From an uncultured Bacteroidales bacterium (GTDB taxonomy: Bacteria > Bacteroidota > Bacteroidia > Bacteroidales > Bacteroidaceae), in the NCBI GenBank assembly GCA_902779165.1, contig CACZAN010000004.1:29776-93775 (forward strand): a DNA stretch of 64,000 nt, given 5' to 3'. Below are positions 1-64,000 of this stretch, one piece after another. Position numbers and translations under genes: made by a program. How positions within the stretch are numbered: the first letter of the stretch is position 1; every line of letters begins with the position of its first letter. The notes beneath the pieces are model-generated. The model did no database searches and was not told where the DNA came from. It worked only from the letters and a program-made list of their open reading frames with translations.

Positions 1-851
1 ATAATCTGGTTCCAGTCCTCCTGATCACCGCCAAAGTAGGAATAGTCGTAGAACTTGATACACTCCTCAGGATATTGGAAGACACGAGTGAGTGCGAGTC
101 CAACAAAATACACTGTCGTACCAGAACCGTCCGACGTATATTCCATGTAGGTAGCATAGCCGCAGTCACGCAACAGCTCCGGGATGTTGTCGCCATAGTT
201 TCCGAAATTCTTGTAAGCATCCTTGTAGGGCCAGTTGTAGGTGGAGCTGACGTGCTCCGTCTTGTTTTCCGACTTGGTTGTCTTTCCTTGTGGCGAAGTG
301 ACGATGTAGGCGCCTTCGAAATCTACAGAAGGGGGATACTGACAATAGTTCATACACTGTGCCATTGCGGTAGCAATACAACCGGCAGGATAGTTGTTAG
401 GTGTCTTTCGGTCGAAGGGATATTCCTGGCTCCACTTTGTGGTGACAAAGTTTTCCACCGGAGTGAAGGATGCCGTGCGCTTCGGAGCTTGCATCCTTCC
501 GGCCTCAATGGCCTCCAGATTGCTGTTTACCCGTGAGAGGTACCATCTTACGCTGGGAGGCATATTCGTAGCATCGAAACTCTCGGTGGAGTAAGCAATA
601 ATCGGATCCACACGATCACTCTTTGCCACAATGACGAAGCCTTGTGCGTCGGCCGGAGTGAAGACGCCGTAAGTCGGCTCCTCGATAATGCACCGGATGT
701 CGCGAAGAGCCGATTGCCCTTGGATGCCTTTTACTTCGGCGCCCTGAAGTTTGGAGGCTGCGATGGACTGCATCTCAGAGAGGGAACGGTTGTCTGCAAA
801 TGCCGCCAGAGCCAGAAGACAGAATAACGTTGAAAGTAGTTTTCGATTCAT
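1..851 (-). CDS. C10 (streptopain-like) cysteine peptidase, C-terminal part outside the window
   Basis: This is a secreted papain-like protease of family C10 (relatives: streptococcal SpeB, Prevotella interpain A). The minus frame is open from the ATG at 851 to the window edge, giving 283 residues. Residues 1-19 form a Sec signal peptide (hydrophobic LLALAAFA). Residues 20-130 resemble the inhibitory Spi propeptide. The catalytic Cys is Cys158 in PAGCIATAMAQ, the hallmark of C10 enzymes, followed by the YATYMEY-SDGSGT stretch typical of the family. The catalytic His and the C-terminus are not visible. It lies 102 bases downstream of a lipoprotein gene in the same direction, at the end of a SusCD locus, so it probably makes peptides for that importer (inference). 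The family call is firm. Confidence 0.88.
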   Translation of the reverse strand, partial: MNRKLLSTLFCLLALAAFADNRSLSEMQSIAASKLQGAEVKGIQGQSALRDIRCIIEEPTYGVFTPADAQGFVIVAKSDRVDPIIAYSTESFDATNMPPSVRWYLSRVNSNLEAIEAGRMQAPKRTASFTPVENFVTTKWSQEYPFDRKTPNNYPAGCIATAMAQCMNYCQYPPSVDFEGAYIVTSPQGKTTKSENKTEHVSSTYNWPYKDAYKNFGNYGDNIPELLRDCGYATYMEYTSDGSGTTVYFVGLALTRVFQYPEECIKFYDYSYFGGDQEDWNQI

Positions 852-878
852 AAATAAACTCGTTTGTTAGGAAGAGGT

Positions 879-907
879 GTGCCAGTCCCCTTGAAGAGGA
901 CTGGCAC
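879..907 (-). terminator. Intercistronic hairpin between lipoprotein and peptidase genes
   Basis: Perfect 10-base arms (gtgccagtcc, 879-888, and ggactggcac, 898-907) around a 9-base loop. No T-run follows on the minus strand, so it may be an RNA-stabilising or attenuating hairpin rather than a full terminator. It could separate expression of the peptidase from the SusCD genes. Confidence 0.45.
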
Positions 908-953
908 AGAGGGATTTATTTCACCTTGTCCGTAATGGGACAAAGAGAGGGAA

Positions 954-2921
954 TTAGCGGGTGAAGCGCTGGAAGGCGGGTTTGGCGGAGTAGGGCTGAG
1001 CCAACTTCACACTCTTCCAAATGGTCTTACGCTTGAAGGTCCTGCGAGCGCCCTTCAGATTCAGCTTAGCAGCAAGAGGAGCCTTTTGGGCCTTGACGCC
1101 AGCGGCGGGATCCAGGACGAAGGTCTCGGGACCACTCTCAGACATCCACTGATATGTGTTAGGATTCTGAAGGATGTAATAGATCGGGTTGAAGCTGAAG
1201 GTTGAAGATTCGGGATCGTAGATGCAAGGATAAGCATCGAAATAAGCTTCGTTGCCCGTGAATTCAACCACGTCGGATACCCAAACGTCACCATAACCTT
1301 CGTAAGACAGTCCGGTGTACTGAGCAGGTATGGAGCACTTATTGGTCTCCTTATCCCATGTGAACTGGAAGTCCACATCGTAGAACCAGTGGCTGATCTT
1401 GAAGACATCTTCCCTATCGTCACGCTTGCTGAAGGCCAGTCCTTCATCAGGAGTGGGTTCATCGAACATGGCCATATAAGTATATGTACCTGTGCCGATC
1501 TGAGTCCAAGTGACATTATTCAAAATGATGTCGGCTGTACCGAAATCTTTTTCGCCATCTTCATCGGTGAACTGGATGTTCAGAACAATGTCGTTGACAT
1601 CAATGCTGTCTCCGATTTCTACCGTGTTGAATTTGGATTCTTTAGTATTAATCATTGCATAGATGGACGTGTTCATCGGAGCCGTGGTGAGACCCGTTTC
1701 CTGCAGGAAGAAATAATCTGCGAAATCATCGGGGATTACGATCTTGCCACTCCTGACAAAGAAATAGAGATCATAACCCTGAGCAAAGGCATTCTGAATG
1801 CGATAGGGCACACCATACTGCTCAAGGAATACAGAGTCGCAGTTATCCGTTGTGACCGTGCAAACAGCCTTCTGCAACATGATGTTGCTGGAGACTTCAC
1901 CCGTCTCGGAGTTGGTGAGATCAAAGGTCTTCACATCACTCCATTCGAAGTCATCATCGAACTTAGCTTCGTAGGTTACCACAGGCTCATAGCCGGGGAA
2001 GGTGATGATGACCATTTTATCCTGCTGGGTGTAGTTCCAACCGCCGACACCGTTCATGTAGTAGAAGGGAGCAATCTGAATCTGCGTGGGCAGACCATTC
2101 TCCTGATAACCAAGCACCTTGTTGTGGCTCCAGTTGGACTCTTCATGTGTACTACCAAAACCATAGGGATGGCATATAAGGATTTCTGCACCATAGTCAG
2201 GCATTACATAACCGGTGTTCAGGTCTTCCTCGAAGCCAATGAGATCCGATTGTGTCACAGTAACGCCACCTAAGACATCACCTTTTTTGAGAATCGAGAC
2301 AAAGGCCTGCTGAGTCTGATTACCATCAAGTGTAAGACCTGCATTAGCTGCAATCTCATCAAAGAGATTATCGAAGCGGAACTTCATTGGATCATCATCG
2401 CGGACATAGACATCAAATTGTCCTGAAGCTTGATTAAAACAGTATTTGAAGTTATCTTGAATCGTACCCTTTCCTACCAGATTCCACTTAATACGTGTCA
2501 CGTTCAGCGTGTAGGAAACATCCTGAGAATAGGAGGACACGAGGTCGGGGTCAGAGGATGTCAGGGTCAGCGTGTATGTCTTACCGATTTCAGCCTTGGG
2601 GAAATCCACGGTGATGTAAGCCACGCTGTCGCCATCAGCGAAGACGGCATCGCCCACGGTGAATACGCCATCAGTATTCTCCGCAACATCCATTTTAATG
2701 GTGCGTGCACCGATCGTATCGCGACGATAGATGGCGATGGTAGCCGTCGTAGCAGCTGTAGGATCAAGCTCCACCTGTTGAGTGGTGTTCTCGAAATAGA
2801 CATTGGCGTAGTTGGGGTTAGCATCCCATTCGCCCGGCGCTGTTCTGTCCTCGTCCTTACAAGCCACGAAAGCAGCAACGACGGAGAGCATCAACAGGCT
2901 ATATTTGAATATCTTTTTCAT
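954..2921 (-). CDS. SusCD-associated surface lipoprotein, unknown fold
   Basis: A 655-residue lipoprotein: residues 1-20 are a type II signal peptide and the lipobox FVAC puts the lipidated Cys at 21, followed by Lys-Asp-Glu-Asp, a pattern seen in surface-exposed lipoproteins of Bacteroidetes. Residues 40-140 look like an immunoglobulin/Calx-beta-type beta-sandwich (YANVYFENTT and TYTLTLTSSDPD). The rest is beta-rich and unrecognised. The last 40 residues are strongly basic. It starts 19 bases after the SusD gene and is surely co-transcribed. Its position is that of SusE/SusF-type accessory binding proteins, so a role in binding the imported substrate is likely but inferred from context only. 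Confidence 0.75.
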   Translation of the reverse strand: MKKIFKYSLLMLSVVAAFVACKDEDRTAPGEWDANPNYANVYFENTTQQVELDPTAATTATIAIYRRDTIGARTIKMDVAENTDGVFTVGDAVFADGDSVAYITVDFPKAEIGKTYTLTLTSSDPDLVSSYSQDVSYTLNVTRIKWNLVGKGTIQDNFKYCFNQASGQFDVYVRDDDPMKFRFDNLFDEIAANAGLTLDGNQTQQAFVSILKKGDVLGGVTVTQSDLIGFEEDLNTGYVMPDYGAEILICHPYGFGSTHEESNWSHNKVLGYQENGLPTQIQIAPFYYMNGVGGWNYTQQDKMVIITFPGYEPVVTYEAKFDDDFEWSDVKTFDLTNSETGEVSSNIMLQKAVCTVTTDNCDSVFLEQYGVPYRIQNAFAQGYDLYFFVRSGKIVIPDDFADYFFLQETGLTTAPMNTSIYAMINTKESKFNTVEIGDSIDVNDIVLNIQFTDEDGEKDFGTADIILNNVTWTQIGTGTYTYMAMFDEPTPDEGLAFSKRDDREDVFKISHWFYDVDFQFTWDKETNKCSIPAQYTGLSYEGYGDVWVSDVVEFTGNEAYFDAYPCIYDPESSTFSFNPIYYILQNPNTYQWMSESGPETFVLDPAAGVKAQKAPLAAKLNLKGARRTFKRKTIWKSVKLAQPYSAKPAFQRFTR

Positions 2922-2940
2922 ACTATATAGTTGTTATTGA

Positions 2941-4617
2941 TTACCATACAAATTCTTTAGAATCTCCATCGGGACGCTGGGGATCGGGGTTGTTGACCAG
3001 ACCCTTGTTGTTGTCAGCCTCGGTACCGACGAAGCACCAGTTCATCCACATCGGAGTAGTCTCGACGTTGAAGCGGGAGTTCTCAACATGGTTCGTGCGA
3101 GCATAGCTGCGGATGATACCCTTGCCCAGACGCTTGATGTCGAAAGTAGCGAAGCCTTCGCCCCACAGCTCCACGCGGCGCTGCCACCATACTTCATTCT
3201 GGAACTTGGAAGTGGCGGTGTTGTAGTAAGCCTCGTTGTGAGTGCCATAGGTGTAGGAAGCATCGCGAGTCTGTGCGAAAGCGGTGAGCAGCTGGATACC
3301 GCGAGCCTCATCCTGCATACCAGCAGCCTCGGCTTCGATAAGCTTCATTTCCTCCACACGCATGATAGGAATAGCGATGACCCATGCGGTGTACTTCACA
3401 GCGTACATACCAGCTTGGGGACGGAACTTGAACTCAAAGCCGCCAGGACCGTACTCAGCAGCACTGACAGAGCCCAGGATCTGCTCGGGATGATCGGTGT
3501 AAGCCTTGAGGGCCTCTTCCTTGGCAGCATCGTCCATATCGTCGATAGCGAAGTCTACGAACATCTGCTTGCGGAAGTCGGTGGCGGGAATCGTCTCATA
3601 GAGGTGACGGTCGATGACGTTCGGGCCACCATAGTTGGCAGCATAGCCGCAATCGAAGCCGTTCTCCATCGTCATCACGCTGCCCCAGCTGGAGTCACCG
3701 TCATTTTCGAGGATATTGGGGTCGGTATCCTTGTTGGTCATACCGAACATCCAGGAGCTGTTGGGAGAGTTGAAGCCATAGTCGCGGCTGAGGTAGTCGG
3801 CCTGAGACATCATGGTGTAGTTCTCCATAGCCTTCTTGGCGTACTTCTCTGCATTGGCCCAATCCTGCTTCTCGAGGTACACGCGAGCTTTCAGACCGAA
3901 GACAACAGTCGTGTCAGGGGTATAGACATCTTCGCGCTTGTAGTTGGCCAGCAGTTTCTCTGCAGCATCCAGGTCCTTGAGGATGAACTCAAAAGCCTCA
4001 TTCCAAGTCATACGGGGATTGTTGCGGGCTTCGGCAATAGTGGTAGCCTCGGTAATCTTAACAGTGGTACCGGCATTGGGGTTCTTGTAGTAGGGTTCTG
4101 CGGAGTACATACGAACCAGGTCAAAATAGAACATGGCACGCATAGCGTAAGCAATACCTACACCAATCTCACGGCCTTCGGTAGGGGTGGCATAATCGGC
4201 GGCACCACCCATGGTGATGACATCGTTACAGCCCTTAATCCAGCCATAATAAACCGTCCAGGGGAGCTGGGTGACAGCCCATCCGGGAGCGAGGTAGGTG
4301 AAGTCCTGATACCAGGTATCGAACCAGTTGTTGGTACCTACGGGAATAATGTCCTGGCCTTCCACGTCACGGGTGAGGTAGAAAGCGGGATAACCGTGGT
4401 CGTAGACACGATGGTCACTACCAGCATAGAGGAACTCACCGGTCAGGGTAGAAGTAAGCGTGGCTACTGATTTGTCGAACACACCAGGAGCATTAGCCAT
4501 CTGTTCCTCCGTCACAGTGCTGCTCTGAGGGTCAATTTGCTGGAGACAGCTGGTGAGGAGCGTGGTTCCCAACACGGCTGCCATAATTACTGAAAATATC
4601 TTTTTCATAGTCTTCAA
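2941..4617 (-). CDS. RagB/SusD family nutrient-uptake outer-membrane lipoprotein
   Basis: SusD-family lipoproteins form the lid over a SusC transporter and capture substrate outside the cell. The 558-residue product has a lipobox LLTSC with Cys24 and the helical TPR-like body of the family (for example EIGVGIAYAMRAMFYFDLVRMY near residue 150 and RVYLEKQDWANAEKYAKKAM near residue 250), and ends in the RYP-like tail (NPDPQRPDGDSKEFVW). A second Met at residue 4 is an alternative start. It follows the SusC gene by 11 bases. The nearby C10 protease suggests a peptide-importing RagAB-like role rather than glycan uptake, but substrate cannot be read from the sequence. Confidence 0.93.
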   Translation of the reverse strand: MKTMKKIFSVIMAAVLGTTLLTSCLQQIDPQSSTVTEEQMANAPGVFDKSVATLTSTLTGEFLYAGSDHRVYDHGYPAFYLTRDVEGQDIIPVGTNNWFDTWYQDFTYLAPGWAVTQLPWTVYYGWIKGCNDVITMGGAADYATPTEGREIGVGIAYAMRAMFYFDLVRMYSAEPYYKNPNAGTTVKITEATTIAEARNNPRMTWNEAFEFILKDLDAAEKLLANYKREDVYTPDTTVVFGLKARVYLEKQDWANAEKYAKKAMENYTMMSQADYLSRDYGFNSPNSSWMFGMTNKDTDPNILENDGDSSWGSVMTMENGFDCGYAANYGGPNVIDRHLYETIPATDFRKQMFVDFAIDDMDDAAKEEALKAYTDHPEQILGSVSAAEYGPGGFEFKFRPQAGMYAVKYTAWVIAIPIMRVEEMKLIEAEAAGMQDEARGIQLLTAFAQTRDASYTYGTHNEAYYNTATSKFQNEVWWQRRVELWGEGFATFDIKRLGKGIIRSYARTNHVENSRFNVETTPMWMNWCFVGTEADNNKGLVNNPDPQRPDGDSKEFVW

Positions 4618-4628
4618 TTCTTTTTAGA

Positions 4629-7600
4629 TTAGAAAGAAACCTGAACACCGCCCATGATGGTGCGCAGCGGGCTCATAACAGAAGAACCGCTGGAGGGGGT
4701 GTCGACGAAGCTGTAACGGGGGTCAAGACCGCGACGTGCGCTCCAGAAGCAGAGGTTCTCGCCCTGAGCGTAGATGCGAAGCTTGTTGATCTTAATCTTC
4801 TGAGTCAGAGACTTCGGGAAGGTGTAACCGACAGCGAAGCTCTGGAAGTTCAGGTAGCTGGCGTTGGTGAGGAAGCGACTGCTGCGAGTGCCACCACCGA
4901 TATAGAGGTCAGCATACTGGAAGCGAGGAATGTCGCTGGTCGTGTTCTCAGGAGTCCAGGAGTTCAGAATGTCCTTGTGGAGGGTCTGACCATTGGAAGT
5001 GCTGGTGATGGGGTTCATCAGCGAAGCATAAGCGAAGTCATAGATCTTACCGCCGAGCTGATAGTCGAAGGTAGCGCTGATATCCACATTGTAAAGCTTC
5101 AGGGTGGTGGAGAAACCGCCGGAAACCTTAGGCATGATGGAACCCTGCTCGTAGTAGGTAGCCTTGTTGAAGTCTGTGGTGGTGTAGTCGTGGTTCACAC
5201 CGGGCTGAGCGCTCTTACTGGAAGCGTCCTCGAAGTTCTTGTCCACCCAGTAGAGGGCTTCACCCTTTTCGTTGACACCTGCATATTCGGGAATGATGCT
5301 GTTGTAGAGGGGCTTGCCTTCCTCGTACCAGAAGCTGAGCATGTTCTGGCCGCCGAGGGAGAGGCCACCGTCGCTCTGGGAGAAGCCGCCGTAGTTAGCA
5401 ATCTTATCCTCTGGCAATTTCAGGATCTTGGTCTGGTTGTGAGCCAAGTTAGCAGAAATATTCCAAGTGATGTCGTGCGTGCGGATAACGTCGCCGCTCA
5501 GGGTCAGTTCCACACCACGGTTGCGGATGTCGCCGAGGTTACCCCAGTAGGCGCGAGAACCGAGGCTCTCAGGAATGCTGAGCTGGAAGAGCAGGTCGGT
5601 GACCTTCTTGTTGTAGAAGTCGATGCCACCAGTCAGACGGCCCTTGAAGAAGCTCCATTCCACACCGAGGTTGTAGCTCGTGGTGGTTTCCCAAGTAATA
5701 TCCTCATTACCTATTCGAGCGAAGGACGGGTTCATGGTGTTCTCACCCTTGCTCAGCGTGTAGAGGTTAGTGTAACCCCAGTTTGTGATATTATCATTAC
5801 CCTGCTGACCAACGGAGAACTTAATCTTCAACTGGTCAACCCAGTCAGCGGTGAAGAACTTCTCCTTGTTGATGAGCCAACCCACACCGGCACTCCAGAA
5901 GTTACCCCAAGCGTGGTTGTTGGGATTGATCATGAAGCGGGAAGAACCGTCGCGACGATAAGATGCGTTGACGAAGTACTTCTGATCGTAGTTGTACATC
6001 AAGTTTCCGAAATAACCCTCAACGTTATAGCCAGAGGGATAAGAGTTGGAGTCGTAGCGATCGGAAAAGGCGCTGATTTCCTGAATCTCGGGAGAGAAGC
6101 CGCCGCGGGCACCAGCCCAAAGGTAGCGGGAGGAAATCTTGTACCACTCATGACCCACCATGAAGTTGATGTCGTGCTTGTTGATTTCCTTATAGAATGT
6201 CAGGGTCTGGATATAGTTCTGACGGAAAGTCTGAGTCTGACTCTTGGTAATCTGACCGTTGTTAGCAGCCTGTGCACCATAGAAAGGATTGGTGTAGTCG
6301 CTGGTGGCGCTGGTGGCGTAGTTGAGGTTGTTGGTGCTGTTGAAGCGCAGCCACTTGGTGATGTCGATGTCAGCGGTGAAAGTGCCGTTGAACTGGTTGC
6401 CGTAGGTGTAGACATCATCATACATGTTCTGGCTGATGGGGTTGTAGGTCTGGTTGTAGGGACGTGAGAGACCGGGGAAGTTCGTGGCAGCCACACCATA
6501 GTCATACTGCTGATGACCATATTCGTCGGTGCGGATCTTCGGGTTGCCGTTCTCATCGAGCACGCGGACATACAACGGATAGATAGGAGCAATCAGGGAT
6601 GCGAAGGACATCAGGTTGCTCAGGTTCGGGTTGGCAGTGGTGTTGCTGTGAACATAGCCCACGTTGGCACCCATCTTGAACCAGTCGCGGACGCGGTAGT
6701 CAGCCTTCAGACGAGCAGTGAAGCGCTCGTAGTTGGCCTTGGCTACGATACCGTCCTCATTCAGGTAACCGGCGCTGGCGTAATAGGTGTTACGGTCGCT
6801 GCCGCCACTGACGTTGACGGTGTACTCCTGACGGAAGCCGGCACCGAAAGTCTCGGCAACGTAGTCGTCGGGAAGGATGTAGTAAGTCTCGCCGTTGGCA
6901 TCGTAGGAGCGACCCAGCGTAGCGTTCGGGTTCAGCTTGCCGTTGACGCCGATGAGGTTCTGGCCATCGGGAACAGTGTAGGGATTGTACTTCAGACCCT
7001 GGTTACCGGTGAACATGCGATTGTTGGCCCACTGGTTGGCAGCCTTAGCAGTCATACCGTTGCTGGAAGCATAGTTGTACAACTGCTGGTAGTAGGTCTC
7101 TACAAACTGGTTGGGGTCGGTGATGGTCTCATACTGCTGGATGGCGCGCGTGTTGGCACCCCACTTCATGTCGACATTGACCTGAGGTGAAGCAGAAGAA
7201 CCCTTCTTGGTGGTCACCAGGATGACACCAGCGGCACCACGGGCACCATACAGAGCTGCAGAAGCAGCATCCTTCAGCACGGTGATGCTCTCGATATCCT
7301 CAGAAGGAATGTTCAGAAGACTGGCGCTGTAGGGCGAACCGTCGACAATGACCAGAGGATCAACGTCGGCATACATAGAGGCAAGACCACGGATGGTGAC
7401 ATGACCGCCGTCGGAACCGGGCGTACCGCTGGAACCGTGAATCTGCAAGCCAGGAACGGAACCCACGAGGGCGTCCTTCACATTGGTCGTGATCTTCTTG
7501 CTCAGTTCGTCAGCTCCTACGACAGAGGCAGAACCCGTGAAGGAGGACTTTGTCTGCTGACCGAAAGCAACGACCATGACTTCGTCGAGCAGGCTCTCGT

Positions 7601-7886
7601 CGGTGTCCAAAGCAATACGCATACCGTTGCGGGCTTTCACCACGCGACGGAGCATACCGATGTGGGTGATTTCCAGACGAGTGTCGGCACTCGGCACCGT
7701 GATGGTGAAGTCACCGTCGAGATTGGTCATGGTACCAGTCTTCTCGCCAAGGATCTTGACGGAAGCACCAGGCAAGGGCTCTCCATCGTCGGCAGAGATA
7801 ATGGTGCCCTTCACTTGAGTTTGGGCGATTGCCATTCCTACACATAGGAACAGGCTGCCCAGGAAAAGCATTAATCTTTTTTCCAT
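4629..7886 (-). CDS. SusC/RagA family TonB-linked outer-membrane transporter
   Basis: A full-length 1085-residue SusC-type TonB-dependent transporter. Residues 1-21 are the signal peptide (ending MAIAQ). Residues 23-105 form the carboxypeptidase-like regulatory domain (VKGTIISADDGEPLPGASV). The TonB box/plug region follows (DEVMVVAFGQQTKSS, then DPLVIVDGSPYSASLL, the RagA/SusC signature). The remainder is a 22-strand barrel ending in Phe (GGVQVSF), the usual outer-membrane insertion signal. It is the first gene of a minus-strand operon with SusD, a lipoprotein and a C10 peptidase. A perfect TAnnTTTG box lies about 285 bases upstream. Confidence 0.96.
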   Translation of the reverse strand: MEKRLMLFLGSLFLCVGMAIAQTQVKGTIISADDGEPLPGASVKILGEKTGTMTNLDGDFTITVPSADTRLEITHIGMLRRVVKARNGMRIALDTDESLLDEVMVVAFGQQTKSSFTGSASVVGADELSKKITTNVKDALVGSVPGLQIHGSSGTPGSDGGHVTIRGLASMYADVDPLVIVDGSPYSASLLNIPSEDIESITVLKDAASAALYGARGAAGVILVTTKKGSSASPQVNVDMKWGANTRAIQQYETITDPNQFVETYYQQLYNYASSNGMTAKAANQWANNRMFTGNQGLKYNPYTVPDGQNLIGVNGKLNPNATLGRSYDANGETYYILPDDYVAETFGAGFRQEYTVNVSGGSDRNTYYASAGYLNEDGIVAKANYERFTARLKADYRVRDWFKMGANVGYVHSNTTANPNLSNLMSFASLIAPIYPLYVRVLDENGNPKIRTDEYGHQQYDYGVAATNFPGLSRPYNQTYNPISQNMYDDVYTYGNQFNGTFTADIDITKWLRFNSTNNLNYATSATSDYTNPFYGAQAANNGQITKSQTQTFRQNYIQTLTFYKEINKHDINFMVGHEWYKISSRYLWAGARGGFSPEIQEISAFSDRYDSNSYPSGYNVEGYFGNLMYNYDQKYFVNASYRRDGSSRFMINPNNHAWGNFWSAGVGWLINKEKFFTADWVDQLKIKFSVGQQGNDNITNWGYTNLYTLSKGENTMNPSFARIGNEDITWETTTSYNLGVEWSFFKGRLTGGIDFYNKKVTDLLFQLSIPESLGSRAYWGNLGDIRNRGVELTLSGDVIRTHDITWNISANLAHNQTKILKLPEDKIANYGGFSQSDGGLSLGGQNMLSFWYEEGKPLYNSIIPEYAGVNEKGEALYWVDKNFEDASSKSAQPGVNHDYTTTDFNKATYYEQGSIMPKVSGGFSTTLKLYNVDISATFDYQLGGKIYDFAYASLMNPITSTSNGQTLHKDILNSWTPENTTSDIPRFQYADLYIGGGTRSSRFLTNASYLNFQSFAVGYTFPKSLTQKIKINKLRIYAQGENLCFWSARRGLDPRYSFVDTPSSGSSVMSPLRTIMGGVQVSF

Positions 7887-8161
7887 AAATACTCTTTTAA
7901 TTAAACATAATACCTATTTTATTATTTGCTTTCTCTTTGTCCTGATAATATCTTGCGTTTATAGCCGTTGGGGTTCTCTACAGCATTTCAAGTCTTTAGA
8001 CATTCCTTTCGGTCTTGTTAACATTTCTGGCCGGTTGGATGTATATTCCGCAATGAAATTTGCCAGCTACCTTCCTTGCTTACAGCCAAGCCGTTAAGCC
8101 TCAGCACTGCATCGTTAAAGGGTCTGACAAACTCACATGCTCTATACTATTCGTCATTTTG
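7887..8161 (-). promoter_or_regulatory. Long 5' leader of the SusC operon
   Basis: If transcription starts just after the box at 8168-8175, the mRNA carries a leader of about 275 bases before the SusC start. No ORF and no riboswitch class that I recognise is present. A small stem (gctta/taagc) occurs near 8090. Long leaders with antisense or post-transcriptional control are common in front of SusC genes in this phylum. Confidence 0.4.
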
Positions 8162-8167
8162 ACGGCG

Positions 8168-8175
8168 CAAAAATA
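8168..8175 (-). promoter_or_regulatory. -7 promoter element of the SusC operon
   Basis: The minus strand reads TATTTTTG, a perfect match to the Bacteroidetes -7 box TAnnTTTG, inside an AT-rich stretch. A weak TTCG lies where the -33 TTTG is expected. From here to about 8400 the sequence is AT-rich and then C-rich with no gene. Confidence 0.6.
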
Positions 8176-8405
8176 ATACAAATTTAGCGAACGACCATAA
8201 AAAATGTAAAAAAAATCATTTTGAAGCACATTTTTTTATAAAAACAGGGTCACAACCCCTCAAAATGGCACACTTTTACCCGATTTGTGCAGCATTTTGT
8301 CGCTCCATCTGAGCACTCCCCCACCCCATTCGGGCTTCCTGCTCCTATTCTATCGCCCACCCGCCCCTTTACCTCGCGCGCGTACCTTTATTATATTATC
8401 CTTTT

Positions 8406-8505
8406 ACGTATATACGTCCCGCCCTTTATGTATATACGTCTCGCACTTTACGTATATACGTCCCGGATCTTACGTATATACGTGAGCGTCCTTACTATAT
8501 ACATC
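8406..8505. repeat. Array of palindromic ACGTATATACGT boxes with an exact 22-base period
   Basis: Self-complementary boxes start at 8406, 8428, 8450 and 8472 (the second reads ATGTATATACGT), and a decayed fifth copy starts at 8494. Every step is exactly 22 bases, with C/G-rich 10-base spacers that partly repeat (cccgccctt, ctcgcactt). Two helical turns would put all sites on one face of the DNA, as in operator arrays or plasmid-type iterons. A pair of the same boxes with the same 22-base step lies at 42029-42062. Confidence 0.85.
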
Positions 8506-8526
8506 CTGTGCTTGGTAGAAAAACAC

Positions 8527-8820
8527 AAAAATCTGAAGAAGTCAAAAAAGACCTCACACCTCACGCGAGCAGGTGTAATTAGCTGAAAATGCGCTAAATA
8601 AACAACACAACTCAATTTCAAGACCTCACGAAGACCTCACGGAGACCTCACACAGCTGTTTCTTGTCTAAGTGAGCCTCATAACACATAATCAGCGTGAG
8701 GTCTCCGTGAGGTCTTCGTGAGGTCTTGAAAAACATATCCACCTCCTATTTATCTGTAAAACAGACCGATGTGAAATTATCCGTGAGGTGTGAGGTCTTT
8801 TTCGACTTATTCCGATTTTT
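8527..8820. repeat. Two-layer nested inverted repeat built from AGACCTCAC units
   Basis: Outer arms 8527-8565 and 8782-8820 are about 39 bases with three mismatches. Inner arms 8616-8651 and 8696-8731 are 36 bases with no mismatch, around a 44-base loop. Each inner arm is itself three head-to-tail copies of an 11-base unit (agacctcacgg/gaagacctcac), and the outer arm contains the same agacctcac word. The whole block could form a long two-storey cruciform or RNA hairpin. It lies immediately upstream of the DUF488 promoter. Confidence 0.9.
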
Positions 8821-8918
8821 ATACATTAAAACGCCTCCCCGAGACAAGTCGAAGACTAATGATTAAAATATAAAAAAAGTAAAAAGAGGGGGGGCAAAAA
8901 AACTTTCGACTTATATTC

Positions 8919-8950
8919 TTTGGTAGTCTCATATTGTTTTTGTTACTTTG
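8919..8950 (+). promoter_or_regulatory. Promoter of the DUF488 cassette
   Basis: TTTG at 8919-8922 and TTACTTTG at 8943-8950 (one mismatch to TAnnTTTG) are separated by 20 bases, the normal Bacteroidetes spacing. Transcription would begin only about a dozen bases before the ATG at 8969, which favours that ATG over a TTG at 8948 that lies inside the -7 box. Confidence 0.7.
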
Positions 8951-8968
8951 CAAGCAAAACAGAAGAAA

Positions 8969-9607
8969 ATGGCACAGAAGTTCAAATTATTTACCGTAGG
9001 ACATTCTAATCAGACGCAAGATGAGTTTCTGCATCTGCTGCGGGAGAACGACATCAATTGTATTGTGGATGTTCGTAGTGTACCTGCAAGTAAGTATGCA
9101 TCACAGTTCAATGAAGATATTTTGCGTTGGTTCCTGAAATACAACGGAATTCATTACTTGCATTTTGGAGAAGAATTTGGGGCGCGTCGCTATGATTGCT
9201 TGAATGAAGATGGACAAGTTGATTTCGAATTGGCAATACAGACACCAGCCTTTTTGCATGGCGTACAGCGGATTATAAAGGGGCTGGAAAGCGGTTACCA
9301 CATTGCCTTGATGTGTTCAGAGGCCAATCCTTTGGAATGCCATCGTTTCTCCTTTCTCTCACGTTATTTCCATGAGCATGGTTTTGACGTTCAACATATA
9401 TTGAAGGATGCTGTAGTAGTGCCCCACACCACACTGGAACATGTAATGATAGAGGAATACAAGAAGTCTCGCAAACATCATCTGCCTGACACAGACGATC
9501 TCTTCGGCAGTTACACGGTTGAGGATCAACTTCGTGATGCTTACCGATTGAAGAACAAAGAAATAGGATACAGACCAGCCTCTCAAGAAGAAAATATTTA
9601 CACATGA
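8969..9607 (+). CDS. DUF488 family protein (first copy)
   Basis: A 212-residue DUF488 protein. The family signature is complete: TVGHSN at residues 9-14, DVRSVP at 34-39, FGARR near 70, and the C-terminal Cys motif CSEANPLECHR with Cys116 and Cys124-His125. The biochemical function of DUF488 is not established; the conserved Cys/His/Arg/Asp residues suggest an enzyme. There is no signal peptide, so it is cytoplasmic. The next gene starts inside its stop codon (ATGA overlap at 9604-9607), so the two are translationally coupled. GC content is lower than in the neighbouring operons, which suggests acquisition as a unit (visual judgement). Confidence 0.9.
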   Translation: MAQKFKLFTVGHSNQTQDEFLHLLRENDINCIVDVRSVPASKYASQFNEDILRWFLKYNGIHYLHFGEEFGARRYDCLNEDGQVDFELAIQTPAFLHGVQRIIKGLESGYHIALMCSEANPLECHRFSFLSRYFHEHGFDVQHILKDAVVVPHTTLEHVMIEEYKKSRKHHLPDTDDLFGSYTVEDQLRDAYRLKNKEIGYRPASQEENIYT

Positions 9608-10047
9608 TCACACTCTACACCATTGGTTTCACCAAGAAAAGCGCTGAACAGTTTTTTACGCTTTTGAAGAAGAACAAGGTTAAGAAATTGGTTGATGTCC
9701 GCATCAGCAATGGTAGTCAATTGGCAGGTTTTGCCAAAGGGCGCGATTTGGAGTTTTTCACTCGTGAACTTTTACATATTCCTTACGAACACATACTTGA
9801 CTTTGCCACACCTAAGGAACTTCTTGATAAGTGGCATAGCCAGGAGGTAACTTGGACTCAGTATGAAGCAGTCTATCTTGCAGCTTTGAAAGAACGTGAT
9901 ATTCTGCGAAAATACGGTATTAAGCAATTTGATTGTGCGTGTTTTCTCTGCACAGAAGAGACTCCAGAGCAGTGTCACCGACGTCTCTTAGCAGAATATA
10001 TGCAGCACCACAGCACGGAGGAGGTAAGAATTGTGCACCTAACCTAA
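9604..10047 (+). CDS. DUF488 family protein (second, shorter copy)
   Basis: A 147-residue DUF488 protein that keeps the same landmarks as its neighbour at matching places: TIGFTKKS at residues 6-13 (GHSN replaced by GFTK), LVDVR at 29-33, and CTEETPEQCHRR with Cys116 and Cys124-His125. It lacks the C-terminal extension of the first copy. The 4-base overlap with the first gene and the 7-base gap to the third indicate one transcript and perhaps a fixed-ratio complex of two unlike DUF488 subunits (inference). Confidence 0.9.
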   Translation: MITLYTIGFTKKSAEQFFTLLKKNKVKKLVDVRISNGSQLAGFAKGRDLEFFTRELLHIPYEHILDFATPKELLDKWHSQEVTWTQYEAVYLAALKERDILRKYGIKQFDCACFLCTEETPEQCHRRLLAEYMQHHSTEEVRIVHLT

Positions 10048-10054
10048 TTCTTTA

Positions 10055-11134
10055 ATGAAAGAAAGGCTTTTCATATGTCTTGCAAATTCCTACAAACGTG
10101 GAGGACGTTGCATTGCGGGTGTTGAGATTCGTTTCAATGCATTTGGTCATTGGGGAGTTATCCATAATGATGATGGAACTCCAAAATGGATTCGTCCTGT
10201 TAAGAGAAGCCTCTATGGAGAAGTGCCAACAGAAGAGGCATTAGCATTTGACTTACTGTCTATCGTGAGAGTCGTTGATGCAGAACCATGTCCCCATTGT
10301 GCCCATTCCGAAAATGTTTATTATTCCCGATTGGAGCATACTCATTTGCAGGTACAGCTATCCGATATTATTGCACATCATTTATTTGATTATCAACACG
10401 AAGAAGTTTTTTATAATCAAGGCAAGGCCATCCCTCCTTCAGTATATGCCAAAGGATGTTATTCCTTGATGTTTCTTAAACCAGAAAAAGCCCTTGTTTA
10501 TGTAGATACAGATCGTGAGAAGCCTCAATTTAGATTGGAGTTTCTTTTCAAGGGTGTCCGATATGACTTACCTATTACAGATCCGGATTTCTTGGATTTC
10601 CTACGAGATGACCCAGAGCAAATTGGTGCCTACTCAGATATTTTCATTACCGTTTCTATTGGGTTGGAGCACGAGGGGTGGCATCATAAGCTTGTTGCGG
10701 GAGTCATTGGGTATGAACGTTGTGCTGTACCAATTATTAATATTGATGAACCGATACTTCTGAAAGAATCAGAGGGTCCTTCGTATATGGAACGGCAAAA
10801 GCAACTATATGCAAATGCTTATTCCAAATGGACGGATGAAGATGATACGCTTCTAATGGAACTCTATTCACAGGGGGCTTCAGTAACGGAGCTGATGGAA
10901 CACTTTGGCCGGAATCGCGGTGCTATACGTTCTAGATTGAAGAAACTTTCTGAAGAAAGGCTTCAGTCTCCTATTACTACGTTTGAAGAGAAAGAACGAA
11001 GACATTTTTCATATGATGATGAGGAAGATAATATTCCATTCTTAAAAGAAGAAGAGGCGGAATATGAAGTAGAAAGTAAAGTAAAAAAACGTGGATGGAA
11101 AACACTGTTTTCTTTTTGGAAAAGACATCTATAA
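10055..11134 (+). CDS. Dual-OB-like protein with C-terminal Myb/HTH domain
   Basis: A 359-residue cytoplasmic protein. The first 160 residues (RLFICLANSYKRGGRCIAG, and CYSLMFLKPEKALVYV near 135-150) match my memory of the dual-OB family often found beside DUF488 genes; this is recognition, not a search result. Residues about 257-298 (WTDEDDTLLMELYSQGAS then HFGRNRGAIRSRLKKL) are a clear Myb/SANT-type helix-turn-helix with the GRNRGAIRSRL recognition helix. The tail (310-359) is charged and acidic, then ends in basic and aromatic residues. Nucleic-acid binding is the best inference. It is the last gene of the cassette. Confidence 0.7.
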   Translation: MKERLFICLANSYKRGGRCIAGVEIRFNAFGHWGVIHNDDGTPKWIRPVKRSLYGEVPTEEALAFDLLSIVRVVDAEPCPHCAHSENVYYSRLEHTHLQVQLSDIIAHHLFDYQHEEVFYNQGKAIPPSVYAKGCYSLMFLKPEKALVYVDTDREKPQFRLEFLFKGVRYDLPITDPDFLDFLRDDPEQIGAYSDIFITVSIGLEHEGWHHKLVAGVIGYERCAVPIINIDEPILLKESEGPSYMERQKQLYANAYSKWTDEDDTLLMELYSQGASVTELMEHFGRNRGAIRSRLKKLSEERLQSPITTFEEKERRHFSYDDEEDNIPFLKEEEAEYEVESKVKKRGWKTLFSFWKRHL

Positions 11135-11192
11135 AAGTAGAATTAACGTAAAAGTATTAGTCGTTTACATAGGAAGTATCGACGCTTCATAA

Positions 11193-11288
11193 AACAAAAA
11201 GCTCGACCTCTTCAAGGCCGAAGGTGGAGCCGACACCAACAGCAAGCTTCGCATCGTGGAAATAGAATTCCTGAAGAATATCAAGTAA
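11193..11288 (+). pseudogene. 3' remnant of an unidentified gene
   Basis: An open stretch with no start codon encodes the C-terminal end of a protein, about 31 residues (LDLFKAEGGADTNSKL, then VEIEFLKNIK and stop at 11286-11288). The composition is protein-like, unlike the surrounding spacer. It sits directly before another damaged gene, so this spot appears to be a site of gene decay. The parent family is not identified. Confidence 0.5.
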
Positions 11289-11323
11289 GACACCATATTC
11301 GCTATTATACAGATACATAAGAT

Positions 11324-12073
11324 ATGATCCGAAGAGTTTTTATCATCAGCGCAATGCTCATGCTGGCAGTCTGCACGTGGGCGGCACACGAGGTGGCGGC
11401 ACCTCAGAATATCTTTGCCCGCAAGTGCGTATCGCTCAACGGCGACTGGCACTATTTTGCCGACCCGCAGGAACAGGGCTATTACGATTACTGGATGCAT
11501 CCCGTCCGCTGGGGGTACTTCCGCAATGCCAAGCCACAGCGCCCGTCGGACCTCATAGAATATGACTTCGATGCCTCACCGACGATGCAGGTGCCAGGCG
11601 ACTGGAACACGCAGGACGAACGGCTGTTCATGTACGAGGGTTCGGTGTGGTTTTGTAGAGAGTTTCAAGTTTCAGGTTTCAAGTTCCAAGTTAAAGCTGT
11701 GGTCAGCTTCAACCAGTATGTAGGATGGTATCGCGACGTGCATGATGCGCCCCATATGCAATGGGAGATTCCGTACGACAAACCAGTCATCGTCAGCGAG
11801 TTCGGTGGCGGTGCGAAGGCCGGCCTACACGGCGATGTGGATCAGCGCAGGTCCGAGGAGTTCCAGGAACGCCTCTACCGCGAGAACCTTGCTATGTTAG
11901 AGAAGATCGACGGACTGGCAGGCACCTTTCCCTGGGTGCTCAAGGACTTCCGTAAGCCGCGTCGTCTGTTGCCTGGCATTCAGGACATCTTCGACCGCAA
12001 AGTGCTCTACAGCGATCAAGGCCAGCGCAAGAAGGCATCCTACATCCTTCAAGAATGGTATCAGAAAAGATAA
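11324..12073 (+). pseudogene. GH2 beta-glucuronidase-type glycosidase with large internal deletion
   Basis: The frame is open for 249 residues, but a GH2 enzyme needs about 600. Residues 1-20 are a signal peptide, and 35-110 are the start of the GH2 sugar-binding domain (CVSLNGDWHYF to YEGSVWFCREF). The sequence then jumps to the end of the TIM barrel (VSFNQYVGWYRD, nucleophile region VIVSEFGGGAKAG). The central beta-sandwich and the acid/base Asn-Glu are missing. The joint at about 11660-11695 is a low-complexity run of TTTCAAGT-like words. Catalysis is not possible without the acid/base Glu. The start codon and frame survive, so a shortened protein may still be made. Confidence 0.8.
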
Positions 12074-12103
12074 TAGAATCAAGCCAAAATAATTAGGAGG
12101 AAT

Positions 12104-13135
12104 ATGAAAAACTTATTTAACACATTTGCAGTATTGATTCTTATCGCATGGTGTGTACCACAAACCGTATGCGGACGCAAGGCTGCCTACCTGATGGTCT
12201 ATTTCAAGGAGCACGGGCACAACGTGTATTTCGCCGTGAGCCGCGACGGACGCACGTTCACTGACGTCAACGGCGGCGAGCCAGTGATGACGGGCGACAC
12301 ACTGGCCGAGCAGAAGGGCATCCGCGATCCGCACCTGATGCGCGGCCCCGACGGCGCATTCTACCTGGCGATGACCGACTTGCACATCTATGCCAAGCAG
12401 GAAGGACTGCGCGAAACGGAATGGGAACGCGAGGGCTACGGATGGGGCAACAACCGCGCCATCGTACTGATGAAGTCGAATGACCTGATTCACTGGAAGC
12501 GCGCCAACATCCGACTGGACAAGGCATTTCCCGACATTGGCGACATCGGCTGCGTCTGGGCACCTGCCACTGTCTATGACGAGGAGGCCGGCAAACTAAT
12601 GCTCTCGTTCACCATGCGCTATGGAGCCGACGGACTGCACAAGCTCTATTACTTCTATGTCAACGACGACTACGACACGCTGCTGACACGCCCCCAGCAG
12701 CTATTCGAGCACCCGAAGGAATGCTCCTGCATCGACAGCGACATCACGAAAGTCGGCAACAAATACCACCTCTACTACGTGGCCCACGACAGCGACGACT
12801 CTGGCGTGAAGCACGCCGTCAGTGACCACGCCACCGGTCCTTACACCTACGAGCCGCAGTGGTGCGACCCGGAACGGACGCCCTGCGAGGCACCTACGCT
12901 ATGGCAAATGATCGGTCGCGACGAGTGGATTCTGATATATGATGTCTTCTCGGCCCGTCCCAACAACATGGGTTTCAGCTCCACCACCGACTTCGTTCAC
13001 TACACCGACCTTGGGCACTTCAATCAGGGAGAGATGAAGACCACCAACTTCTCCTCGCCCAAACACGGTGCCGTCATCCAAATCACCAAGAAGGAACTGC
13101 GCAGGCTCCAAAAACAATGGAAGTTTAAATTGTAA
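12104..13135 (+). CDS. Secreted GH43-type glycoside hydrolase
   Basis: A 343-residue five-bladed beta-propeller glycosidase of the GH43 type, usually arabinofuranosidase or xylosidase activity. A signal peptide covers residues 1-24. Family landmarks are KGIRDPHLMRGPDGAFYL (around 68-85), GCVWAPATVYDE, SDITKVGNKYHLYY, and CEAPTLWQ, which carries the likely catalytic Glu. No lipobox is present, so a periplasmic or secreted location is expected. It follows the truncated GH2 gene by 30 bases and precedes the DUF6055 gene by 6 bases, so the three probably formed one operon. The family is firm; the substrate is unknown. Confidence 0.85.
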   Translation: MKNLFNTFAVLILIAWCVPQTVCGRKAAYLMVYFKEHGHNVYFAVSRDGRTFTDVNGGEPVMTGDTLAEQKGIRDPHLMRGPDGAFYLAMTDLHIYAKQEGLRETEWEREGYGWGNNRAIVLMKSNDLIHWKRANIRLDKAFPDIGDIGCVWAPATVYDEEAGKLMLSFTMRYGADGLHKLYYFYVNDDYDTLLTRPQQLFEHPKECSCIDSDITKVGNKYHLYYVAHDSDDSGVKHAVSDHATGPYTYEPQWCDPERTPCEAPTLWQMIGRDEWILIYDVFSARPNNMGFSSTTDFVHYTDLGHFNQGEMKTTNFSSPKHGAVIQITKKELRRLQKQWKFKL

Positions 13136-13141
13136 GACTCA

Positions 13142-14446
13142 ATGATGAAGAAAATAATCTTTACTATCTTATGCTGTTTCGCAAGTTACATGACCTGCGA
13201 GGCACAGAATACGGAGTGTGCCGGTTATGTCATCCCCGAAGGCAAGGAGATTTACATTCCTGAGGAGTTGCGAGACAATGACTTCACCAACAACGATTCT
13301 CAGTGGAGCTACTACCGCATGGCTTGCACCCCCAATGTTGTATGCTTCTGGGAGAAGGGCTTTGGCGATGACCTCAGCAAGGCTCCCGACTTGGATGGGC
13401 AGCCCATGACCGTAGATTTGGACAACCTTCTCGCGCGCGTAGAATATTTCTATAATGTGTATCGCGATATGATGGGATTCCTGCTGCCTAGCAGTAAGGC
13501 AGAGAAGTATCGCATGATGGTGATGCTGAAATACTCGTTGGAAGGGACGGCTTACGGAGGTTCATACGATGATACTATCGGTGCGTTGTGGATTACGCCC
13601 AACCGCGTTCAGGACGAGACACTCAACAGCATCGCACATGAATTGGGTCATTCCTTCCAGATACAAATTGCCTGCGACGGACAGTCCGAGGGTATGGGCG
13701 GCGGCATCTTCGAAACCAGTGCGCAATGGATGCTCTGGCAGGTGAATCCGCGCTGGACTACTGACGAGAATTACCACTGGGAGGCTTACAAGAAGAATAT
13801 TCACCTAAGTCTCTTCCACTTCGAGAATATGTATCATGCGCCCTTTGTGCTGGAATACTGGAGCTACCTGCACGGCCTCACCTACATGGCCGATATGTTC
13901 CGAGGCGGCAGACACGGCGAGGATTTCGCGCAGACCTACATGAGGATGTACGATGTAGATGTAAAACAAATGGGCGGCGAACTGCTGGACTGCTACAGCC
14001 GCCTCATCACCTTCGACTTCCCAGACAAGCGTAAGGAAAGCCTGCGTTACGCCTGCGAACTGCGAAGCGAGATGAAAGATACCCTCGATGGCTGGCGGAC
14101 GCCAGTCAACGTCCCTCAGACCTACGGTTTCAATGTAGATGAAATTCCGCTGCCTGCTATTGGCAAGACTGTCAAAGTTCAATTCCGTGGGCTGCCCAAA
14201 GACGATAACATCGGCTATCGCTATGGGCTTGTAGCTGTGGACAATAATAACACCCCCACCTACATAGGAGCGCACTCAGACATGAAGAATACGCTCACCT
14301 TCAAGAACCCGGGTAACATAAAGCACCTCTATCTCGTCGTAGTCGGTTGCCCGACCAAAGAGTATAAGCCCACATTCGATTCAGCCCCTGCCACATATCC
14401 CTATATAATAAGGTATTCACCAAGAAGTACGGACAATCTCAAATAG
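13142..14446 (+). CDS. Secreted DUF6055-type putative zinc metallopeptidase
   Basis: A 434-residue protein with a signal peptide (residues 1-22, ending CEAQ) and a HELGH zinc motif at 166-170. An FETSAQW motif about 24 residues on may give the third ligand. The first 300 residues match my recollection of DUF6055 proteins of Bacteroidetes, and the last 90 look like a beta-sandwich. Two Met codons stand at the start (13142 and 13145). Whether it cleaves protein or glycoprotein is not known. Its place beside GH43 suggests a role on plant or host glycoconjugates (inference). Confidence 0.72.
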   Translation: MMKKIIFTILCCFASYMTCEAQNTECAGYVIPEGKEIYIPEELRDNDFTNNDSQWSYYRMACTPNVVCFWEKGFGDDLSKAPDLDGQPMTVDLDNLLARVEYFYNVYRDMMGFLLPSSKAEKYRMMVMLKYSLEGTAYGGSYDDTIGALWITPNRVQDETLNSIAHELGHSFQIQIACDGQSEGMGGGIFETSAQWMLWQVNPRWTTDENYHWEAYKKNIHLSLFHFENMYHAPFVLEYWSYLHGLTYMADMFRGGRHGEDFAQTYMRMYDVDVKQMGGELLDCYSRLITFDFPDKRKESLRYACELRSEMKDTLDGWRTPVNVPQTYGFNVDEIPLPAIGKTVKVQFRGLPKDDNIGYRYGLVAVDNNNTPTYIGAHSDMKNTLTFKNPGNIKHLYLVVVGCPTKEYKPTFDSAPATYPYIIRYSPRSTDNLK

Positions 14447-14500
14447 ATCAAAGGAACATCTCCAATATATCTCCAATAGAACTAGTATTTAGCCCTATCC

Positions 14501-16168
14501 TCATGAATTCTTTTTCCTCTTGCGGTGGAAGTTGAGGTGTGGCTTGACCTTCAGCTTGCGCATATTATCGGTGTTGGTGAAGGAGAAGTCGCAGGAAAGA
14601 TCGATGCGGCGCCCTTTGTTGGAGATGGTGCCCTGGGCCTCGGCGCCGTCGCTGACAATTGTCGCCTCGATGTTTCGGACGGTAGCGAACTTATAGCTGG
14701 CCTCGGTGATGTCGGCATTCACGTTGCCGATGGGCAGTTTGCCTCCTTTATGTCGCCTCATGCGGGCTGTGCGGGGCTTGGAGATGTCGAAACGGAAGTT
14801 GGCGCGACAGGCGATGGGACCGATGTCGCTCATATCGAAGACCTTGCCGAGTTGCAGGGCGGTGGTGCGGACATTTCCGAAAACGTATTTGTTGAGTCCG
14901 TCGACCGTGAAGTTCATGTTGACGGCTCCAGCCTGCGTGCCCAGTCGCCCCACAAAGGTCTGCCGTTTGTAGAAGACGTCGAAGTATCCTTTGTAGTCGA
15001 TACGGCCAAGGGCGTGGAGCTGTTTCATCATGTGTTTCTTGACGGGGAAGTGGTTGATGATGCGTTCGGGTATGCCGGACTGGGCTGTCATGCTGCTTAC
15101 GTCGAAATGCACCTGTCGCTGAAGCTTATCGCGCAGGTGGGTGATGTTGCCCTGAGCTTGTATGCTCAGGCGTTGGTCGGTGGTGGATACTTGGACGTCG
15201 GAGAATTGCATGCCGTCGGCATCGCCGTCGAGGGAGCATTGCACTTGCAGCTGTGTCGTGAAGTCCTTCAGCACGGGGGCGAAGGGCTGGGAGATGTCAC
15301 GCAGCTGGGTGGTGACGCTGAGGTGGGGGGCATGGTAAGAGATTGTGCGGTCCTTTGCCTTGTCGGGCAGCAATAGAAGGACGTTGGGGAGGGAGATGTG
15401 TGAGTGCGGCAGGCTGATATCGACGTTGTGCAGGCTGAGGCTGTCCTTACAGATGTCACCATGGAGACATAGGCTGTCGAGCTGCAGTCCAGAGCCGCGA
15501 TCGAGGATGGAGCATTCTGTGAGGCGGAGGCGTGCGCCTTCGGCGGTGATGTGCTCCAACCGCACCTTCATCGAAGCCAGTAGGTCGAGATGTCCGACTT
15601 CGAAGGCGCCTCGGTGCGGACGTGCAATATTGCGGCGCGGCTGGCCGTTGTCGGTGGTGAAGTGGAGGCTGTCGAGTCCGATGTCCAGCGTGGCAATGTG
15701 GAAAGCCATCGGGGACGATGCTTTCTCTGCTGGAGGCTGGGATTCGGAAGCTTTGGATTTCTTGAAGGCATCAAGGAGAAACTGGAAGTTGGTGGCGCTG
15801 TCTGTCGGCGAGGCGGGTTGGCAGAGCGTGGCGCAGATACCGCTGAACTCGGCCTTGGTGACCACCACCTCACGCCGACGCAGGGCTTTCATGTCGAGGC
15901 CCAGTGCCAGCCGTCCTACCCCGAGCATGCGGCGTCCCTGACGGTCATCGAGTTCCACGTCGCGGAACACCACGGTGCCGCTGAGCAGACGGATGCTGAC
16001 GTGTCCCACGCGGACGTCGGTCTGCAGTTGCTCTTTCAATGAGGATACGAAGCTTTGCATCAAGCGGTTCTGGACAGCTTCAGTGTTCAGCAATATCGCA
16101 GCGGCCGCCACCAGAACGATGACGACAGCCGCGAGTATGCCTAACACTTTCAGAACCTTACGGAGCAT
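14501..16168 (-). CDS. AsmA-like inner-membrane-anchored protein
   Basis: A 555-residue protein with one N-terminal membrane anchor (residues 7-28, a run of Ile, Val and Ala) followed by the AsmA/TamB-type start (NTEAVQNRLMQSFVSSLKEQLQTDVRVGHV). The body is repetitive, beta-rich and periplasmic, with a basic C-terminus. AsmA-family proteins act in outer-membrane biogenesis or lipid transport between membranes. It is shorter than TamB proteins, so the closer relation is probably to AsmA. The DUF2147 gene lies 5 bases upstream on the same strand, and the two are likely co-transcribed. Confidence 0.7.
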   Translation of the reverse strand: MLRKVLKVLGILAAVVIVLVAAAAILLNTEAVQNRLMQSFVSSLKEQLQTDVRVGHVSIRLLSGTVVFRDVELDDRQGRRMLGVGRLALGLDMKALRRREVVVTKAEFSGICATLCQPASPTDSATNFQFLLDAFKKSKASESQPPAEKASSPMAFHIATLDIGLDSLHFTTDNGQPRRNIARPHRGAFEVGHLDLLASMKVRLEHITAEGARLRLTECSILDRGSGLQLDSLCLHGDICKDSLSLHNVDISLPHSHISLPNVLLLLPDKAKDRTISYHAPHLSVTTQLRDISQPFAPVLKDFTTQLQVQCSLDGDADGMQFSDVQVSTTDQRLSIQAQGNITHLRDKLQRQVHFDVSSMTAQSGIPERIINHFPVKKHMMKQLHALGRIDYKGYFDVFYKRQTFVGRLGTQAGAVNMNFTVDGLNKYVFGNVRTTALQLGKVFDMSDIGPIACRANFRFDISKPRTARMRRHKGGKLPIGNVNADITEASYKFATVRNIEATIVSDGAEAQGTISNKGRRIDLSCDFSFTNTDNMRKLKVKPHLNFHRKRKKNS

Positions 16169-16173
16169 ACACC

Positions 16174-16572
16174 TTATTTAGCGCGCTTCCAGGTCTGGGT
16201 CTCGCGGAAGATGCCAAGGTAGCCGCGTACTTTCAGGTCGTTGCCGTCGAGCCAGATGGCGCACTTGTAACTCTTGCCAGACTTGGGGTCATAGACTTTG
16301 CCGCCCTCGTATTTGTCGCCTTTCTTGGTGAGGCCACTGAGGAGGTCTACGCCCATGAGTTTGCGGCCGCGGAGCTTGGCATCGGGGTTTTTGGAGTCCT
16401 TGGTGTCGGGGCCTTGCTGCAGCCAGACAACTTTGCCATTGACTTTTCCGTCCTTCTCATAGATTTCGACTTGTGCGTCGCCCTCTTCTGTCAGCCAGCG
16501 GCCGATGACGCTCTGTGCGTTGGTGGTGAGGGAGGTGATGGCCAGTGCCATCAATAAGAACATCTTTTTCAT
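16174..16572 (-). CDS. DUF2147 family exported protein
   Basis: A 132-residue protein with a signal peptide (residues 1-19, TTNAQ) and the whole DUF2147 beta-barrel-like domain: VIGRWLTEEGDAQVEIYE at the start, KVYDPKSGKSYKCAIWLDG in the middle, and GYLGIFRETQTWKR at the end. The function of the family is unknown; it is periplasmic or secreted. It is the first gene of a two-gene unit with the AsmA-like gene. The spacer 16573-16667 contains a simple ATTATACATT repeat and nothing else that I recognise. Confidence 0.88.
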   Translation of the reverse strand: MKKMFLLMALAITSLTTNAQSVIGRWLTEEGDAQVEIYEKDGKVNGKVVWLQQGPDTKDSKNPDAKLRGRKLMGVDLLSGLTKKGDKYEGGKVYDPKSGKSYKCAIWLDGNDLKVRGYLGIFRETQTWKRAK

Positions 16573-16667
16573 AGGATTGAATTTGTTATTTATTTAGGTT
16601 TTAACTAATTATACATTATACATTCTTGAAGTATCAAGCGACCAGAGGTCGAGCGATCAATTATACA

Positions 16668-19115
16668 TTACAAATACGGCGCTGTGACGGAATCGGGGCT
16701 GGCGATCATCTCAGCAGGTGTTCCCTGGAAGATCAGGCGTCCGCCGTCTTCGCCTGCTCCAGGTCCGAGTTCGATGACATAGTCAGCAGCGCGGATGACA
16801 TCGGTGTTGTGCTCGATGACGAAGAGGGTGTTGCCCTCTGCCACGAGTTCACGGAAGAGTTCGATGATACGCTGTACGTCCTTCAGGTGGAGGCCATCGG
16901 TGGGTTCGTCGATGATAAATATCTTTCCTTGTTCCCCCAGGTGCGACGCCATTTTCAGTCGCTGAAGCTCACCTCCGGACAGGGTGGACAGAGCTTGGTT
17001 GAGGTGTAGGTAGCCGAGCCCCACTCGCTTGAGCGGCCTCAACTTCTGCTCGATGACGGTGTTGGGGAAGAAATCGCTGGCCAGACGCACGCTGAGGTCG
17101 AAGACTTCGGCGATGGAGAGGGCACCAAGGAAAAGCCCACCCCCGGCCCCTCCCCGGGGAGGAGAGTTCTTTTCTGCTTGCCCGGGGCCTGTCTGTTCTC
17201 CCCTCCCCGGGGCGGGGGCGGGGGTGGACTGTTGCTCACTTCCCTTTATTTTATATTGCAGCGCCTCCTTGCTGAAACGGAGTCCGCCGCAGGCTTCGCA
17301 CACGGTTTCGATATTGTCCATGAATGCCATCTCGGAGATGATGACACCCTTGCCGCCGCAGACGGGGCAGGCGCCCTTACCGTTGAAGGTAAAGTACGCC
17401 TCTTTCAGGTGGAACTTGCGGGCAAAGAGCTTGCGGATATCCGAAGCTACATCCATATAGGTGGCAGGAGTGGAACGGAGGCTGACGCCAATGTCCTTCT
17501 GACTGATATATACGATGTCCTTAGGCTGCGGGTAGGCACGGCGGAAACACTCCATCAGCGAGCTCTTGCCTGAACCGGCGACTCCGGCAATGACGGTGAA
17601 GCGACCGAGAGGAAGAGAGAGGGAGAGGTCGCGGAGGTTGTGGAGAGAGGCCGAGGATAAAGTAAATGACCCTGCCCCAAAGAGCTCACCCCCAGCCACT
17701 CCCTGGGGAGGGGAGTCCTTTTCCGCTTGCCCACTACCAGTCTGTTCTCCCCTCCCTGGGGAGGGGGCGGGGGTGGGCTCTTCCACCTTAGTCCTTAATG
17801 CTTCTCCCGTCGCAGTTCCACTATTCAGCAGTTCTTCGTAGGTTCCTTCGAAGACAACATGGCCGCCGTCAATGCCTGGGCCGGGTCCCATATCTACGAT
17901 ATGGTCGGCGATGCGTATCATCTCGCGGTGATGCTCAACGAGGAGGACGGTGTTGCCCGCATCGCGGAGGCGCTGCACGCTGTGCTTCATTAGTTCTATG
18001 TCGCGGTTGTGGAGTCCCACGCTGGGTTCGTCGAGGATGTAGAGGACATCGGCGAGCGAGGAGTTGATGTACTTGGCAATCTTACAGCGCTGTGCCTCGC
18101 CACCGGAGAGGGTGCCTACGGCACGGTCGAGGCTGAGGTAGCCCAGCCCTATTTCCTCGAGAGCGGTGAGGCGTGCGCCGATGGCGGCTTTCATATCCAC
18201 CGCCAGCGGGGATTCGATGCTGCGAATCCATTCATTGAGGCGTGTGATGCTCATGGCACACACCTCGGCGATATTTTTACCTTGAATCTTACACGACCGC
18301 ACGCGTTCGCACACACGCGAACCTCCGCAGTCAGGACAGGTGCCCATGCGCAACATAGGATTCAGCACGGCGGCATGCAGCAGTCCCTCCTCAGAGTTGA
18401 TGATGCTGCGATACATGCGGGGAATGAGGCCTTCGTACTTTGCCGTCTTCGGCCAATTGGCGGGCGGATTCTTCAGCTTGATCTGCGGGCTGTTGAGGAA
18501 GAGGTCGAGTTCCTCGGGCGTGTAGTCGCGGATTTTCTTGTCGAGGTCGAAGAGTCCGCTGTAGGCATAGCGTATCCAGCGCCAGCCGCCCTTTCCGAAG
18601 GCGATGTAGTGGATGGTATCTTCGTCGTTCAGGCTCTTGTCGAAATCTACCAGTTTATGAATATCCAATTCACGGATTTCGCCCAGCCCGGAGCAGCGGG
18701 GGCAGCTGCCTTCGGGATGGTTGAAGCTGAAGGATTCAGCATAGCCCACGAAAGGTTGGCCAACGCGCGAAAACAGCAGGCGCAACAGGGCATAGATGTC
18801 AGTATAGGTGCCGACGGTGGAACGCGAGTTGTTGGCAGGTTTCTTCTGGTCGATGACGATGGCGATAGGCAGGTTCTCGATGGCATCGACATGTGGACGC
18901 CCATATTTCGGCAGGTACTGCTGGACGAAGGTGGGGAAGGTGTCGTTCAATTCGCGACGCGACTTGGCTGCGATGGTGTCGAGGACCAAAGAACTCTTGC
19001 CCGAGCCCGAGACGCCGGTGAAGACGGTGATCTGGTGCTTGGGGATGGCGAGTGAGACGTCCTTCAGGTTATTCTCCCTCGCGCCACGGATGATGATGGA
19101 ATCTATGTTATTCAA
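16668..19115 (-). CDS. Short UvrA-like ABC ATPase carrying two in-frame repeat insertions
   Basis: A UvrA-family DNA-damage-recognition ATPase of 815 residues; classical UvrA has about 940. It has two ABC modules: Walker A GVSGSGKSSL near residue 35 and GVAGSGKSSL near 515, each with an LSGGE signature, plus CxxC zinc motifs (CPRC, CPDC, CPVC/CEAC). The UvrB-binding insertion of true UvrA appears absent, as in UvrA2-type paralogues linked to drug or DNA-adduct tolerance. Two palindromic elements at 17135-17228 and 17685-17779 are translated as Pro/Gly-rich insertions at about residues 629-660 and 446-477. It overlaps the proline dehydrogenase gene by 8 bases. Confidence 0.88.
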   Translation of the reverse strand: MNNIDSIIIRGARENNLKDVSLAIPKHQITVFTGVSGSGKSSLVLDTIAAKSRRELNDTFPTFVQQYLPKYGRPHVDAIENLPIAIVIDQKKPANNSRSTVGTYTDIYALLRLLFSRVGQPFVGYAESFSFNHPEGSCPRCSGLGEIRELDIHKLVDFDKSLNDEDTIHYIAFGKGGWRWIRYAYSGLFDLDKKIRDYTPEELDLFLNSPQIKLKNPPANWPKTAKYEGLIPRMYRSIINSEEGLLHAAVLNPMLRMGTCPDCGGSRVCERVRSCKIQGKNIAEVCAMSITRLNEWIRSIESPLAVDMKAAIGARLTALEEIGLGYLSLDRAVGTLSGGEAQRCKIAKYINSSLADVLYILDEPSVGLHNRDIELMKHSVQRLRDAGNTVLLVEHHREMIRIADHIVDMGPGPGIDGGHVVFEGTYEELLNSGTATGEALRTKVEEPTPAPSPGRGEQTGSGQAEKDSPPQGVAGGELFGAGSFTLSSASLHNLRDLSLSLPLGRFTVIAGVAGSGKSSLMECFRRAYPQPKDIVYISQKDIGVSLRSTPATYMDVASDIRKLFARKFHLKEAYFTFNGKGACPVCGGKGVIISEMAFMDNIETVCEACGGLRFSKEALQYKIKGSEQQSTPAPAPGRGEQTGPGQAEKNSPPRGGAGGGLFLGALSIAEVFDLSVRLASDFFPNTVIEQKLRPLKRVGLGYLHLNQALSTLSGGELQRLKMASHLGEQGKIFIIDEPTDGLHLKDVQRIIELFRELVAEGNTLFVIEHNTDVIRAADYVIELGPGAGEDGGRLIFQGTPAEMIASPDSVTAPYL
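17135..17228. repeat. Composite palindromic element, copy A (in UvrA-like gene)
   Basis: About 94 bases bounded by inverted GCCCACCCCC/GGGGGTGG ends, with two inner CCCTCCCC/GGGGAGG palindromes in opposite orientation and a spacer containing ttctgcttgcccg and ctgtctgttctcc. It aligns along its whole length with copy B 550 bases away. The host gene reads through it in frame as a Pro/Gly-rich segment. Confidence 0.88.
17685..17779. repeat. Composite palindromic element, copy B (in UvrA-like gene)
   Basis: About 95 bases, clearly homologous to copy A in both ends and in the spacer (tccgcttgcccactaccagt). It lies in the linker between the two ABC modules of the protein. Copies A and B give similar peptides (GRGEQTG, QAEK, SPP), because the same strand and frame are used. 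Confidence 0.88.
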
Positions 19116-22100
19116 TAGGAGGTACTTCGATTTGCGAACCGTAGCGGTGGTATTCGTTGGAGATGGACTGTTCCTGCAGATAGTAGATGAGTTCTATACG
19201 CCCATCACTCACAGGTGCCGCCTGAACAAGGGGCTTACCCGCGGCTGCAGCAGCCTCCGTTAGCTGTGCCAGCACATTATCGGAGATCACACGAATGCTT
19301 TCATACTTCTTGATATGGGCACAGAAGTCATTCAGGCTTTCGACCTCCATCTCACAGGAAGCGGATTTTGTGAACTGGCTGGCGATCGGATGACTCTCGT
19401 CAAAAGACACCGTCAGCTTGGTGCCCACAGTTTCTGCCGCCTCAACGACCATCTGCACATGTTCCAAAGTCTCATCACCAAAGAGACGCAAGGCCATACC
19501 GCCATGTCGCAACGGCAGATAGCGAAGGATGTTCTGTTCCCCACGGATATCCGGCCTAAGGTTGCGGGCATGACGGAACTCACGCTCGTACCATTCAGCG
19601 TAGGACTCATGGAAGCTGGTGGAAGTACCGGGCTTGTCGTTGATGACAACGAACTGCATGAGGTAGTTGGAGCCACCGGAAGCCAGTCCTTTCATGCCGC
19701 CAAAAGGTTGACGCCCCACGACAGCACCTGTGATTCCGCGGTTGATGTAGAGGTTCCCCACCTGCACATGTTCTTTCCAGTAGCGTTGTTCCTGCTCGTC
19801 AAGCGATTGCAGGCCACTGGTGATGCTTCCGAGGCTGTTGACCAGCGCCACCGCCTCCTCTAACGTGTCGAAAGGTGCCACTGTCAGCAATGGAGCGCAG
19901 AGGGGTGTTCGGAAAGTATAGGAGTTGGGGCGCACCAAATCTTGCAACTTCACTGTCGGCCGCAGGATGAAACGTTCATCATCCACGAACTCCGGAGCTA
20001 CCAGCCAACGCTCGCCCTCATCTAACTGCAATGCTCGCTGCTGGCGTTCGTTCTGGTTGGTAATCATGGGCCCCACGATGTTTCCAGCATTCCAAACGGG
20101 ACCGCACATCAGCGACGAGGCGCAGTCCTTGAGTTTCTCCATAAAGTCCTCACTTTCATAGACAGACCGCTCCACCAACAATAGGGAACAAGCGGAAACC
20201 CCCTGCCCTGCCCCCCTGAATGCGGAGTGACAGGCATTCATGATGGCATGACAACGGTCGCCCTTGGCGGTGAGGATGATTGCATTCTTGTGACCCTCGG
20301 GGTAGACTTCGGGCACCGGAATCTCGTTCAGTTGTATGGAATCCTTCGGATAGCCTGCATCGTAGAAAGCGCGAACAATGAGTCTTACTACGGGGAATGC
20401 AGGGGCATCGGCCGAGAGGGTGCAGGTGTTTCCTGTGCCCAATGCGGCGGCAATGAATCCGACGGGAGCAGCGCATGCGGCATTCCAAGTGGCCTTGTAG
20501 CTTAGAGCTCCACGCGGCTTCATTTCTATGTCGCCCAATTCCTTAAACTGGTGGATGCCGACCGCATAGTAGCGGCAATAATCCATTGCAGCCGTTACCT
20601 CAGCGTCAGCATCCTCGATGGTCTTTCCGAGAGATGCACACATACAGCCGCAGAGGTCTGCACGAAGTTCACCGAGACGGTTGGCAACAGCAAAGAGAGA
20701 CCCATCCCCGTCCTTGATAGAGGAGAGAGGCTGCGCGGTCTCAACTTCATCATTTACAATTCTCGATTTAGAGCCCCACTTCTCAAAGATCTTCTCCACC
20801 CACCGCTGGTTGCATTCGCGGTCGAAGTCGGTGTCCGGCTCATTAACGAAGACATCCTGAGATTCCGGACCCACGTAGGGCTGGTTACGGTCTTGTGTGC
20901 GGGTGGGAGTGTGATCCAGATGATCCTTCATATTGTAGGCTTCGGTGAACTGACGCTGCAGTTCGTGCCATTCCTTTGAGTCGGGCTTCAGGGAGAAACT
21001 GTGGGTCAGGAAATTGTCGGGAGCCGTGTTCTCGTCCATACGACGAACGAGGTAGCTGATGGCATTGAGGAAGTTTTCCTTCTTCACCACGGGCGTATAA
21101 AGAATGACATGGTTGCCCAGTTTCTTCTGTGCACGCCAAACGTGGTTGGCCATACCTTCCAGCATCTCGAAACAGAAGCAGTCCTTCGGCGTCTGGTACA
21201 TCTGCGTAAGGAGGTACGCATAGGAGATGGTGAAGAGGTTGTGGGATGCCATACCGATATGCAGCACCCGTGCATTCTCTGGCTTCAGACCTCGCTCGAT
21301 GAGGTGGAGGTAGTTGGCATCCACCTCGGTCTTGCTCTTGCGCACCGGATTCGGCCATCCACGCAGGTCGCTGACAATGTTCTCCATATCGAGGTTGCAG
21401 CCCTTGACGATTCGCATCTTGATAGGTGAACCGCCTTCGGCCACGCGCTGACGGGCAAACTCCAACAGTTCGTTCTGGAAGCCCTCGGCATCAGGCAGAT
21501 AGGCCTGAACGACGATACCTGCCTCGTAGCTCTTGAACTGCGGCAGCGAGAGTACATCCTTGAACACGCGCATCGTCAGATGAGCGTCCTTGTACTCCTC
21601 CATATCCAAATTGATGAACTTGGGCTTCGTCACGCCATTGGCATCCGTGTAAGGATGGTCGATGGCCGCCTGGTAGAGGGCAGAGATGCGCTTAATGAGT
21701 TCCGGGTAGCACTCCTTATAATTTAATGCGTGCGTCTGCGCGTAGATGCCCGAAATCTTAACGGAGATGTAGTTGATGTCCGGCTCCTTCAGGGCGTCGA
21801 AGTAGGAATAGTAACGCTTATCGGCCTCGGCCTCTCCTAGAACCACCTCTCCCAACAGGTTCACGTTTTGTCCGATGTCATCTTTGAAGCGCGTTGCCAG
21901 ATGTTCGGTAAGGCTGGGACGCGCAGCATTGATGATGACTCGACTGGTATCGCGACGCAGTCTCCACTTGATGATAGGGACAGCGACCCAGTTAAATAGC
22001 GGCTTGTAGGCGAACTTCTGATACATCCAGAAAAGGGCGTGATCCGTGGGGTCGAGGAACTTAGGGATACCGTATTGGTCGATGAGTTCCTTCACGCGAA

Positions 22101-22305
22101 GGGCGAGCTTCTGGGTGTCACGTATCTGGCTGGTTTCATCCAGCATACGGACGATGAACTTCTTGTCCGTAGGCGTGGTCACCATGGTGCCGTACATGTG
22201 CTGCTCGCTACGCTCAGTGGTGGTGAGACCCGAGTAGCTTTCATCATAGAGTTTCCGCATCCATGCGAAAACTTCTTCAATGGTCGGTAGGTGTTGTTCT
22301 GCCAT
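19108..22305 (-). CDS. Bifunctional proline dehydrogenase / P5C dehydrogenase-like protein
   Basis: A 1065-residue PutA-type protein that should oxidise proline to glutamate in two steps. Residues 1-480 are the FAD-binding proline dehydrogenase barrel (GEVVLGEAEAD, YISVKISGIYAQ, INLDMEEYKD, RIVKGCNLDMEN, HIGMASHN). Residues 560-1000 are an aldehyde-dehydrogenase domain ending in RQPFGGMKGLASGG. The DNA-binding domain of enterobacterial PutA is absent. At the usual catalytic Cys site (GQrCSA in PutA) the sequence reads GQGVSAC, so Val703 replaces Cys and a Cys stands three residues later. It is located between lpdA and the UvrA-like gene in an amino-acid catabolic operon. Confidence 0.88.
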   Translation of the reverse strand: MAEQHLPTIEEVFAWMRKLYDESYSGLTTTERSEQHMYGTMVTTPTDKKFIVRMLDETSQIRDTQKLALRVKELIDQYGIPKFLDPTDHALFWMYQKFAYKPLFNWVAVPIIKWRLRRDTSRVIINAARPSLTEHLATRFKDDIGQNVNLLGEVVLGEAEADKRYYSYFDALKEPDINYISVKISGIYAQTHALNYKECYPELIKRISALYQAAIDHPYTDANGVTKPKFINLDMEEYKDAHLTMRVFKDVLSLPQFKSYEAGIVVQAYLPDAEGFQNELLEFARQRVAEGGSPIKMRIVKGCNLDMENIVSDLRGWPNPVRKSKTEVDANYLHLIERGLKPENARVLHIGMASHNLFTISYAYLLTQMYQTPKDCFCFEMLEGMANHVWRAQKKLGNHVILYTPVVKKENFLNAISYLVRRMDENTAPDNFLTHSFSLKPDSKEWHELQRQFTEAYNMKDHLDHTPTRTQDRNQPYVGPESQDVFVNEPDTDFDRECNQRWVEKIFEKWGSKSRIVNDEVETAQPLSSIKDGDGSLFAVANRLGELRADLCGCMCASLGKTIEDADAEVTAAMDYCRYYAVGIHQFKELGDIEMKPRGALSYKATWNAACAAPVGFIAAALGTGNTCTLSADAPAFPVVRLIVRAFYDAGYPKDSIQLNEIPVPEVYPEGHKNAIILTAKGDRCHAIMNACHSAFRGAGQGVSACSLLLVERSVYESEDFMEKLKDCASSLMCGPVWNAGNIVGPMITNQNERQQRALQLDEGERWLVAPEFVDDERFILRPTVKLQDLVRPNSYTFRTPLCAPLLTVAPFDTLEEAVALVNSLGSITSGLQSLDEQEQRYWKEHVQVGNLYINRGITGAVVGRQPFGGMKGLASGGSNYLMQFVVINDKPGTSTSFHESYAEWYEREFRHARNLRPDIRGEQNILRYLPLRHGGMALRLFGDETLEHVQMVVEAAETVGTKLTVSFDESHPIASQFTKSASCEMEVESLNDFCAHIKKYESIRVISDNVLAQLTEAAAAAGKPLVQAAPVSDGRIELIYYLQEQSISNEYHRYGSQIEVPPIE

Positions 22306-22340
22306 AGGTAGTTAAGGTGAGAAGGACAAAAAATGATTGG

Positions 22341-23726
22341 TTAGTTTACTTCGATGAGTACCTCTGAAAGCGTAGGATGAATGTGAACGGTGTCGCGAAG
22401 TTGTCGCAAGGTGGCACCGAGGGTCATGTAAGCCGTCACTTCCTGAACGAGGTCGGCAGCATGAGCGCCAAAGACGTGGGCACTGAGAATGCGGCCTTCA
22501 CCGGGCTCGGTGAAGAGCTTGACCATACCTTCCGATTCATTCATTGCCAGAGCCTTGCCGTTGGCGCGGTAGAAGGCTTTGTGACATTCGCAGCTGACGC
22601 CAGCTTCTTTCAGCATATCCTCGCTGGGACCAACGCAGGCTGCCTCTGGAGAGGTAAAGATAGCGGCAGGCATCACCTCGAAACGGATGTTGTCTTCGAT
22701 GCCAAGAATTTGGTTCACAACGTGAATCCCTTGCATCTCGGCAGCATGGGCCAGCATCTGCTTTCCGTTGACGTCGCCAATGGCATAGATATGAGAAGCC
22801 CACCCCTGTCCCCTCCCTGAGGAGGGGGATTCGTTTCCGCTTACTTTCTGCCCATCTGGTCTCCCCTCCCCGGGGAAGGAAAGGGGGTTGGCTGTTACCT
22901 CAAAGTTCTCATCAACGGGGATGGCACCGTTGCGTTCCATGGTGATGCCAGCTGCTTCGAGGTTCAAACCCTCGGTACGGGGCTTGCGACCAGTAGCCAC
23001 CAGCACGACATCGGTCTCTACAGAGAGCTCCTTGCCTTTCTGCTCGAAGAAAACAGTCAGTTCCCCCTCCCTGACAGGGGAGGAGCTGGGGGAGATGCTT
23101 TTTACACCGGCCCCCATATAAAACGTCACACCTTTCTTTTCCATCTGTTTGCGCAGGCGCTTGGCGATGTCGCTGTCAAGAGCGGGCAAACATTCCTTAA
23201 GGAACTCTATAACCGTGACTTCGGAACCAAAGCGGTTGAAGACGCTAGCAAACTCCATACCAATTACACCGGCACCGATGATACAAAGCCGCTTGGGAAG
23301 GGTGTCGAGTTGGAGCAGCCCCGTAGAATCGACCACATTAGAACTATCAATGCCCGGAACCGGGATGAGTTTGCTGTCAGAGCCAGTGGCAATAATGATG
23401 TTCGAGGCGGTAAACTGTTCATCTCCCACACGAACGGTGTGGCCATCAACGAAAGAGGCCTTGCCGCGTACCAGTGTGATATTAGGATGCGAGAGGATCG
23501 TCTCTACGCCTGCACGGAGTTGGGGCACGACCTGCGCCAGACGCTCACGAGCTTCCTCAAAGGATGCACTATGCACATAAGTCTTCGTAGGGATACAACC
23601 TACGTTGAGGCAGGTGCCCCCCACGTGCCCCTCTTCGATGATGGTGACTTTGAGGCCATTCTTGGCAGCATGAGCCGCGGCTTTGTAGCCGCCAGGCCCA
23701 GCGCCGATAATGATAAGGTCTGTCAT
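22341..23726 (-). CDS. lpdA: Dihydrolipoyl dehydrogenase (glycine cleavage L protein) with two in-frame repeat insertions
   Basis: An FAD-dependent E3 enzyme that reoxidises lipoyl groups with NAD+; here it probably serves glycine cleavage. It has 461 residues from the ATG at 23726, which overlaps the gcvPB stop by 4 bases; a TTG at 23744 is less likely. Landmarks are IIGAGPGG, the redox pair Cys39/Cys44 in GGTCLNVGCIPTK, CIIGAGVIGMEFASV, IYAIGDVNG, and the catalytic HIHPTLSE at the end. Two palindromic elements are translated: residues 211-223, and about 278-310, the latter just before the conserved FAD-binding IYAIGD motif. All catalytic motifs survive, so the enzyme may tolerate them. Confidence 0.93.
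   Translation of the reverse strand: MTDLIIIGAGPGGYKAAAHAAKNGLKVTIIEEGHVGGTCLNVGCIPTKTYVHSASFEEARERLAQVVPQLRAGVETILSHPNITLVRGKASFVDGHTVRVGDEQFTASNIIIATGSDSKLIPVPGIDSSNVVDSTGLLQLDTLPKRLCIIGAGVIGMEFASVFNRFGSEVTVIEFLKECLPALDSDIAKRLRKQMEKKGVTFYMGAGVKSISPSSSPVREGELTVFFEQKGKELSVETDVVLVATGRKPRTEGLNLEAAGITMERNGAIPVDENFEVTANPLSFPGEGRPDGQKVSGNESPSSGRGQGWASHIYAIGDVNGKQMLAHAAEMQGIHVVNQILGIEDNIRFEVMPAAIFTSPEAACVGPSEDMLKEAGVSCECHKAFYRANGKALAMNESEGMVKLFTEPGEGRILSAHVFGAHAADLVQEVTAYMTLGATLRQLRDTVHIHPTLSEVLIEVN
22798..22894. repeat. Composite palindromic element, copy C (in lpdA)
   Basis: About 97 bases homologous to copies A and B: GCCCACCCC start, CCCTCCCTGAGGAGGGGG palindrome, spacer with tttccgctta and gcccatctggtctc, second palindrome CCCTCCCCGGGGAAGG, and a GGGGGTTGG end. 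It encodes about 32 extra residues between ENFEVTANP and HIYAIGDVNG. Confidence 0.88.
23058..23093. repeat. Simple palindromic element, copy D (in lpdA)
   Basis: About 36 bases: CCCCCTCCCTGACAGGGGAGG followed by a purine-rich agctgggggag tail. This is the short, single-palindrome form. It is translated as about 12 residues (SPSSSPVREGE) in the NAD-binding domain. Confidence 0.75.
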
Positions 23727-25222
23727 GCTTTTATGCTTTTCCAATACGTTGTTACAGGTTGCTTGGCAGCCAACACATCGTCCACCCGACCGATGGGGGT
23801 GTTGTGTGGAGCGGACTTCACCAACTCGGGGTCGTTCTTGGCCTCAGCGGCAATTTTATGCATCACATCGATGAAAGCGTCGATAGTCTCCTTGCTCTCG
23901 TTCTCCGTGGGCTCGATCATGAGGGACTCATGGAAGAGGAGGGGGAAATAAATGGTGGGGGCATGATATCCGTAGTCGAGGAGGCGTTTGGCGACATCCA
24001 TCGTGGTGACACCCGTGCTCTTGTCCACAAGGCCGTCGAAGACCACCTCGTGCTTGCACAGTCCCTCGATGGGAAGGAGGTAGTCGTCGCGCAGGCGTTC
24101 CTTAATATAATTAGCGTTCAGCGTGGCCAGGGGCCCCACGTTCTTCACGTTCTCGCGACCGAGGCTGAGGATGTAGGCGTAAGCCTTCAGCATCACTCCG
24201 AAGTTGCCGAAGAAGTTGCCGACAGAGCCAAGAGCACCTTCGGGCACTTCGACGCTGAACTGCTTCTCTTCCTCGTTGAAGATTACACGGGGCGTGGGCA
24301 GGAACTGCTCCAACCCCTTGCGGACGCCAACAGGTCCGCTGCCGGGACCGCCGCCTCCATGAGGCGTGGAGAAAGTCTTGTGGAGGTTGATGTGCATGAC
24401 ATCGAAGCCCATATCACCCGGACGGCATTCACCGAGGAGAGCGTTGAGGTTGGCGCCGTCGTAGTACATCAGGCCACCAGCCTTGTGCACCATCTCTGTG
24501 ATTTCCAGCACGCGAGGCTCGAAGATACCGAGGGTGTTTGGGTTGGTCATCATCATGGCCGCCACCTGATCGCCCATCTCGTCGAGCAGCTGGCTGAGGT
24601 GTTCCACATCGACCGTCCCATCAGGCAGGCTCTTTACTTCTACGACTTCGAGGCCGCAGACAGCAGCCGAGGCGGGGTTGGTGCCGTGGGCGGAATCGGG
24701 AATGAGGACTTTGGTGCGTTGACCCTCAGCTGATGCTGAGGGCACAGAGGTGGCTTCATGATAAGCACGGATGACCATCAACCCTGTCAGCTCGCCGTGG
24801 GCACCAGCACAGGGATTCAGGGTGAACTCACTGAGTCCAGCTAGTTCGGCGAGGGACTGCTGAAGGTTGAAATAGACTTCAAGTGCACCCTGACAGGTAT
24901 CCACGGGCTGCAAGGGATGAAGTCCTGCGAAGGCCTTCATGGCTGCAATCTCCTCGTTGATGACGGGGTTGTATTTCATCGTGCAGGAGCCGAGTGGATA
25001 GAAGCCGTCGTTGACACCGAAGTTGTTGTGGCTGAGGTTTGTGTAGTGACGCACGACCGTCAGTTCATCGCACTCAGGCAGACGGGCAGCCTCCTTACGA
25101 CGCAGCGCCTCGGGCAGCTCGGCTGTGGTGTGTGTGCGGTCGTAGTCTTGTGGCAGTGAGTAACCTCTGCGACCTTTCTTTGACAATTCAAAGATCAGGT
25201 TTCCATATAATGTTCTGTTCAT
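23723..25222 (-). CDS. gcvPB: Glycine dehydrogenase (decarboxylating) subunit 2
   Basis: The PLP-binding half of the two-subunit glycine decarboxylase (P protein), which passes the aminomethyl group to lipoyl-GcvH. It has 499 residues, normal for this form. The PLP lysine is in HINLHKTFSTPHGGGGPGSGP, and SHNNFGVNDGFYPLGSCTMKYNP is the family N-terminal signature. Its start overlaps the stop of a small membrane-protein gene (ATGA at 25219-25222), and its stop overlaps lpdA by the same 4-base arrangement, so translation is coupled along the operon. Confidence 0.96.
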   Translation of the reverse strand: MNRTLYGNLIFELSKKGRRGYSLPQDYDRTHTTAELPEALRRKEAARLPECDELTVVRHYTNLSHNNFGVNDGFYPLGSCTMKYNPVINEEIAAMKAFAGLHPLQPVDTCQGALEVYFNLQQSLAELAGLSEFTLNPCAGAHGELTGLMVIRAYHEATSVPSASAEGQRTKVLIPDSAHGTNPASAAVCGLEVVEVKSLPDGTVDVEHLSQLLDEMGDQVAAMMMTNPNTLGIFEPRVLEITEMVHKAGGLMYYDGANLNALLGECRPGDMGFDVMHINLHKTFSTPHGGGGPGSGPVGVRKGLEQFLPTPRVIFNEEEKQFSVEVPEGALGSVGNFFGNFGVMLKAYAYILSLGRENVKNVGPLATLNANYIKERLRDDYLLPIEGLCKHEVVFDGLVDKSTGVTTMDVAKRLLDYGYHAPTIYFPLLFHESLMIEPTENESKETIDAFIDVMHKIAAEAKNDPELVKSAPHNTPIGRVDDVLAAKQPVTTYWKSIKA

Positions 25223-25356
25223 TGTTTCTCGCTTTTGCTCTTTCGCTTCTTTGTCTCGTAAATCACAGAAATGATGCTAATCACTACGCCAATGACGGCG
25301 ACAATGAGCGTGATCAGATCGAAGTTGTTCTTTGCAAAAGAAATGAAAGCGTCCAT
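25219..25356 (-). CDS. Small single-pass membrane protein between gcvPA and gcvPB
   Basis: A 45-residue ORF (ATG at 25356, stop TGA at 25219-25221). Residues 12-33 are one hydrophobic helix (DLITLIVAVIGVVISIISV), flanked by an amphipathic N-terminus (MDAFISFAKNN) and a strongly basic tail (YETKKRKSKSEKQ), which predicts a cytoplasmic C-terminus. It starts 5 bases after the gcvPA stop and overlaps the gcvPB start by 4 bases, as expected of a real coupled gene. No known family is recognised. It may anchor or regulate the P protein, or be unrelated to glycine cleavage. Confidence 0.72.
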   Translation of the reverse strand: MDAFISFAKNNFDLITLIVAVIGVVISIISVIYETKKRKSKSEKQ

Positions 25357-25361
25357 GTTTT

Positions 25362-26696
25362 TTAGTGATTAGCTTTGTCTAAGATCTCACATAGTTCCTC
25401 AATTTCCTCGGGTGTACGTTGCTCGGTAACGGCCAGCATGAGAGTCTTTTCACCGACTTTCACGCCGGCGAGGTAGCCGCATTCGGTAGCTTCATCCAGC
25501 AGGGCATCGAGGTCGCCGTCGTAGTCAACACAGAACTCGTTGAAGAAAGGTTGATCGGGGAAGGTGAGTTGGAACTTGCCTGTCGCAAGGAGCTTGTCGC
25601 AGAGGCTGTGGGCACCGGCGTAGCTCATCTCGGCAGCTTCGCACAGGCCCTCCTTGCCCATGAGGCTGAGGTAGATAGTTACGTAGAGCGCCATGAGACT
25701 CTGGTTGGAACAGATGTTGGAAGTGGCTTTCTGGCGACGGATGTGCTGTTCACGGGCTTGAAGGGTAAGCACGAAGGCACGCTGGCCACGATTGTCGAGG
25801 GTCTGCCCCACAATGCGGCCGGGCATCTTACGAATCAGCTTCTCGGTGCAGGCCATGAAACCTACGCCAGGACCGCCGAAGGTCATGGGGATACCAAGGC
25901 TCTGGCCATCACCCACAGCGACATCAGCGCCCCACTCTCCCGGTGTTTTCAGGATGGCAAGGTCGGAGGGATTGGCGTTGATGACGAAGAGGCCTTTTTG
26001 TTCATGCACGGCATCAGCGATGCCCGTGTAGTCCTCAACGATGCCGAAGTAGTTGGGTTGCTGGACGATGACACCAGCCACACCGCCTCCGGCCAATTCC
26101 TTGTCGAACGCCTCGCGGTCGAGCGCACCATTCTTTGCGGGAATGAGCTGGAGGGGTACACCATGGAAGTGGGCATAGGTATCTACTACGCGGCGCACCT
26201 TCGGATCAACAGTCTCTGCTACCAGTACGCGGGTAGCCTTCTTGGCATTGCCCCAAGCCATCATCATGGCTTCGGCAGTAGCGGTGGCACCATCGTACAT
26301 CGAGGCGTTGGAAATATCCAAGCCTGTCAGTTCGGCAATCATCGACTGATACTCAAAGATGTAGTGCAGCGTGCCCTGAGAAATCTCCGCCTGATAGGGT
26401 GTGTAGGAGGTCAGGAACTCGCTGCGCTCAATGAGGTTCTGCACCACGCTGGGAGCATAGTGGTCGTAGCAACCGGCACCAGCGAAGCAGATGAGCTGCT
26501 GGGTGCTCAAAGGGTGCGTCAACTGTTCGAAGAAGAGGCGGAGGTCGGTCTCCGAGAGGGCCTGCGGCAAGTCGTAGTCACGTTTGAACCGTGCAGCCTC
26601 AGGGACATCAGCGAAGAGGTCGTGGACAGAACTGACACCACAGGCTTGCAGCATCTCCAAAAGGTCTTCTTCGGTATGGGGGAAATATTTAAACAT
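25362..26696 (-). CDS. gcvPA: Glycine dehydrogenase (decarboxylating) subunit 1
   Basis: The second subunit of the heterodimeric P protein; it has the fold of the PLP enzymes but not the PLP lysine. It has 444 residues, with the N-terminus MFKYFPHTEEDLLEML, then FAGAGCYDHYAPSVV, FLTSYTPYQAEISQGTL, and NASMYDGATATAEAMMMA, all typical. It lies between a four-helix-bundle gene (50-base AT-rich gap) and the small membrane-protein gene. Part of the glycine cleavage operon. Confidence 0.96.
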   Translation of the reverse strand: MFKYFPHTEEDLLEMLQACGVSSVHDLFADVPEAARFKRDYDLPQALSETDLRLFFEQLTHPLSTQQLICFAGAGCYDHYAPSVVQNLIERSEFLTSYTPYQAEISQGTLHYIFEYQSMIAELTGLDISNASMYDGATATAEAMMMAWGNAKKATRVLVAETVDPKVRRVVDTYAHFHGVPLQLIPAKNGALDREAFDKELAGGGVAGVIVQQPNYFGIVEDYTGIADAVHEQKGLFVINANPSDLAILKTPGEWGADVAVGDGQSLGIPMTFGGPGVGFMACTEKLIRKMPGRIVGQTLDNRGQRAFVLTLQAREQHIRRQKATSNICSNQSLMALYVTIYLSLMGKEGLCEAAEMSYAGAHSLCDKLLATGKFQLTFPDQPFFNEFCVDYDGDLDALLDEATECGYLAGVKVGEKTLMLAVTEQRTPEEIEELCEILDKANH

Positions 26697-26746
26697 GAAA
26701 AAAATGAAAAAATATAAAAATGAAAAAATGAAAGAAGTGGCAAAAA
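26697..26746. repeat. AT-rich simple repeat in the gcv operon
   Basis: A run of ATGAAAAA-like words (complement: TTTTTCAT) fills the gap between gcvPA and the four-helix-bundle gene; another AT-rich run lies on the other side of that gene (27113-27146). Such filler marks the edges of the inserted gene. Confidence 0.5.
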
Positions 26747-27112
26747 CTAGTGTTTATCTCCGCCTTCCTTTGTTTTCTTCACGATATTCGTGATTGTACC
26801 TATAAGAATATTATTGTCATTAATTATGGATGAAAATTGGCTTGAATCAATTGTCTCTGACTCATGCAAAAGTTCTAACCAATATTTGGTTTCTCGAGCT
26901 TCCTTGAGTGCAATCTCTAACTTATTGATAAAATCAGCACGACTTTGGGCATGCATACTTTCAGAGACATTAGCTCCGATACTCGTACCAGACTTGTAAA
27001 TCTGATGGGACATCATGAGCTCGTGCTTTTCTTCTCGAAGAAAGCGGTTGAGCTTGATAATCCTCAGAGCAAAGGCTTTGCTGAGATCATACAGCAAATT
27101 GTCATGCGTCAT
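26747..27112 (-). CDS. Four-helix-bundle protein (S23/IVP family)
   Basis: A 121-residue protein of the 23S-rRNA-intervening-sequence (S23) family: FALRIIKLNRFL, LMMSHQIYKSGTSIGANVSES, and DFINKLEIALKEARETKYWLELL are the family signatures of a four-helix bundle. Members occur inside rRNA intervening sequences but also as free genes, often beside DNA-repair or repeat sequences; the function is unknown. It interrupts the gcvH-gcvPA order within the operon and is bounded by AT-rich filler, so it looks like an insertion. Confidence 0.92.
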   Translation of the reverse strand: MTHDNLLYDLSKAFALRIIKLNRFLREEKHELMMSHQIYKSGTSIGANVSESMHAQSRADFINKLEIALKEARETKYWLELLHESETIDSSQFSSIINDNNILIGTITNIVKKTKEGGDKH

Positions 27113-27146
27113 AGCCTGACTTTTAATTCTTATATTTTTTTATTTT

Positions 27147-27527
27147 TTAATTTTCACAATGCTTCTTGTAGGCTTCCACATCCATGAGGCTGTCGAGTTC
27201 TGCGGGGTCGGAGAGCTGCACCTTGATAATCCAGTTGCCGAAGGCGTCCTTGTTGAGGAGCTCGGGTTCGTCCTCAAGGGCCTCGTTGATTTCGACCACA
27301 GTGCCGCTGACGGGAGCTATCAGGTCGCTGGCGGCCTTGACGCTCTCAACGGCGCCAAACTCCTCACCTGCGGTGACTTCGTCATCCACTTCGGGCATGT
27401 CCACATATACGACATTACCCAGAGCGTGCTGAGCATAGTCAGAGATACCAATGTAACCAAATTCGCCTTCTACGCGAACGTACTCGTGTGACTCACTGTA
27501 ATAGAGTCCTGCTTCAAAGTTTGCCAT
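27147..27527 (-). CDS. gcvH: Glycine cleavage system H protein
   Basis: The lipoyl carrier of the glycine cleavage system, 126 residues. The lipoylated lysine is in GAVESVKAASDLIAPVSG, and the N-terminal YSESHEYVRVEGEFGYIGISDYAQ and C-terminal GNWIIKVQ motifs are intact. It lies 8 bases after gcvT. It depends on the lipoate ligase gene at the head of the same operon for its cofactor, if that ligase acts on it. Confidence 0.97.
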   Translation of the reverse strand: MANFEAGLYYSESHEYVRVEGEFGYIGISDYAQHALGNVVYVDMPEVDDEVTAGEEFGAVESVKAASDLIAPVSGTVVEINEALEDEPELLNKDAFGNWIIKVQLSDPAELDSLMDVEAYKKHCEN

Positions 27528-27535
27528 AATTTCTT

Positions 27536-28639
27536 TTACTTTTTATAATGTTTATCATAGAATTTTTTCTTTACTACAGTGCCTGGGAACACTTTCTTGC
27601 GAATCTGAACGGCGAGGGAGGTGCCGAGCTTGGCATATTCGTTCTTGACAAGCGCCATGCATACACTCTTGTCGACGCTGAGGCAATGGTAGCCGGTGGT
27701 GACTTCGCCAATCGGTTCGCCTTCGGGTGTAAGGACAGCGTATCCGTGACGGGGAATAGCCTTATCTGCGAGTTCTATGCCCACGAGCTTCTGTGCCACA
27801 CCGTTGGTTTTCTGCTCCACGAGGGCTTCCTTGCCGATGAACTCTGGTTTGTCGAGCTTACAGAACATAGAGAGCCCCGCCATCACAGGAGAGATATCGG
27901 CGCTGAGCTCGTCGCCGTACAACGGCAGACCGACCTCGAAGCGCAAGGTGTCGCGACAGCCGAGGCCACAGGGCTTGCAGCGTCCGCTTTCAATCAGCTT
28001 GTCCCAAGCCTTCTGTGTGAAATCGTGAGAGCCGTAGATTTCGAAGCCATCCTCGCCCGTATAGCCGGTGCGGGAGATGATGATGGTCTCGCCCTCGTTG
28101 TCTTCTGCCACTTCGAGTGTCTTGGCTGTATAGAAAGCCAACTCCTTGCAGGGCAGTCCCAGCACCTCCTCCACGACAGTTTCTGCTTCAGGTCCTTGCA
28201 CAGCAAGCTGGCCGTAGTAGTCGCTCTGATGGTCGAGGACGATATCGAAGCCCTCCTTTTGCTCAAGCATCCAGGCCACATCCTTATCGATATTGGCGGC
28301 ATTGATGACGAGGAAGAAGTCGTTCTCTCCCATCTTATAGACCAGCAGGTCATCGACCGTTCCGCCGTTGGGATAGAGCATCATTCCGTAGTAGATTTGT
28401 CCGAGGGGGGCGTTGGCCACATCGTTGGTGAAGATGTGCTGCACGTAGCGTTCTGCATCCGGGCCCGTGATGCGCACTTCGCCCATGTGACTGACATCGA
28501 AGACACCGCAGTGCTGACGTACTGCGTTGTGTTCATCGGTAATGTTAGTGTACTGAATAGGCATAATGAAACCGCCGAAGGGTGACATCAGCGCGCCGAG
28601 TGCCACATGGCGGTCATAAAGGCAGGTTTTCTTTTCCAT
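27536..28639 (-). CDS. gcvT: Glycine cleavage system T protein (aminomethyltransferase)
   Basis: Transfers the methylene group from aminomethyl-lipoyl GcvH to tetrahydrofolate, releasing ammonia. It has 367 residues, normal length. Signatures: GGFIMPIQYTNITDEHNAVRQHCGVFDVSHMGEV at the N-terminus, the folate-site LTNDV-like FTNDVANAP, SRTGYTGEDGFEIYG, and LRFEVGLPLYGDEL. Its start codon lies 26 bases inside the lipoate ligase gene, so the two are coupled. Confidence 0.96.
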   Translation of the reverse strand: MEKKTCLYDRHVALGALMSPFGGFIMPIQYTNITDEHNAVRQHCGVFDVSHMGEVRITGPDAERYVQHIFTNDVANAPLGQIYYGMMLYPNGGTVDDLLVYKMGENDFFLVINAANIDKDVAWMLEQKEGFDIVLDHQSDYYGQLAVQGPEAETVVEEVLGLPCKELAFYTAKTLEVAEDNEGETIIISRTGYTGEDGFEIYGSHDFTQKAWDKLIESGRCKPCGLGCRDTLRFEVGLPLYGDELSADISPVMAGLSMFCKLDKPEFIGKEALVEQKTNGVAQKLVGIELADKAIPRHGYAVLTPEGEPIGEVTTGYHCLSVDKSVCMALVKNEYAKLGTSLAVQIRKKVFPGTVVKKKFYDKHYKK

Positions 28640-29339
28640 AAATAAATGTAGGGTTGAGGTATTCTTTTTCTATATTCGTTATCGCGTCCACGTCTATACG
28701 TGAGAGGGAATATGTATGGTTGCAAAGGCGCTGACGTATAAGCGTCTTCACCTCTTCGAGCGGACGTGTGGTGTGATTCTTCAGGAGGGTTATCCGCTGA
28801 CGTACGCTCTTTATTCCATGAGCATCAAGTTTCGTCTGCGGAGGGGTTATAGCGTGGAGCATGTGCTCCATATCCGTGTCGTAGAGCAGGGTGCCATGAA
28901 CGATGCTGTAGCCAGGAATATGGTAGAAAGCATTTCCCGACACCTTTCGGCCATCAATGAGCACATCGTTGTTCTGGGTGCTGGTGGCAGGCAGGCCGAG
29001 GCTGATGAGAATCTCTGTGAGCATCTGCATATAGCGTGAGAACGTGGTGACGACCTCGTCCGAGCGGGTGATATAGCTGAGCATCACATTGGAATGGTCT
29101 GCATAGACACACCCTCCCCCACTCTTCCGACGATAGAACTGGATGCCGTGCTCGCGGCAATAGTCGAGATTCACTTCATTTTCGATGACCTGATTTCGCC
29201 CGAAGATGACTGTAGGCTCCACCTGCCACATGAAGAAGACATCATCTTCAAGGCACAACTGACGTGCAGAATACTCCTCCATCGCCAGATAAAAACTTAG
29301 GCGGCGCGTTTCGTCAGAAGGCAATGATAGGTAGGTCAT
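28614..29339 (-). CDS. Lipoate-protein ligase A family protein
   Basis: A 241-residue LplA/LipB-fold protein that would attach lipoate to GcvH or to other lipoyl domains. The catalytic-site loop RRKSGGGCVYAD near residue 70, the VIFGRNQ stretch (where LplA proteins have VVIGRNQN), and the lysine in DGRKVSGNAFYH fit the family. It is shorter than E. coli LplA (337 residues) and lacks the C-terminal accessory domain, so activation may need another protein. It heads the glycine-cleavage operon directly behind a perfect -7 box. Confidence 0.88.
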   Translation of the reverse strand: MTYLSLPSDETRRLSFYLAMEEYSARQLCLEDDVFFMWQVEPTVIFGRNQVIENEVNLDYCREHGIQFYRRKSGGGCVYADHSNVMLSYITRSDEVVTTFSRYMQMLTEILISLGLPATSTQNNDVLIDGRKVSGNAFYHIPGYSIVHGTLLYDTDMEHMLHAITPPQTKLDAHGIKSVRQRITLLKNHTTRPLEEVKTLIRQRLCNHTYSLSRIDVDAITNIEKEYLNPTFIYGKENLPL

Positions 29340-29366
29340 AAAGTGAATAATGATGATTTACGGGCG

Positions 29367-29374
29367 CAAATATA
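29367..29374 (-). promoter_or_regulatory. -7 element of the glycine-cleavage operon
   Basis: The minus strand reads TATATTTG, a perfect TAnnTTTG, about 28 bases before the ligase start. No good -33 TTTG is seen at the usual distance. This is the only clear promoter upstream of the tightly packed genes down to 16668. Confidence 0.65.
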
Positions 29375-29429
29375 GTCATTTTCTGCGAACCTACCTTATA
29401 AATTTACAAGATTTTTTGTCTTTTCACCC

Positions 29430-30464
29430 CTAAAGAGTGATTTCACCGCAAAGAGGACGACACATCTGCTGCCGAACGAACTCGGCATCGTTGCTATGGG
29501 CCAATAAATGCATCAACTTAGCGATGGCACACTCAACGGTGGAATCGTAGCCGGAAATGACGCCGACATTCTTCAGCAAGAAGCCGCCACTATAGCGTGC
29601 CATTTGCACTGGACCGGCGGCACATTGCGTGATATTAATGATGACAACGCCACGTTCTGTGGCCTCTTCCAGAGCATGCATCAACCAGGGAAGCTGGGGA
29701 GCGTTTCCGCTCCCATAGGTCCGCATGACGATACCCTTGAGTTTGGGCGAAGCGAGGATATAGCGTACGGTTTCCTCCTGAATACCAGGGAAAAGCGTAA
29801 AGACCACAACCCCCGAATCCATAGCAAAATGAGGAGTCATCGGACTCGAGAAGTCTGGCTGCAGGATGAGCTCATCGTGATATATGATGTTCACTCCGGC
29901 GTCGGCCAAATGCGGCAGGTTGAAGGAGTCAAAGGCATTAAAACCCTCGCTGTTGATTTTCGTAGCACGATTGCCTCGCAAGAGCTTACCGCTAAAGTAG
30001 ATACATACCTCAGGAACACGCGGCGTTCCATCAGTTTTGCGAGTTGCTGCTATCTCTATACTGGTGATAAGGTTCTCTTTACCATCTGTGCGCAACTGGT
30101 GGATAGGGAGCTGAGAGCCAGTGAGTATCACGGGCTTGGTCAGATTCTGCAGCATGAAACTCAAGGCAGAGGCCGTAAAGGCCATCGTATCCGTTCCATG
30201 AAGGATAACAAAGCCATCGTAGCGGTCATAGTGTCCTACGATTATCTGCACGATACGCCCCCACAGCTGCGGGTTCATATCGCTGCTATCGATGGGTTCG
30301 GGGAACTGGTGGACATCCACGGCTACGGGAAGCGCTGCGAACTCCGGCATCCTCGCAATGAGGTGATTGAAGTCCAGCGGCTCCAGAGCACCTGTCTCGG
30401 GGTTCCGCCCCATTCCGATGGTGCCACCTGTATAAATGAGAAGTACGCGGTTTGTGCGGGACAT
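29430..30464 (-). CDS. ansA: Type I (cytoplasmic) asparaginase
   Basis: Hydrolyses asparagine to aspartate and ammonia. It has 344 residues with no signal peptide, so it is the cytoplasmic form. The two catalytic Thr motifs are YTGGTIGMGRN (residues 11-21) and ILHGTDTMAFTASALSFM; the region ILTGSQLPIHQLRTDGKEN is typical of type I enzymes. It is transcribed in the same direction as, and just upstream of, the glycine-cleavage operon, but a separate promoter sits between them. Confidence 0.94.
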   Translation of the reverse strand: MSRTNRVLLIYTGGTIGMGRNPETGALEPLDFNHLIARMPEFAALPVAVDVHQFPEPIDSSDMNPQLWGRIVQIIVGHYDRYDGFVILHGTDTMAFTASALSFMLQNLTKPVILTGSQLPIHQLRTDGKENLITSIEIAATRKTDGTPRVPEVCIYFSGKLLRGNRATKINSEGFNAFDSFNLPHLADAGVNIIYHDELILQPDFSSPMTPHFAMDSGVVVFTLFPGIQEETVRYILASPKLKGIVMRTYGSGNAPQLPWLMHALEEATERGVVIINITQCAAGPVQMARYSGGFLLKNVGVISGYDSTVECAIAKLMHLLAHSNDAEFVRQQMCRPLCGEITL

Positions 30465-30505
30465 TTATGAAGGTTGAAAAGATGAAACGTTGAAAGGTTG
30501 AAAGG
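30465..30505. repeat. GTTGAAAG simple repeat
   Basis: Imperfect head-to-tail copies of GTTGAAA(A/G)G fill the gap between the ansA start and the next gene. The same word repeats at 47793-47846. It is probably a slippage-prone filler with no visible coding or hairpin content. Confidence 0.6.
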
Positions 30506-30512
30506 TTATTGG

Positions 30513-33500
30513 TTAGCGGACAACTTTGTGTCCCGCTTGGATGAAGAAACCCTTTGCGGGAACCTGACTCAGCTGACGACCGCTGAGGTCGTACATTACG
30601 CCATGCATATTTTCTTTTTTCCTTTCTGAATTGTCTATTCCTCCGATGCCATCTACGACGACGTCTGCGAGTTGCCACAAGTGCAGATTGTCGATATAGA
30701 GGCGGGTGTTATTGGCTGCTCCTTGATTGGCGCTGGTTTTCAGGCCGAGGCGAAAAGTGACGTCCGAGGCTTCGTCAAGAGTGAAATGGATTGCCTGCTG
30801 TTGCCAAGTATTAGCGGCGTCAGGATAGGGAGCGTAGTATTCCTGACTTCCGACGACTAATCCACAGAGAGCGGTATTGATATTCCCGCCTGTGGTGTTA
30901 ACAACGTTTGCTGCAGTACGGCGGCTTTCGTTGGCACAATCATAGCGCATATCAAAGGTGAGCGAATAGGTGCCAGCGGGTAGTGCTACGGTCTGGCTGA
31001 TGGCATTCGTTCCCACGGTCCAGGAATTAAGGATACTGAGGCAGCGGGTCATCGCGGAGTCGGCATCGGCGGCGGGGACAGCCATGATGCTGGTACTGTT
31101 GCCCAGATTGGAGGGCGAGACACAGTACTGAGTGAAGCTGTAGGGCATGGAATAGAGGAGGGCGAACTTCGAGGCGGGCGAGAGTTTAGACTCCGACGTC
31201 CACCCCTTCACGGGCAGCACCTGGGGGAAATTGCTGTTGGCGGCTTTCACCGACTGCGTGTAGCAGGGGTTATAGGTCGTGCCGTTCAAGGTGATGCTGC
31301 CTGTGGTGCCCCATGTATCGTCCTCCTCGAAATTAGGGTTTACGAGTACCTGAGCCGTAATGTCCTTGTAATAAGTGGTTTCGGCCTCTTCCACGTAGGC
31401 ATTGATATTGCCGTCGTCCAAACGGATCATGGTGGTTCCCTCAACAGAGATGGTCTTGCTGAAGATCTGTCCGTCGGCAATCATATTGACGATGATGTCC
31501 TCCTTGTGAGCGCCGAGCGGACGGACATAAAGCTGATGTTCATCGTTGCGATTGAACATCTTTGCCGCCACGCCCGACCCTTGTATGAAGACGGTCAGGG
31601 GTTGCATGAATGCCTGGTTCTCGTCGAGGGCCACATTGACAGAGGCTTTGCTGTCGATGACAAAGGTCTCGGTGTTCGAGAGAAGTACGGGTGCGCCCAG
31701 TCCCTCAAAAGTCAGGTCTTTCAGCTCTGCCTTATTGCTGCTGCCTCCTGCGAGGTTGGCAAGAATGAGATTCCGCTCGCCGTCGGGGTCGCTGACAATG
31801 AGCCCATTCCAACCGTTAGGCAACATTTCTGTCAGGGGGACGGCCTGCTCAGCAAGTTTCGCCGTCTGGGCACTATCTACTTTGCTGTAGTAGATGACCA
31901 CCGAGCGGTCTACGACCTTCCCTTTGGTGAACGACTCACTCTTGGCTGAATAGAGGGGATAGAACTTCGAGCAGAGGATGCTGTTGTTGTTTGCTTGCTC
32001 GCCAAAGGCCATCTGGCCTGTGCCGCCCAGGGTTACAACTCCTATACTGTTGTCTATATTGGCCCACGAACTTTCGAACCGCGTCGTACTCTTGCCGCTG
32101 GTCTGCGTGCTGCCGTTGGCGTAGTAGAGGGTGCGCAGGGGACGGGTGAACTCATCGGTAGTAATGGCCAGCAGTCCGCCACGCCGGCCTGTGATGGTGC
32201 CGCTCTGCAAGCCCTTGACGTGATTCATGTAGACAACCGCATTGCCTCGTGTGGCAGCCAGTACGAAGCTGTTTTCCAGCGTGGCATCATTAGTGTTGAG
32301 ACGCCCGTTCATCGTGAAGGCGTTGTCATTCAGATGATAGATTCCGCTGACGACTGGAGCTGCATTGGTGCCCTTGCCACTGACGTTGTACCATCCGAGG
32401 ATGTTGCCTGTGTTGTTGGCGCGGAAGGGACAGATGATCTTATTGCGGTCGGGAGTGGTGTCGGTGAAGTAACCCGTGTAGCTGCTCAGACCTGTACTCC
32501 ATGAGAAGGTGACGAAGCGGTCTTTGCTGCTGGCACGCACGATGTTCTGCGAGCGGAAGAGGCGGGCTTCCTGATATTCCCTACTGAAGGCTTCCCACGT
32601 GGCAGGCTGCAGGTCTGCGGTGGAGGCTGCGACGTGCATGAGGTAGGTCATCATCACACGATGAGCTTCCACACCCATTCTGCGGCTGCCGACATCAGAG
32701 CGCAACAGCCACGAGCCGTCGGTGGTGGTTTTCTGACGCGCCTTGATGAACTTGTAGGCCATGTTTTCCAGCAGAAGCGCGTTCTTGTCGCGAAGGAAGC
32801 AGGCCATCGTAGAGTACGACGTAATCTGGTCAAAGAGGAACAGGCTCCAGTCGTTGCCATTAGGCATCGCCAGCTCGCCGTCGGCCAGCGCCAGCCAGTT
32901 CAGCACATCGTCCATCACGTGTTGCTGGTTGTGCATCAGGGCGTTGGTCTTCCACTTCACGTTGTCGCCCTGAAAGAGGAGCATGGCCAGATGCGCCTCG
33001 CCCAGTTCTTGCATGACCACGTTCTGGTAGGAAGTGTGGAAGAGGTTGTGGTTCTGGAGCGTGTAGTCGTCATAGAGGTTTTGTCCCTTGTAGTAACTGG
33101 CTATGGTCTTCTGGTCATAGTCGGGGTCGATGACGTTCTGGTTATGGGCATCGTCCACCTGCGAATAGCTATTGATGGCGAAGTCGCGCAGACGGTCGAA
33201 CCAGCGGGCTGCCAAAGCATCGTCAGGATAGAGGCCAAGTGCACAGGCAAGGATGTCGGCCTCCCATCCGTTTTCCTCGGCTTTGGTGTCGCCAGCGTAG
33301 CCCGTTGGGATGCTGCGGCCCAACTCATAGTTGCACTCGGCCTTCACCATATTATATATATACGTGCGTTGGGCGTCGGTCAGCTCGTCCTTCAGGAAAT
33401 AAGCGGAATAGCAGAGCGACATAGCCCACAAAGAACTTTCCCAAGTGTTGTCAGACGTGCTGGTTGAGCCCCAATAGGCGTTGCGGCTCGTGACCTTGAA

Positions 33501-33953
33501 CTTATTGGCCTTGTGGCTGCTATACCCCCAGATAAGGCTCTTGACGGCCATCTCCCTAACCTCGTTCCAAGTGAAGCCTTCGGGCAAGACGGTCTTGTCC
33601 TTGGCGTACTTATAGAGGAAAGCGCATATCATGGAGAAGTCGGCATTCGGGCGGACGACTTTCTCATCGTTGTTCGAACCCTCGGTGTCTTTGAAAAAGC
33701 CACAGTCCTCGCCTTGCGAAGTGGGCGAGACGCATGGCGTATAGAGGCTCTTCATATAAACAAGGTGGTCGGTCAGCATCTGCAGTAGATCCTGCATCAT
33801 TTCGGTTTCGGGCACAAACTGATGGGTGATCACTCCTTCAGTAGGCGACTCCACATCCGTCTCCCTCCCCGATGCTGCGGTGTTGGCGTGGACATGAACC
33901 TCCATAGTCAACAAAACCAGAGGCGTAAGAAGAAAGTACTTGATTTTTTTCAT
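30513..33953 (-). CDS. Large secreted alpha/alpha-toroid protein with carbohydrate-binding-like module and C-terminal sorting-like tail
   Basis: The start ATG at 33953 gives 1146 residues beginning with a signal peptide (MKKIKYFLLTPLVLL). An in-frame Met at 34034 lies upstream of the promoter and is rejected. Residues to about 500 are helical with Trp-rich motifs (WESSLWAMSLCYSAYF, HNLFHTSYQNVVMQELGEAHLAML), like the toroid of polysaccharide lyases and hydrolases. The middle resembles heparinase-II/III-type beta-sandwiches. Residues about 900-1095 look like a jelly-roll binding module (NPNFEEDDTWG...RLYIDNLHLWQL). The last 35 (MYDLSGRQLSQ, KGFFIQAGHKVVR) resemble type IX secretion sorting tails. 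No enzyme class is assigned with certainty. Confidence 0.65.
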   Translation of the reverse strand: MKKIKYFLLTPLVLLTMEVHVHANTAASGRETDVESPTEGVITHQFVPETEMMQDLLQMLTDHLVYMKSLYTPCVSPTSQGEDCGFFKDTEGSNNDEKVVRPNADFSMICAFLYKYAKDKTVLPEGFTWNEVREMAVKSLIWGYSSHKANKFKVTSRNAYWGSTSTSDNTWESSLWAMSLCYSAYFLKDELTDAQRTYIYNMVKAECNYELGRSIPTGYAGDTKAEENGWEADILACALGLYPDDALAARWFDRLRDFAINSYSQVDDAHNQNVIDPDYDQKTIASYYKGQNLYDDYTLQNHNLFHTSYQNVVMQELGEAHLAMLLFQGDNVKWKTNALMHNQQHVMDDVLNWLALADGELAMPNGNDWSLFLFDQITSYSTMACFLRDKNALLLENMAYKFIKARQKTTTDGSWLLRSDVGSRRMGVEAHRVMMTYLMHVAASTADLQPATWEAFSREYQEARLFRSQNIVRASSKDRFVTFSWSTGLSSYTGYFTDTTPDRNKIICPFRANNTGNILGWYNVSGKGTNAAPVVSGIYHLNDNAFTMNGRLNTNDATLENSFVLAATRGNAVVYMNHVKGLQSGTITGRRGGLLAITTDEFTRPLRTLYYANGSTQTSGKSTTRFESSWANIDNSIGVVTLGGTGQMAFGEQANNNSILCSKFYPLYSAKSESFTKGKVVDRSVVIYYSKVDSAQTAKLAEQAVPLTEMLPNGWNGLIVSDPDGERNLILANLAGGSSNKAELKDLTFEGLGAPVLLSNTETFVIDSKASVNVALDENQAFMQPLTVFIQGSGVAAKMFNRNDEHQLYVRPLGAHKEDIIVNMIADGQIFSKTISVEGTTMIRLDDGNINAYVEEAETTYYKDITAQVLVNPNFEEDDTWGTTGSITLNGTTYNPCYTQSVKAANSNFPQVLPVKGWTSESKLSPASKFALLYSMPYSFTQYCVSPSNLGNSTSIMAVPAADADSAMTRCLSILNSWTVGTNAISQTVALPAGTYSLTFDMRYDCANESRRTAANVVNTTGGNINTALCGLVVGSQEYYAPYPDAANTWQQQAIHFTLDEASDVTFRLGLKTSANQGAANNTRLYIDNLHLWQLADVVVDGIGGIDNSERKKENMHGVMYDLSGRQLSQVPAKGFFIQAGHKVVR

Positions 33954-33982
33954 AGTGGCACTTTTTATCATTTTTTCGGGGG

Positions 33983-33990
33983 CAAAGATA
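33983..33990 (-). promoter_or_regulatory. -7 element of the toroid-protein gene
   Basis: The minus strand reads TATCTTTG, a perfect match to TAnnTTTG. Transcription would start about 25 bases before the ATG at 33953. This decides against a longer N-terminus. Confidence 0.7.
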
Positions 33991-34096
33991 CATAAATAAT
34001 GGTGTATTCCGAACGAAAACACAAGAAAATGCAAGAAAAAGACTGCAGAAAAGAAGATTTTTCATTTTTCCATTTTCAGTTTTCAATTAAAAGCAG

Positions 34097-34104
34097 TACC
34101 TTTG
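34097..34104 (+). promoter_or_regulatory. -7 element of the L25/Ctc gene
   Basis: TACCTTTG, a perfect TAnnTTTG. It leaves a leader of about 165 bases (34110-34275), unusually long for a housekeeping gene in this window. The leader can pair with itself (for example gccgaaaggc near 34130) and may be a ribosomal-protein autoregulation site, but I do not recognise a known leader class. Confidence 0.6.
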
Positions 34105-34275
34105 CGCCCGCTTTTGAGCACATCCCCGCCGAAAGGCGATTCGTGTGATGGCGAATTAAGCACAATGAACGATCGAAACAGCGAGAGCCATAAGAGCTTG
34201 CTTTCAAATGGTCGAGTTGTAACGAGAGTCAACAAAGTAAACTTAATTTAGAGTAACACAAAACTTAAAAAAAGA

Positions 34276-34875
34276 ATGAAGACAATTGACATCAAGGGTA
34301 CTGCTCGTACCTGTGGCGGCAAGAAGCTGGCCAAGCAACTGCGCAAGCAGGGAATGGTTCCCTGCAACCTCTATGGTGAACTCAAGGGTGAGAACGGTCT
34401 GCCCCAGGCCTATGCTTTCAGCGTCAGCGAGGCTGAACTCCGCAAGCTCATCTACACCCCCGAAATCTACACCGTTAACCTCGACATCGACGGTAACAAG
34501 TGCATGGCCATCCTCAAGGAAGCTCAGTTCCATCCCGTCAAGGACAGCGTCCTGCACATCGATTTCTACCAGATCACCGACGAGAAGCCCATCGTCATGG
34601 AAGTGCCCATCCGCCTCAACGGCCTCGCAGAAGGTGTAAAGGCTGGTGGTAAGCTCGCTGCCAGCGTCCGCAAGCTCAAGGTCAAAGCCGTACACACCGC
34701 TATTCCTGAGCGCCTGGACATCGACGTCACCAACCTGCAGCTCGGCAAGACCATCAAGGTCGGCGAACTCAGCTTCGAAGGTCTCGAACTCGTCACCAGC
34801 CCCAGCGTGGTTGTCTGCCAGGTTAAGATGACCCGTAACGCCCGCAGCGCTGCTTCTGCTGAGGAAGAGGCATAA
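34276..34875 (+). CDS. rplY: 50S ribosomal protein L25 / general stress protein Ctc
   Basis: Binds 5S rRNA in the large subunit. It has 199 residues, the long Ctc/TL5 form: the L25 domain at residues 1-93 (TARTCGGKKLAKQLRKQGMVPCNLYGE) and the C-terminal TL5 beta domain (EVPIRLNGLAEGVKAGG). A short tail rich in Ala and Glu ends the protein. Peptidyl-tRNA hydrolase follows in the same direction, as in many bacteria, after a terminator hairpin. Confidence 0.96.
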   Translation: MKTIDIKGTARTCGGKKLAKQLRKQGMVPCNLYGELKGENGLPQAYAFSVSEAELRKLIYTPEIYTVNLDIDGNKCMAILKEAQFHPVKDSVLHIDFYQITDEKPIVMEVPIRLNGLAEGVKAGGKLAASVRKLKVKAVHTAIPERLDIDVTNLQLGKTIKVGELSFEGLELVTSPSVVVCQVKMTRNARSAASAEEEA

Positions 34876-34922
34876 AAGAATCTCCCCTGCCCCTCAGAGA
34901 GGGTGCAATTACCTTTATGATT

Positions 34923-34959
34923 TGAAGACGCAAGGTACACCTTTGGCTTTGCGTCTTCA
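34923..34959 (+). terminator. Terminator after rplY
   Basis: Perfect 11-base arms tgaagacgcaa / ttgcgtcttca around a 15-base loop. The T-run is weak, so some read-through to pth is likely. A decayed fragment of the palindromic element family (ctcccctgcccctcagag) lies just before it at 34883-34900. Confidence 0.6.
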
Positions 34960-35043
34960 TCATATAAATAGTTCAAAGATCTAAAGTTAAGACTTCTGCT
35001 CTCTATCATGTTTGCATTCATAAAGAAACTTTTAGCAAAAGTG

Positions 35044-35088
35044 ACTGCACCCTCCCTTATTGGGAGGGCGGGAGGAGGGTCCGAGTCT
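35044..35088. repeat. Palindromic element, copy E (5' end of pth)
   Basis: CACCCTCCCTTATTGGGAGGG followed by a purine-rich tail (cgggaggagggtccgagtctt). It falls between two possible pth starts (35008 and 35098). If translated from 35008 it gives [14 protein letters not shown], nearly the same peptide as in the two anti-sigma genes (APSLTGRAGGESS, APSITGRAGGESS). Confidence 0.85.
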
Positions 35089-35097
35089 TCCATTGAT

Positions 35098-35730
35098 ATG
35101 GAAAAATTCCTAATTGTAGGACTGGGCAATATCGGTCCTGACTATGTCGGTACCCGCCACAACATCGGATTCCGGATGGTCGACGCGCTGGCTGCTTCGG
35201 TGAACGAGGACAAGGGACGGCAGACCGAGTGGGAAGACCGCCGCTACGGATTCATCACACGCATCAGCGTCAAGGGACGACAGCTCATCCTGCTCAAGCC
35301 CAGCACCTTCATGAACCTCAGCGGCAATGCCGTCCGCTACTGGATGCAACAGGAGAAAATAGAGCTGGAGCACCTGCTCATCTGCGTGGACGACCTCGCC
35401 CTACCCTTCGGACAGCTGCGCATGAAACCCGCAGGCAGCGACGCCGGCCACAATGGACTGAAACACATAGCACAGGTTCTCGGCACCCAGCAGTATGCCC
35501 GACTGCGCTTCGGCATCGGCAACGATTTCTACCCAGGTCAGCAGGTGGACTATGTCCTCAGCACTTTCCCGCCAGAAGAAGAAGCCCTCATTCCCGAACG
35601 TACCAAAGAGACCTCTGCTGCCATCAAGACCTTCTGCCTCGCAGGAATACAGATGGCCATGAATCAGCTGAATAAAAAAAGGCCCACCCCCAACCCCTCC
35701 CGTAATGGAGGGGAGAAGCCTGCGGAGTGA
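35098..35730 (+). CDS. pth: Peptidyl-tRNA hydrolase
   Basis: Releases tRNA from stalled peptidyl-tRNA. From the ATG at 35098 it has 210 residues starting [11 protein letters not shown], the usual N-terminus of the family. An upstream ATG at 35008 would add 30 residues, partly made by a palindromic element. Catalytic landmarks are [14 protein letters not shown] (catalytic His), [13 protein letters not shown] (Asn), and [27 protein letters not shown]. The last residues ([16 protein letters not shown]) and the stop codon are provided by another copy of the same element, so both ends of this gene have been shaped by repeats. Confidence 0.93.
35681..35717. repeat. Palindromic element, copy F (3' end of pth)
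   Basis: GGCCCACCCCCAACCCCTCC then cgtaatggaggggagaag: the CCCCTCC/GGAGGGG palindrome with the CCCACCCCC end seen in copies A-C. It is translated as the last dozen residues of Pth. Confidence 0.8.
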
Positions 35731-35773
35731 AATCAGAAGGACACGTGGTGAGCTGACTATATACAAAGAACAA

Positions 35774-36277
35774 ATGAACGAGAAGAATACATCGCGCCAG
35801 CCTTCCCCCCTCCCTGACGGGAGGGGAATGGGGGTGGGTCTTGCCCGTCTCGATAAATGGCTCTGGGCCGCCCGCATCTTCAAGACCCGCACCCTCGCTG
35901 CAGCCGCCTGCAAGCGAGGACAAGTCACCGTGGGCGGAGTGCAGATGAAACCTTCGCGGACCGTGAAGGTGGGTGATGTCATCGATGTCCGCAAGCCCCC
36001 CATCACCTACAGCTTCCGCATCCTGCAAGCTATAGAGAAGCGAGTGGGTGCCAAACTCATCCCCCAAATCCTGGAGAATGTCACCACTCCCGAGCAGTAC
36101 GAACTACTGGAGATGAACCGCATCAGCGGATTCGTCAACCGCGCTCGCGGCACAGGACGCCCCACCAAGAAAGAACGCCGTGCCATCGATGACTTCAGCG
36201 CTCAGGCAGCAGACATCCCCATCTTCATCGGCGACTTCGACTTCGACTTTGGAGATGACGATGAGGAAGAGGATTGA
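35774..36277 (+). CDS. S4-domain RNA-binding protein (Hsp15/HslR-like)
   Basis: A 167-residue S4-domain protein: LARLDKWLWAARIFKTRTLAAAACKRGQVTVGGVQMKPS is the S4 RNA-binding fold, and the C-terminal part (LENVTTPEQYELLEMNRISGF, GRPTKKERRAIDDF) is conserved in Bacteroidetes. Relatives of Hsp15 rescue 50S subunits carrying nascent chains, which would fit its place behind peptidyl-tRNA hydrolase. The first 23 residues before LARLDKW come largely from a palindromic element; homologues start at about the equivalent of residue 23. The C-terminus is very acidic (DFDFGDDDEEED). The alternative start at 35705 inside pth is unlikely. Confidence 0.9.
   Translation: MNEKNTSRQPSPLPDGRGMGVGLARLDKWLWAARIFKTRTLAAAACKRGQVTVGGVQMKPSRTVKVGDVIDVRKPPITYSFRILQAIEKRVGAKLIPQILENVTTPEQYELLEMNRISGFVNRARGTGRPTKKERRAIDDFSAQAADIPIFIGDFDFDFGDDDEEED
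35800..35842. repeat. Palindromic element, copy G (5' end of the S4 gene)
   Basis: CCCCCCTCCCTGACGGGAGGGG followed by aatgggggtgggtctt, that is the core palindrome plus the GGGGGTGGG end. It is translated as PSPLPDGRGMGVG in the S4 protein's N-terminus. Confidence 0.85.
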
Positions 36278-36344
36278 CTTAATACAGAAAAGGTGCACAT
36301 GATTTCTAATTGCTAAATCATGTGCACCTTTTCTGTATTAAGTC
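36276..36344 (+). terminator. Perfect 30-base hairpin over the S4 gene stop codon
   Basis: Arms 36276-36305 and 36315-36344 are 30 bases with no mismatch around a 9-base loop. The left arm begins inside the TGA stop. It is far longer than an ordinary terminator and has no T-run, so it may act as a strong RNA end-stabiliser or be a small palindromic insertion. Confidence 0.65.
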
Positions 36345-36409
36345 ACATAATGAGTCTGACAATATACTATTCAAATGGGTACATTGGCTCATGTCAACAA
36401 TGAAATAAG

Positions 36410-36450
36410 AAAACGGAAGCGGCTCCACAATGGATGTCGCTTCCTGTTTT
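36410..36450. terminator. Bidirectional terminator
   Basis: aaaacggaagcggc and gtcgcttcctgtttt pair around a 12-base loop, with an A-run on one side and a T-run on the other. It can end the plus-strand S4 transcript and the minus-strand efflux/small-protein transcript. Confidence 0.75.
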
Positions 36451-36469
36451 TATGTCATGCAAGAATGTA

Positions 36470-36778
36470 TCAACGCTTGTCGGGCACGCCGTAGTCCATC
36501 CAGTGCTCCTGGGGGTAGTTGTTCTTGATGATGAGTTTGTGATTCGCATAATCAGCTTTCACATTACCAAGAATTTCGTTCATACGTTTCACTTTGGGAA
36601 CAAGTTCAGTACGAAGGCGATCACATTCTTCGGAAGCGGACGCTAAAGCATCAATGGCCTGTTCCATGGAGTCTAATTCTTGCAATGCGACTCCTCTACC
36701 TGTTTCATTGAGATGCTTGCGCAAACCTTTAATCAGTCCACGGCTTTTTTCAATTTGCATTTCGACAGTTTTTGACAT
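36470..36778 (-). CDS. Small coiled-coil protein of unknown function
   Basis: A 102-residue soluble protein, almost entirely helical and charged (MSKTVEMQIEKSRGLIKGL, then LDSMEQAIDALASASEECDRLRTEL), with heptad-like spacing from about residue 5 to 85. There is no signal peptide or membrane segment. I do not recognise the family. It lies 33 bases after the efflux transporter gene in the same direction, just before a strong terminator, so it may be the last gene of that operon. Confidence 0.6.
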   Translation of the reverse strand: MSKTVEMQIEKSRGLIKGLRKHLNETGRGVALQELDSMEQAIDALASASEECDRLRTELVPKVKRMNEILGNVKADYANHKLIIKNNYPQEHWMDYGVPDKR

Positions 36779-36811
36779 AATCGTTTAGTATTAAAATGTT
36801 GAACAAGGCTA

Positions 36812-38437
36812 CTAAAGGGGTGTAGCCAATCCCTGTTTCTTTTGACTTCTTTTGATACGACCTACCAACAATTTTGCTCCCACGACAGGCCATGTAGGGA
36901 ATCGACGAGCTGTGTGGCGCACTGTCGGGATGTCCCAAAGGAGAAAAGCAATGGCAAGAGCACCTGCGATGTAAAGCACCCAGCCATAGAGTTGCTTGAT
37001 GGTGACTGCCATCATGGAGGGGATGAAATCTTCCATCCACTCTCCGACATCAAAGGGCGCGGATGTGAAGGCTGGCATGTCGAGGTAGGCTGTGTAGCGA
37101 AGGATGTTGTCGGCCATGTAGTAGCGCAAGCCCCAAGCATAAAGGGCACAACCGATGACACCGCCGATGTACATGTGCATGAAATTGAACACTGACAGTG
37201 ACTGGAAGAAATGCTCGAAGGTCATTATTTCGTGCAAACTCCACATGAAGGCAATGCTCAGGGTGGCGTAGCCAAAGCCACGGAACACGAGGGGCAGACG
37301 CAGCACTTCGATGTTGATGTGGGTTGCCACGAGGAAGTAGAAGCCAGAAGCATAGAGCATCACGGCAAGAAGTCCTATGGCGATGAGCTTATAGACATTG
37401 AAGCGCCATACTTTCAGCCAGAGCCACGACACGAGACAGCCCGCCCAGATGCCGGGCAATGCCCACAGCGTGAGCGAGCGTGAGGTCAGCATCTCGTAAT
37501 GCATCACCTCTTCGTAGAACACCTCTTCCAGTACGTGTTCGGACGCCAGCAACCCTTCCACCACGGCAATGAGCAGGAGGATGGGAACGTGGTGGCGGTA
37601 GGTCCACATGCGTGGCTCGAAGTAAGGTTGCTGCTTGGTCCACATACGGTGGAGGCAGCCGCCAAGGGTGATGAGGGACGTGCCTGCGAGGGTGCGGATG
37701 GTAGGCGAATGCCACCAGTCGAGCCAGTCGCCATAATTGAAGATGTAGGCGACTTGAAGTCCAAGCAGGCTCCAGAAGGCTGCCCCCAGCCAGTCAATGC
37801 CTTTGAGGGACACACGCTGCGGCATGGGACACCAAGGGCGCGTCAGGAAAAGCTGAATGGCAACAACGAGCATCATCAATCCAATGACCAACCAATAGGA
37901 CGCGTACCAGTGGAGCGTATGCCCGAAGAAGGCACTGTACCACGCTTGCACTTCAATGCTTGTCAGTAAGATGATGTGCAGGCAGGGGAAGAAGACTCCC
38001 ATGTCGCGCGTGGGAGTCATCCACAGTTGGATGTTCGACATATTCTCGAACGTTCCCTGAATCTTCGCAATTCCAGCAATGAAACATAAGAACCACATCA
38101 GAGGCAGAAACGTGGTCTGCGTAAAAAGCCAGTTGCAAGCGGCTAACACCAATGCGGCGGTGATGAGCAGCGAACGGTTGGTGAAACGGAACTTCATGCG
38201 AAAGAGCACGGGAAACCAGATGGCCATGCCAGCCAGATTGCTGTAGAGGCACATGGTCACATCTTCGCGCATGATAGCCCGTCCGCCAATCATCTCGTTC
38301 AATGCGCCCAGATACACACATCCCGCCAGTTGGAAGCAGAATGCCTGCACCACGTAAATCCATGGGCGTAGCCACGCAGGAACGCAGTCGCGGAACATGG
38401 GCATGGCGAAAGGAGGAGGTGTCGAATGTTGACTCAT
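36812..38437 (-). CDS. MFS efflux transporter of the EmrB/DHA2 type
   Basis: A multi-pass inner-membrane transporter (541 residues, about 14 hydrophobic segments) of the major facilitator superfamily as found with EmrA and TolC partners in Bacteroidetes. The start at 38437 lies one base after the stop of the HlyD/EmrA-like gene; a longer frame starting at 38464 overlaps it and lacks support. It would export drugs or other toxic compounds across the envelope together with the two following proteins. The substrate is unknown. Confidence 0.85.
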   Translation of the reverse strand: MSQHSTPPPFAMPMFRDCVPAWLRPWIYVVQAFCFQLAGCVYLGALNEMIGGRAIMREDVTMCLYSNLAGMAIWFPVLFRMKFRFTNRSLLITAALVLAACNWLFTQTTFLPLMWFLCFIAGIAKIQGTFENMSNIQLWMTPTRDMGVFFPCLHIILLTSIEVQAWYSAFFGHTLHWYASYWLVIGLMMLVVAIQLFLTRPWCPMPQRVSLKGIDWLGAAFWSLLGLQVAYIFNYGDWLDWWHSPTIRTLAGTSLITLGGCLHRMWTKQQPYFEPRMWTYRHHVPILLLIAVVEGLLASEHVLEEVFYEEVMHYEMLTSRSLTLWALPGIWAGCLVSWLWLKVWRFNVYKLIAIGLLAVMLYASGFYFLVATHINIEVLRLPLVFRGFGYATLSIAFMWSLHEIMTFEHFFQSLSVFNFMHMYIGGVIGCALYAWGLRYYMADNILRYTAYLDMPAFTSAPFDVGEWMEDFIPSMMAVTIKQLYGWVLYIAGALAIAFLLWDIPTVRHTARRFPTWPVVGAKLLVGRIKRSQKKQGLATPL

Positions 38438-38438
38438 A

Positions 38439-39473
38439 TCAGTACACCACTTCACATTCCACATTCAATCCGGCACGGAGTTTCGCCAAGTCTTCGGGCT
38501 TGTTGCCATCGAGGCTGATGCGGACAGGCACACGCTGTTCCACCTTCACGAAGTTGCCGGTGGCGTTGTCCTGAGGAATAAGGCTGTAGGCACTACCCGT
38601 AGCGTCGGAGATGCGCTCAACGGTGCCTGTATATTCAACATCGGGCACAGCATCGGCCTTGATGAGCACTTTGGCACCAACAGCGATATGAGGCAGTTGT
38701 GTCTCGCGGTAGTTGGCCACCACCCAGAGGTCGCGGCTGTCCACAATATCCACCATCGTCTGCCCTGGCTGCACGAGTTGACCCTCATGAATTTCCTTGC
38801 GCCCCAACACTCCGTCTGCCGTGGCGATGATGACCGTATAAGAAAGGTTCAGACGCGCGAGTTCCAACTGTGCTCGCGCCACTTCGATAGCGGCTTCGCT
38901 TTGTTGCAGGTGATGACCTTGTTCGCTTTTAACCAAAGTCATGGAGTGACGCTGACGGTTGGCGGCCTCGTAACGTGCAAGGGCGGCAAGATAGGCAGTA
39001 TGAACATTGTCTGCCTGTTGCTGCGTGACGCTCTGCTGTTCAAGCAATTTCTGGAAACGTGCATCTTCGCGTTGGGCATTCTCCATCGTGGCTCGCAGTT
39101 CTTCAATATTGGCTTCCGTCACGCCAATATTGCTCTGCGTTGTGGCTATTCCCGTGTTGGTAGCGCGGCTGCCAGCCTGAGTTTGAACCAAGGCAGCCTC
39201 GGCCTGAGCTAATGCCAGACGGAACTCAGCATCTTCAATGATGACCAGTGTGTCGCCCTTATGTACAGGCTGGAATTCCTCAAATCGAATCTCCTTGATG
39301 AAACCTGACACACGAGTATTGACAGGCGTAATGTGCTGTCGCACATGAGCGTTATCCGTCCATTCCACGCTGCCAAAATGCGCAAAGTTCAGGATGACGA
39401 CGGTGGCTCCCACAATGAGCAAGGCGAGGACAATGACATTGTATGTCCAACGATAAACCAATTTCTTTTCCAT
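38439..39473 (-). CDS. HlyD/EmrA-family periplasmic adaptor
   Basis: A 344-residue membrane-fusion protein: one N-terminal membrane helix (residues 12-31), a lipoyl/barrel-sandwich half (VSGFIKEIRFEEFQPVHKGD), a long coiled-coil hairpin (about 85-200, rich in Ala, Gln and Glu), and the second half (ADGVLGRKEIHEGQLVQPGQ). It links the MFS pump to TolC. The start codon overlaps the tolC-like stop by one base (TAATG). Confidence 0.92.
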   Translation of the reverse strand: MEKKLVYRWTYNVIVLALLIVGATVVILNFAHFGSVEWTDNAHVRQHITPVNTRVSGFIKEIRFEEFQPVHKGDTLVIIEDAEFRLALAQAEAALVQTQAGSRATNTGIATTQSNIGVTEANIEELRATMENAQREDARFQKLLEQQSVTQQQADNVHTAYLAALARYEAANRQRHSMTLVKSEQGHHLQQSEAAIEVARAQLELARLNLSYTVIIATADGVLGRKEIHEGQLVQPGQTMVDIVDSRDLWVVANYRETQLPHIAVGAKVLIKADAVPDVEYTGTVERISDATGSAYSLIPQDNATGNFVKVEQRVPVRISLDGNKPEDLAKLRAGLNVECEVVY

Positions 39474-40786
39474 TATAATGTATTGCTGATGTATTTGAGT
39501 TGAAAATAGTTATAAATCACATTAATGCGTGCGCTGACCAGTGCCAGTTCGGCATCCAGCTTCACGTTGGCGGCATCGGTCATATCCGTGATAAGCGCCA
39601 AGCCGTTTTCGTAGCGGTTCTGGATGATGCGGTAGTTCTGTGCTGCCAGTTCCACACTCTTCTGCTGTGTCTTCAGTTCCGTAAATGACGTGAGATAGTT
39701 GGTGTAGGCTGCCTGAATGGCATTTTCTACGCCCTCACGTGCCTCGCGCTGCTGGTCTTGACTGTGCAAGGCGGCGGTGCGTGCCTGTCTCAAATGTTTG
39801 TTTCGCTTCCATAGCGAGGAAATATTGTAACTTACACCTACGCCCACGTACCAATAATTGATGTTCTTGTCCAAAGTCGGAATCTCGAAGGTGACAGGAC
39901 CGTCGAAATGGTCTTCTGCCACGAGTGCCACTTTGGGTAAACGTTCTGCACGTTCTGTCTTCACCTTCTCTTCTGCCATCTTTGTGCCAAGAGAAGCTTT
40001 CTGGAGAGTGGTACTGTTGGAAGTTGCCAACAATTGCCATTCGGCCTCACCGTCGGTCGGGCAATGTTCTGTATGGAATTCCTCTTGGGGAACAATCACA
40101 ACGGTGGTGTCAATTCCGATGGCCGTTGTCAATTGATGACTGATGATGCGCTGGGCGTCCTGCACGCGTGCTCTTCCCAGCCGCAACTGCTCCAGTTGAA
40201 GTTCGTGGCGTGTGATGTCGTTCTGTAAAGCCACGCCTTGTTCCATGCGGCTGCGCGTCTGGCTGATGAGTGTTTCGGTGAGGGCAATGTTCTGGTTGAA
40301 GACCTCTTCTTGGTTGTGCAAGTTATGAAGCTGGAGATAATGCCCCGTGAGGAGGAAACGCACACGCTGAAGGTTCTCTTCGGCATTCACCTTTGCCATT
40401 TCGTGACCCAATTTGGCCTGTCGTATGCCACTGGAGATAGCACCGCCACTATAAACCGTCTGGCGAGCCATTACAGCAAAGTTGTTGCCGAAATGCGGAG
40501 TCTCTGCCGTGAATCGGTTCTTAAACGGGCGATCCCAGATATTCACGTTGCCTAAATAGCTCACCGAAGCCGTAGCCTCCAAGTCGGGCAGTCGTGCAGA
40601 ATGTGCTGCCGCCACCCCATCTTCGGCCTCTTTAATAGCAGTTTTGAACGATTTGATAGAAGCATTATGCGTCTCGGCGGTGGTGAAAATCTGTTGGAGC
40701 GTCATCCGCAAAGGCTCCTGTGCTGTAGCGCACAAAACATTGGCTGTGGCACATACTGCCACAAGCCATCTACTTCTTTTTGTCAT
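39473..40786 (-). CDS. TolC-family outer-membrane efflux protein
   Basis: A 437-residue outer-membrane channel from the ATG at 40786; a Met at 40852 would place 22 non-signal residues in front of the clear signal peptide (MTKRSRWLVAVCATANVLC ATAQ). Two homologous helical halves are visible (EAEDGVAAAHSARLPDLEATAS and EEKVKTERAERLPKVALVA), as in all TolC proteins. It is the first gene of the tripartite efflux operon, behind a perfect -7 box. Confidence 0.92.
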   Translation of the reverse strand: MTKRSRWLVAVCATANVLCATAQEPLRMTLQQIFTTAETHNASIKSFKTAIKEAEDGVAAAHSARLPDLEATASVSYLGNVNIWDRPFKNRFTAETPHFGNNFAVMARQTVYSGGAISSGIRQAKLGHEMAKVNAEENLQRVRFLLTGHYLQLHNLHNQEEVFNQNIALTETLISQTRSRMEQGVALQNDITRHELQLEQLRLGRARVQDAQRIISHQLTTAIGIDTTVVIVPQEEFHTEHCPTDGEAEWQLLATSNSTTLQKASLGTKMAEEKVKTERAERLPKVALVAEDHFDGPVTFEIPTLDKNINYWYVGVGVSYNISSLWKRNKHLRQARTAALHSQDQQREAREGVENAIQAAYTNYLTSFTELKTQQKSVELAAQNYRIIQNRYENGLALITDMTDAANVKLDAELALVSARINVIYNYFQLKYISNTL

Positions 40787-40890
40787 TGAAATTTTGATGT
40801 TACTGATACATGTTGAAATAACCTTGCCCGTGTCTGCGCTGGCCTTTGTCATTTCAACTACAACCTACAGACATATTACGTTTGCAGGTG

Positions 40891-40898
40891 CAAAAGTA
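40891..40898 (-). promoter_or_regulatory. -7 element of the efflux operon
   Basis: The minus strand reads TACTTTTG, a perfect TAnnTTTG, about 105 bases before the TolC start. No repressor gene is adjacent, so the regulator must be encoded elsewhere. Confidence 0.65.
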
Positions 40899-41210
40899 CA
40901 TAAAAAATCGATAACTTGTAACCTTTGATATATGTGTTCAACCCGTTCTTTTTAATAACTTTTAACCAAAATAGTTAGCCTAAACAAGCATTTTTGTCAA
41001 TTCTACATGCACTTCCTGCATCGATACAGATTACACAAAAGCAATCTGTAAACACCCATGAAAATATGCATAAAAAGCAATCTCCAACACAATCGTTATG
41101 ATTGACAGGAGGAAAAGAGAACCGAGGATGTAGAACAGACGTTGTGACAGCCTGCAAATTTAACTGGTCAACGCCACCGACACCCAAAAGGGTATCGGGT
41201 AGTGAGCTTC

Positions 41211-41240
41211 CCGATGCTTGTTTTATGTAGCAAGCATCGG
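41211..41240. repeat. Short hairpin in the 40.9-42.1 kb intergenic region
   Basis: Perfect 10-base arms ccgatgcttg / caagcatcgg around a 10-base loop. No T-run. It is the first of several hairpins in this gene-free 1.3 kb, whose remaining parts contain no credible ORF. Confidence 0.5.
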
Positions 41241-41292
41241 ACAAATCCTCACTAAAGTATAGCGACTCCTCAAAGTGGCTTCCACGCACAAC

Positions 41293-41348
41293 AAACTATA
41301 GTTACTTGCACGACAAACTATAGTTTCACGTGCAAGTAACTATAGTTT
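41293..41348. repeat. 20-base inverted repeat with three AACTATAGTT palindromes
   Basis: Arms 41293-41312 and 41329-41348 are perfectly complementary over 20 bases. The loop holds a further palindrome (aaactatagttt, 41315-41326), so AACTATAGTT occurs three times with about 22 and 20 bases between copies. Spacing and palindromic form suggest protein-binding sites. Confidence 0.8.
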
Positions 41349-41528
41349 CACACACGACCAACTCGTTTTCACTTGCCGAAAGATCATTCAACTTCTGCCA
41401 GGGATAAGGATTAAGGTATCCAACAGGCATTCAACCTATGGCAGGGTTAAGGTAAAAACCATTCCGCTCGAGCTTGCTCGCTTGACCATTCAAGAACTTA
41501 TTCTAGGGTAGTACAAAGTACACACGCT

Positions 41529-41667
41529 GTTGCAGTGTTGCAGTGTTGCAGTTCTCTTAAGGGTATTTGCATACCCTAAAAATACTTCTATATTTATAAT
41601 AAATATAGAGTTAATTATTGACTTTTGTATAATCTATTTTGGAACTGCAACACTGCAACACTGCAAC
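41529..41667. repeat. 26-base inverted repeat of GTTGCAGT units around an AT-rich core
   Basis: Arms 41529-41554 and 41642-41667 match perfectly; each consists of three near-tandem tgcagtgt words. The 87-base core is very AT-rich and contains two more palindromes (agggta/taccct and ctatattta/taaatatag). The build, tandem repeats in opposed arms, is the same as at 8616-8731 although the sequence differs. Confidence 0.85.
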
Positions 41668-41705
41668 GCTTTCTTTGGAATTTTAGCTTACGTGCCAGAA
41701 AAAAA

Positions 41706-41995
41706 ACTGTGGACTGTGGACAACTGTGGACATTTCCTGAACCCAACTACCCCTTCCCGCGGAAAACTGTAATCTGTGGACAACTGTGGACATCCTGTAT
41801 GTGTACCCCTCCCCGCGAAAAACTGTAATCTGTGGACAACTGTGGACAATTACATTCATCTGTGAAAAAACGATGAACGATTTTCCTTTCCCTCGCCGCA
41901 AAGTTGAATCTTCTGCCCGCCGCGAAAAAAAACTGTGGACATGTGGACATCCCCGAAGTTGTCCACAGTTGTCCACAGATTACAGTTTTCCGCGG
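41706..41995. repeat. Array of 37-base units containing paired TGTGGACAA boxes
   Basis: The unit CCGCGGAAAACTGTAATC + TGTGGACAACTGTGGACAT occurs at 41757-41793 and 41813-41849, as decayed forms at about 41706-41733 and 41918-41950, and inverted at 41958-41995. Each holds two TGTGGACA(A/T) words 9-10 bases apart; the complement TTGTCCACA is one base from the DnaA box TTATCCACA. About ten such words lie within 290 bases. A further inverted unit is at 42873-42909. Confidence 0.85.
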
Positions 41996-42028
41996 CGACC
42001 CCTATTCTCTCCAGTCGTATCTCCCCCC

Positions 42029-42062
42029 ACGTTTATACATATCTGCCCTTACGTTTATACGT
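42029..42062. repeat. Second locus of ACGT(T/A)TATACGT boxes, 22-base step
   Basis: ACGTTTATACAT at 42029 and ACGTTTATACGT at 42051, exactly 22 bases apart, with the spacer atctgccctt resembling the spacers of the 8406-8505 array. This ties the two repeat nests together. Confidence 0.75.
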
Positions 42063-42104
42063 CTCTGCCGTTAATCAGTGGTTAAACAATTGGGCGGATG
42101 TAGA

Positions 42105-42515
42105 TTACTTCAATGTTGCAAGATATTCTGTTGCAGTCATCACGGGCAGTTTCGAGGCAGAAAAGTCTTTGCCGTTGCGGGTGATGATTATATCGGCTTT
42201 GGACTTCAACGCACAATAATACTGCATTGCATCCTCAAAGTCATTAAACTGTGATGCCAGCGAGTCATCAACGGTACGTTCATTGGTTGTGGCCACACGG
42301 GAGAGCTGCCGGAAGTTGGACAGCAGATTACGTACGCCTTCGGCTCCGTGCCTGTGAAGGAGGAAGGATGCGGTGGTGTAGGTCATCGGCGACACGATGA
42401 GCTGTACCTGCTTGTTGTAGGCCATAGTGAATAATTGCACGGCATCGTGGCAGAACGGCTCACGGCGGTCGAGCAGGTCGATGACGATATTGGTATCAAG
42501 AAACAAGCGCGTCAT
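42105..42515 (-). CDS. PIN-domain ribonuclease toxin (VapC-like)
   Basis: A 136-residue PIN domain: FLDTNIVIDLLDRREPF at the N-terminus gives the first acidic residue, ERTVDDSLASQFNDFEDAMQ the middle ones, and IITRNGKDF the last. This is a complete Mg2+-dependent RNase site. It overlaps the antitoxin gene by 4 bases (42512-42515), the usual toxin-antitoxin coupling. Confidence 0.88.
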   Translation of the reverse strand: MTRLFLDTNIVIDLLDRREPFCHDAVQLFTMAYNKQVQLIVSPMTYTTASFLLHRHGAEGVRNLLSNFRQLSRVATTNERTVDDSLASQFNDFEDAMQYYCALKSKADIIITRNGKDFSASKLPVMTATEYLATLK

Positions 42516-42757
42516 TTGTACTTCTCCTCCAGATGCTTGTAATAGGCCTCGCGTCCGTTCAAGTCCTCATCGGCCACAGGTTCGCCGGCTCCAAGCAAGC
42601 TCAGTACCACATCGGGAATAGCTTGCTCTGTCTCCGCCTTATTACCCTGGGCGAAGCGCACGAGGAAATTCTCTATGACTGATGTGAGGTTCAAGCCATG
42701 TTTCTGGGCGTACACCTGAGCCGGGAGATAAATGCTAGGATTGATAGCTACTTCCAT
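42512..42757 (-). CDS. DUF6364-type antitoxin partner of the PIN toxin
   Basis: An 81-residue protein with an N-terminal ribbon-helix-helix-like segment (NPSIYLPAQVYAQKHGLNLTSVIENFLVRF) and a charged C-terminal tail (REAYYKHLEEKYK) that would bind the toxin. It lies upstream of the PIN gene and overlaps it. The pair stands alone between repeat units at 41958-41995 and 42873-42909. Confidence 0.8.
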   Translation of the reverse strand: MEVAINPSIYLPAQVYAQKHGLNLTSVIENFLVRFAQGNKAETEQAIPDVVLSLLGAGEPVADEDLNGREAYYKHLEEKYK

Positions 42758-42785
42758 AGTTGCAGTTTATTGGTGAATTCGGCCG

Positions 42786-42793
42786 CAAAGGTA
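42786..42793 (-). promoter_or_regulatory. -7 element of the toxin-antitoxin operon
   Basis: The minus strand reads TACCTTTG, a perfect TAnnTTTG, about 30 bases before the antitoxin ATG. The 37-base repeat unit at 42873-42909 lies upstream of it. Confidence 0.7.
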
Positions 42794-42872
42794 CGCATTT
42801 TTTTCAAAATAAGCGGCAATTGCACGAAAAAAGTGACCACTTCTCAGAAAACGGTGGCAAAAAACCATGAAA

Positions 42873-42909
42873 ATGTCCACAGTTGTCCACAGATTACAGT
42901 TTTCCGCGG
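42873..42909. repeat. Isolated copy of the 37-base TGTCCACA unit
   Basis: The same unit as in the 41706-41995 array, in the orientation of the copy at 41958-41995. It lies on the far side of the toxin-antitoxin pair, so the module is framed by direct copies. It also abuts the 3' end of the mechanosensitive channel gene. Confidence 0.85.
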
Positions 42910-42926
42910 CGGGTATGCCACAGACA

Positions 42927-44696
42927 TCATGTAGACTGAGCCTGTTCTTCGATTTCCGTTGGAGGAATCTGGACATCGATGCCATCGCGGCGGGCATAGA
43001 TGTGGGGCGACATGATTTCCACTCCGGCTTCGAAGAAACGGTGGAGCAAGTTTTGATGGAGCTCGGAGTAGATGCGTGGCATATTCTTGGCATCGCTGGT
43101 GAAGGCGTTGATTTCGTACTCCACGTAGAAATCGTCAAGCGATGTCGTCATCATAAAAGGCTTCGGATGTTTCTTGATACCTGGCGTGTCTGCCGCTGCT
43201 TTTTCCATGATACTCTGTATGAGCTGCCAGGGCACATCGTAGCCGATGGTGACTTTGGTGTGAACAATGAGCCCGTAAGTCTCTGCGGCTACCGTGAAGT
43301 TGGAGGTTTGGGAGCCCATGAGGCTGGAGTTCTGAATGGTGACGACCTCGTTCTTGCGGGTACGTATGCGGGTGACGAGAACGGTCTTCTCGATGACTTC
43401 GCCCACGGTGTCACCGACCTTGATATAATCACCGATATGAAATGGACGCATATAGGTCATCACCATTCCGGCCACCATATTGCCGATGATGGTGGTGGAG
43501 CCGAGGGAGACGATGATACCGATGAAGACGGATACCCCCTGGAAAATCTCTGAATTGGAATTGGGCAGCAGCGGCCAAATCATCACCAACATCAGGGAGT
43601 ACAGCAGCACACGTAGGATGTAGAAGGTAGGCATCGCCCAATCGGAGTAGAAGCCGCTGATACGCAGGCGGCCGGACTCCATCTCACCTGCCAGATACCT
43701 GAAGAAGCGCACCAAATAACGGAAGCAGAGGCAGATGATGGCAATCTTGAAGAGGTTCGGAATGTAGGCGACTACTGAGGTGAGGATATCGCGGATGGGA
43801 TCCAAGATGTATCCTATGATCTTCAAGGTGAAAGTCTTGGTCTCCGGAAAGATGATGAAGAGCAGCGGAATTGATATCATCAGCTGGAGCAGGACAAGCA
43901 GGATACGTAAGGAGTCGTAGACTGTGATGGCGATGACGCCCTGGCGATGGGTGTTCAGCACCTCATAATCCTTGAACAGCAGGGGCTTGAGCCATTGTAT
44001 CACATTACGAGTGAATCGGAACTTATAGCGACGGAACAGCCACCTCGTGAGGCGGATAAGAAGAAGCTGGAGAATAATCAGCAGAACTGCCCAGAAGATG
44101 CGTGTCAGCAATGTCTTTAAGCCGTAGTCCTCATGCAATTCGTTGATCTTCTCCTGAATGACAACTATATAGCTCTCGGCCAGCTTCTGTCTGGTGGAAT
44201 TCTGCCAAAGGCCATCGATATCGGTGATGCTCATGATGACCTTATCCCCTGCCATAATATCGGTAACGATGTCTCCGTCAACAATATACAAGGAATCAGG
44301 ATTGAAGGTCAGTTTCTGCCCCACCTCTTCTACATTCTCTACGACCAACGCAGCTCGCGCTTCGGGGGTCATTCCTCCTTTTTGCGCATAGAGGACAAGT
44401 AGTGTGTCGCCATCCACGACAACAGGTGCACCTTTTGTAATCTGCCTTAATGAATCGATGTGGTGCTGGCGCTCTGCCTGAGCCATAGAGTCCAAACGAG
44501 CTATACGTCCCGTGCGCTCCAATTCGGCCAGCAGCATAACTTGCTGCATAGTCATCTCCTCCACCTTATTGCGCAGGCTCTGGATGATGGAGTCTTGTTC
44601 GTGGGCTATTGCTGCTACGCTGTCCTCCTCAGCGGTCTGCGCCGACAGCTGGAGGGAAGCACATGATAAAAAGAGATAGAATAGTAGTTTTCTCAT
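42927..44696 (-). CDS. MscS-family mechanosensitive channel
   Basis: A 589-residue inner-membrane channel. A signal peptide (residues 1-19) is followed by a periplasmic coiled-coil segment to about 190, then several membrane helices, then the MscS core: VSLGSTTIIGNMVAGMVMTYMRPFHIGDYIKVGD (pore helix and beta domain) and VVTIQNSSLMGSQTSNFT. It releases solutes on hypo-osmotic shock. It is larger than E. coli MscS, as in the MscK/MscM-type proteins. It lies 41 bases after pepT on the same strand. Confidence 0.92.
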   Translation of the reverse strand: MRKLLFYLFLSCASLQLSAQTAEEDSVAAIAHEQDSIIQSLRNKVEEMTMQQVMLLAELERTGRIARLDSMAQAERQHHIDSLRQITKGAPVVVDGDTLLVLYAQKGGMTPEARAALVVENVEEVGQKLTFNPDSLYIVDGDIVTDIMAGDKVIMSITDIDGLWQNSTRQKLAESYIVVIQEKINELHEDYGLKTLLTRIFWAVLLIILQLLLIRLTRWLFRRYKFRFTRNVIQWLKPLLFKDYEVLNTHRQGVIAITVYDSLRILLVLLQLMISIPLLFIIFPETKTFTLKIIGYILDPIRDILTSVVAYIPNLFKIAIICLCFRYLVRFFRYLAGEMESGRLRISGFYSDWAMPTFYILRVLLYSLMLVMIWPLLPNSNSEIFQGVSVFIGIIVSLGSTTIIGNMVAGMVMTYMRPFHIGDYIKVGDTVGEVIEKTVLVTRIRTRKNEVVTIQNSSLMGSQTSNFTVAAETYGLIVHTKVTIGYDVPWQLIQSIMEKAAADTPGIKKHPKPFMMTTSLDDFYVEYEINAFTSDAKNMPRIYSELHQNLLHRFFEAGVEIMSPHIYARRDGIDVQIPPTEIEEQAQST

Positions 44697-44737
44697 GCTC
44701 GACCGATTGTTCTCGACAGATAGACATCCGGATTACT

Positions 44738-45967
44738 TCATTCTGCAACGATGCGGCAAATGTTCACCACTGTCATCATCGCCTTTTCCATCGACTGTAT
44801 GGGAACGAACTCATGACGGCCGTGGAAGTTAAGGCCTCCGGCAAAGATATTGGGACAAGGAAGCCCCCTGAAGCTGAGCTGTGCACCATCGGTGCCGCCA
44901 CGGATTGCCTTGACCACACATTCCATACCTGCTTCCTCGATGGCACGTCGGGCGATGTCGATGATATGCTCCTTGCCTTCGAGCTGCTGCTTCATATTAT
45001 AATATTGATCGCGTATATCTGCGGTGACGACTCCTTCGCCATAACGTTCCTCGAAGACTGCGACCAGATCGGCCACAAAGTCCTTACGCTGCTCGAAGCG
45101 CTGGCGGTCATGATCGCGGACGATGTAGCTGAGGGTTGCTTCTTCCACCGTTGCCTTGATACCCGTGAGATGATAGAAGCCCTCATAGCCCTCGGTGCGC
45201 TCGGGGACTTCTGCCGACGGCATCTCGCGGATAAAGTCTGCCGCGATGAGGGCTGCATTGCGCATCTTGCCCTTCGCATAGCCGGGGTGTACGTTCAGTC
45301 CTTTGATATGAATCGTGGCACTGGCAGCGTTGAAGTTCTCGTATTCCAATTCACCGACCTCACTGCCATCCATCGTATAGGCCCACTCGGCCCCGAACTT
45401 CTCGACATCGAAGAGGTGCGCACCACAACCGATCTCTTCATCAGGATTGAAAGCGATGCGGATGCGACCATGCGAGATTTCGGGATGTTCCATCAAATAG
45501 GACATCGCTTCAACAATCTCTGCAATACCCGCCTTATCGTCAGCGCCGAGTAGGGTGTGACCATCGGTGACGATGAGGTCTTCGCCCACGTGATTCAACA
45601 TCTCGGGGAACATCTTTGGCGAAGTAACAATACCCGCTTCTGCATCGAGGACGATATCTCCGCCATCATAATTGGGAATGATACGCGGCCGGATATCAGC
45701 ACCTGAGCAGTCGGGGCTGGTATCGTAGTGCGCAATGAAGCCGATTGTGGGGACTTCGGCAGGAATATTGGACGGCAGAGTCGCATAGATGTAACCCTGC
45801 TCGTCCATGTTCACGTCTTCCAGTCCCATCTCTTCGAGGGAATCTGCCAGATGGCGGGCAAAGACCAACTGTTTCGGAGTACTCGGACAACCTTCAGCCT
45901 CCTCAGAGGACTGGGTATCATAACTTACGTAGTCGAGGAAGCGGTCTACTAAAGAACAATTATCCAT
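44738..45967 (-). CDS. pepT: Peptidase T (tripeptidase)
   Basis: A cytoplasmic dizinc aminotripeptidase of 409 residues from the ATG at 45967. Metal and catalytic residues are in [37 protein letters not shown], and [17 protein letters not shown]. The Met at 45988 lies in a simple ATTATACATT repeat and is less likely to be the start. It probably completes the breakdown of imported peptides. Confidence 0.94.
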
Positions 45968-45991
45968 TATACATTGTCCATTATACATTAA

Positions 45992-46951
45992 TTACTGCAC
46001 CTCCCAGCCCAGTGCGCTGGCACCAAGGACAGCTGCAGCGGCACCATCGAGTTCGCTGACAAGCATCTTAGCCTTACCACGGAAGATCTGGAGAACGGTT
46101 TCATCATAGGCACGCTTGATGGGATCCATGATGAGGTCGCCGGCCTTGGTCAGGCCACCAAAGAAGATGAAAGCCTCGGGGCTGCTGAATGCAGCAAAGT
46201 TGGCACAAGCCTCGCCCAGGATTCGACCCGTTTCCTCGAAAATCTGCTTAGCAACCTCATCGCCCTTACCAGCGGCGACAGCAACGTCCTTAGACTCAAT
46301 CTTGTCGAGGGGTATATCGCGCAGAAGGGTGGGCTTATTGGTCTTCTGGATAATCTCGCGAGCGGTGCGAGCTACACCTGTGGCAGAACAATATGCTTCG
46401 AGACAACCCTTGCGGCCACAGCCACATTGGCGGCCATCGCGTTCGACGATAACATGTCCGAGCTCACCAGCAAAGCCATCGCAACCATAGACTACGGTTC
46501 CATTGACGACAATGCCGCTGCCGACACCCGTGCCCAAAGTTATCATGATGAAATTCTGCATTCCCTTTGCTGCACCATACTGCATCTCGCCGATGGCAGC
46601 GGCATTGGCATCGTTCGTTAAGCGCACAGGAACTCCGAGGCGTTCGTGGAACATCTGTGCAAGAGGTATCTTGCCCTTCCAGGGGAGGTTAGGAGCAAAC
46701 TCGATGCTGCCGCTGTAGTAGTTTCCATTGGGAGCTCCAATGCCCATTGCATGGATATTCTCGATACCACCCACCTGTTCGATGATGGGGCGGAGGGCCT
46801 CAACACAAGCATCGACATACTGGTTGATGTCACCGTGACCTTGGGTCTTAATCGAAGTGGATGCCACAACGTTGGCATTGGCATCTACAATTCCAAACAC
46901 AGAGTTAGTGCCTCCGAGGTCGAGGCCGATAACATAGGGTTTCTTTTCCAT
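45992..46951 (-). CDS. ROK-family glucokinase
   Basis: A 319-residue ROK sugar kinase: ATP-binding GLDLGGTNSVFGIVD at the start, NDANAAAIGEMQYGAAKG, MITLGTGVGSGIVVNG, and the zinc motif HVIVERDGRQCGCGRKGCLEAY. It likely phosphorylates glucose at the head of glycolysis; N-acetylhexosamine specificity cannot be excluded. It lies 24 bases upstream of pepT, both behind the same promoter. Confidence 0.93.
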   Translation of the reverse strand: MEKKPYVIGLDLGGTNSVFGIVDANANVVASTSIKTQGHGDINQYVDACVEALRPIIEQVGGIENIHAMGIGAPNGNYYSGSIEFAPNLPWKGKIPLAQMFHERLGVPVRLTNDANAAAIGEMQYGAAKGMQNFIMITLGTGVGSGIVVNGTVVYGCDGFAGELGHVIVERDGRQCGCGRKGCLEAYCSATGVARTAREIIQKTNKPTLLRDIPLDKIESKDVAVAAGKGDEVAKQIFEETGRILGEACANFAAFSSPEAFIFFGGLTKAGDLIMDPIKRAYDETVLQIFRGKAKMLVSELDGAAAAVLGASALGWEVQ

Positions 46952-47010
46952 ATTAGAGAAAGTTATTAAGTTTTGGTTCTTTTTCTTGCTAAATGCACAT
47001 TAACGGGCGT

Positions 47011-47018
47011 CAAAGGTA
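47011..47018 (-). promoter_or_regulatory. -7 element of the glucokinase-pepT-mscS operon
   Basis: The minus strand reads TACCTTTG, a perfect TAnnTTTG, about 60 bases before the glucokinase ATG. No convincing -33 box. Confidence 0.65.
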
Positions 47019-47122
47019 CAGAAAGTTTGCCATGAATGGAAGAAAAATGAAAGAAAATTACTTTTTTTCACAAAAGAAAGCGCTTTTCTGCCTTTTTCTT
47101 TCTTTTTTTCGAAGAAAAAGCC

Positions 47123-47130
47123 GAACTTTG
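47123..47130 (+). promoter_or_regulatory. -7-like element of the lysE gene
   Basis: GAACTTTG (one mismatch to TAnnTTTG), only 8 bases before the ATG at 47139, so the mRNA would be nearly leaderless. It rules against the in-frame GTG at 47130. Confidence 0.45.
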
Positions 47131-47138
47131 TGCCCTGT

Positions 47139-47792
47139 ATGTGGTTTGAACATGTAACTTTACTTGATTTGACCGTCAAAGGTCTGCTCGTAGGCATCGT
47201 TGCCAGTGCTCCTATGGGGCCTGTCGGCGTGCTCTGTATTCAGCGCACTCTGAACAAGGGACGATGGTACGGATTGGTGACCGGATTGGGTGCTGCCCTC
47301 AGCGACATCATCTATGCATTGATCACGGGTCTGGGCATGAGTTTCGTGCTGGAGTTCATCGAACAACCCCGCACCATGTATTTTCTACAGCTGATTGGCA
47401 GCATTCTCCTTTTCGCCTTTGGTTTTTACACCTACCGGACAAAGCCCCATTTGCGTCCGCCCTCGAAGAACAAAGGTACATTGGCAAAGAACTTTGCCTC
47501 AGGCTTCTTCGTTACGCTCAGTAATCCGCTGATTGTATTCCTCTTCATGGCACTCTTCGCCCGCTTTACCTTTGTCGTTCCCGATCATATCGGTCAGCAG
47601 ACGTTGGGTTATATGAGTATCTTCCTCGGCGCAATGCTGTGGTGGTATGGATTAACGTATGTGGTCGATAAGTTGCGCACCACATTCGAGCTGAGCCGTA
47701 TCTCCCTAATCAACAGTATTATCGGAGTCATTGTGATGACGGTCTCGTTCCTCGGTCTGCTTTCGACCTTGCTGGGACTGACGCTGTATTAA
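47139..47792 (+). CDS. LysE/RhtB-family amino-acid exporter
   Basis: A 217-residue inner-membrane protein with six hydrophobic segments. The family signature GLLVGIVASAPMGPVGVLCIQRTLNKGRWYG is at the N-terminus, and the NPLIVFLFMALF segment is in the middle. It probably exports an amino acid or related metabolite. It is followed by a GTTGAAAG simple repeat. Confidence 0.9.
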   Translation: MWFEHVTLLDLTVKGLLVGIVASAPMGPVGVLCIQRTLNKGRWYGLVTGLGAALSDIIYALITGLGMSFVLEFIEQPRTMYFLQLIGSILLFAFGFYTYRTKPHLRPPSKNKGTLAKNFASGFFVTLSNPLIVFLFMALFARFTFVVPDHIGQQTLGYMSIFLGAMLWWYGLTYVVDKLRTTFELSRISLINSIIGVIVMTVSFLGLLSTLLGLTLY

Positions 47793-47846
47793 GGTTGAAA
47801 AGTTGAAAGGTTGAAAATTGAAAGGTTGAAAGATTGATAATTGAAG
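47793..47846. repeat. GTTGAAAG simple repeat
   Basis: Five or six imperfect copies of GGTTGAAA(A/G) run from the lysE stop to near the next gene, the same word as at 30465-30505. Confidence 0.65.
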
Positions 47847-47856
47847 AAGTAAAGAC

Positions 47857-48399
47857 GTGAAGATAGCAAAACAACTCAAGGATACCAACGTCGCCGAGTA
47901 TCTTCTGTATATGTGGCAATTAGAAGATACCCTCCGGGCCTATGGCTGCGATGCCGACCGCCTTCGAGAGGAATATGTTTCGCGCTTCGATTATTCTGAC
48001 GAGGACCGCAGGGCAGAAGCGGAATGGCTGGCCGACCTCTGTCGGATGATGCGCGAGGAGGGGAAGACTGAGGCTGGGCACCTCCAAATTAACCAAGGAA
48101 CCATATCCCTGCTCACAGATCTCCATCAACAGCTACTCCAGAGCCCTAAACATCCATTCTACTCTGCTGCATACTACAAAGCCCTCCCCTTCATAGTAGA
48201 ATTCCGCTCACGCAGCGGCCACACCGAGGCTCCCGAATTAGAGAACTGCTTTGAATGTTTATATGTCACCATGATGCTGCGAATGATGAATAAGGAAATA
48301 TCCAAGGAGACTCAGGAAGCCGTCACTCACATTTCCCATCTTCTGGCTCTGCTGGCAGACGCTTGGCGAAAGGAAAAAGCGGGAGAGTTAGAACTCTGA
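47857..48399 (+). CDS. DUF4924 family protein
   Basis: A 180-residue soluble, mostly helical protein: KIAKQLKDTNVAEYLLYMWQLEDTLRAY at the start is the family signature; the function is unknown and members are confined to Bacteroidetes as far as I recall. It begins at a GTG codon, since no ATG is in frame nearby and the first residues match the family N-terminus. It precedes rfbD. Confidence 0.85.
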   Translation: MKIAKQLKDTNVAEYLLYMWQLEDTLRAYGCDADRLREEYVSRFDYSDEDRRAEAEWLADLCRMMREEGKTEAGHLQINQGTISLLTDLHQQLLQSPKHPFYSAAYYKALPFIVEFRSRSGHTEAPELENCFECLYVTMMLRMMNKEISKETQEAVTHISHLLALLADAWRKEKAGELEL

Positions 48400-48469
48400 G
48401 ATATTGGAAATGAAGCATCAAGATAGTGAGAACAGTCCATTGTAAAATTGTAAATAATCAAATCATAAG

Positions 48470-49363
48470 ATGAATATACTCGTGACAGGCGCCTGTGGAC
48501 AGTTGGGCAATGAGATGCAGCTATTGGCAAAAGAGAACATACAGCACAAGTGGTTCTTCACTGATATCTGTAGCAAGGAGAACGGATTGTTTGTCATCAC
48601 TCCTCTCGACATCACAGACCGTTCGGCCATTGATGCCTTCGTCACAGACAGATCCATAGACCTCATTGTTAACTGCGCAGCCTACACCGCCGTGGATCGG
48701 GCCGAGGCAGAAGAGGAGAAAGCACAGTTGCTGAATGCTATGGCTCCTGGTTATCTCGCAGCCGCAATTGATCAGCGAGGCGGACAACTCATCCAGATTT
48801 CCACGGACTATGTTTTCGACGGAACAGCACATGTCCCCTATACCGAAGAATGTCGCACCTGTCCGGCATCAGCATACGGACGTACTAAGTTAGCGGGAGA
48901 AGAGGCTGCACTGTCCGCCAATCCTTCAGTAATGATAATCCGCACAGCATGGCTCTACAGCCGTTTTGGAAATAACTTCGTGAAGACGATGTTGAGGTTG
49001 GGGAGCGAGAAGCCAGAACTGGGTGTCATCTTTGATCAAATAGGAACACCCACCTATGCACATGACCTTGCCACAGCCATCATCACTGCCATCAACCAAG
49101 GAGTGCAGCCTGGCATCTATCACTTCACCAACGAGGGAGTCTGCTCGTGGTATGACTTCACGAAGGCGATTCATCGGCTGGCCGGCATCACTACATGTCG
49201 CGTGCGGCCGTTGCACACTGCCGAATACCCCACTCCAGCTACACGTCCGCATTACAGCGTACTCGACAAGACAAAAATTAAGACCACATATAACATTGAC
49301 ATCCCCTATTGGGAGGACAGCCTGAAGGCTTGCATTCAGGAACTGCTCCCCAAATCCCTATAA
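48470..49363 (+). CDS. rfbD: dTDP-4-dehydrorhamnose reductase
   Basis: The final step of dTDP-L-rhamnose synthesis for cell-surface polysaccharide. It has 297 residues of the extended SDR type: NAD(P)-binding VTGACGQLGNEMQ at residues 4-16, STDYVFDG, and the catalytic YGRTKLAGE. The other rhamnose genes (rfbA, B, C) are not in the window. Confidence 0.95.
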   Translation: MNILVTGACGQLGNEMQLLAKENIQHKWFFTDICSKENGLFVITPLDITDRSAIDAFVTDRSIDLIVNCAAYTAVDRAEAEEEKAQLLNAMAPGYLAAAIDQRGGQLIQISTDYVFDGTAHVPYTEECRTCPASAYGRTKLAGEEAALSANPSVMIIRTAWLYSRFGNNFVKTMLRLGSEKPELGVIFDQIGTPTYAHDLATAIITAINQGVQPGIYHFTNEGVCSWYDFTKAIHRLAGITTCRVRPLHTAEYPTPATRPHYSVLDKTKIKTTYNIDIPYWEDSLKACIQELLPKSL

Positions 49364-49414
49364 GCCCCATAGGACCCATAAGCCTTATGAGTCTCAGTAA
49401 TTCCTGAAAGATAA

Positions 49415-51022
49415 ATGAACCAAGAAATAGAACGCAGGCGAACATTCGCCATCATATCGCACCCGGATGCGGGTAAAACCACACTCACCGAGAAGCTGCT
49501 GCTCTTCGGCGGACAGATTCAGGTAGCTGGTGCCGTGAAGAACAATAAAATCAAAAAAACCGCCACCAGCGACTGGATGGAAATCGAGAAGCAGCGCGGT
49601 ATCTCTGTCACCACCTCTGTGATGGAGTTCGACTACTCTCCATCTGCTGACGAAGGCAGAGACAATACAGCTGTTCCTGAATATAAGGTGAACATACTCG
49701 ACACTCCAGGTCACCAGGACTTCGCCGAAGACACTTTCCGCACTCTGACAGCTGTGGACTCGGCAATCATCGTGGTCGACGGGGCCAAAGGTGTGGAGGC
49801 ACAGACTCGTAAACTGATGACTGTCTGTCGAATGAGAAAGACACCTGTCATCGTGTTTATTAACAAGATGGATCGCGAAGGCAAGGATCCTTTCGACCTG
49901 CTCGATGAGTTGGAAGAAGAGTTGCAGATTAAGGTGCGCCCCCTCTCCTGGCCCATCAACCAAGGTGCCCGTTTCAAAGGCGTTTACAATATCTATGAGC
50001 AGAACTTGAATCTCTTCACGCCTGATAAACAACGCGTAACAGAAAAGGTGAGCGTGCAGCTCGATTCCATCGAACTGGACAACCGCGTGGGTGCCGACGA
50101 TGCCCAGAAACTTCGTGATGATCTGGAGATTATCGAGGGCGTGTACCCTGAATTTGACCGGCAGACTTATCTCAATGCCGAAGTGGCTCCCGTCTTTTTC
50201 GGTTCAGCCCTGAATAACTTTGGTGTGAAGGAACTGCTGGACTGCTTCGTAGAAATAGCTCCCTCACCACGTCCCACCAAAGCTGAGGAACGTGATGTGC
50301 AACCCGAGGAACAGAAATTCACAGGGTTCATCTTCAAGATTACTGCAAATATCGACCCCAACCATCGCTCGTGTATTGCTTTCTGCAAGGTCTGCTCGGG
50401 CAAGTTCGTGCGCAATGCCCCTTACTTGCATGTGCGTCAAGGGAAGACGGTCCGTTTCTCTTCCCCTACCCAGTTCATGGCCCAACGCAAGTCTACCATC
50501 GACGAGGCTTGGCCTGGTGACATCGTGGGTCTTCCGGATAACGGAATCTTCAAGATTGGCGACACACTGACTGAAGGCGAACAATTGCATTTCCGAGGTC
50601 TTCCCAGTTTCTCACCAGAGATGTTCAAATACATCGAGAACGCAGACCCGATGAAGACCAAGCAGCTGGAAAAAGGTATAGCACAACTGATGGACGAGGG
50701 CGTGGCGCAATTATTCATCAACCAGTTCAACGGCCGCAAACTGATAGGCACCGTGGGACAGCTACAGTTCGAAGTCATTCAGTACCGCCTTGAAAACGAG
50801 TATGGTGCCAAGTGTCGTTGGGAACCTGCCAGTCTTTACAAAGCTTGCTGGATAGAGAGCGACAACCAGGCCCAGCTTGAGGCCTTCAAGAAGCGAAAAT
50901 ACCAATATATGGCCTGTGACCGCGAAGGACGCGACGTGTTCCTGGCCGACTCTGCCTATGTGCTTTCTATGGCACAGCAGGACTTCGAGCACATTAAGTT
51001 CCATTTTACAAGTGAGTTCTAA
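49415..51022 (+). CDS. prfC: Peptide chain release factor 3
   Basis: A translational GTPase that recycles RF1/RF2 from the ribosome. It has 535 residues, normal for RF3. The G motifs are [19 protein letters not shown] (G1), [16 protein letters not shown] (G3), and INKMDR (G4, NKxD). The C-terminal RF3 domain is intact ([20 protein letters not shown]). Its stop overlaps the next gene's start (TAATG at 51020-51024). Confidence 0.97.
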
Positions 51023-51597
51023 TGAGTAGAGAAAGAGATTCCGACATACGAGCAGCCATAGACGTGCTCAGACAAGGGGGCACAATACTCTATCCCACCG
51101 ATACCATCTGGGGCATCGGCTGCGATGCCACAAACCCGGAGGCTGTCAAGAAAGTCTTTACCATCAAGCAGCGCGAGGATAGCAAGGCGCTAATCTGTTT
51201 GGTAGACAGCCCTGGGCGTCTACAACGCTATGTCCGCAACGTGCCGGAGGTGGCTTGGGATATTATCGACCTGGCCACCAAACCAACGACAGTCATCCTC
51301 AATGGTGCCGTCAACCTTGCGCCGAATCTTTTGGCCGAAGATGGTAGCGTGGGGCTCCGCGTCACCTCAGAAGTATTTTCGCAACAGCTGTGTTACCGCT
51401 TCCAGAAAGCCATAGTCAGCACTTCTGCCAATATCAGTGGTCAGCCCTCGCCCCAAACATTCGCAGATATCAGTCCAGCCATCATTAACGCCGTGGATTA
51501 CGTATGTCTCTCCCGCCAGCGCGACACCTCGCGCCACGAACCCAGCTCCATTATCAAGCTCACCCCGACTGGCGAAGTGACGATTATCAGAAAATAA
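51022..51597 (+). CDS. L-threonylcarbamoyladenylate synthase (Sua5/YciO/YrdC family)
   Basis: The first step of t6A modification of tRNAs that read ANN codons. It has 191 residues, a single YrdC domain: GGTILYPTDTIWGIGCDATN, KQREDSKALICLV, SVGLRVTSEVFSQ, and IVSTSANISGQPSP. The C-terminal Sua5 domain is absent, so it is the TsaC/YrdC-like short form. It is coupled to prfC by overlap and followed by the ClC channel gene after 2 bases. Confidence 0.93.
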   Translation: MSRERDSDIRAAIDVLRQGGTILYPTDTIWGIGCDATNPEAVKKVFTIKQREDSKALICLVDSPGRLQRYVRNVPEVAWDIIDLATKPTTVILNGAVNLAPNLLAEDGSVGLRVTSEVFSQQLCYRFQKAIVSTSANISGQPSPQTFADISPAIINAVDYVCLSRQRDTSRHEPSSIIKLTPTGEVTIIRK

Positions 51598-51599
51598 AA

Positions 51600-53444
51600 A
51601 TGAAAAAGGCAAAAACGGCATCTATAAAAAAACTACTCACAATGTTGGCTCCCATTTCTCTACGAAAACAGAAGGGCGAAGGGGGCAACTTGTCATCTCA
51701 ACGTTTAATGTTGTTGCTGGCATTTGTGATTGGTGTGCTTACCGCACTGGCCGGTCTGCTGTTGAAATGGTTCATAGGTGTTATCGAGCACCTGTTGACC
51801 CACAGATTCTCTATTACTGATGCCAACTGGCCCTATCTCGTCTATCCTGTTATCGGTATATTCCTTACCGGACTATTTGTCCGCTATGTGGTCCGCGATG
51901 ATATCGGACACGGGATCACTAAGATTCTCTATGCCATCGCCCGTAAACAAAGTCGTATTAAGCCACACAACACATGGTCCAGCGTTGTCGCATCTGGCAT
52001 CACCATCGGCTTCGGTGGATCTGTGGGGGCTGAGGCGCCTATCGTACTGACGGGTTCTGCTATCGGTTCCTGTTTTGGACAGCTTTTCCATTTGGATTCA
52101 AAGAAGATGATGTTGCTGGTGGGTTGTGGTGCCGCCGGCGCTGTCTCGGGCATTTTCAAAGCACCCATCGCAGGACTGGTCTTCACACTGGAAGTGCTGA
52201 TGATAGACTTCACATTAGGAAGTTTGCTGCCTCTGTTGGTCTCGTGTGTTACTGCCGCAGCCGTCACATTCGCTTTTTCTGGTACTGGCAACCTCTTTGA
52301 GTTTCATCTTGTTAACGCATTCGCCATTGAGCGCGTACCCGCATATATTTTATTAGGTATATTCTGCGGACTTATCTCACTATACTTCACCCGAGTCATG
52401 AACTGGCTCGAAGATCAGTTCCGTCGATTGGGTTCTCCATGGCGTCGCTTCTTGGTGGCAGGTCCAATTCTTAGCATTCTCATCTTCCTTTTCCCATCGC
52501 TCTACGGCGAAGGTTATGGGATGATTCGTCTGTTGCTCAACGGCCAAGGCCCCGATGACTGGAATCAGGTGCTTGAGGGCTCATTCTTCTATGCAGCGCC
52601 CCATCTCTTGCTACTCTACCTTGCCGGCATCATTCTTTTCAAGGTCTTTGCCACTACGGCCACCAATAGCGGAGGAGGTTGCGGTGGAACCTTTGCACCA
52701 TCCTTGTTCCTCGGCTGTGTTTCGGGCTTCCTTTTCGCCAGCCTGTGGAACATGCTTTCTTTCTTCAATCTCCAGATCCCCATTTTCAATTCCGTGCCTG
52801 AGAACAATTTCTCACTGCTCGGAATGGCAGGGTTGATGAGCGGTGTCATGCACGCACCTTTGACTGGTATCTTCCTGATTGCTGAATTGACAGGCGGTTA
52901 CGGCCTTTTCCTTCCGCTGATGATTGTGGCCACAGTGGCCTATCTGACCATCATCATCTTCGAGCCTCATAGCATCTATACGATGCGACTGGCACGCAAG
53001 GGCGAACTCGTCACACACAACAAGGACCAAGCTGTACTCACTCTGATGTCCATGGACAGTGTTATAGAACGCTACGAGGAGCATCTCCATCCCGACGACG
53101 ACCTCGGTGAGATTGTCCGCCAGCTTTCGGCATCGAACCGCGATATCTTCCCTGTAGTAGATTCTGCGGGCAAACTCCTCGCGGTTCTGGTTCTCGACCG
53201 CGTACGTCACGTGATGTTCCGAACGGAACTCTACCACCAACTCCATGTCCGCGACCTGATGTCGCGCTATGCAGCCCGTCTGAAGGTGGGCGACCCCATG
53301 GATATCGTCATGGCCGCATTCGACCGCACACAAGCATGGACCCTGCCTGTTGTTGACGATGCAGGCCTTTTCATCGGATTTATCCGTCGCAGCCACGTCT
53401 TTGCTATGTATCGCCAGATGATGGCAGACATGAGTGATGAGTAG
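51600..53444 (+). CDS. ClC-family chloride channel/antiporter with CBS domains
   Basis: A 614-residue membrane protein from the ATG at 51600 (an upstream in-frame Met would overlap the previous gene). The ClC pore motifs are present: GGSVGAEAPIVLTGSAIGS (with the gating Glu), GCGAAGAVSGIFKAPIAG, and GGGCGGTFAPSLFLGC. Two CBS domains fill residues about 480-610 (FPVVDSAGKLLAVLVL, LPVVDDAGLFIGFI), which sense nucleotides in other members. Ion specificity is not certain. Confidence 0.94.
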   Translation: MKKAKTASIKKLLTMLAPISLRKQKGEGGNLSSQRLMLLLAFVIGVLTALAGLLLKWFIGVIEHLLTHRFSITDANWPYLVYPVIGIFLTGLFVRYVVRDDIGHGITKILYAIARKQSRIKPHNTWSSVVASGITIGFGGSVGAEAPIVLTGSAIGSCFGQLFHLDSKKMMLLVGCGAAGAVSGIFKAPIAGLVFTLEVLMIDFTLGSLLPLLVSCVTAAAVTFAFSGTGNLFEFHLVNAFAIERVPAYILLGIFCGLISLYFTRVMNWLEDQFRRLGSPWRRFLVAGPILSILIFLFPSLYGEGYGMIRLLLNGQGPDDWNQVLEGSFFYAAPHLLLLYLAGIILFKVFATTATNSGGGCGGTFAPSLFLGCVSGFLFASLWNMLSFFNLQIPIFNSVPENNFSLLGMAGLMSGVMHAPLTGIFLIAELTGGYGLFLPLMIVATVAYLTIIIFEPHSIYTMRLARKGELVTHNKDQAVLTLMSMDSVIERYEEHLHPDDDLGEIVRQLSASNRDIFPVVDSAGKLLAVLVLDRVRHVMFRTELYHQLHVRDLMSRYAARLKVGDPMDIVMAAFDRTQAWTLPVVDDAGLFIGFIRRSHVFAMYRQMMADMSDE

Positions 53445-53497
53445 AAACGGATACGACATTAATCCTCTTTTTTTTATTGAACATTTAAATTCCAAGC

Positions 53498-54460
53498 ATG
53501 CGTATAGTCTTCATGGGTACTCCCGAATTCGCCGTCGAGTCCCTCAAAAAACTGGTAGAAAACAAGTACAACGTTGTGGCAGTTGTCACGATGCCTGATA
53601 AGCCTGTAGGGCGTCATCACGACACTTTACAAGCATCACCTGTCAAGCAGTATGCAGTTAGTCAGGGCATTCCCGTTCTTCAGCCTGAGAAATTAAAGGA
53701 CGAGGCCTTTCTGGAAGAGTTGCGAAGTTATCATGCGGACTTGCAGATAGTCGTGGCATTCAGAATGTTGCCCGAGGTCGTGTGGGCGATGCCGCCAAGG
53801 GGCACATTCAACCTCCACGCGGCTCTGTTGCCACAGTATCGTGGTGCCGCCCCCATCAACTGGGCCATTATCAACGGAGACACAGAGACGGGAGTTACTA
53901 CCTTCTTCCTTGACCACCATATTGATACTGGACGCATCATCCATCGTGTAACCTCGCCTATAGCAGATACCGATACGGTGGGTGATGTCTACGACCGACT
54001 GATGTACCTCGGCGCAGACCTTGTGCTTAAAACTGTCGATGATATTGAATCTGACAACATACAACCTGTGGAGCAGGATAGGGTGCTCGGTGATATCCCC
54101 GCTGAATCTTTGCGTCCTGCACCAAAGCTCTTTAAGGAGAATACAGAGATCCGATGGTCTCAACACACAGTGAAATCTGCATACGATTTCATCCGCGGGC
54201 TCTCACCATATCCTGCAGCCTGGACCACCTTACGCAGTGCTGATGGCAAGGAGACACAACTGAAAATCTTTTTTGCAGAGAAGTATGCAGAAGCTGAACC
54301 AGAGAACCCTCTTGTTGTTAAACTTCGCGATGGTTATCTGCGTATCACCGACCTTCAATTAGCTGGTAAACGACGTATGCCCGCAGCAGACTTCCTACGA
54401 GGGGCCCACTTGGAAGGTTCTATACTTGTAGAGTCAAACCCAACGACAAATCTGGGATAA
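53498..54460 (+). CDS. fmt: Methionyl-tRNA formyltransferase
   Basis: Formylates initiator Met-tRNA. It has 320 residues: FMGTPEFAVESLKKL at the N-terminus, catalytic NLHAALLPQYRGAAPINWAI, GVTTFFLDHHIDTGRI, and a C-terminal OB-type domain (GYLRITDLQLAGKRRM). It is the last gene of the plus-strand translation-related run and is followed by a strong hairpin. Confidence 0.97.
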   Translation: MRIVFMGTPEFAVESLKKLVENKYNVVAVVTMPDKPVGRHHDTLQASPVKQYAVSQGIPVLQPEKLKDEAFLEELRSYHADLQIVVAFRMLPEVVWAMPPRGTFNLHAALLPQYRGAAPINWAIINGDTETGVTTFFLDHHIDTGRIIHRVTSPIADTDTVGDVYDRLMYLGADLVLKTVDDIESDNIQPVEQDRVLGDIPAESLRPAPKLFKENTEIRWSQHTVKSAYDFIRGLSPYPAAWTTLRSADGKETQLKIFFAEKYAEAEPENPLVVKLRDGYLRITDLQLAGKRRMPAADFLRGAHLEGSILVESNPTTNLG

Positions 54461-54489
54461 AGAATAACAATAACAGACAAATGGAAAAG

Positions 54490-54520
54490 AAGCCCCGATA
54501 ATCACAGAGTATCGGGGCTT
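54490..54520. terminator. Bidirectional terminator between fmt and the 5S-like RNA
   Basis: Perfect 11-base arms aagccccgata / tatcggggctt with a 9-base loop. On the minus strand it is followed by cttttcc, so it can also end the RNA encoded at 54529-54638. Confidence 0.75.
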
Positions 54521-54528
54521 CATGAAAA

Positions 54529-54638
54529 GTGGCGGCAACCATACCCACCATTGCACTTAGTGATTCCTATTTCGGCTTGGACTTGCGCCAGTCTCATACA
54601 AACCGAGTGCTGCACCCCTCCAGACTTCGCAGAACCAC
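54529..54638 (-). ncRNA. 5S-rRNA-like small RNA gene or 5S relic
   Basis: The minus strand contains a 110-base segment beginning gtggttctgcg and ending ggttgccgccac, followed by a terminator. The 3' flank (gccgccacttttcatgaagcccc) closely matches the end of the true 5S gene at 63908 (gccgccac, A/T-rich gap, gggctt terminator), and the length equals 5S. The interior is unlike 5S but can fold: tcggttt pairs with aagccga, closing over gact/agtc. A TTCCTTTG promoter-like box lies about 15 bases before it. It could be a decayed 5S copy, or a distinct regulatory RNA such as a 6S-type RNA. Confidence 0.5.
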
Positions 54639-54787
54639 ACTTTCTATATGCAAAGGAAAAGAAAAATTTACTTAAAGGAGAAATGAGGCTACACGTTTGA
54701 ATAGAAAATAGAACTTTTGCGGCGAGAAAGAATACTTTTTCGGTCGCGAGGGCTTAGGAAATTGCGATTCATGTGTTATAAAGGTGT

Positions 54788-55270
54788 ATGATAGACAAAG
54801 AAGCACTCGAAACGCTGTTCCGCAGTCACTACCGCGAGATGTACCGACTGGCCATGACGCTGCTGCACGATGAGGCAGAGAGCAAGGACGTCGTGGCCGA
54901 CGTGTTTGCACGGATGGCAGAGGCAGACCGCACGGAAGGCGCTAGCTATCTGCTGGCGGCGGTGCGCAACCGCTGTCTGAACCAGCTGCGTAACCGCAGC
55001 ATCCAGCAACGCATCCAGCGGTTCTACCTTCTGGAGCAGGAGGTGGAAACGAAATCGGCAGAACAGTTGTGCGAGGAGTCCCGCCTGCTGGAGCAGGGTA
55101 TCGGGCAGTTAGAACCACCAATGTGCGAGCAGGTCATCAGGCTTCACTTCGAGCAGGGCATGACCTTCCGCGAGATTGCCTTGCAGCTCGGCACCAGCGA
55201 GACCACGGTCTATAAATACCTGCGCCGCGCAATGCATCAATTACGTCAACACCTAAATAATGAATCGTGA
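54788..55270 (+). CDS. ECF RNA polymerase sigma factor (first locus)
   Basis: A 160-residue sigma-70 factor of the ECF type. Region 2 spans about residues 8-75 (LFRSHYREMYRLAMTLLHD, DVVADVFARM, AAVRNRCLNQLR), and region 4 about 105-155 (QVIRLHFEQGMTFREIALQLGTSETTVYKYLRRAM, a helix-turn-helix). It heads a sigma/anti-sigma/outer-membrane-receptor operon and is expected to respond to a signal relayed by the receptor. Confidence 0.94.
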   Translation: MIDKEALETLFRSHYREMYRLAMTLLHDEAESKDVVADVFARMAEADRTEGASYLLAAVRNRCLNQLRNRSIQQRIQRFYLLEQEVETKSAEQLCEESRLLEQGIGQLEPPMCEQVIRLHFEQGMTFREIALQLGTSETTVYKYLRRAMHQLRQHLNNES

Positions 55271-55273
55271 GTT

Positions 55274-56002
55274 ATGAAAAACGAGCCTAAAACCGACGTT
55301 CTACTGCGCATGATGGAGCAGCCGGAACGATATACAGAAGAACAGTGGCGCGACATCCTCAGCGACAGCGAGTGCCGCGAGCTCTACACTTTGATGGCCA
55401 TGACCCGTGGCAGTCTCGATGCCGCCAAGGCTGATGCGGAACTGACGGACGAGGAGATTGAAGAAGAATGGAAGAAAGTAAAAGACCCACCCCTCACCCT
55501 CCCTGTGAGGGAGGGAGTGGTTACCTTTGAGGAAGAGAGTACGCTGCCTTCAAATCATTCTACCCCCTCCCTTACAGGGAGGGTGAGGGGTGGGTCTGCT
55601 CTTCATCGCATTGCCGCCATCTTCCTCGCCGCCGCCTTCCTCGGCGGCCTGGCATGGGCATTTGTCCCTCGCCTCCGCTCTCACCACACAGCAGAGCCAC
55701 CTCAGCCCACAAAGGTATCTGCTCCCTCCCTAACAGGGAGGGCGGGGGGAGAGTCTTCCTCCATCTCCTTCTCCAACCTCCCCCTCGACAGCATCCTCCG
55801 CGTTGTGGCCGCTCACTACAGCTATGAAGTCTGCTTCCGCGACTCTGCAACACGGACGATGAAGTTCATCACGACTTGGAATCCAGAGGACTCCCTCGCC
55901 GCCTTCATCGAGCATCTCAACATGTTCGACGGCCTGCACCTGATACTCAGAGATGATACCATTTTTGTGGAAAGCACTAACGACGGGGAGGACGCACAAT
56001 GA
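55274..56002 (+). CDS. Anti-sigma factor with DUF4974-like domain and two translated repeat insertions (first locus)
   Basis: A 242-residue single-pass protein: a cytoplasmic N-terminal part (residues 1-70), a membrane helix at about 113-132 (IAAIFLAAAFLGGLAWAF), and a periplasmic C-terminal DUF4974/STN-like domain (SNLPLDSILRVVAAHYSYEVCFRD). The central FecR domain of usual anti-sigma factors seems missing, so it is a short form. Palindromic elements at 55483-55597 and 55719-55759 add about residues 70-108 before the membrane helix and 149-162 in the periplasmic linker. Its stop overlaps the receptor start by 4 bases. Confidence 0.82.
   Translation: MKNEPKTDVLLRMMEQPERYTEEQWRDILSDSECRELYTLMAMTRGSLDAAKADAELTDEEIEEEWKKVKDPPLTLPVREGVVTFEEESTLPSNHSTPSLTGRVRGGSALHRIAAIFLAAAFLGGLAWAFVPRLRSHHTAEPPQPTKVSAPSLTGRAGGESSSISFSNLPLDSILRVVAAHYSYEVCFRDSATRTMKFITTWNPEDSLAAFIEHLNMFDGLHLILRDDTIFVESTNDGEDAQ
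55483..55597. repeat. Composite palindromic element, copy H (first anti-sigma gene)
   Basis: A 115-base element whose ends are a perfect 24-base inverted repeat (AGACCCACCCCTCACCCTCC and on), each end followed by a small CCCTCCCT/AGGGAGGG palindrome, with a 40-base unique middle. This is the longest, best preserved member and shows the composite form to be two core units facing each other. Confidence 0.9.
55719..55759. repeat. Simple palindromic element, copy I (first anti-sigma gene)
   Basis: GCTCCCTCCCTAACAGGGAGG with the purine tail gcggggggagagtctt, translated as APSLTGRAGGESS. The second anti-sigma gene has the same element at the matching place. Confidence 0.9.
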
Positions 56003-59000
56003 AACGGCTACTATACCTTATTATATATATGTGCTCTTTGACGAGTTCCCTGTCTGCTCAAGAGTCCGACTCGCTTCTCACCGTTCTCCGCAACATAGAA
56101 CAGTCTCAGTCAGAATACACCATCGACATCATCTCCGATGGGCTGGAAGAGCTGAAGGCACCAACCACAAAAGCTGATGGGCTGGATGCGGTGAAAGCTG
56201 TCATGCGGGCATGCAAGCGTCTGCCCGTTAAGGTGAAAGTACACGGGAAGCATATCTACGTGCAGCACGAGGGGATGAAGGTGGAACGCAAGCTGTGGCT
56301 GAAAGGCATGGTTCAGGACATTCGCGCACACAAGGACCTCCTCGGTGCCACGGTGGTGCTGATGCGCCCCGACAGCACGGTCATCGAGCAGAAGGAAGCC
56401 TACCAGAAACATCACGCCGAGGGCTTTTCGTGGGAGACCAGCGAGTTCTCGTTCTCCGTACCAGCCCGGCCAGCCAAATACCTCTTCCGCATCAGCCTCA
56501 TGGGCTATCAGACCACCTACGTGGAGTATGCCATCAACAAGGTAGGCCGGCGCGAGTACGAGCGCGGCCTGCCTCCCTTCTACCTGGCGCCACAGGCCAG
56601 CACGATGAAGGAAGTGACCATAACGGCCTCCAAAGTCAAATTCTACTACAAGGGCGACACCATCATCTACAACGCCGATGCCTTCATCCTCGCCGAAGGA
56701 TCCATGCTCGATGCACTCATCAAGCAGCTGCCGGGCGTTGAGATGAAGTCGGACGGACGCATCTACCACGAAGGTAAGTTCGTGGACGACCTCCTGCTCA
56801 ACGGCAAGGAGTTCTTCAGCCATGACCGCAAGCTGATGCTGGAAAACCTGCCCGCCTACACCGTCAAAGACATAGCCATCTACGACAAACAAACAGCCGA
56901 AAACGAATGGTTAGGCATCAAGGACGAGCGCTCGCAGCGACATGTCATCGATGTGCGCCTGAAGAAGGAGTTCATGGTGGGATGGCTGGTGAATGTGGAA
57001 GCAGGTGGGGGCACGAACGAAAGGCAACGGATAGGCGACGGAACGTCGGGAATGCGCTACCTTGGCCGCTTGTTCGCTATGCGCCACTCAGACTTCTCGC
57101 GCATCGCCATCGTAGCCAATGCCAACAATCTCGATGACGATACCAAACCCGGCGAGAGCGACAATTGGCAGCGCGGTCAGACCAATGACCTGCGATGCAC
57201 CGAGCGCGCTGACATTGGCGGCTTCGTCAGCGACCGCAACAAACGATGGGAGACCTCGGGCAACGTCTCCATCAATCACCAGCGGACGGAAGGCGCAACC
57301 CGCACTGTGCGGCAGAACTACTTGTCCTCAGGCGACACCTACGACCACAGCTTCACGAGCCGCACGGGCGAGAACCTGCGTATTGGAGGCTGGTTGAGTT
57401 TCTACCGCAACTTCAAGAACGTGCGCTGGCACATCGATCCCAGCCTGAACTACCACCACTTCAACAACAGCTCCGACCTTGTCTCCGCCACATTCAATGC
57501 ACCCGTGGCCGACGTCAGCCGTCAGCTCCTGAACGACCTCTTCAGCCCCAATGCCTCACGCATCAACCTGCGCGACACGCTTGTCAACCGTATCTTGCGA
57601 CAAGGTTCAGGCCGTGGTCACACCTGGGACGGCACCCTCCACACCGGAGCTACCATCAAGATTCCGCACACCAACGAAAACCTACGCCTCGGTGCCGGCG
57701 TCAACTTCATCGGACGGGAGGAAAAGATGTTTGACCAGCAATCCGTTTCCTATGCTGCAACAGCGTTGCAGCCCACCTCCCCATCCCCCTCTTCTTCTTC
57801 CTTCAACCACTTCCGCGACAACCACCCCACGCGCGACGGCAAAGCCTACTTCAACGTCGGCTACAACATTCCACTGGGCGAAGGCTGGCGCTCAATCCAC
57901 GCCACCTATGGTTTCGAACACCGATGGCAGCACCACCGCTCGACGCTGTATCTATTGGAGGAAAGCCAAGACCCCAACCTCACTCTCCCCTCCCTCACCG
58001 AGTACCAACAAGTGATGGACCGCGCTAACAGCTTCGACAGCCACTCCCGCGAGAACCGCCACAAGTTGGATATCAACCTCGGCTACATGTTCAACAAAGC
58101 CTCCTACGGCCAGATCTGGACGCTCCTCAACGGCGACATCACCGTGCACCAACAGGGACTCGACTACCTTCGCGGCCGCATCGACACCACCCTCCATCGC
58201 ACCGCCGTCACCTTCAACCTGGACGATAACACCTTTCTCGACTTCAAGGGCGGTCATCAACTCGGCGTCACCATGGGCATCCACGAGACATTGCCCGATC
58301 TGGAGCACCGCATTGATCTGCGCGACGATACCGACCCAATGAACGTCCGCCTGGGCAATCCCAACCTTCGCAAAAGCACCACTCCAGATATCGGCGCCTA
58401 CTTCACCTTCCGAACCAAGGATCAGAGTTTCCAACGATGGGAATGGCACCATCGCCAGACCTTCAACGCCGTGGCCATGGGCTACACCTACGACACCAAG
58501 ACGGGCGCACGCACCTATCGCCCCGAGAATGTCAATGGCAACTACACCAGCGACGGCGGCTACACCTTCCACCGCAACTTCGGCACCGCTCAGAAGATGA
58601 GCCTCGACCTGCCTTTACATCTCACCCTCATCCAAAGCGTGGACATAACGGGAGGGGAGCGTTCCACCGTTCACCGTCTCTCCCTCTCCTTCTCCCCTTC
58701 TTTCAAGGCCGACATCGGCAAGCAACACTTCGAACTGACCTGCCAACCCGTCTGGGACCGCCTCACCAGCAACCGCTCTGATTTCCAGAACTTCAGCGCC
58801 TTCACCTGTCGCACCTCCCTCTCGGCCATCTTGAAGCTTCCGTGGAAGCTGGACCTCTCGACCGACCTCAACCTCTACACACGCACGGGCTATGCCGACG
58901 CTGCGCTGAACACCAACGACCTCGTCTGGAACGCCCGCCTCGCACGTCCTTTCTTCAAGGGTAAGCTCCTTGTGCTCCTCGACGGCTTCGACATCCTCAG

Positions 59001-59127
59001 ACAGCTCTCGAATGTCACCCGCACGATGAACGCCCAGGGCCGCACCGAGACCTACACCAACGTCATGCCCCGCTACGTCCTTCTCCACGCCGTTTGGCGC
59101 TTCAACAAACAGCCGAAGAAACAATAG
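55999..59127 (+). CDS. TonB-dependent-receptor-like outer-membrane protein (first locus)
   Basis: A 1042-residue outer-membrane protein: signal peptide (1-20), an STN-like domain (about 22-90: LLTVLRNIEQSQSEYTIDII, LPVKVKVHGKHIYVQ), a carboxypeptidase-regulatory-like beta domain (about 95-200), a plug (about 205-300: VTITASKVKFYYKGDTIIYNADAF, LIKQLPGVEMKSDGRIY), then a large barrel. A signalling receptor that controls the upstream sigma/anti-sigma pair is the usual role of this arrangement. It has a close paralogue at 60437-63514. Confidence 0.88.
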   Translation: MKRLLYLIIYMCSLTSSLSAQESDSLLTVLRNIEQSQSEYTIDIISDGLEELKAPTTKADGLDAVKAVMRACKRLPVKVKVHGKHIYVQHEGMKVERKLWLKGMVQDIRAHKDLLGATVVLMRPDSTVIEQKEAYQKHHAEGFSWETSEFSFSVPARPAKYLFRISLMGYQTTYVEYAINKVGRREYERGLPPFYLAPQASTMKEVTITASKVKFYYKGDTIIYNADAFILAEGSMLDALIKQLPGVEMKSDGRIYHEGKFVDDLLLNGKEFFSHDRKLMLENLPAYTVKDIAIYDKQTAENEWLGIKDERSQRHVIDVRLKKEFMVGWLVNVEAGGGTNERQRIGDGTSGMRYLGRLFAMRHSDFSRIAIVANANNLDDDTKPGESDNWQRGQTNDLRCTERADIGGFVSDRNKRWETSGNVSINHQRTEGATRTVRQNYLSSGDTYDHSFTSRTGENLRIGGWLSFYRNFKNVRWHIDPSLNYHHFNNSSDLVSATFNAPVADVSRQLLNDLFSPNASRINLRDTLVNRILRQGSGRGHTWDGTLHTGATIKIPHTNENLRLGAGVNFIGREEKMFDQQSVSYAATALQPTSPSPSSSSFNHFRDNHPTRDGKAYFNVGYNIPLGEGWRSIHATYGFEHRWQHHRSTLYLLEESQDPNLTLPSLTEYQQVMDRANSFDSHSRENRHKLDINLGYMFNKASYGQIWTLLNGDITVHQQGLDYLRGRIDTTLHRTAVTFNLDDNTFLDFKGGHQLGVTMGIHETLPDLEHRIDLRDDTDPMNVRLGNPNLRKSTTPDIGAYFTFRTKDQSFQRWEWHHRQTFNAVAMGYTYDTKTGARTYRPENVNGNYTSDGGYTFHRNFGTAQKMSLDLPLHLTLIQSVDITGGERSTVHRLSLSFSPSFKADIGKQHFELTCQPVWDRLTSNRSDFQNFSAFTCRTSLSAILKLPWKLDLSTDLNLYTRTGYADAALNTNDLVWNARLARPFFKGKLLVLLDGFDILRQLSNVTRTMNAQGRTETYTNVMPRYVLLHAVWRFNKQPKKQ

Positions 59128-59193
59128 CTTGAGAATACTTGATTTCAATAAAGTAGTATAATAGTTAGTAAACGAAAGACCTATAGGCACACA

Positions 59194-59224
59194 GCCCCGC
59201 CACGTCGTGATGATGCAGCGGGGC
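59194..59224 (+). terminator. Terminator of the first sigma/receptor operon
   Basis: gccccgc / gcggggc arms with a 17-base loop, followed by ctttcc. The surrounding 45 bases (ctataggcacacag, ccacgtcgtgatga) recur almost identically at 63590-63620 after the second operon, so the terminator was duplicated with the operon. The rest of 59128-59371 holds no gene. Confidence 0.7.
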
Positions 59225-59371
59225 CTTTCCGAATGAATGCGAAATAAGGCACAGGATTATTTTTTTCCTTCTAAATATAAGTTTCCGACACAAAAATGCG
59301 TTAAAATAATAAGCTAAGGTTAGGAAAATGCCCAGTTAATTTGTCTTTAGGATAAATGATTGTAACAAAAG

Positions 59372-59851
59372 ATGAATCAGGTGATATTAGAAACACTCTT
59401 CAACGCACATTGCGCACGGTTGCTTGACGAGGCCCGTACCATGCTCTACGATGCTGAGGAAGCACGGGATGTGGTGAGCGAGCTCTTTGCTGAGCTATTG
59501 CAACGCATGCCCGACGTGGAGCCCGGCCATGAACTGGCTTACCTCAGTGAGAGTGTGCGCAACCGCTGTCGAAACATTTTAGCCCGCAAGACACTGACGG
59601 AGAAGGTGACGCACCTCTACGCCTTGGAACAGCAGACGATGACTGGGGAGGAGGAGACGGAGTGGCTGGATTGCCTGCATGCGTTCATCCACACAGGGCT
59701 GACGACGGCTCAGCAGCGGGTGTTCCAGCTGCGCTTCGGAGAAGATAAGAAGTACCGAGAGATTGCTGCCGAGCTGGGTATCAGCGAGGTTGCGGTCTAT
59801 AAACATCTTGTTGCTGCACTCACACGAATCAAAAATCATTTCAAATCCTAA
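59372..59851 (+). CDS. ECF RNA polymerase sigma factor (second locus)
   Basis: A 159-residue ECF sigma factor, paralogue of the one at 54788: LFNAHCARLLDEARTMLYDAEEARDVVSELFAELL (region 2) and RVFQLRFGEDKKYREIAAELGISEVAVYKHL (region 4, helix-turn-helix). It heads the second sigma/anti-sigma/receptor operon. Confidence 0.93.
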   Translation: MNQVILETLFNAHCARLLDEARTMLYDAEEARDVVSELFAELLQRMPDVEPGHELAYLSESVRNRCRNILARKTLTEKVTHLYALEQQTMTGEEETEWLDCLHAFIHTGLTTAQQRVFQLRFGEDKKYREIAAELGISEVAVYKHLVAALTRIKNHFKS

Positions 59852-59855
59852 AGAC

Positions 59856-60437
59856 ATGGAAACGAACGAGAAACTAATGATGCTTCTACGGATGATGGAC
59901 GAGCCGGAAGCCATGACCGAGGCCCAGCTGCAGGAACTGCTCGCGGACGAAGAGGTGCGCGAAATGTACGGATTGATGTCCGACTGCAAGAAGGTATATA
60001 AAAGAATGAATAGTGAAAGGATGAAAAATAAAAAATATGAGTTACTTTTCACATTCCGCAAGATTGCCGCTATCTTCCTCGCCGTGGTCTTCTTTGGCGG
60101 GCTGGCCTTCGCCGCCTACCACTTCCTATCGTCGAAGACGGAAAAACAGTCGGTGGAAGTGACCGCTCCCTCCATAACAGGGAGGGCGGGGGGAGAATCT
60201 TCTCCCATCCGCTTCTCCAATGTCCGCTTGGACAGCATTCTCACCGTCGTGGCAGCCCACTACAACTGCGAAGTATGCTTCCGCGACACCACTGCCCAGG
60301 CGCTGCGATTGAGCACTGTGTGGGATAGGGAGGACTCGCTGGCCGTGTTCCTCCAAACCCTGAATGAGTTCGATGGATTGCGACTCACGGACGAGCGCGA
60401 CACCATCTTTGTCGAATCCCTAATCGTGGAGGACTGA
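59856..60437 (+). CDS. Anti-sigma factor with DUF4974-like domain (second locus)
   Basis: A 193-residue paralogue of the gene at 55274, from the ATG at 59856 (4 bases after the sigma gene; an earlier Met at 59763 lies inside it). Cytoplasmic part 1-68, membrane helix about 69-88 (IAAIFLAVVFFGGLAFAAY), periplasmic DUF4974-like domain (SNVRLDSILTVVAAHYNCEVCFRD). The palindromic element at 60163-60204 gives residues 103-116. It lacks the larger insertion found in its sister. Its stop shares one base with the receptor start. Confidence 0.82.
   Translation: METNEKLMMLLRMMDEPEAMTEAQLQELLADEEVREMYGLMSDCKKVYKRMNSERMKNKKYELLFTFRKIAAIFLAVVFFGGLAFAAYHFLSSKTEKQSVEVTAPSITGRAGGESSPIRFSNVRLDSILTVVAAHYNCEVCFRDTTAQALRLSTVWDREDSLAVFLQTLNEFDGLRLTDERDTIFVESLIVED
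60163..60204. repeat. Simple palindromic element, copy J (second anti-sigma gene)
   Basis: GCTCCCTCCATAACAGGGAGG plus the tail gcggggggagaatctt, translated as APSITGRAGGESS at the same place as copy I in the sister gene. The element was probably present before the operon duplicated. Confidence 0.9.
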
Positions 60438-63400
60438 TGATGAAGCGCATAGTCCTATACCTTATTATATATATGGTTGCCGTTGGGCAGCTCTCGGCGC
60501 AAGACCTAACCTTCAAGGGTGAGAGCTTGGCTGACGTCCTCGCCGCCATCCGCGACTCACAGACAGAATACATCATCCACTTCATCCACAACGACCTCGA
60601 GCATCTGCACGTCTCAGCTCACGTCAAGACGAAGGACACACGCAAAGCGGTGGAACGGGTGTGCAAGGGGCTGCCGGTGAAGGTGAAAACGAAGGGGAAG
60701 CAGATCTTTGTGCAGTACAAGCCGGAGAAGGATTTCACGGGCAAGAAGATCCACCTTTCGGGCGAGGTGAGGGACGGTTTCTTGGATATGCCGCTGCCTC
60801 ATGCCCGCATCTCCGTGTTCAAGGCCGACAGCACTCTGGTGGCCGATTCCCTGCGGATGGTTATCTTCTATAAAGGCAATATGCAACCCCATATGGCTGT
60901 ATACGGCATTGATGTCAGCGCCGCCGAACGCGAATATCTGGTGCGTGCACAGATGGAAGGCTACGACGATGTGTGGCAGCGCGTCGCCATCACCAACCCC
61001 TTACAGGATGACGTAGATGTGCCAGCACTGAAGATGCGCAAGAGTACCACCAAGACCATGCGCGAACTGACCGTCACTGCCACGAAGATCAAGATGTACT
61101 ACCGTGGCGATACGCTCATCTACGATGCCACGGCCTTCAAGATGCCCGACGGTTCCATGCTCGACGACCTCATCCGCCAGCTGCCGGGCGTAACCATGAA
61201 TGCCGACGGCGAGATCTTTGTCAACGGGCGCAAGGTCGATGAACTGCTCCTCGGTTCCCGTTCCTTCTTCGGCGGCAACAAGAAAGTGCTGCTTGAGAAC
61301 CTGCCGTACTACACCGTCAGGCACCTGAAGGTTTATGAGAAGCAGACCGAACGCAGCGTGGCCCTTGGCTATGACGTAGATCCCCGTCGCTACGTGATGG
61401 ACGTGATTCTCAAAGATGAATACAATCAAGGATATATCGGCAACGTGGAAGCGGCAGGGGGAACAAACGAGCGATGGCTGGGGCGCGGCTTCTTGTTGGG
61501 CTTCACCGACAAGTTGAGGTTTACACTTCTCGCCAACGCCAACAACGTCAACGAGAGCCGCCACATCGGACAGTCCGACCAGTGGAGCCCCGCCCGTCAG
61601 CCCCGTTCACTCCTGACCACCCGCAGCATAGCCGGGGAACTGAACTATGAGGCCAAGGGCGACAAGAACAAGGAAATCAAAGAGACCTTCCGCGCAGAGT
61701 TCACCTCAACCACAGACGACCAGACCATCACCCAACACACAGAGCGCTTCATTGAAGGCTGCTCACCAACGTCCGTAACCGAGTCCTTCAACCGCGCCGG
61801 CAACCGCCGTTGGACGCTCAACAACCATCTGGCGATGCGACTGCCCGCATGGATGGACATTTATGCCACTTTCGAACACACTCGCCGCGACGGTTCCTTC
61901 CATTCCGCCTTCGATGAGCAATCCGATAGTCTCAGCATCTCTCAGCGCACCGTCGGCATCAGCGAGGGCACGCAGTGGGAGGCCAAAATCGATGTCCAAG
62001 GCAGCGTGAGGCCCAGCAAGCAGAAGAGCCACATCGACTATTACGTTTCGATGGGTCATAACAGCGACGAGGGGGAAAGTGCCACCCACTACCTAACCCG
62101 TAACTCATTTCTCGACGGGAAAACCGTCGGGCATACTGCCGTATGCAACAACTCGTCCTCACTCTTCAATCGCAACACGTGGGGAGTTGTGAACCTTGGC
62201 TATGGCTATGAGATTGCAAAAGACCTTCACCTGGGCTTCTCCAATATGCTCTACAAAAGCCACGTACACACCCGCGACTATTTGTATCATCCCGACACAT
62301 TACTCCTCCCCTCACAACTCGATGCCCTCGAAGCCATCACCGACTACGCCAACTCATACGAGAGCCGCAGCGACACGTGGCAGAACGACTTCACCATCCA
62401 CCTGAGCAAGAGTTCCTATTACATGCACCCACAAGTGCACATGAAGGTGAACTACGACCGCTGGCGCTTGGAACTGAAGCTCCCCGTCTATAGCAACAAG
62501 CTGCACTATCAGCGCGGAAGGCTCGACACCCTCGCCCGTCAGACCCTGTTCTTGCCCGAGCCCAAGTTCTGGTTCCGCAACGTTTGGAAAGGCGGCAAAC
62601 GCGATTTCCATGCCCACGTCAGTTTCAGTCAACACACGCCTCTTCTCCTCGACCGCATCAACTTCCGCGACGACAGCCAACCGCTCGTTGTCAAACTTGG
62701 CAACTCCGACCTGAAGTCAACCGCTGTCACGCATCTCAACGCCCGTTATTACGATGGAACAGGGCGCAATCAGGGCATGTATTACCTTGAAGCCTCCTTC
62801 GACTACCACCACCGCGACATCTCCCAGTCCGTCGCCTACAACCCCTCTACCGGCGTCTATACCTACAAGCCCATGAACGTGAGCGGTGCCTACAAAGCCC
62901 ACGCCGACTTCAGCACCGACCGCAATATCGGCGAAAAGCGCTACTGGTCATGGCACGTCAACGCCGGAGCCGACTGGAACCATGCCAAGGATCATGCGCT
63001 GCTGGAGGGGCAGACAGAAAGCCAAGTGAATACCGTGAACACCCTCACCCTTAATAGTGCTGCCAACATCCGTTACAACCACAAGACCCTCAACGTCCGC
63101 GCCGTGGCCAGTATTGAGTGGCGGCACAGCGAAGGCCGGATGTACGATTTCTCCACCCTCAATGCCCTCGACTTCAGCTACGGCCTCGAAGCCAGCTACA
63201 CCACTCCTGCGCTATGGGGCACCAAGCTCGGAGGACTCACCCTTGCAGCTGACGGAAAGATGTACAGCCGTCGCGGTTATGGCACAGCCACCCTCAACAG
63301 CAACGACTTCGTCGTCAACGCCTCCATCAGCCAATCCATAGCAAAAGGCAAGCTCATCCTCCGTCTCGATGGCTTCGACCTCCTGCACCAGCTCTCTCCT

Positions 63401-63514
63401 ACCGACTACGTCATCAATGCACAAGGTCGGACCGTCACCACCTACCGTTCCCTCCCCCACTACCTCATGCTCCACGCCGTATGGCACTTCAACAAGAATC
63501 CGAAAAAGAAGTAG
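60437..63514 (+). CDS. TonB-dependent-receptor-like outer-membrane protein (second locus)
   Basis: A 1025-residue paralogue of the protein at 55999-59127, with the same order: signal peptide (1-21), STN-like domain (FKGESLADVLAAIRDSQTEY, VCKGLPVKVKTKGKQIFVQY), carboxypeptidase-like beta domain, plug (VTATKIKMYYRGDTLIYDATAF, LIRQLPGVTMNADGEIF) and a barrel ending WHFNKNPKKK, where the sister ends WRFNKQPKKQ. The basic tail after the last strand is shared by both. It probably senses a different ligand. Confidence 0.88.
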   Translation: MMKRIVLYLIIYMVAVGQLSAQDLTFKGESLADVLAAIRDSQTEYIIHFIHNDLEHLHVSAHVKTKDTRKAVERVCKGLPVKVKTKGKQIFVQYKPEKDFTGKKIHLSGEVRDGFLDMPLPHARISVFKADSTLVADSLRMVIFYKGNMQPHMAVYGIDVSAAEREYLVRAQMEGYDDVWQRVAITNPLQDDVDVPALKMRKSTTKTMRELTVTATKIKMYYRGDTLIYDATAFKMPDGSMLDDLIRQLPGVTMNADGEIFVNGRKVDELLLGSRSFFGGNKKVLLENLPYYTVRHLKVYEKQTERSVALGYDVDPRRYVMDVILKDEYNQGYIGNVEAAGGTNERWLGRGFLLGFTDKLRFTLLANANNVNESRHIGQSDQWSPARQPRSLLTTRSIAGELNYEAKGDKNKEIKETFRAEFTSTTDDQTITQHTERFIEGCSPTSVTESFNRAGNRRWTLNNHLAMRLPAWMDIYATFEHTRRDGSFHSAFDEQSDSLSISQRTVGISEGTQWEAKIDVQGSVRPSKQKSHIDYYVSMGHNSDEGESATHYLTRNSFLDGKTVGHTAVCNNSSSLFNRNTWGVVNLGYGYEIAKDLHLGFSNMLYKSHVHTRDYLYHPDTLLLPSQLDALEAITDYANSYESRSDTWQNDFTIHLSKSSYYMHPQVHMKVNYDRWRLELKLPVYSNKLHYQRGRLDTLARQTLFLPEPKFWFRNVWKGGKRDFHAHVSFSQHTPLLLDRINFRDDSQPLVVKLGNSDLKSTAVTHLNARYYDGTGRNQGMYYLEASFDYHHRDISQSVAYNPSTGVYTYKPMNVSGAYKAHADFSTDRNIGEKRYWSWHVNAGADWNHAKDHALLEGQTESQVNTVNTLTLNSAANIRYNHKTLNVRAVASIEWRHSEGRMYDFSTLNALDFSYGLEASYTTPALWGTKLGGLTLAADGKMYSRRGYGTATLNSNDFVVNASISQSIAKGKLILRLDGFDLLHQLSPTDYVINAQGRTVTTYRSLPHYLMLHAVWHFNKNPKKK

Positions 63515-63589
63515 TAAAATGTTGATTACTTGATTTCAACAAAGCAGTTAGTAAACTATGTAATATGTGCAAAGTCCTATAGGCACACA

Positions 63590-63620
63590 GCCCCGCCACG
63601 TCGTGATGACGCAGCGGGGC
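63590..63620 (+). terminator. Terminator of the second sigma/receptor operon
   Basis: gccccgc / gcggggc arms, nearly identical in sequence and flanks to 59194-59224. From here to 63718 only a short GAAGAATGA inverted repeat is seen. Confidence 0.7.
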
Positions 63621-63718
63621 TAAATATTAGAAAGGTGAAGAATGAAGAACTGAAGTTACCTGAAAGTCATGAGGGGAACTCCCGGTCTTCACCCTTCATT
63701 CTTCAACACAATGTCGAG

Positions 63719-63790
63719 TTACTTCACCTCGATTCCCTGGACGTTGTAGACGCGGCCGTCGCGGACGATGTAGAGCCGACCGTTCTGCAG
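63719..63790 (-). pseudogene. C-terminal remnant of a secreted-protein gene
   Basis: The minus strand encodes LQNGRLYIVRDGRVYNVQG and then IEVK and stop (63719-63721). This is the sorting-type tail found at the C-terminus of many secreted Prevotella proteins. No start or upstream body exists between it and the 5S terminator, so it is a left-over fragment. Confidence 0.6.
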
Positions 63791-63866
63791 CTGCGCTTCC
63801 AATATTGATATATGCACCACAGACACGCGGGATAGCAGGTCGCTGCCACTACTTTACATGACGAAA

Positions 63867-63899
63867 AAAGCCCTTCAGTCGCAATGACTGAAGGGCTTT
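63867..63899 (-). terminator. Terminator of the rRNA operon
   Basis: Perfect 14-base arms aaagcccttcagtc / gactgaagggcttt with a 5-base loop, followed by a T-run on the minus strand, immediately after the 5S gene. Confidence 0.88.
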
Positions 63900-63907
63900 A
63901 CTAAAAA

Positions 63908-64000
63908 GTGGCGGCTACCTACTCTCCCACGGGTGTGCAGTACCATCGGCGCAAGCGGGCTTAACTTCTCTGTTCGGGATGGGAAGAGGTGGGACCCCGC
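63908..64000 (-). rRNA. rrf: 5S ribosomal RNA, 5' end outside the window
   Basis: The minus strand reads the 3' 93 bases of 5S rRNA, including the invariant CCCATCCCGAACAGAGAAG, GCGCCGATGGTACTGC and GTGGGAGAGTAGGT segments. The 16S and 23S genes should lie beyond the right edge. Confidence 0.97.

Follow-up and report, generated by a model that had tools for sequence, protein, structure and literature searches.

CCCTCCC/GGGAGGG palindromes form a family of repeated elements whose basic unit is two hairpins facing each other, and copies of this family are inserted in frame within protein-coding genes, where the reading frame filters which copies persist. We consider it somewhat probable that the family consists of short mobile elements, most of them non-autonomous, which insert under this frame filter, with a full form that consists of an arm, a DUF559 nuclease gene, and a second arm, and with the nuclease as the most likely mobilizer. 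The window referred to below is the whole 64,000-nt stretch of DNA that was analyzed.

Elements in the Window and Anatomy of the Repeat Unit

The window features six strict CCCTCCC(n)GGGAGGG matches, compared to 0 in 100 shuffles. With one mismatch allowed, 14 CCCTCCC/GGGAGGG hairpins are found that belong to 9 elements, five facing pairs and four single arms, and the genome contains 118 strict matches versus 3 for the reversed-pattern control. These counts bear out the palindrome family of the original prediction, which has further copies elsewhere: 115 of 139 same-genus genomes have at least one CCCTCCCTN{2,8}GGGAGGG. The short and composite facing-pair forms that had been described are both present; however, the facing pairs in the window are 100–161 nt long and not 94–115 nt. 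The host genes, named by Pfam, encode a UvrA-like ABC protein (two pairs), lipoamide dehydrogenase, lpdA (one pair, one single), peptidyl-tRNA hydrolase (pth), an S4-domain protein, and two FecR_C anti-sigma proteins. The elements are located at the following window positions:

17131..17233, facing pair in frame in the UvrA-like gene, residues 628-662
17683..17782, second facing pair in frame in the UvrA-like gene, residues 445-478
22797..22896, facing pair in frame in lpdA, residues 283-316
23063..23091, single arm in frame in lpdA, residues 218-228
35041..35082, single arm in the N-terminal leader of pth, residues 12-25, putative start codon
35681..35841, facing pair (161 nt) spanning the pth/S4 junction, left arm the pth C terminus and right arm the S4-protein N terminus
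55483..55597, facing pair in frame in the first FecR_C anti-sigma gene, residues 70-108
55718..55756, single arm in frame in the same first FecR_C anti-sigma gene, residues 149-161
60158..60200, single arm in frame in the second FecR_C anti-sigma gene, residues 132-146

The two copies in the UvrA-like gene, two in lpdA, and three in the two anti-sigma genes are thus placed in frame as predicted. Copies at the pth ends and in the S4 gene are also present, but the "pth end" copy and the "S4" copy together make up a single 161-nt pair, one arm each, in which pth and S4 each read only into their own arm and nothing is translated across. The N-terminal pth copy, which sits ahead of the Pfam domain and follows a putative start codon, may be coding because genome G024 has a similar pth leader, but with a different element peptide. 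A tag, AGACCC...GGGTCT, is intact at both sides of the pair at 55483..55597. An Rfam search of the window found 5S rRNA only, and the window pair had no DNA match in plasmids or phages among the named records searched.

The outer tag GAC(C/T)C(A/T)CCC, written with its leading A as AGAC(C/T)C(A/T)CCC, is found in 104 of 160 hairpins, and tagged neighboring arms less than 190 nt apart face each other in 27 of 32 cases. In 1.26 Mb there are 37 facing pairs of 106–216 nt, mostly 108–179 nt, and a single recognized hairpin is found in 61 of 109 clusters. Whole pairs are alike between copies; among the matches listed, this likeness runs to AGAC/GTCT and the sequence differs beyond. No target-site duplication beyond chance was detected in 27 pairs (k 2–8, offsets 0–3), where one 3-mer match occurs at offset 3. 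The age of the copies could have erased a target-site duplication.

Insertion into Genes and Distribution

Comparison with homologues reveals that lpdA relatives do not have the extra residues, which identifies the element as an in-frame insertion. For the UvrA-like protein, the residues of 17131..17233 are missing from most of 22 relatives and from 7sh1, where the gap corresponds to query residues 626 to 664. The PDB alignments shown, two each for LpdA and the UvrA-like protein, lack the element residues in both cases. This agrees with the predicted in-frame spread in the manner of the Rickettsia palindromic elements (RPEs), and the same residues were not found in other genera. At the UvrA-like linker of 17683..17782, three relatives (L041, L042, L044) hold other in-frame residues, and at the lpdA site 23063..23091 both G027 and G028 have related peptides. 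A homologue from another genome could be aligned on both sides of 24 of 109 elements, of which elements 29 and 90 are weak and match mainly each other. No same-species empty site was seen among these comparisons. The structure model of LpdA has only one internal segment with pLDDT <50, residues 288-315, in line with a flexible loop at the insert. Element sites vary between genes and relatives, and they decay. The extra residues are presumably retained in the mature proteins.

Frame statistics were determined on a sample of 1.1 Mb from three genomes with 109 elements. Thirty-four of these (31%) lie inside one open coding frame, compared to 53.2% of random positions, so that location inside genes is not preferred. 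Where coding flanks lie on one strand, 38 elements have them in the same frame versus 12 that do not (p 8e-10 against 1/3), and 17 of 20 internal pairs have a length that is a multiple of 3, versus 10 of 25 others (p 0.0024). By our own arithmetic, the random value of 53.2% falls to 27.5% if two thirds of internal insertions are lost; the observed 31% is therefore close to random insertion with loss of out-of-frame copies, which provides a simple quantitative account of repeats in genes. For genome G000, extrapolation from chosen stretches (18 internal elements x 118/53 strict matches) gives ~40 proteins with inserts.

The original prediction referred to Prevotella-like genomes. The family is found in Prevotella-like rumen bacteria but reaches beyond them; a genus-only distribution, hinted at by 0 of 24 other-family genomes, was overturned by a phylum sample. 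The UvrA-like relatives are titled Bacteroidaceae, Prevotellaceae, Prevotella, Muribaculaceae, Porphyromonadaceae, Bacteroidales, or broader uncultured Bacteroidia/Bacteroidetes MAGs. The source genomes are MAGs, and the copies come from many independent MAGs as well as complete plasmids.

Link to DUF559 Nuclease Genes

Three longer facing pairs (483–505 nt) each surround one DUF559 (PF04480) nuclease gene, and each of the 3 DUF559-like ORFs detected in the examined Bacteroidota loci has facing arms 53–78 nt away on both sides. The nine wider facing pairs comprise these three with a DUF559 ORF, two without any ORF of 90 aa, and four whose ORFs were judged by eye to be chromosomal genes. The original prediction was made without sight of the nuclease gene enclosed in the long form.

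DUF559 genes are physically linked to facing palindromic repeats in other bacteria as well. Among 15 chosen plasmid DUF559 genes from Pseudomonadota, Deinococcota, and Cyanobacteriota, 12 lie between matching inverted repeats (score 14 or more), whereas none of the 15 displaced controls does. Of 43 IMG/VR DUF559 loci, 6 have a flanking repeat versus 0 of 44 displaced controls, plasmids included. No flanking repeat at this threshold was detected at 37 of 43 IMG/VR loci and at 3 of the 15 on plasmids. Other DUF559 genes have neighboring arms of different sequence, and the tag points inward in L465 and L469 (by eye). Only 1 of 41 arms in G000 shares inner-arm sequence with the DUF559 element L159:19036-19518, which gives no support for the short pairs having descended from it.

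In the proposed mechanism, the elements would insert widely without target-site duplication, and copies out of frame in genes would be lost. In-frame, stop-free copies would survive because the residues they contribute form a flexible Pro/Gly/Ser/Arg-rich loop placed between secondary-structure elements. A full-length copy, about 485–505 nt in this genus, would consist of an arm, the DUF559 (PF04480) nuclease gene, and a second arm. As to the chemistry, we infer that the nuclease moves the repeats by working in trans on either the arms or target DNA, while break repair makes the copy. The small nuclease gene enclosed by the arms is thus a concrete and testable candidate for the spreader, found beside matching palindromes in four bacterial phyla. 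A broader reading is offered tentatively, as possible but doubtful: facing G/C-rich arms around a DUF559 nuclease, together with gene-less derivatives, could make up a class of mobile elements in Bacteroidota, Alphaproteobacteria, Deinococcota, and Cyanobacteriota, which a nuclease and not a transposase would spread and whose in-frame residence would be near-neutral and result from random insertion.

Alternative Explanations

The elements could instead be REPINs that depend for movement on the genus's own RAYT-like HUH (Y1) proteins acting in trans, with the DUF559 genes as cargo of a few copies, which we regard as unlikely. G000 has eight divergent RAYT-like loci, the best NCBIfam match of RAYT-like proteins is REP_Tyr_transpos (E 2e-7 to 5e-11, below its cut-off), and the number of RAYT-like loci correlates with the number of elements (Spearman 0.56, n 37; 0.46 after genome size, with no phylogeny correction). 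Additionally, the facing-pair anatomy and the lack of target-site duplications are consistent with single-strand transposition. However, an element-like motif was found in the scanned flank of 8 of 60 RAYT-like genes and both stem halves in 2 of 60 (L157, L275), while the sample density predicts ~1.3 for the 17 RAYT-like genes of G000, G003, and G024 (own arithmetic), and in seven other genomes none of 30 Y1 loci has the tag within the examined flank. Beside the RAYT-like genes (55 of 60 tested), a strong matching inverted repeat occurs only at L301 and L287 and is of other sequence. Elements are present in G028 and G041 without RAYT-like genes, almost none are present in G039, G042, G004, and G006 with such genes, and element-rich genomes have no RAYT-like clade in common. 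Y1 subclasses with a long C terminus are reported without REP flanks in the available part of PMC6006769, which also counts against this explanation. RAYT was dropped as the main mobilizer because physical linkage is lacking.

Terminal inverted repeats and a suitable size would also fit MITEs of an ordinary DDE insertion sequence, but this is improbable given the lack of target-site duplication and the contents of the nine wider pairs, DUF559 ORFs in three and otherwise no 90-aa ORF or chromosomal genes (by eye). Retention of in-frame copies for a useful role, e.g. G-quadruplex or hairpin control of translation, is slightly less probable still. The G4 motif is enriched, being in or beside the arm in 31 of 60 hairpins (49 motifs in total versus 3–11 in five Markov simulations), and folding per base is stronger in internal pairs than in the others. 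However, the internal share is about the value of a pure frame filter, and the sites are not constant from one gene or relative to the next and they decay. A G-quadruplex role was set aside since the motif does not match subfamily I and its enrichment implies no function. The idea of weakened folding in coding copies was likewise rejected on the folding result, which may reflect only shorter spacers. Chance GC-rich palindromes or assembly error, a concern with MAGs, are excluded by the shuffle and reversed-pattern controls and by the many independent MAGs and complete plasmids.

Comparison with Known Palindromic Repeats

Knowledge of palindromic repeats in frame within genes dates from the Rickettsia genomes. 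While RPE and REP are thus established, a description of this CCCTCCC/GGGAGGG family was not found in the literature searched, which is no proof of absence, and a DUF559 partner for palindromic repeats was not found among the matches listed. As described in the available part of PMC3733652, RPEs are short palindromic repeats in frame in unrelated protein genes, as here, and RPE-4 and RPE-6 are placed in the CGTC superfamily. RPEs probably differ from this family in sequence, and they have another host. The nearest parallel in print extends beyond RPEs to the in-frame REPs that Di Nocera et al. (2013) reported for several species; among these, uvrA of Opitutus terrae and of Thioalkalivibrio contains two REP dimers (PMC3733652).

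REP/REPIN repeats with RAYT (GTAG superfamily) feature hairpins in facing doublets and high, variable copy number; this family shares the REPIN trait of two hairpins as an inverted doublet forming one unit. However, its outer tag is different, GTAG or GTGG was found within 8 nt of either hairpin foot in 0 of 160 hairpins, and it is linked to DUF559 genes and not to RAYT-like genes. TIR families in dimers have been described (PMC3733652), and Y1 proteins with a long C-terminal part, as in TIRYT/TIRtron (Y1 subclass 2.1), are also present in this genus, but its Y1 genes are not flanked by this element. CGTC repeats share the predominance of facing dimers and the intragenic units, and are reported without an associated transposase gene in the part of PMC3733652 available; the CGTC tag is not a feature here, with CGTC near the stem or foot in only 2 of 160 hairpins. 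If the proposed role is true, DUF559 could be the missing partner of palindromic repeats without a transposase, such as the CGTC repeats.

Copy number and anatomy of the element

The window carries 14 CCCTCCC/GGGAGGG hairpins that form 9 elements, and across the 3.59-Mb genome the strict pattern has 118 matches, versus 3 for the reversed control. In the GTDB-like genus, 115 of 139 genomes contain at least one match to CCCTCCCTN{2,8}GGGAGGG, with per-genome counts as low as 0 and as high as 230 and 224 on the two strands.

The anatomy was determined on 1,110,875 bases of the source genome (G000) and two compared genomes, G003 and G024, in stretches picked for elements or RAYT-like genes. In this sample, 160 hairpins group into 109 clusters, of which 61 are single, 45 double, and 3 triple. 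The outer tag GAC(C/T)C(A/T)CCC adjoins 104 of the 160 hairpins and a looser form adjoins 8 more; GTAG or GTGG was found beside none of the 160, and CGTC beside two. Tagged neighbouring arms less than 190 nt apart face each other in 27 of 32 cases, and consecutive facing arms from 70 sources are spaced by 106–216 nt in 37 cases and more widely in 9. Among the copies listed, the pair ends compared are AGAC...GTCT. Several subfamilies are distinguished by the sequence between tag and stem. Six pairs folded as single strands form long hairpins (z −4 to −13), and a G-quadruplex motif lies near 31 of 60 hairpins, about half.

In-frame insertion in lpdA and the UvrA-like gene

17131..17233, facing pair in the UvrA-like gene
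17683..17782, facing pair in the UvrA-like gene
22797..22896, facing pair in lpdA
23063..23091, single-arm copy in lpdA

The facing pair encodes lpdA residues 283–316, which are present in none of 23 relative rows (22 genomes, row L042 being G024 again). Other residues occupy this site in G027 and G003, and sequence L043 has a short remnant there that keeps the terminal sequence. Both PDB alignments shown for LpdA pass directly from query 284 to 318 or from 283 to 317, and 288–315 is the only internal segment of the LpdA model with pLDDT below 50. The single insert sits in a turn of the model between strands 213–219 and 229–235. Related peptides at its site in G027 and G028, and degenerate ones in G024 and G026, indicate that the lpdA single copy predates these species.

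The UvrA-like protein features two inserts of ~34 residues each, missing from most of 22 relatives, some of which have other residues in the same linkers. Its alignment to 7sh1 jumps from 626 to 664. In the weaker UvrA-like model (mean pLDDT 66), residues 445–480 and 627–662 fall below 50, as do several other stretches. Translated simple repeats (e.g., of the STLNSQLSTFNSQLSTL type) occur at the LpdA loop site in L174, L176, and L042 and at the same UvrA-like loop in L041, so these loops accept other in-frame repeat types too.

Placement relative to reading frames

Placement was called for 109 elements from hexamer scores of their flanks. Thirty-four lie inside one open coding frame. With one coding flank, the frame reads through the element in 27 and ends before it in 22; the remainder have two coding flanks in different frames (12), coding flanks on different strands (5), the same frame but with a stop (4), or no coding flank (5). 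Random positions are internal in 53.2% of cases (2000 positions). If out-of-frame insertions (two thirds) were lost, 27.5% of elements would be expected to be internal, and 31% was observed. Pair length is divisible by 3 in 17 of 20 internal pairs versus 10 of 25 others, internal pairs are shorter (median 87 versus 120), and all three reading frames are represented. In a limited sample, BLASTP aligned a homologue from another genome across both sides of 24 of the 109 elements, on one side of 24, and on neither side of 61.

Other repeats and features of the window

Two adjacent paralogous modules with FecR_C anti-sigma genes occupy 54788–59127 and 59372–63514. In both, a single-arm element occupies the corresponding position (55721 and 60165; 72% identity over 217 nt), so this copy is probably older than the duplication. 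The window also contains tandem AAGGTTGAAA-like repeats (30470–30514 and 47791–47850), a CTGTGGACAACTGTGGACA repeat in several copies, some direct and some inverted (41688–42911), TTTACGTATATACGT repeats (8403–8483), and, at its edge, a minus-strand partial 5S rRNA (63906–64000). Runs of TATGTATATACGT similar to the TTTACGTATATACGT repeats follow a RAYT-like gene in L155.

Distribution beyond the genus

Of 61 relatives, 20 contain the tag block GGGAGGGN{1,5}GGGGTGGGTC, and these all belong to the same genus. A phylum sample of 395 genomes yields 17 carriers: G000, two single families, and 14 members of one family in another class, with up to 14 and 13 matches. Twenty phylum-sample stretches hold the same block within longer repeats of different sequence. 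A left-tag pattern search found no partner arm in these 20, although a C-rich partner is visible by eye in L320 and L330. An exact hairpin scan of IMG/VR gave 60 stretches with 87 hairpins and the strict tag in 15; many remaining stretches (GC 0.63–0.73) bear ACCCACCCC/GGGGTGGGT, and six facing pairs of 84–127 nt occur among them. One IMG/VR stretch has a short DNA match to plasmids of Sphingomonas parapaucimobilis (2 records, E 3e-4 and 1e-3). The phylum-sample and IMG/VR repeats resemble the window family in block or hairpin, a resemblance that alone does not establish common descent.

Candidate mobilisers

RAYT-like Y1 proteins are a rival candidate mobiliser, and genomes with more of them tend to have more elements. 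Their genes, however, are not flanked by the element, nor are the Y1 genes of seven tag- or hairpin-bearing genomes (0 of 30). The DUF559 (PF04480) nuclease is the most likely, though unproven, mobiliser. Each of three wide-spaced facing pairs encloses one ORF of 121–137 residues, and all three ORFs are DUF559 (Pfam, E 3e-31 to 5e-33), with weaker matches to REase_MTES_1575.

Facing pairs enclosing a DUF559 ORF
L159:19036-19518, G000
L245:1580-2082, G024
L265:9213-9717, G024

In these three loci the facing arms are 53–78 nt off the ORF on both sides. A profile of the three detected five distinct DUF559-like ORFs, themselves included, among the loci sampled. The L383 ORF has one arm, and its protein runs into the arm peptide; the L411 ORF, cut by the locus end, has no arm.

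DUF559 relatives were found by tblastn in 34 plasmid records, and 15 chosen from these were read with their flanks. Inverted repeats (score of at least 14 within 250 nt) flank 12 of the 15 versus 0 of 15 displaced controls. The positives are from Sphingomonas (3), Sphingobium, Novosphingobium, Qipengyuania, Sinorhizobium, Deinococcus (3), and Pseudanabaena (2); score 14 was not reached at the genes of Methylobacterium, Synechocystis, and Picosynechococcus. G/C-rich hairpins make up these repeats, and several resemble CCCTCCC. Such an inverted repeat is present at only 6 of 43 IMG/VR DUF559 loci. In annotated plasmids, several DUF559 genes sit between neighbours that belong to the same pathway (sufB/sufC, transhydrogenase subunits, paaD/paaZ), as expected of an inserted element. 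The association of DUF559 with palindromic arms is judged to be real.

GC-rich palindromes of other kinds occur inside RAYT-like coding regions at six sites in five loci.

GC-rich palindromes in RAYT-like genes
L121:2250-2269
L125:2184-2202
L126:2133-2152 and 2235-2254
L132:1367-1385
L134:1981-2000

Palindromes inside the coding region are reported for Y1 subclass 2.4 (PMC6006769). One RAYT-like gene (L301, contig C175 of G007) has a 27-nt palindrome of its own on its flanks; this palindrome has 3 copies in G007, all on that contig, and 0 in 60 other genomes searched. Another RAYT-like gene (L287, G023 C21) has a 19-nt inverted repeat, and a third (L152, G000 C18) has long direct GGGCGACGAACGGGACGAAGAGG-type repeats on either side.

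Comparison with known palindromic repeats

In-frame palindromic repeats are already known, and PMC3733652 describes two REP dimers in uvrA of other bacteria. New in the present case are the repeat family with its tag, the statistics on reading frames, and the DUF559 link.
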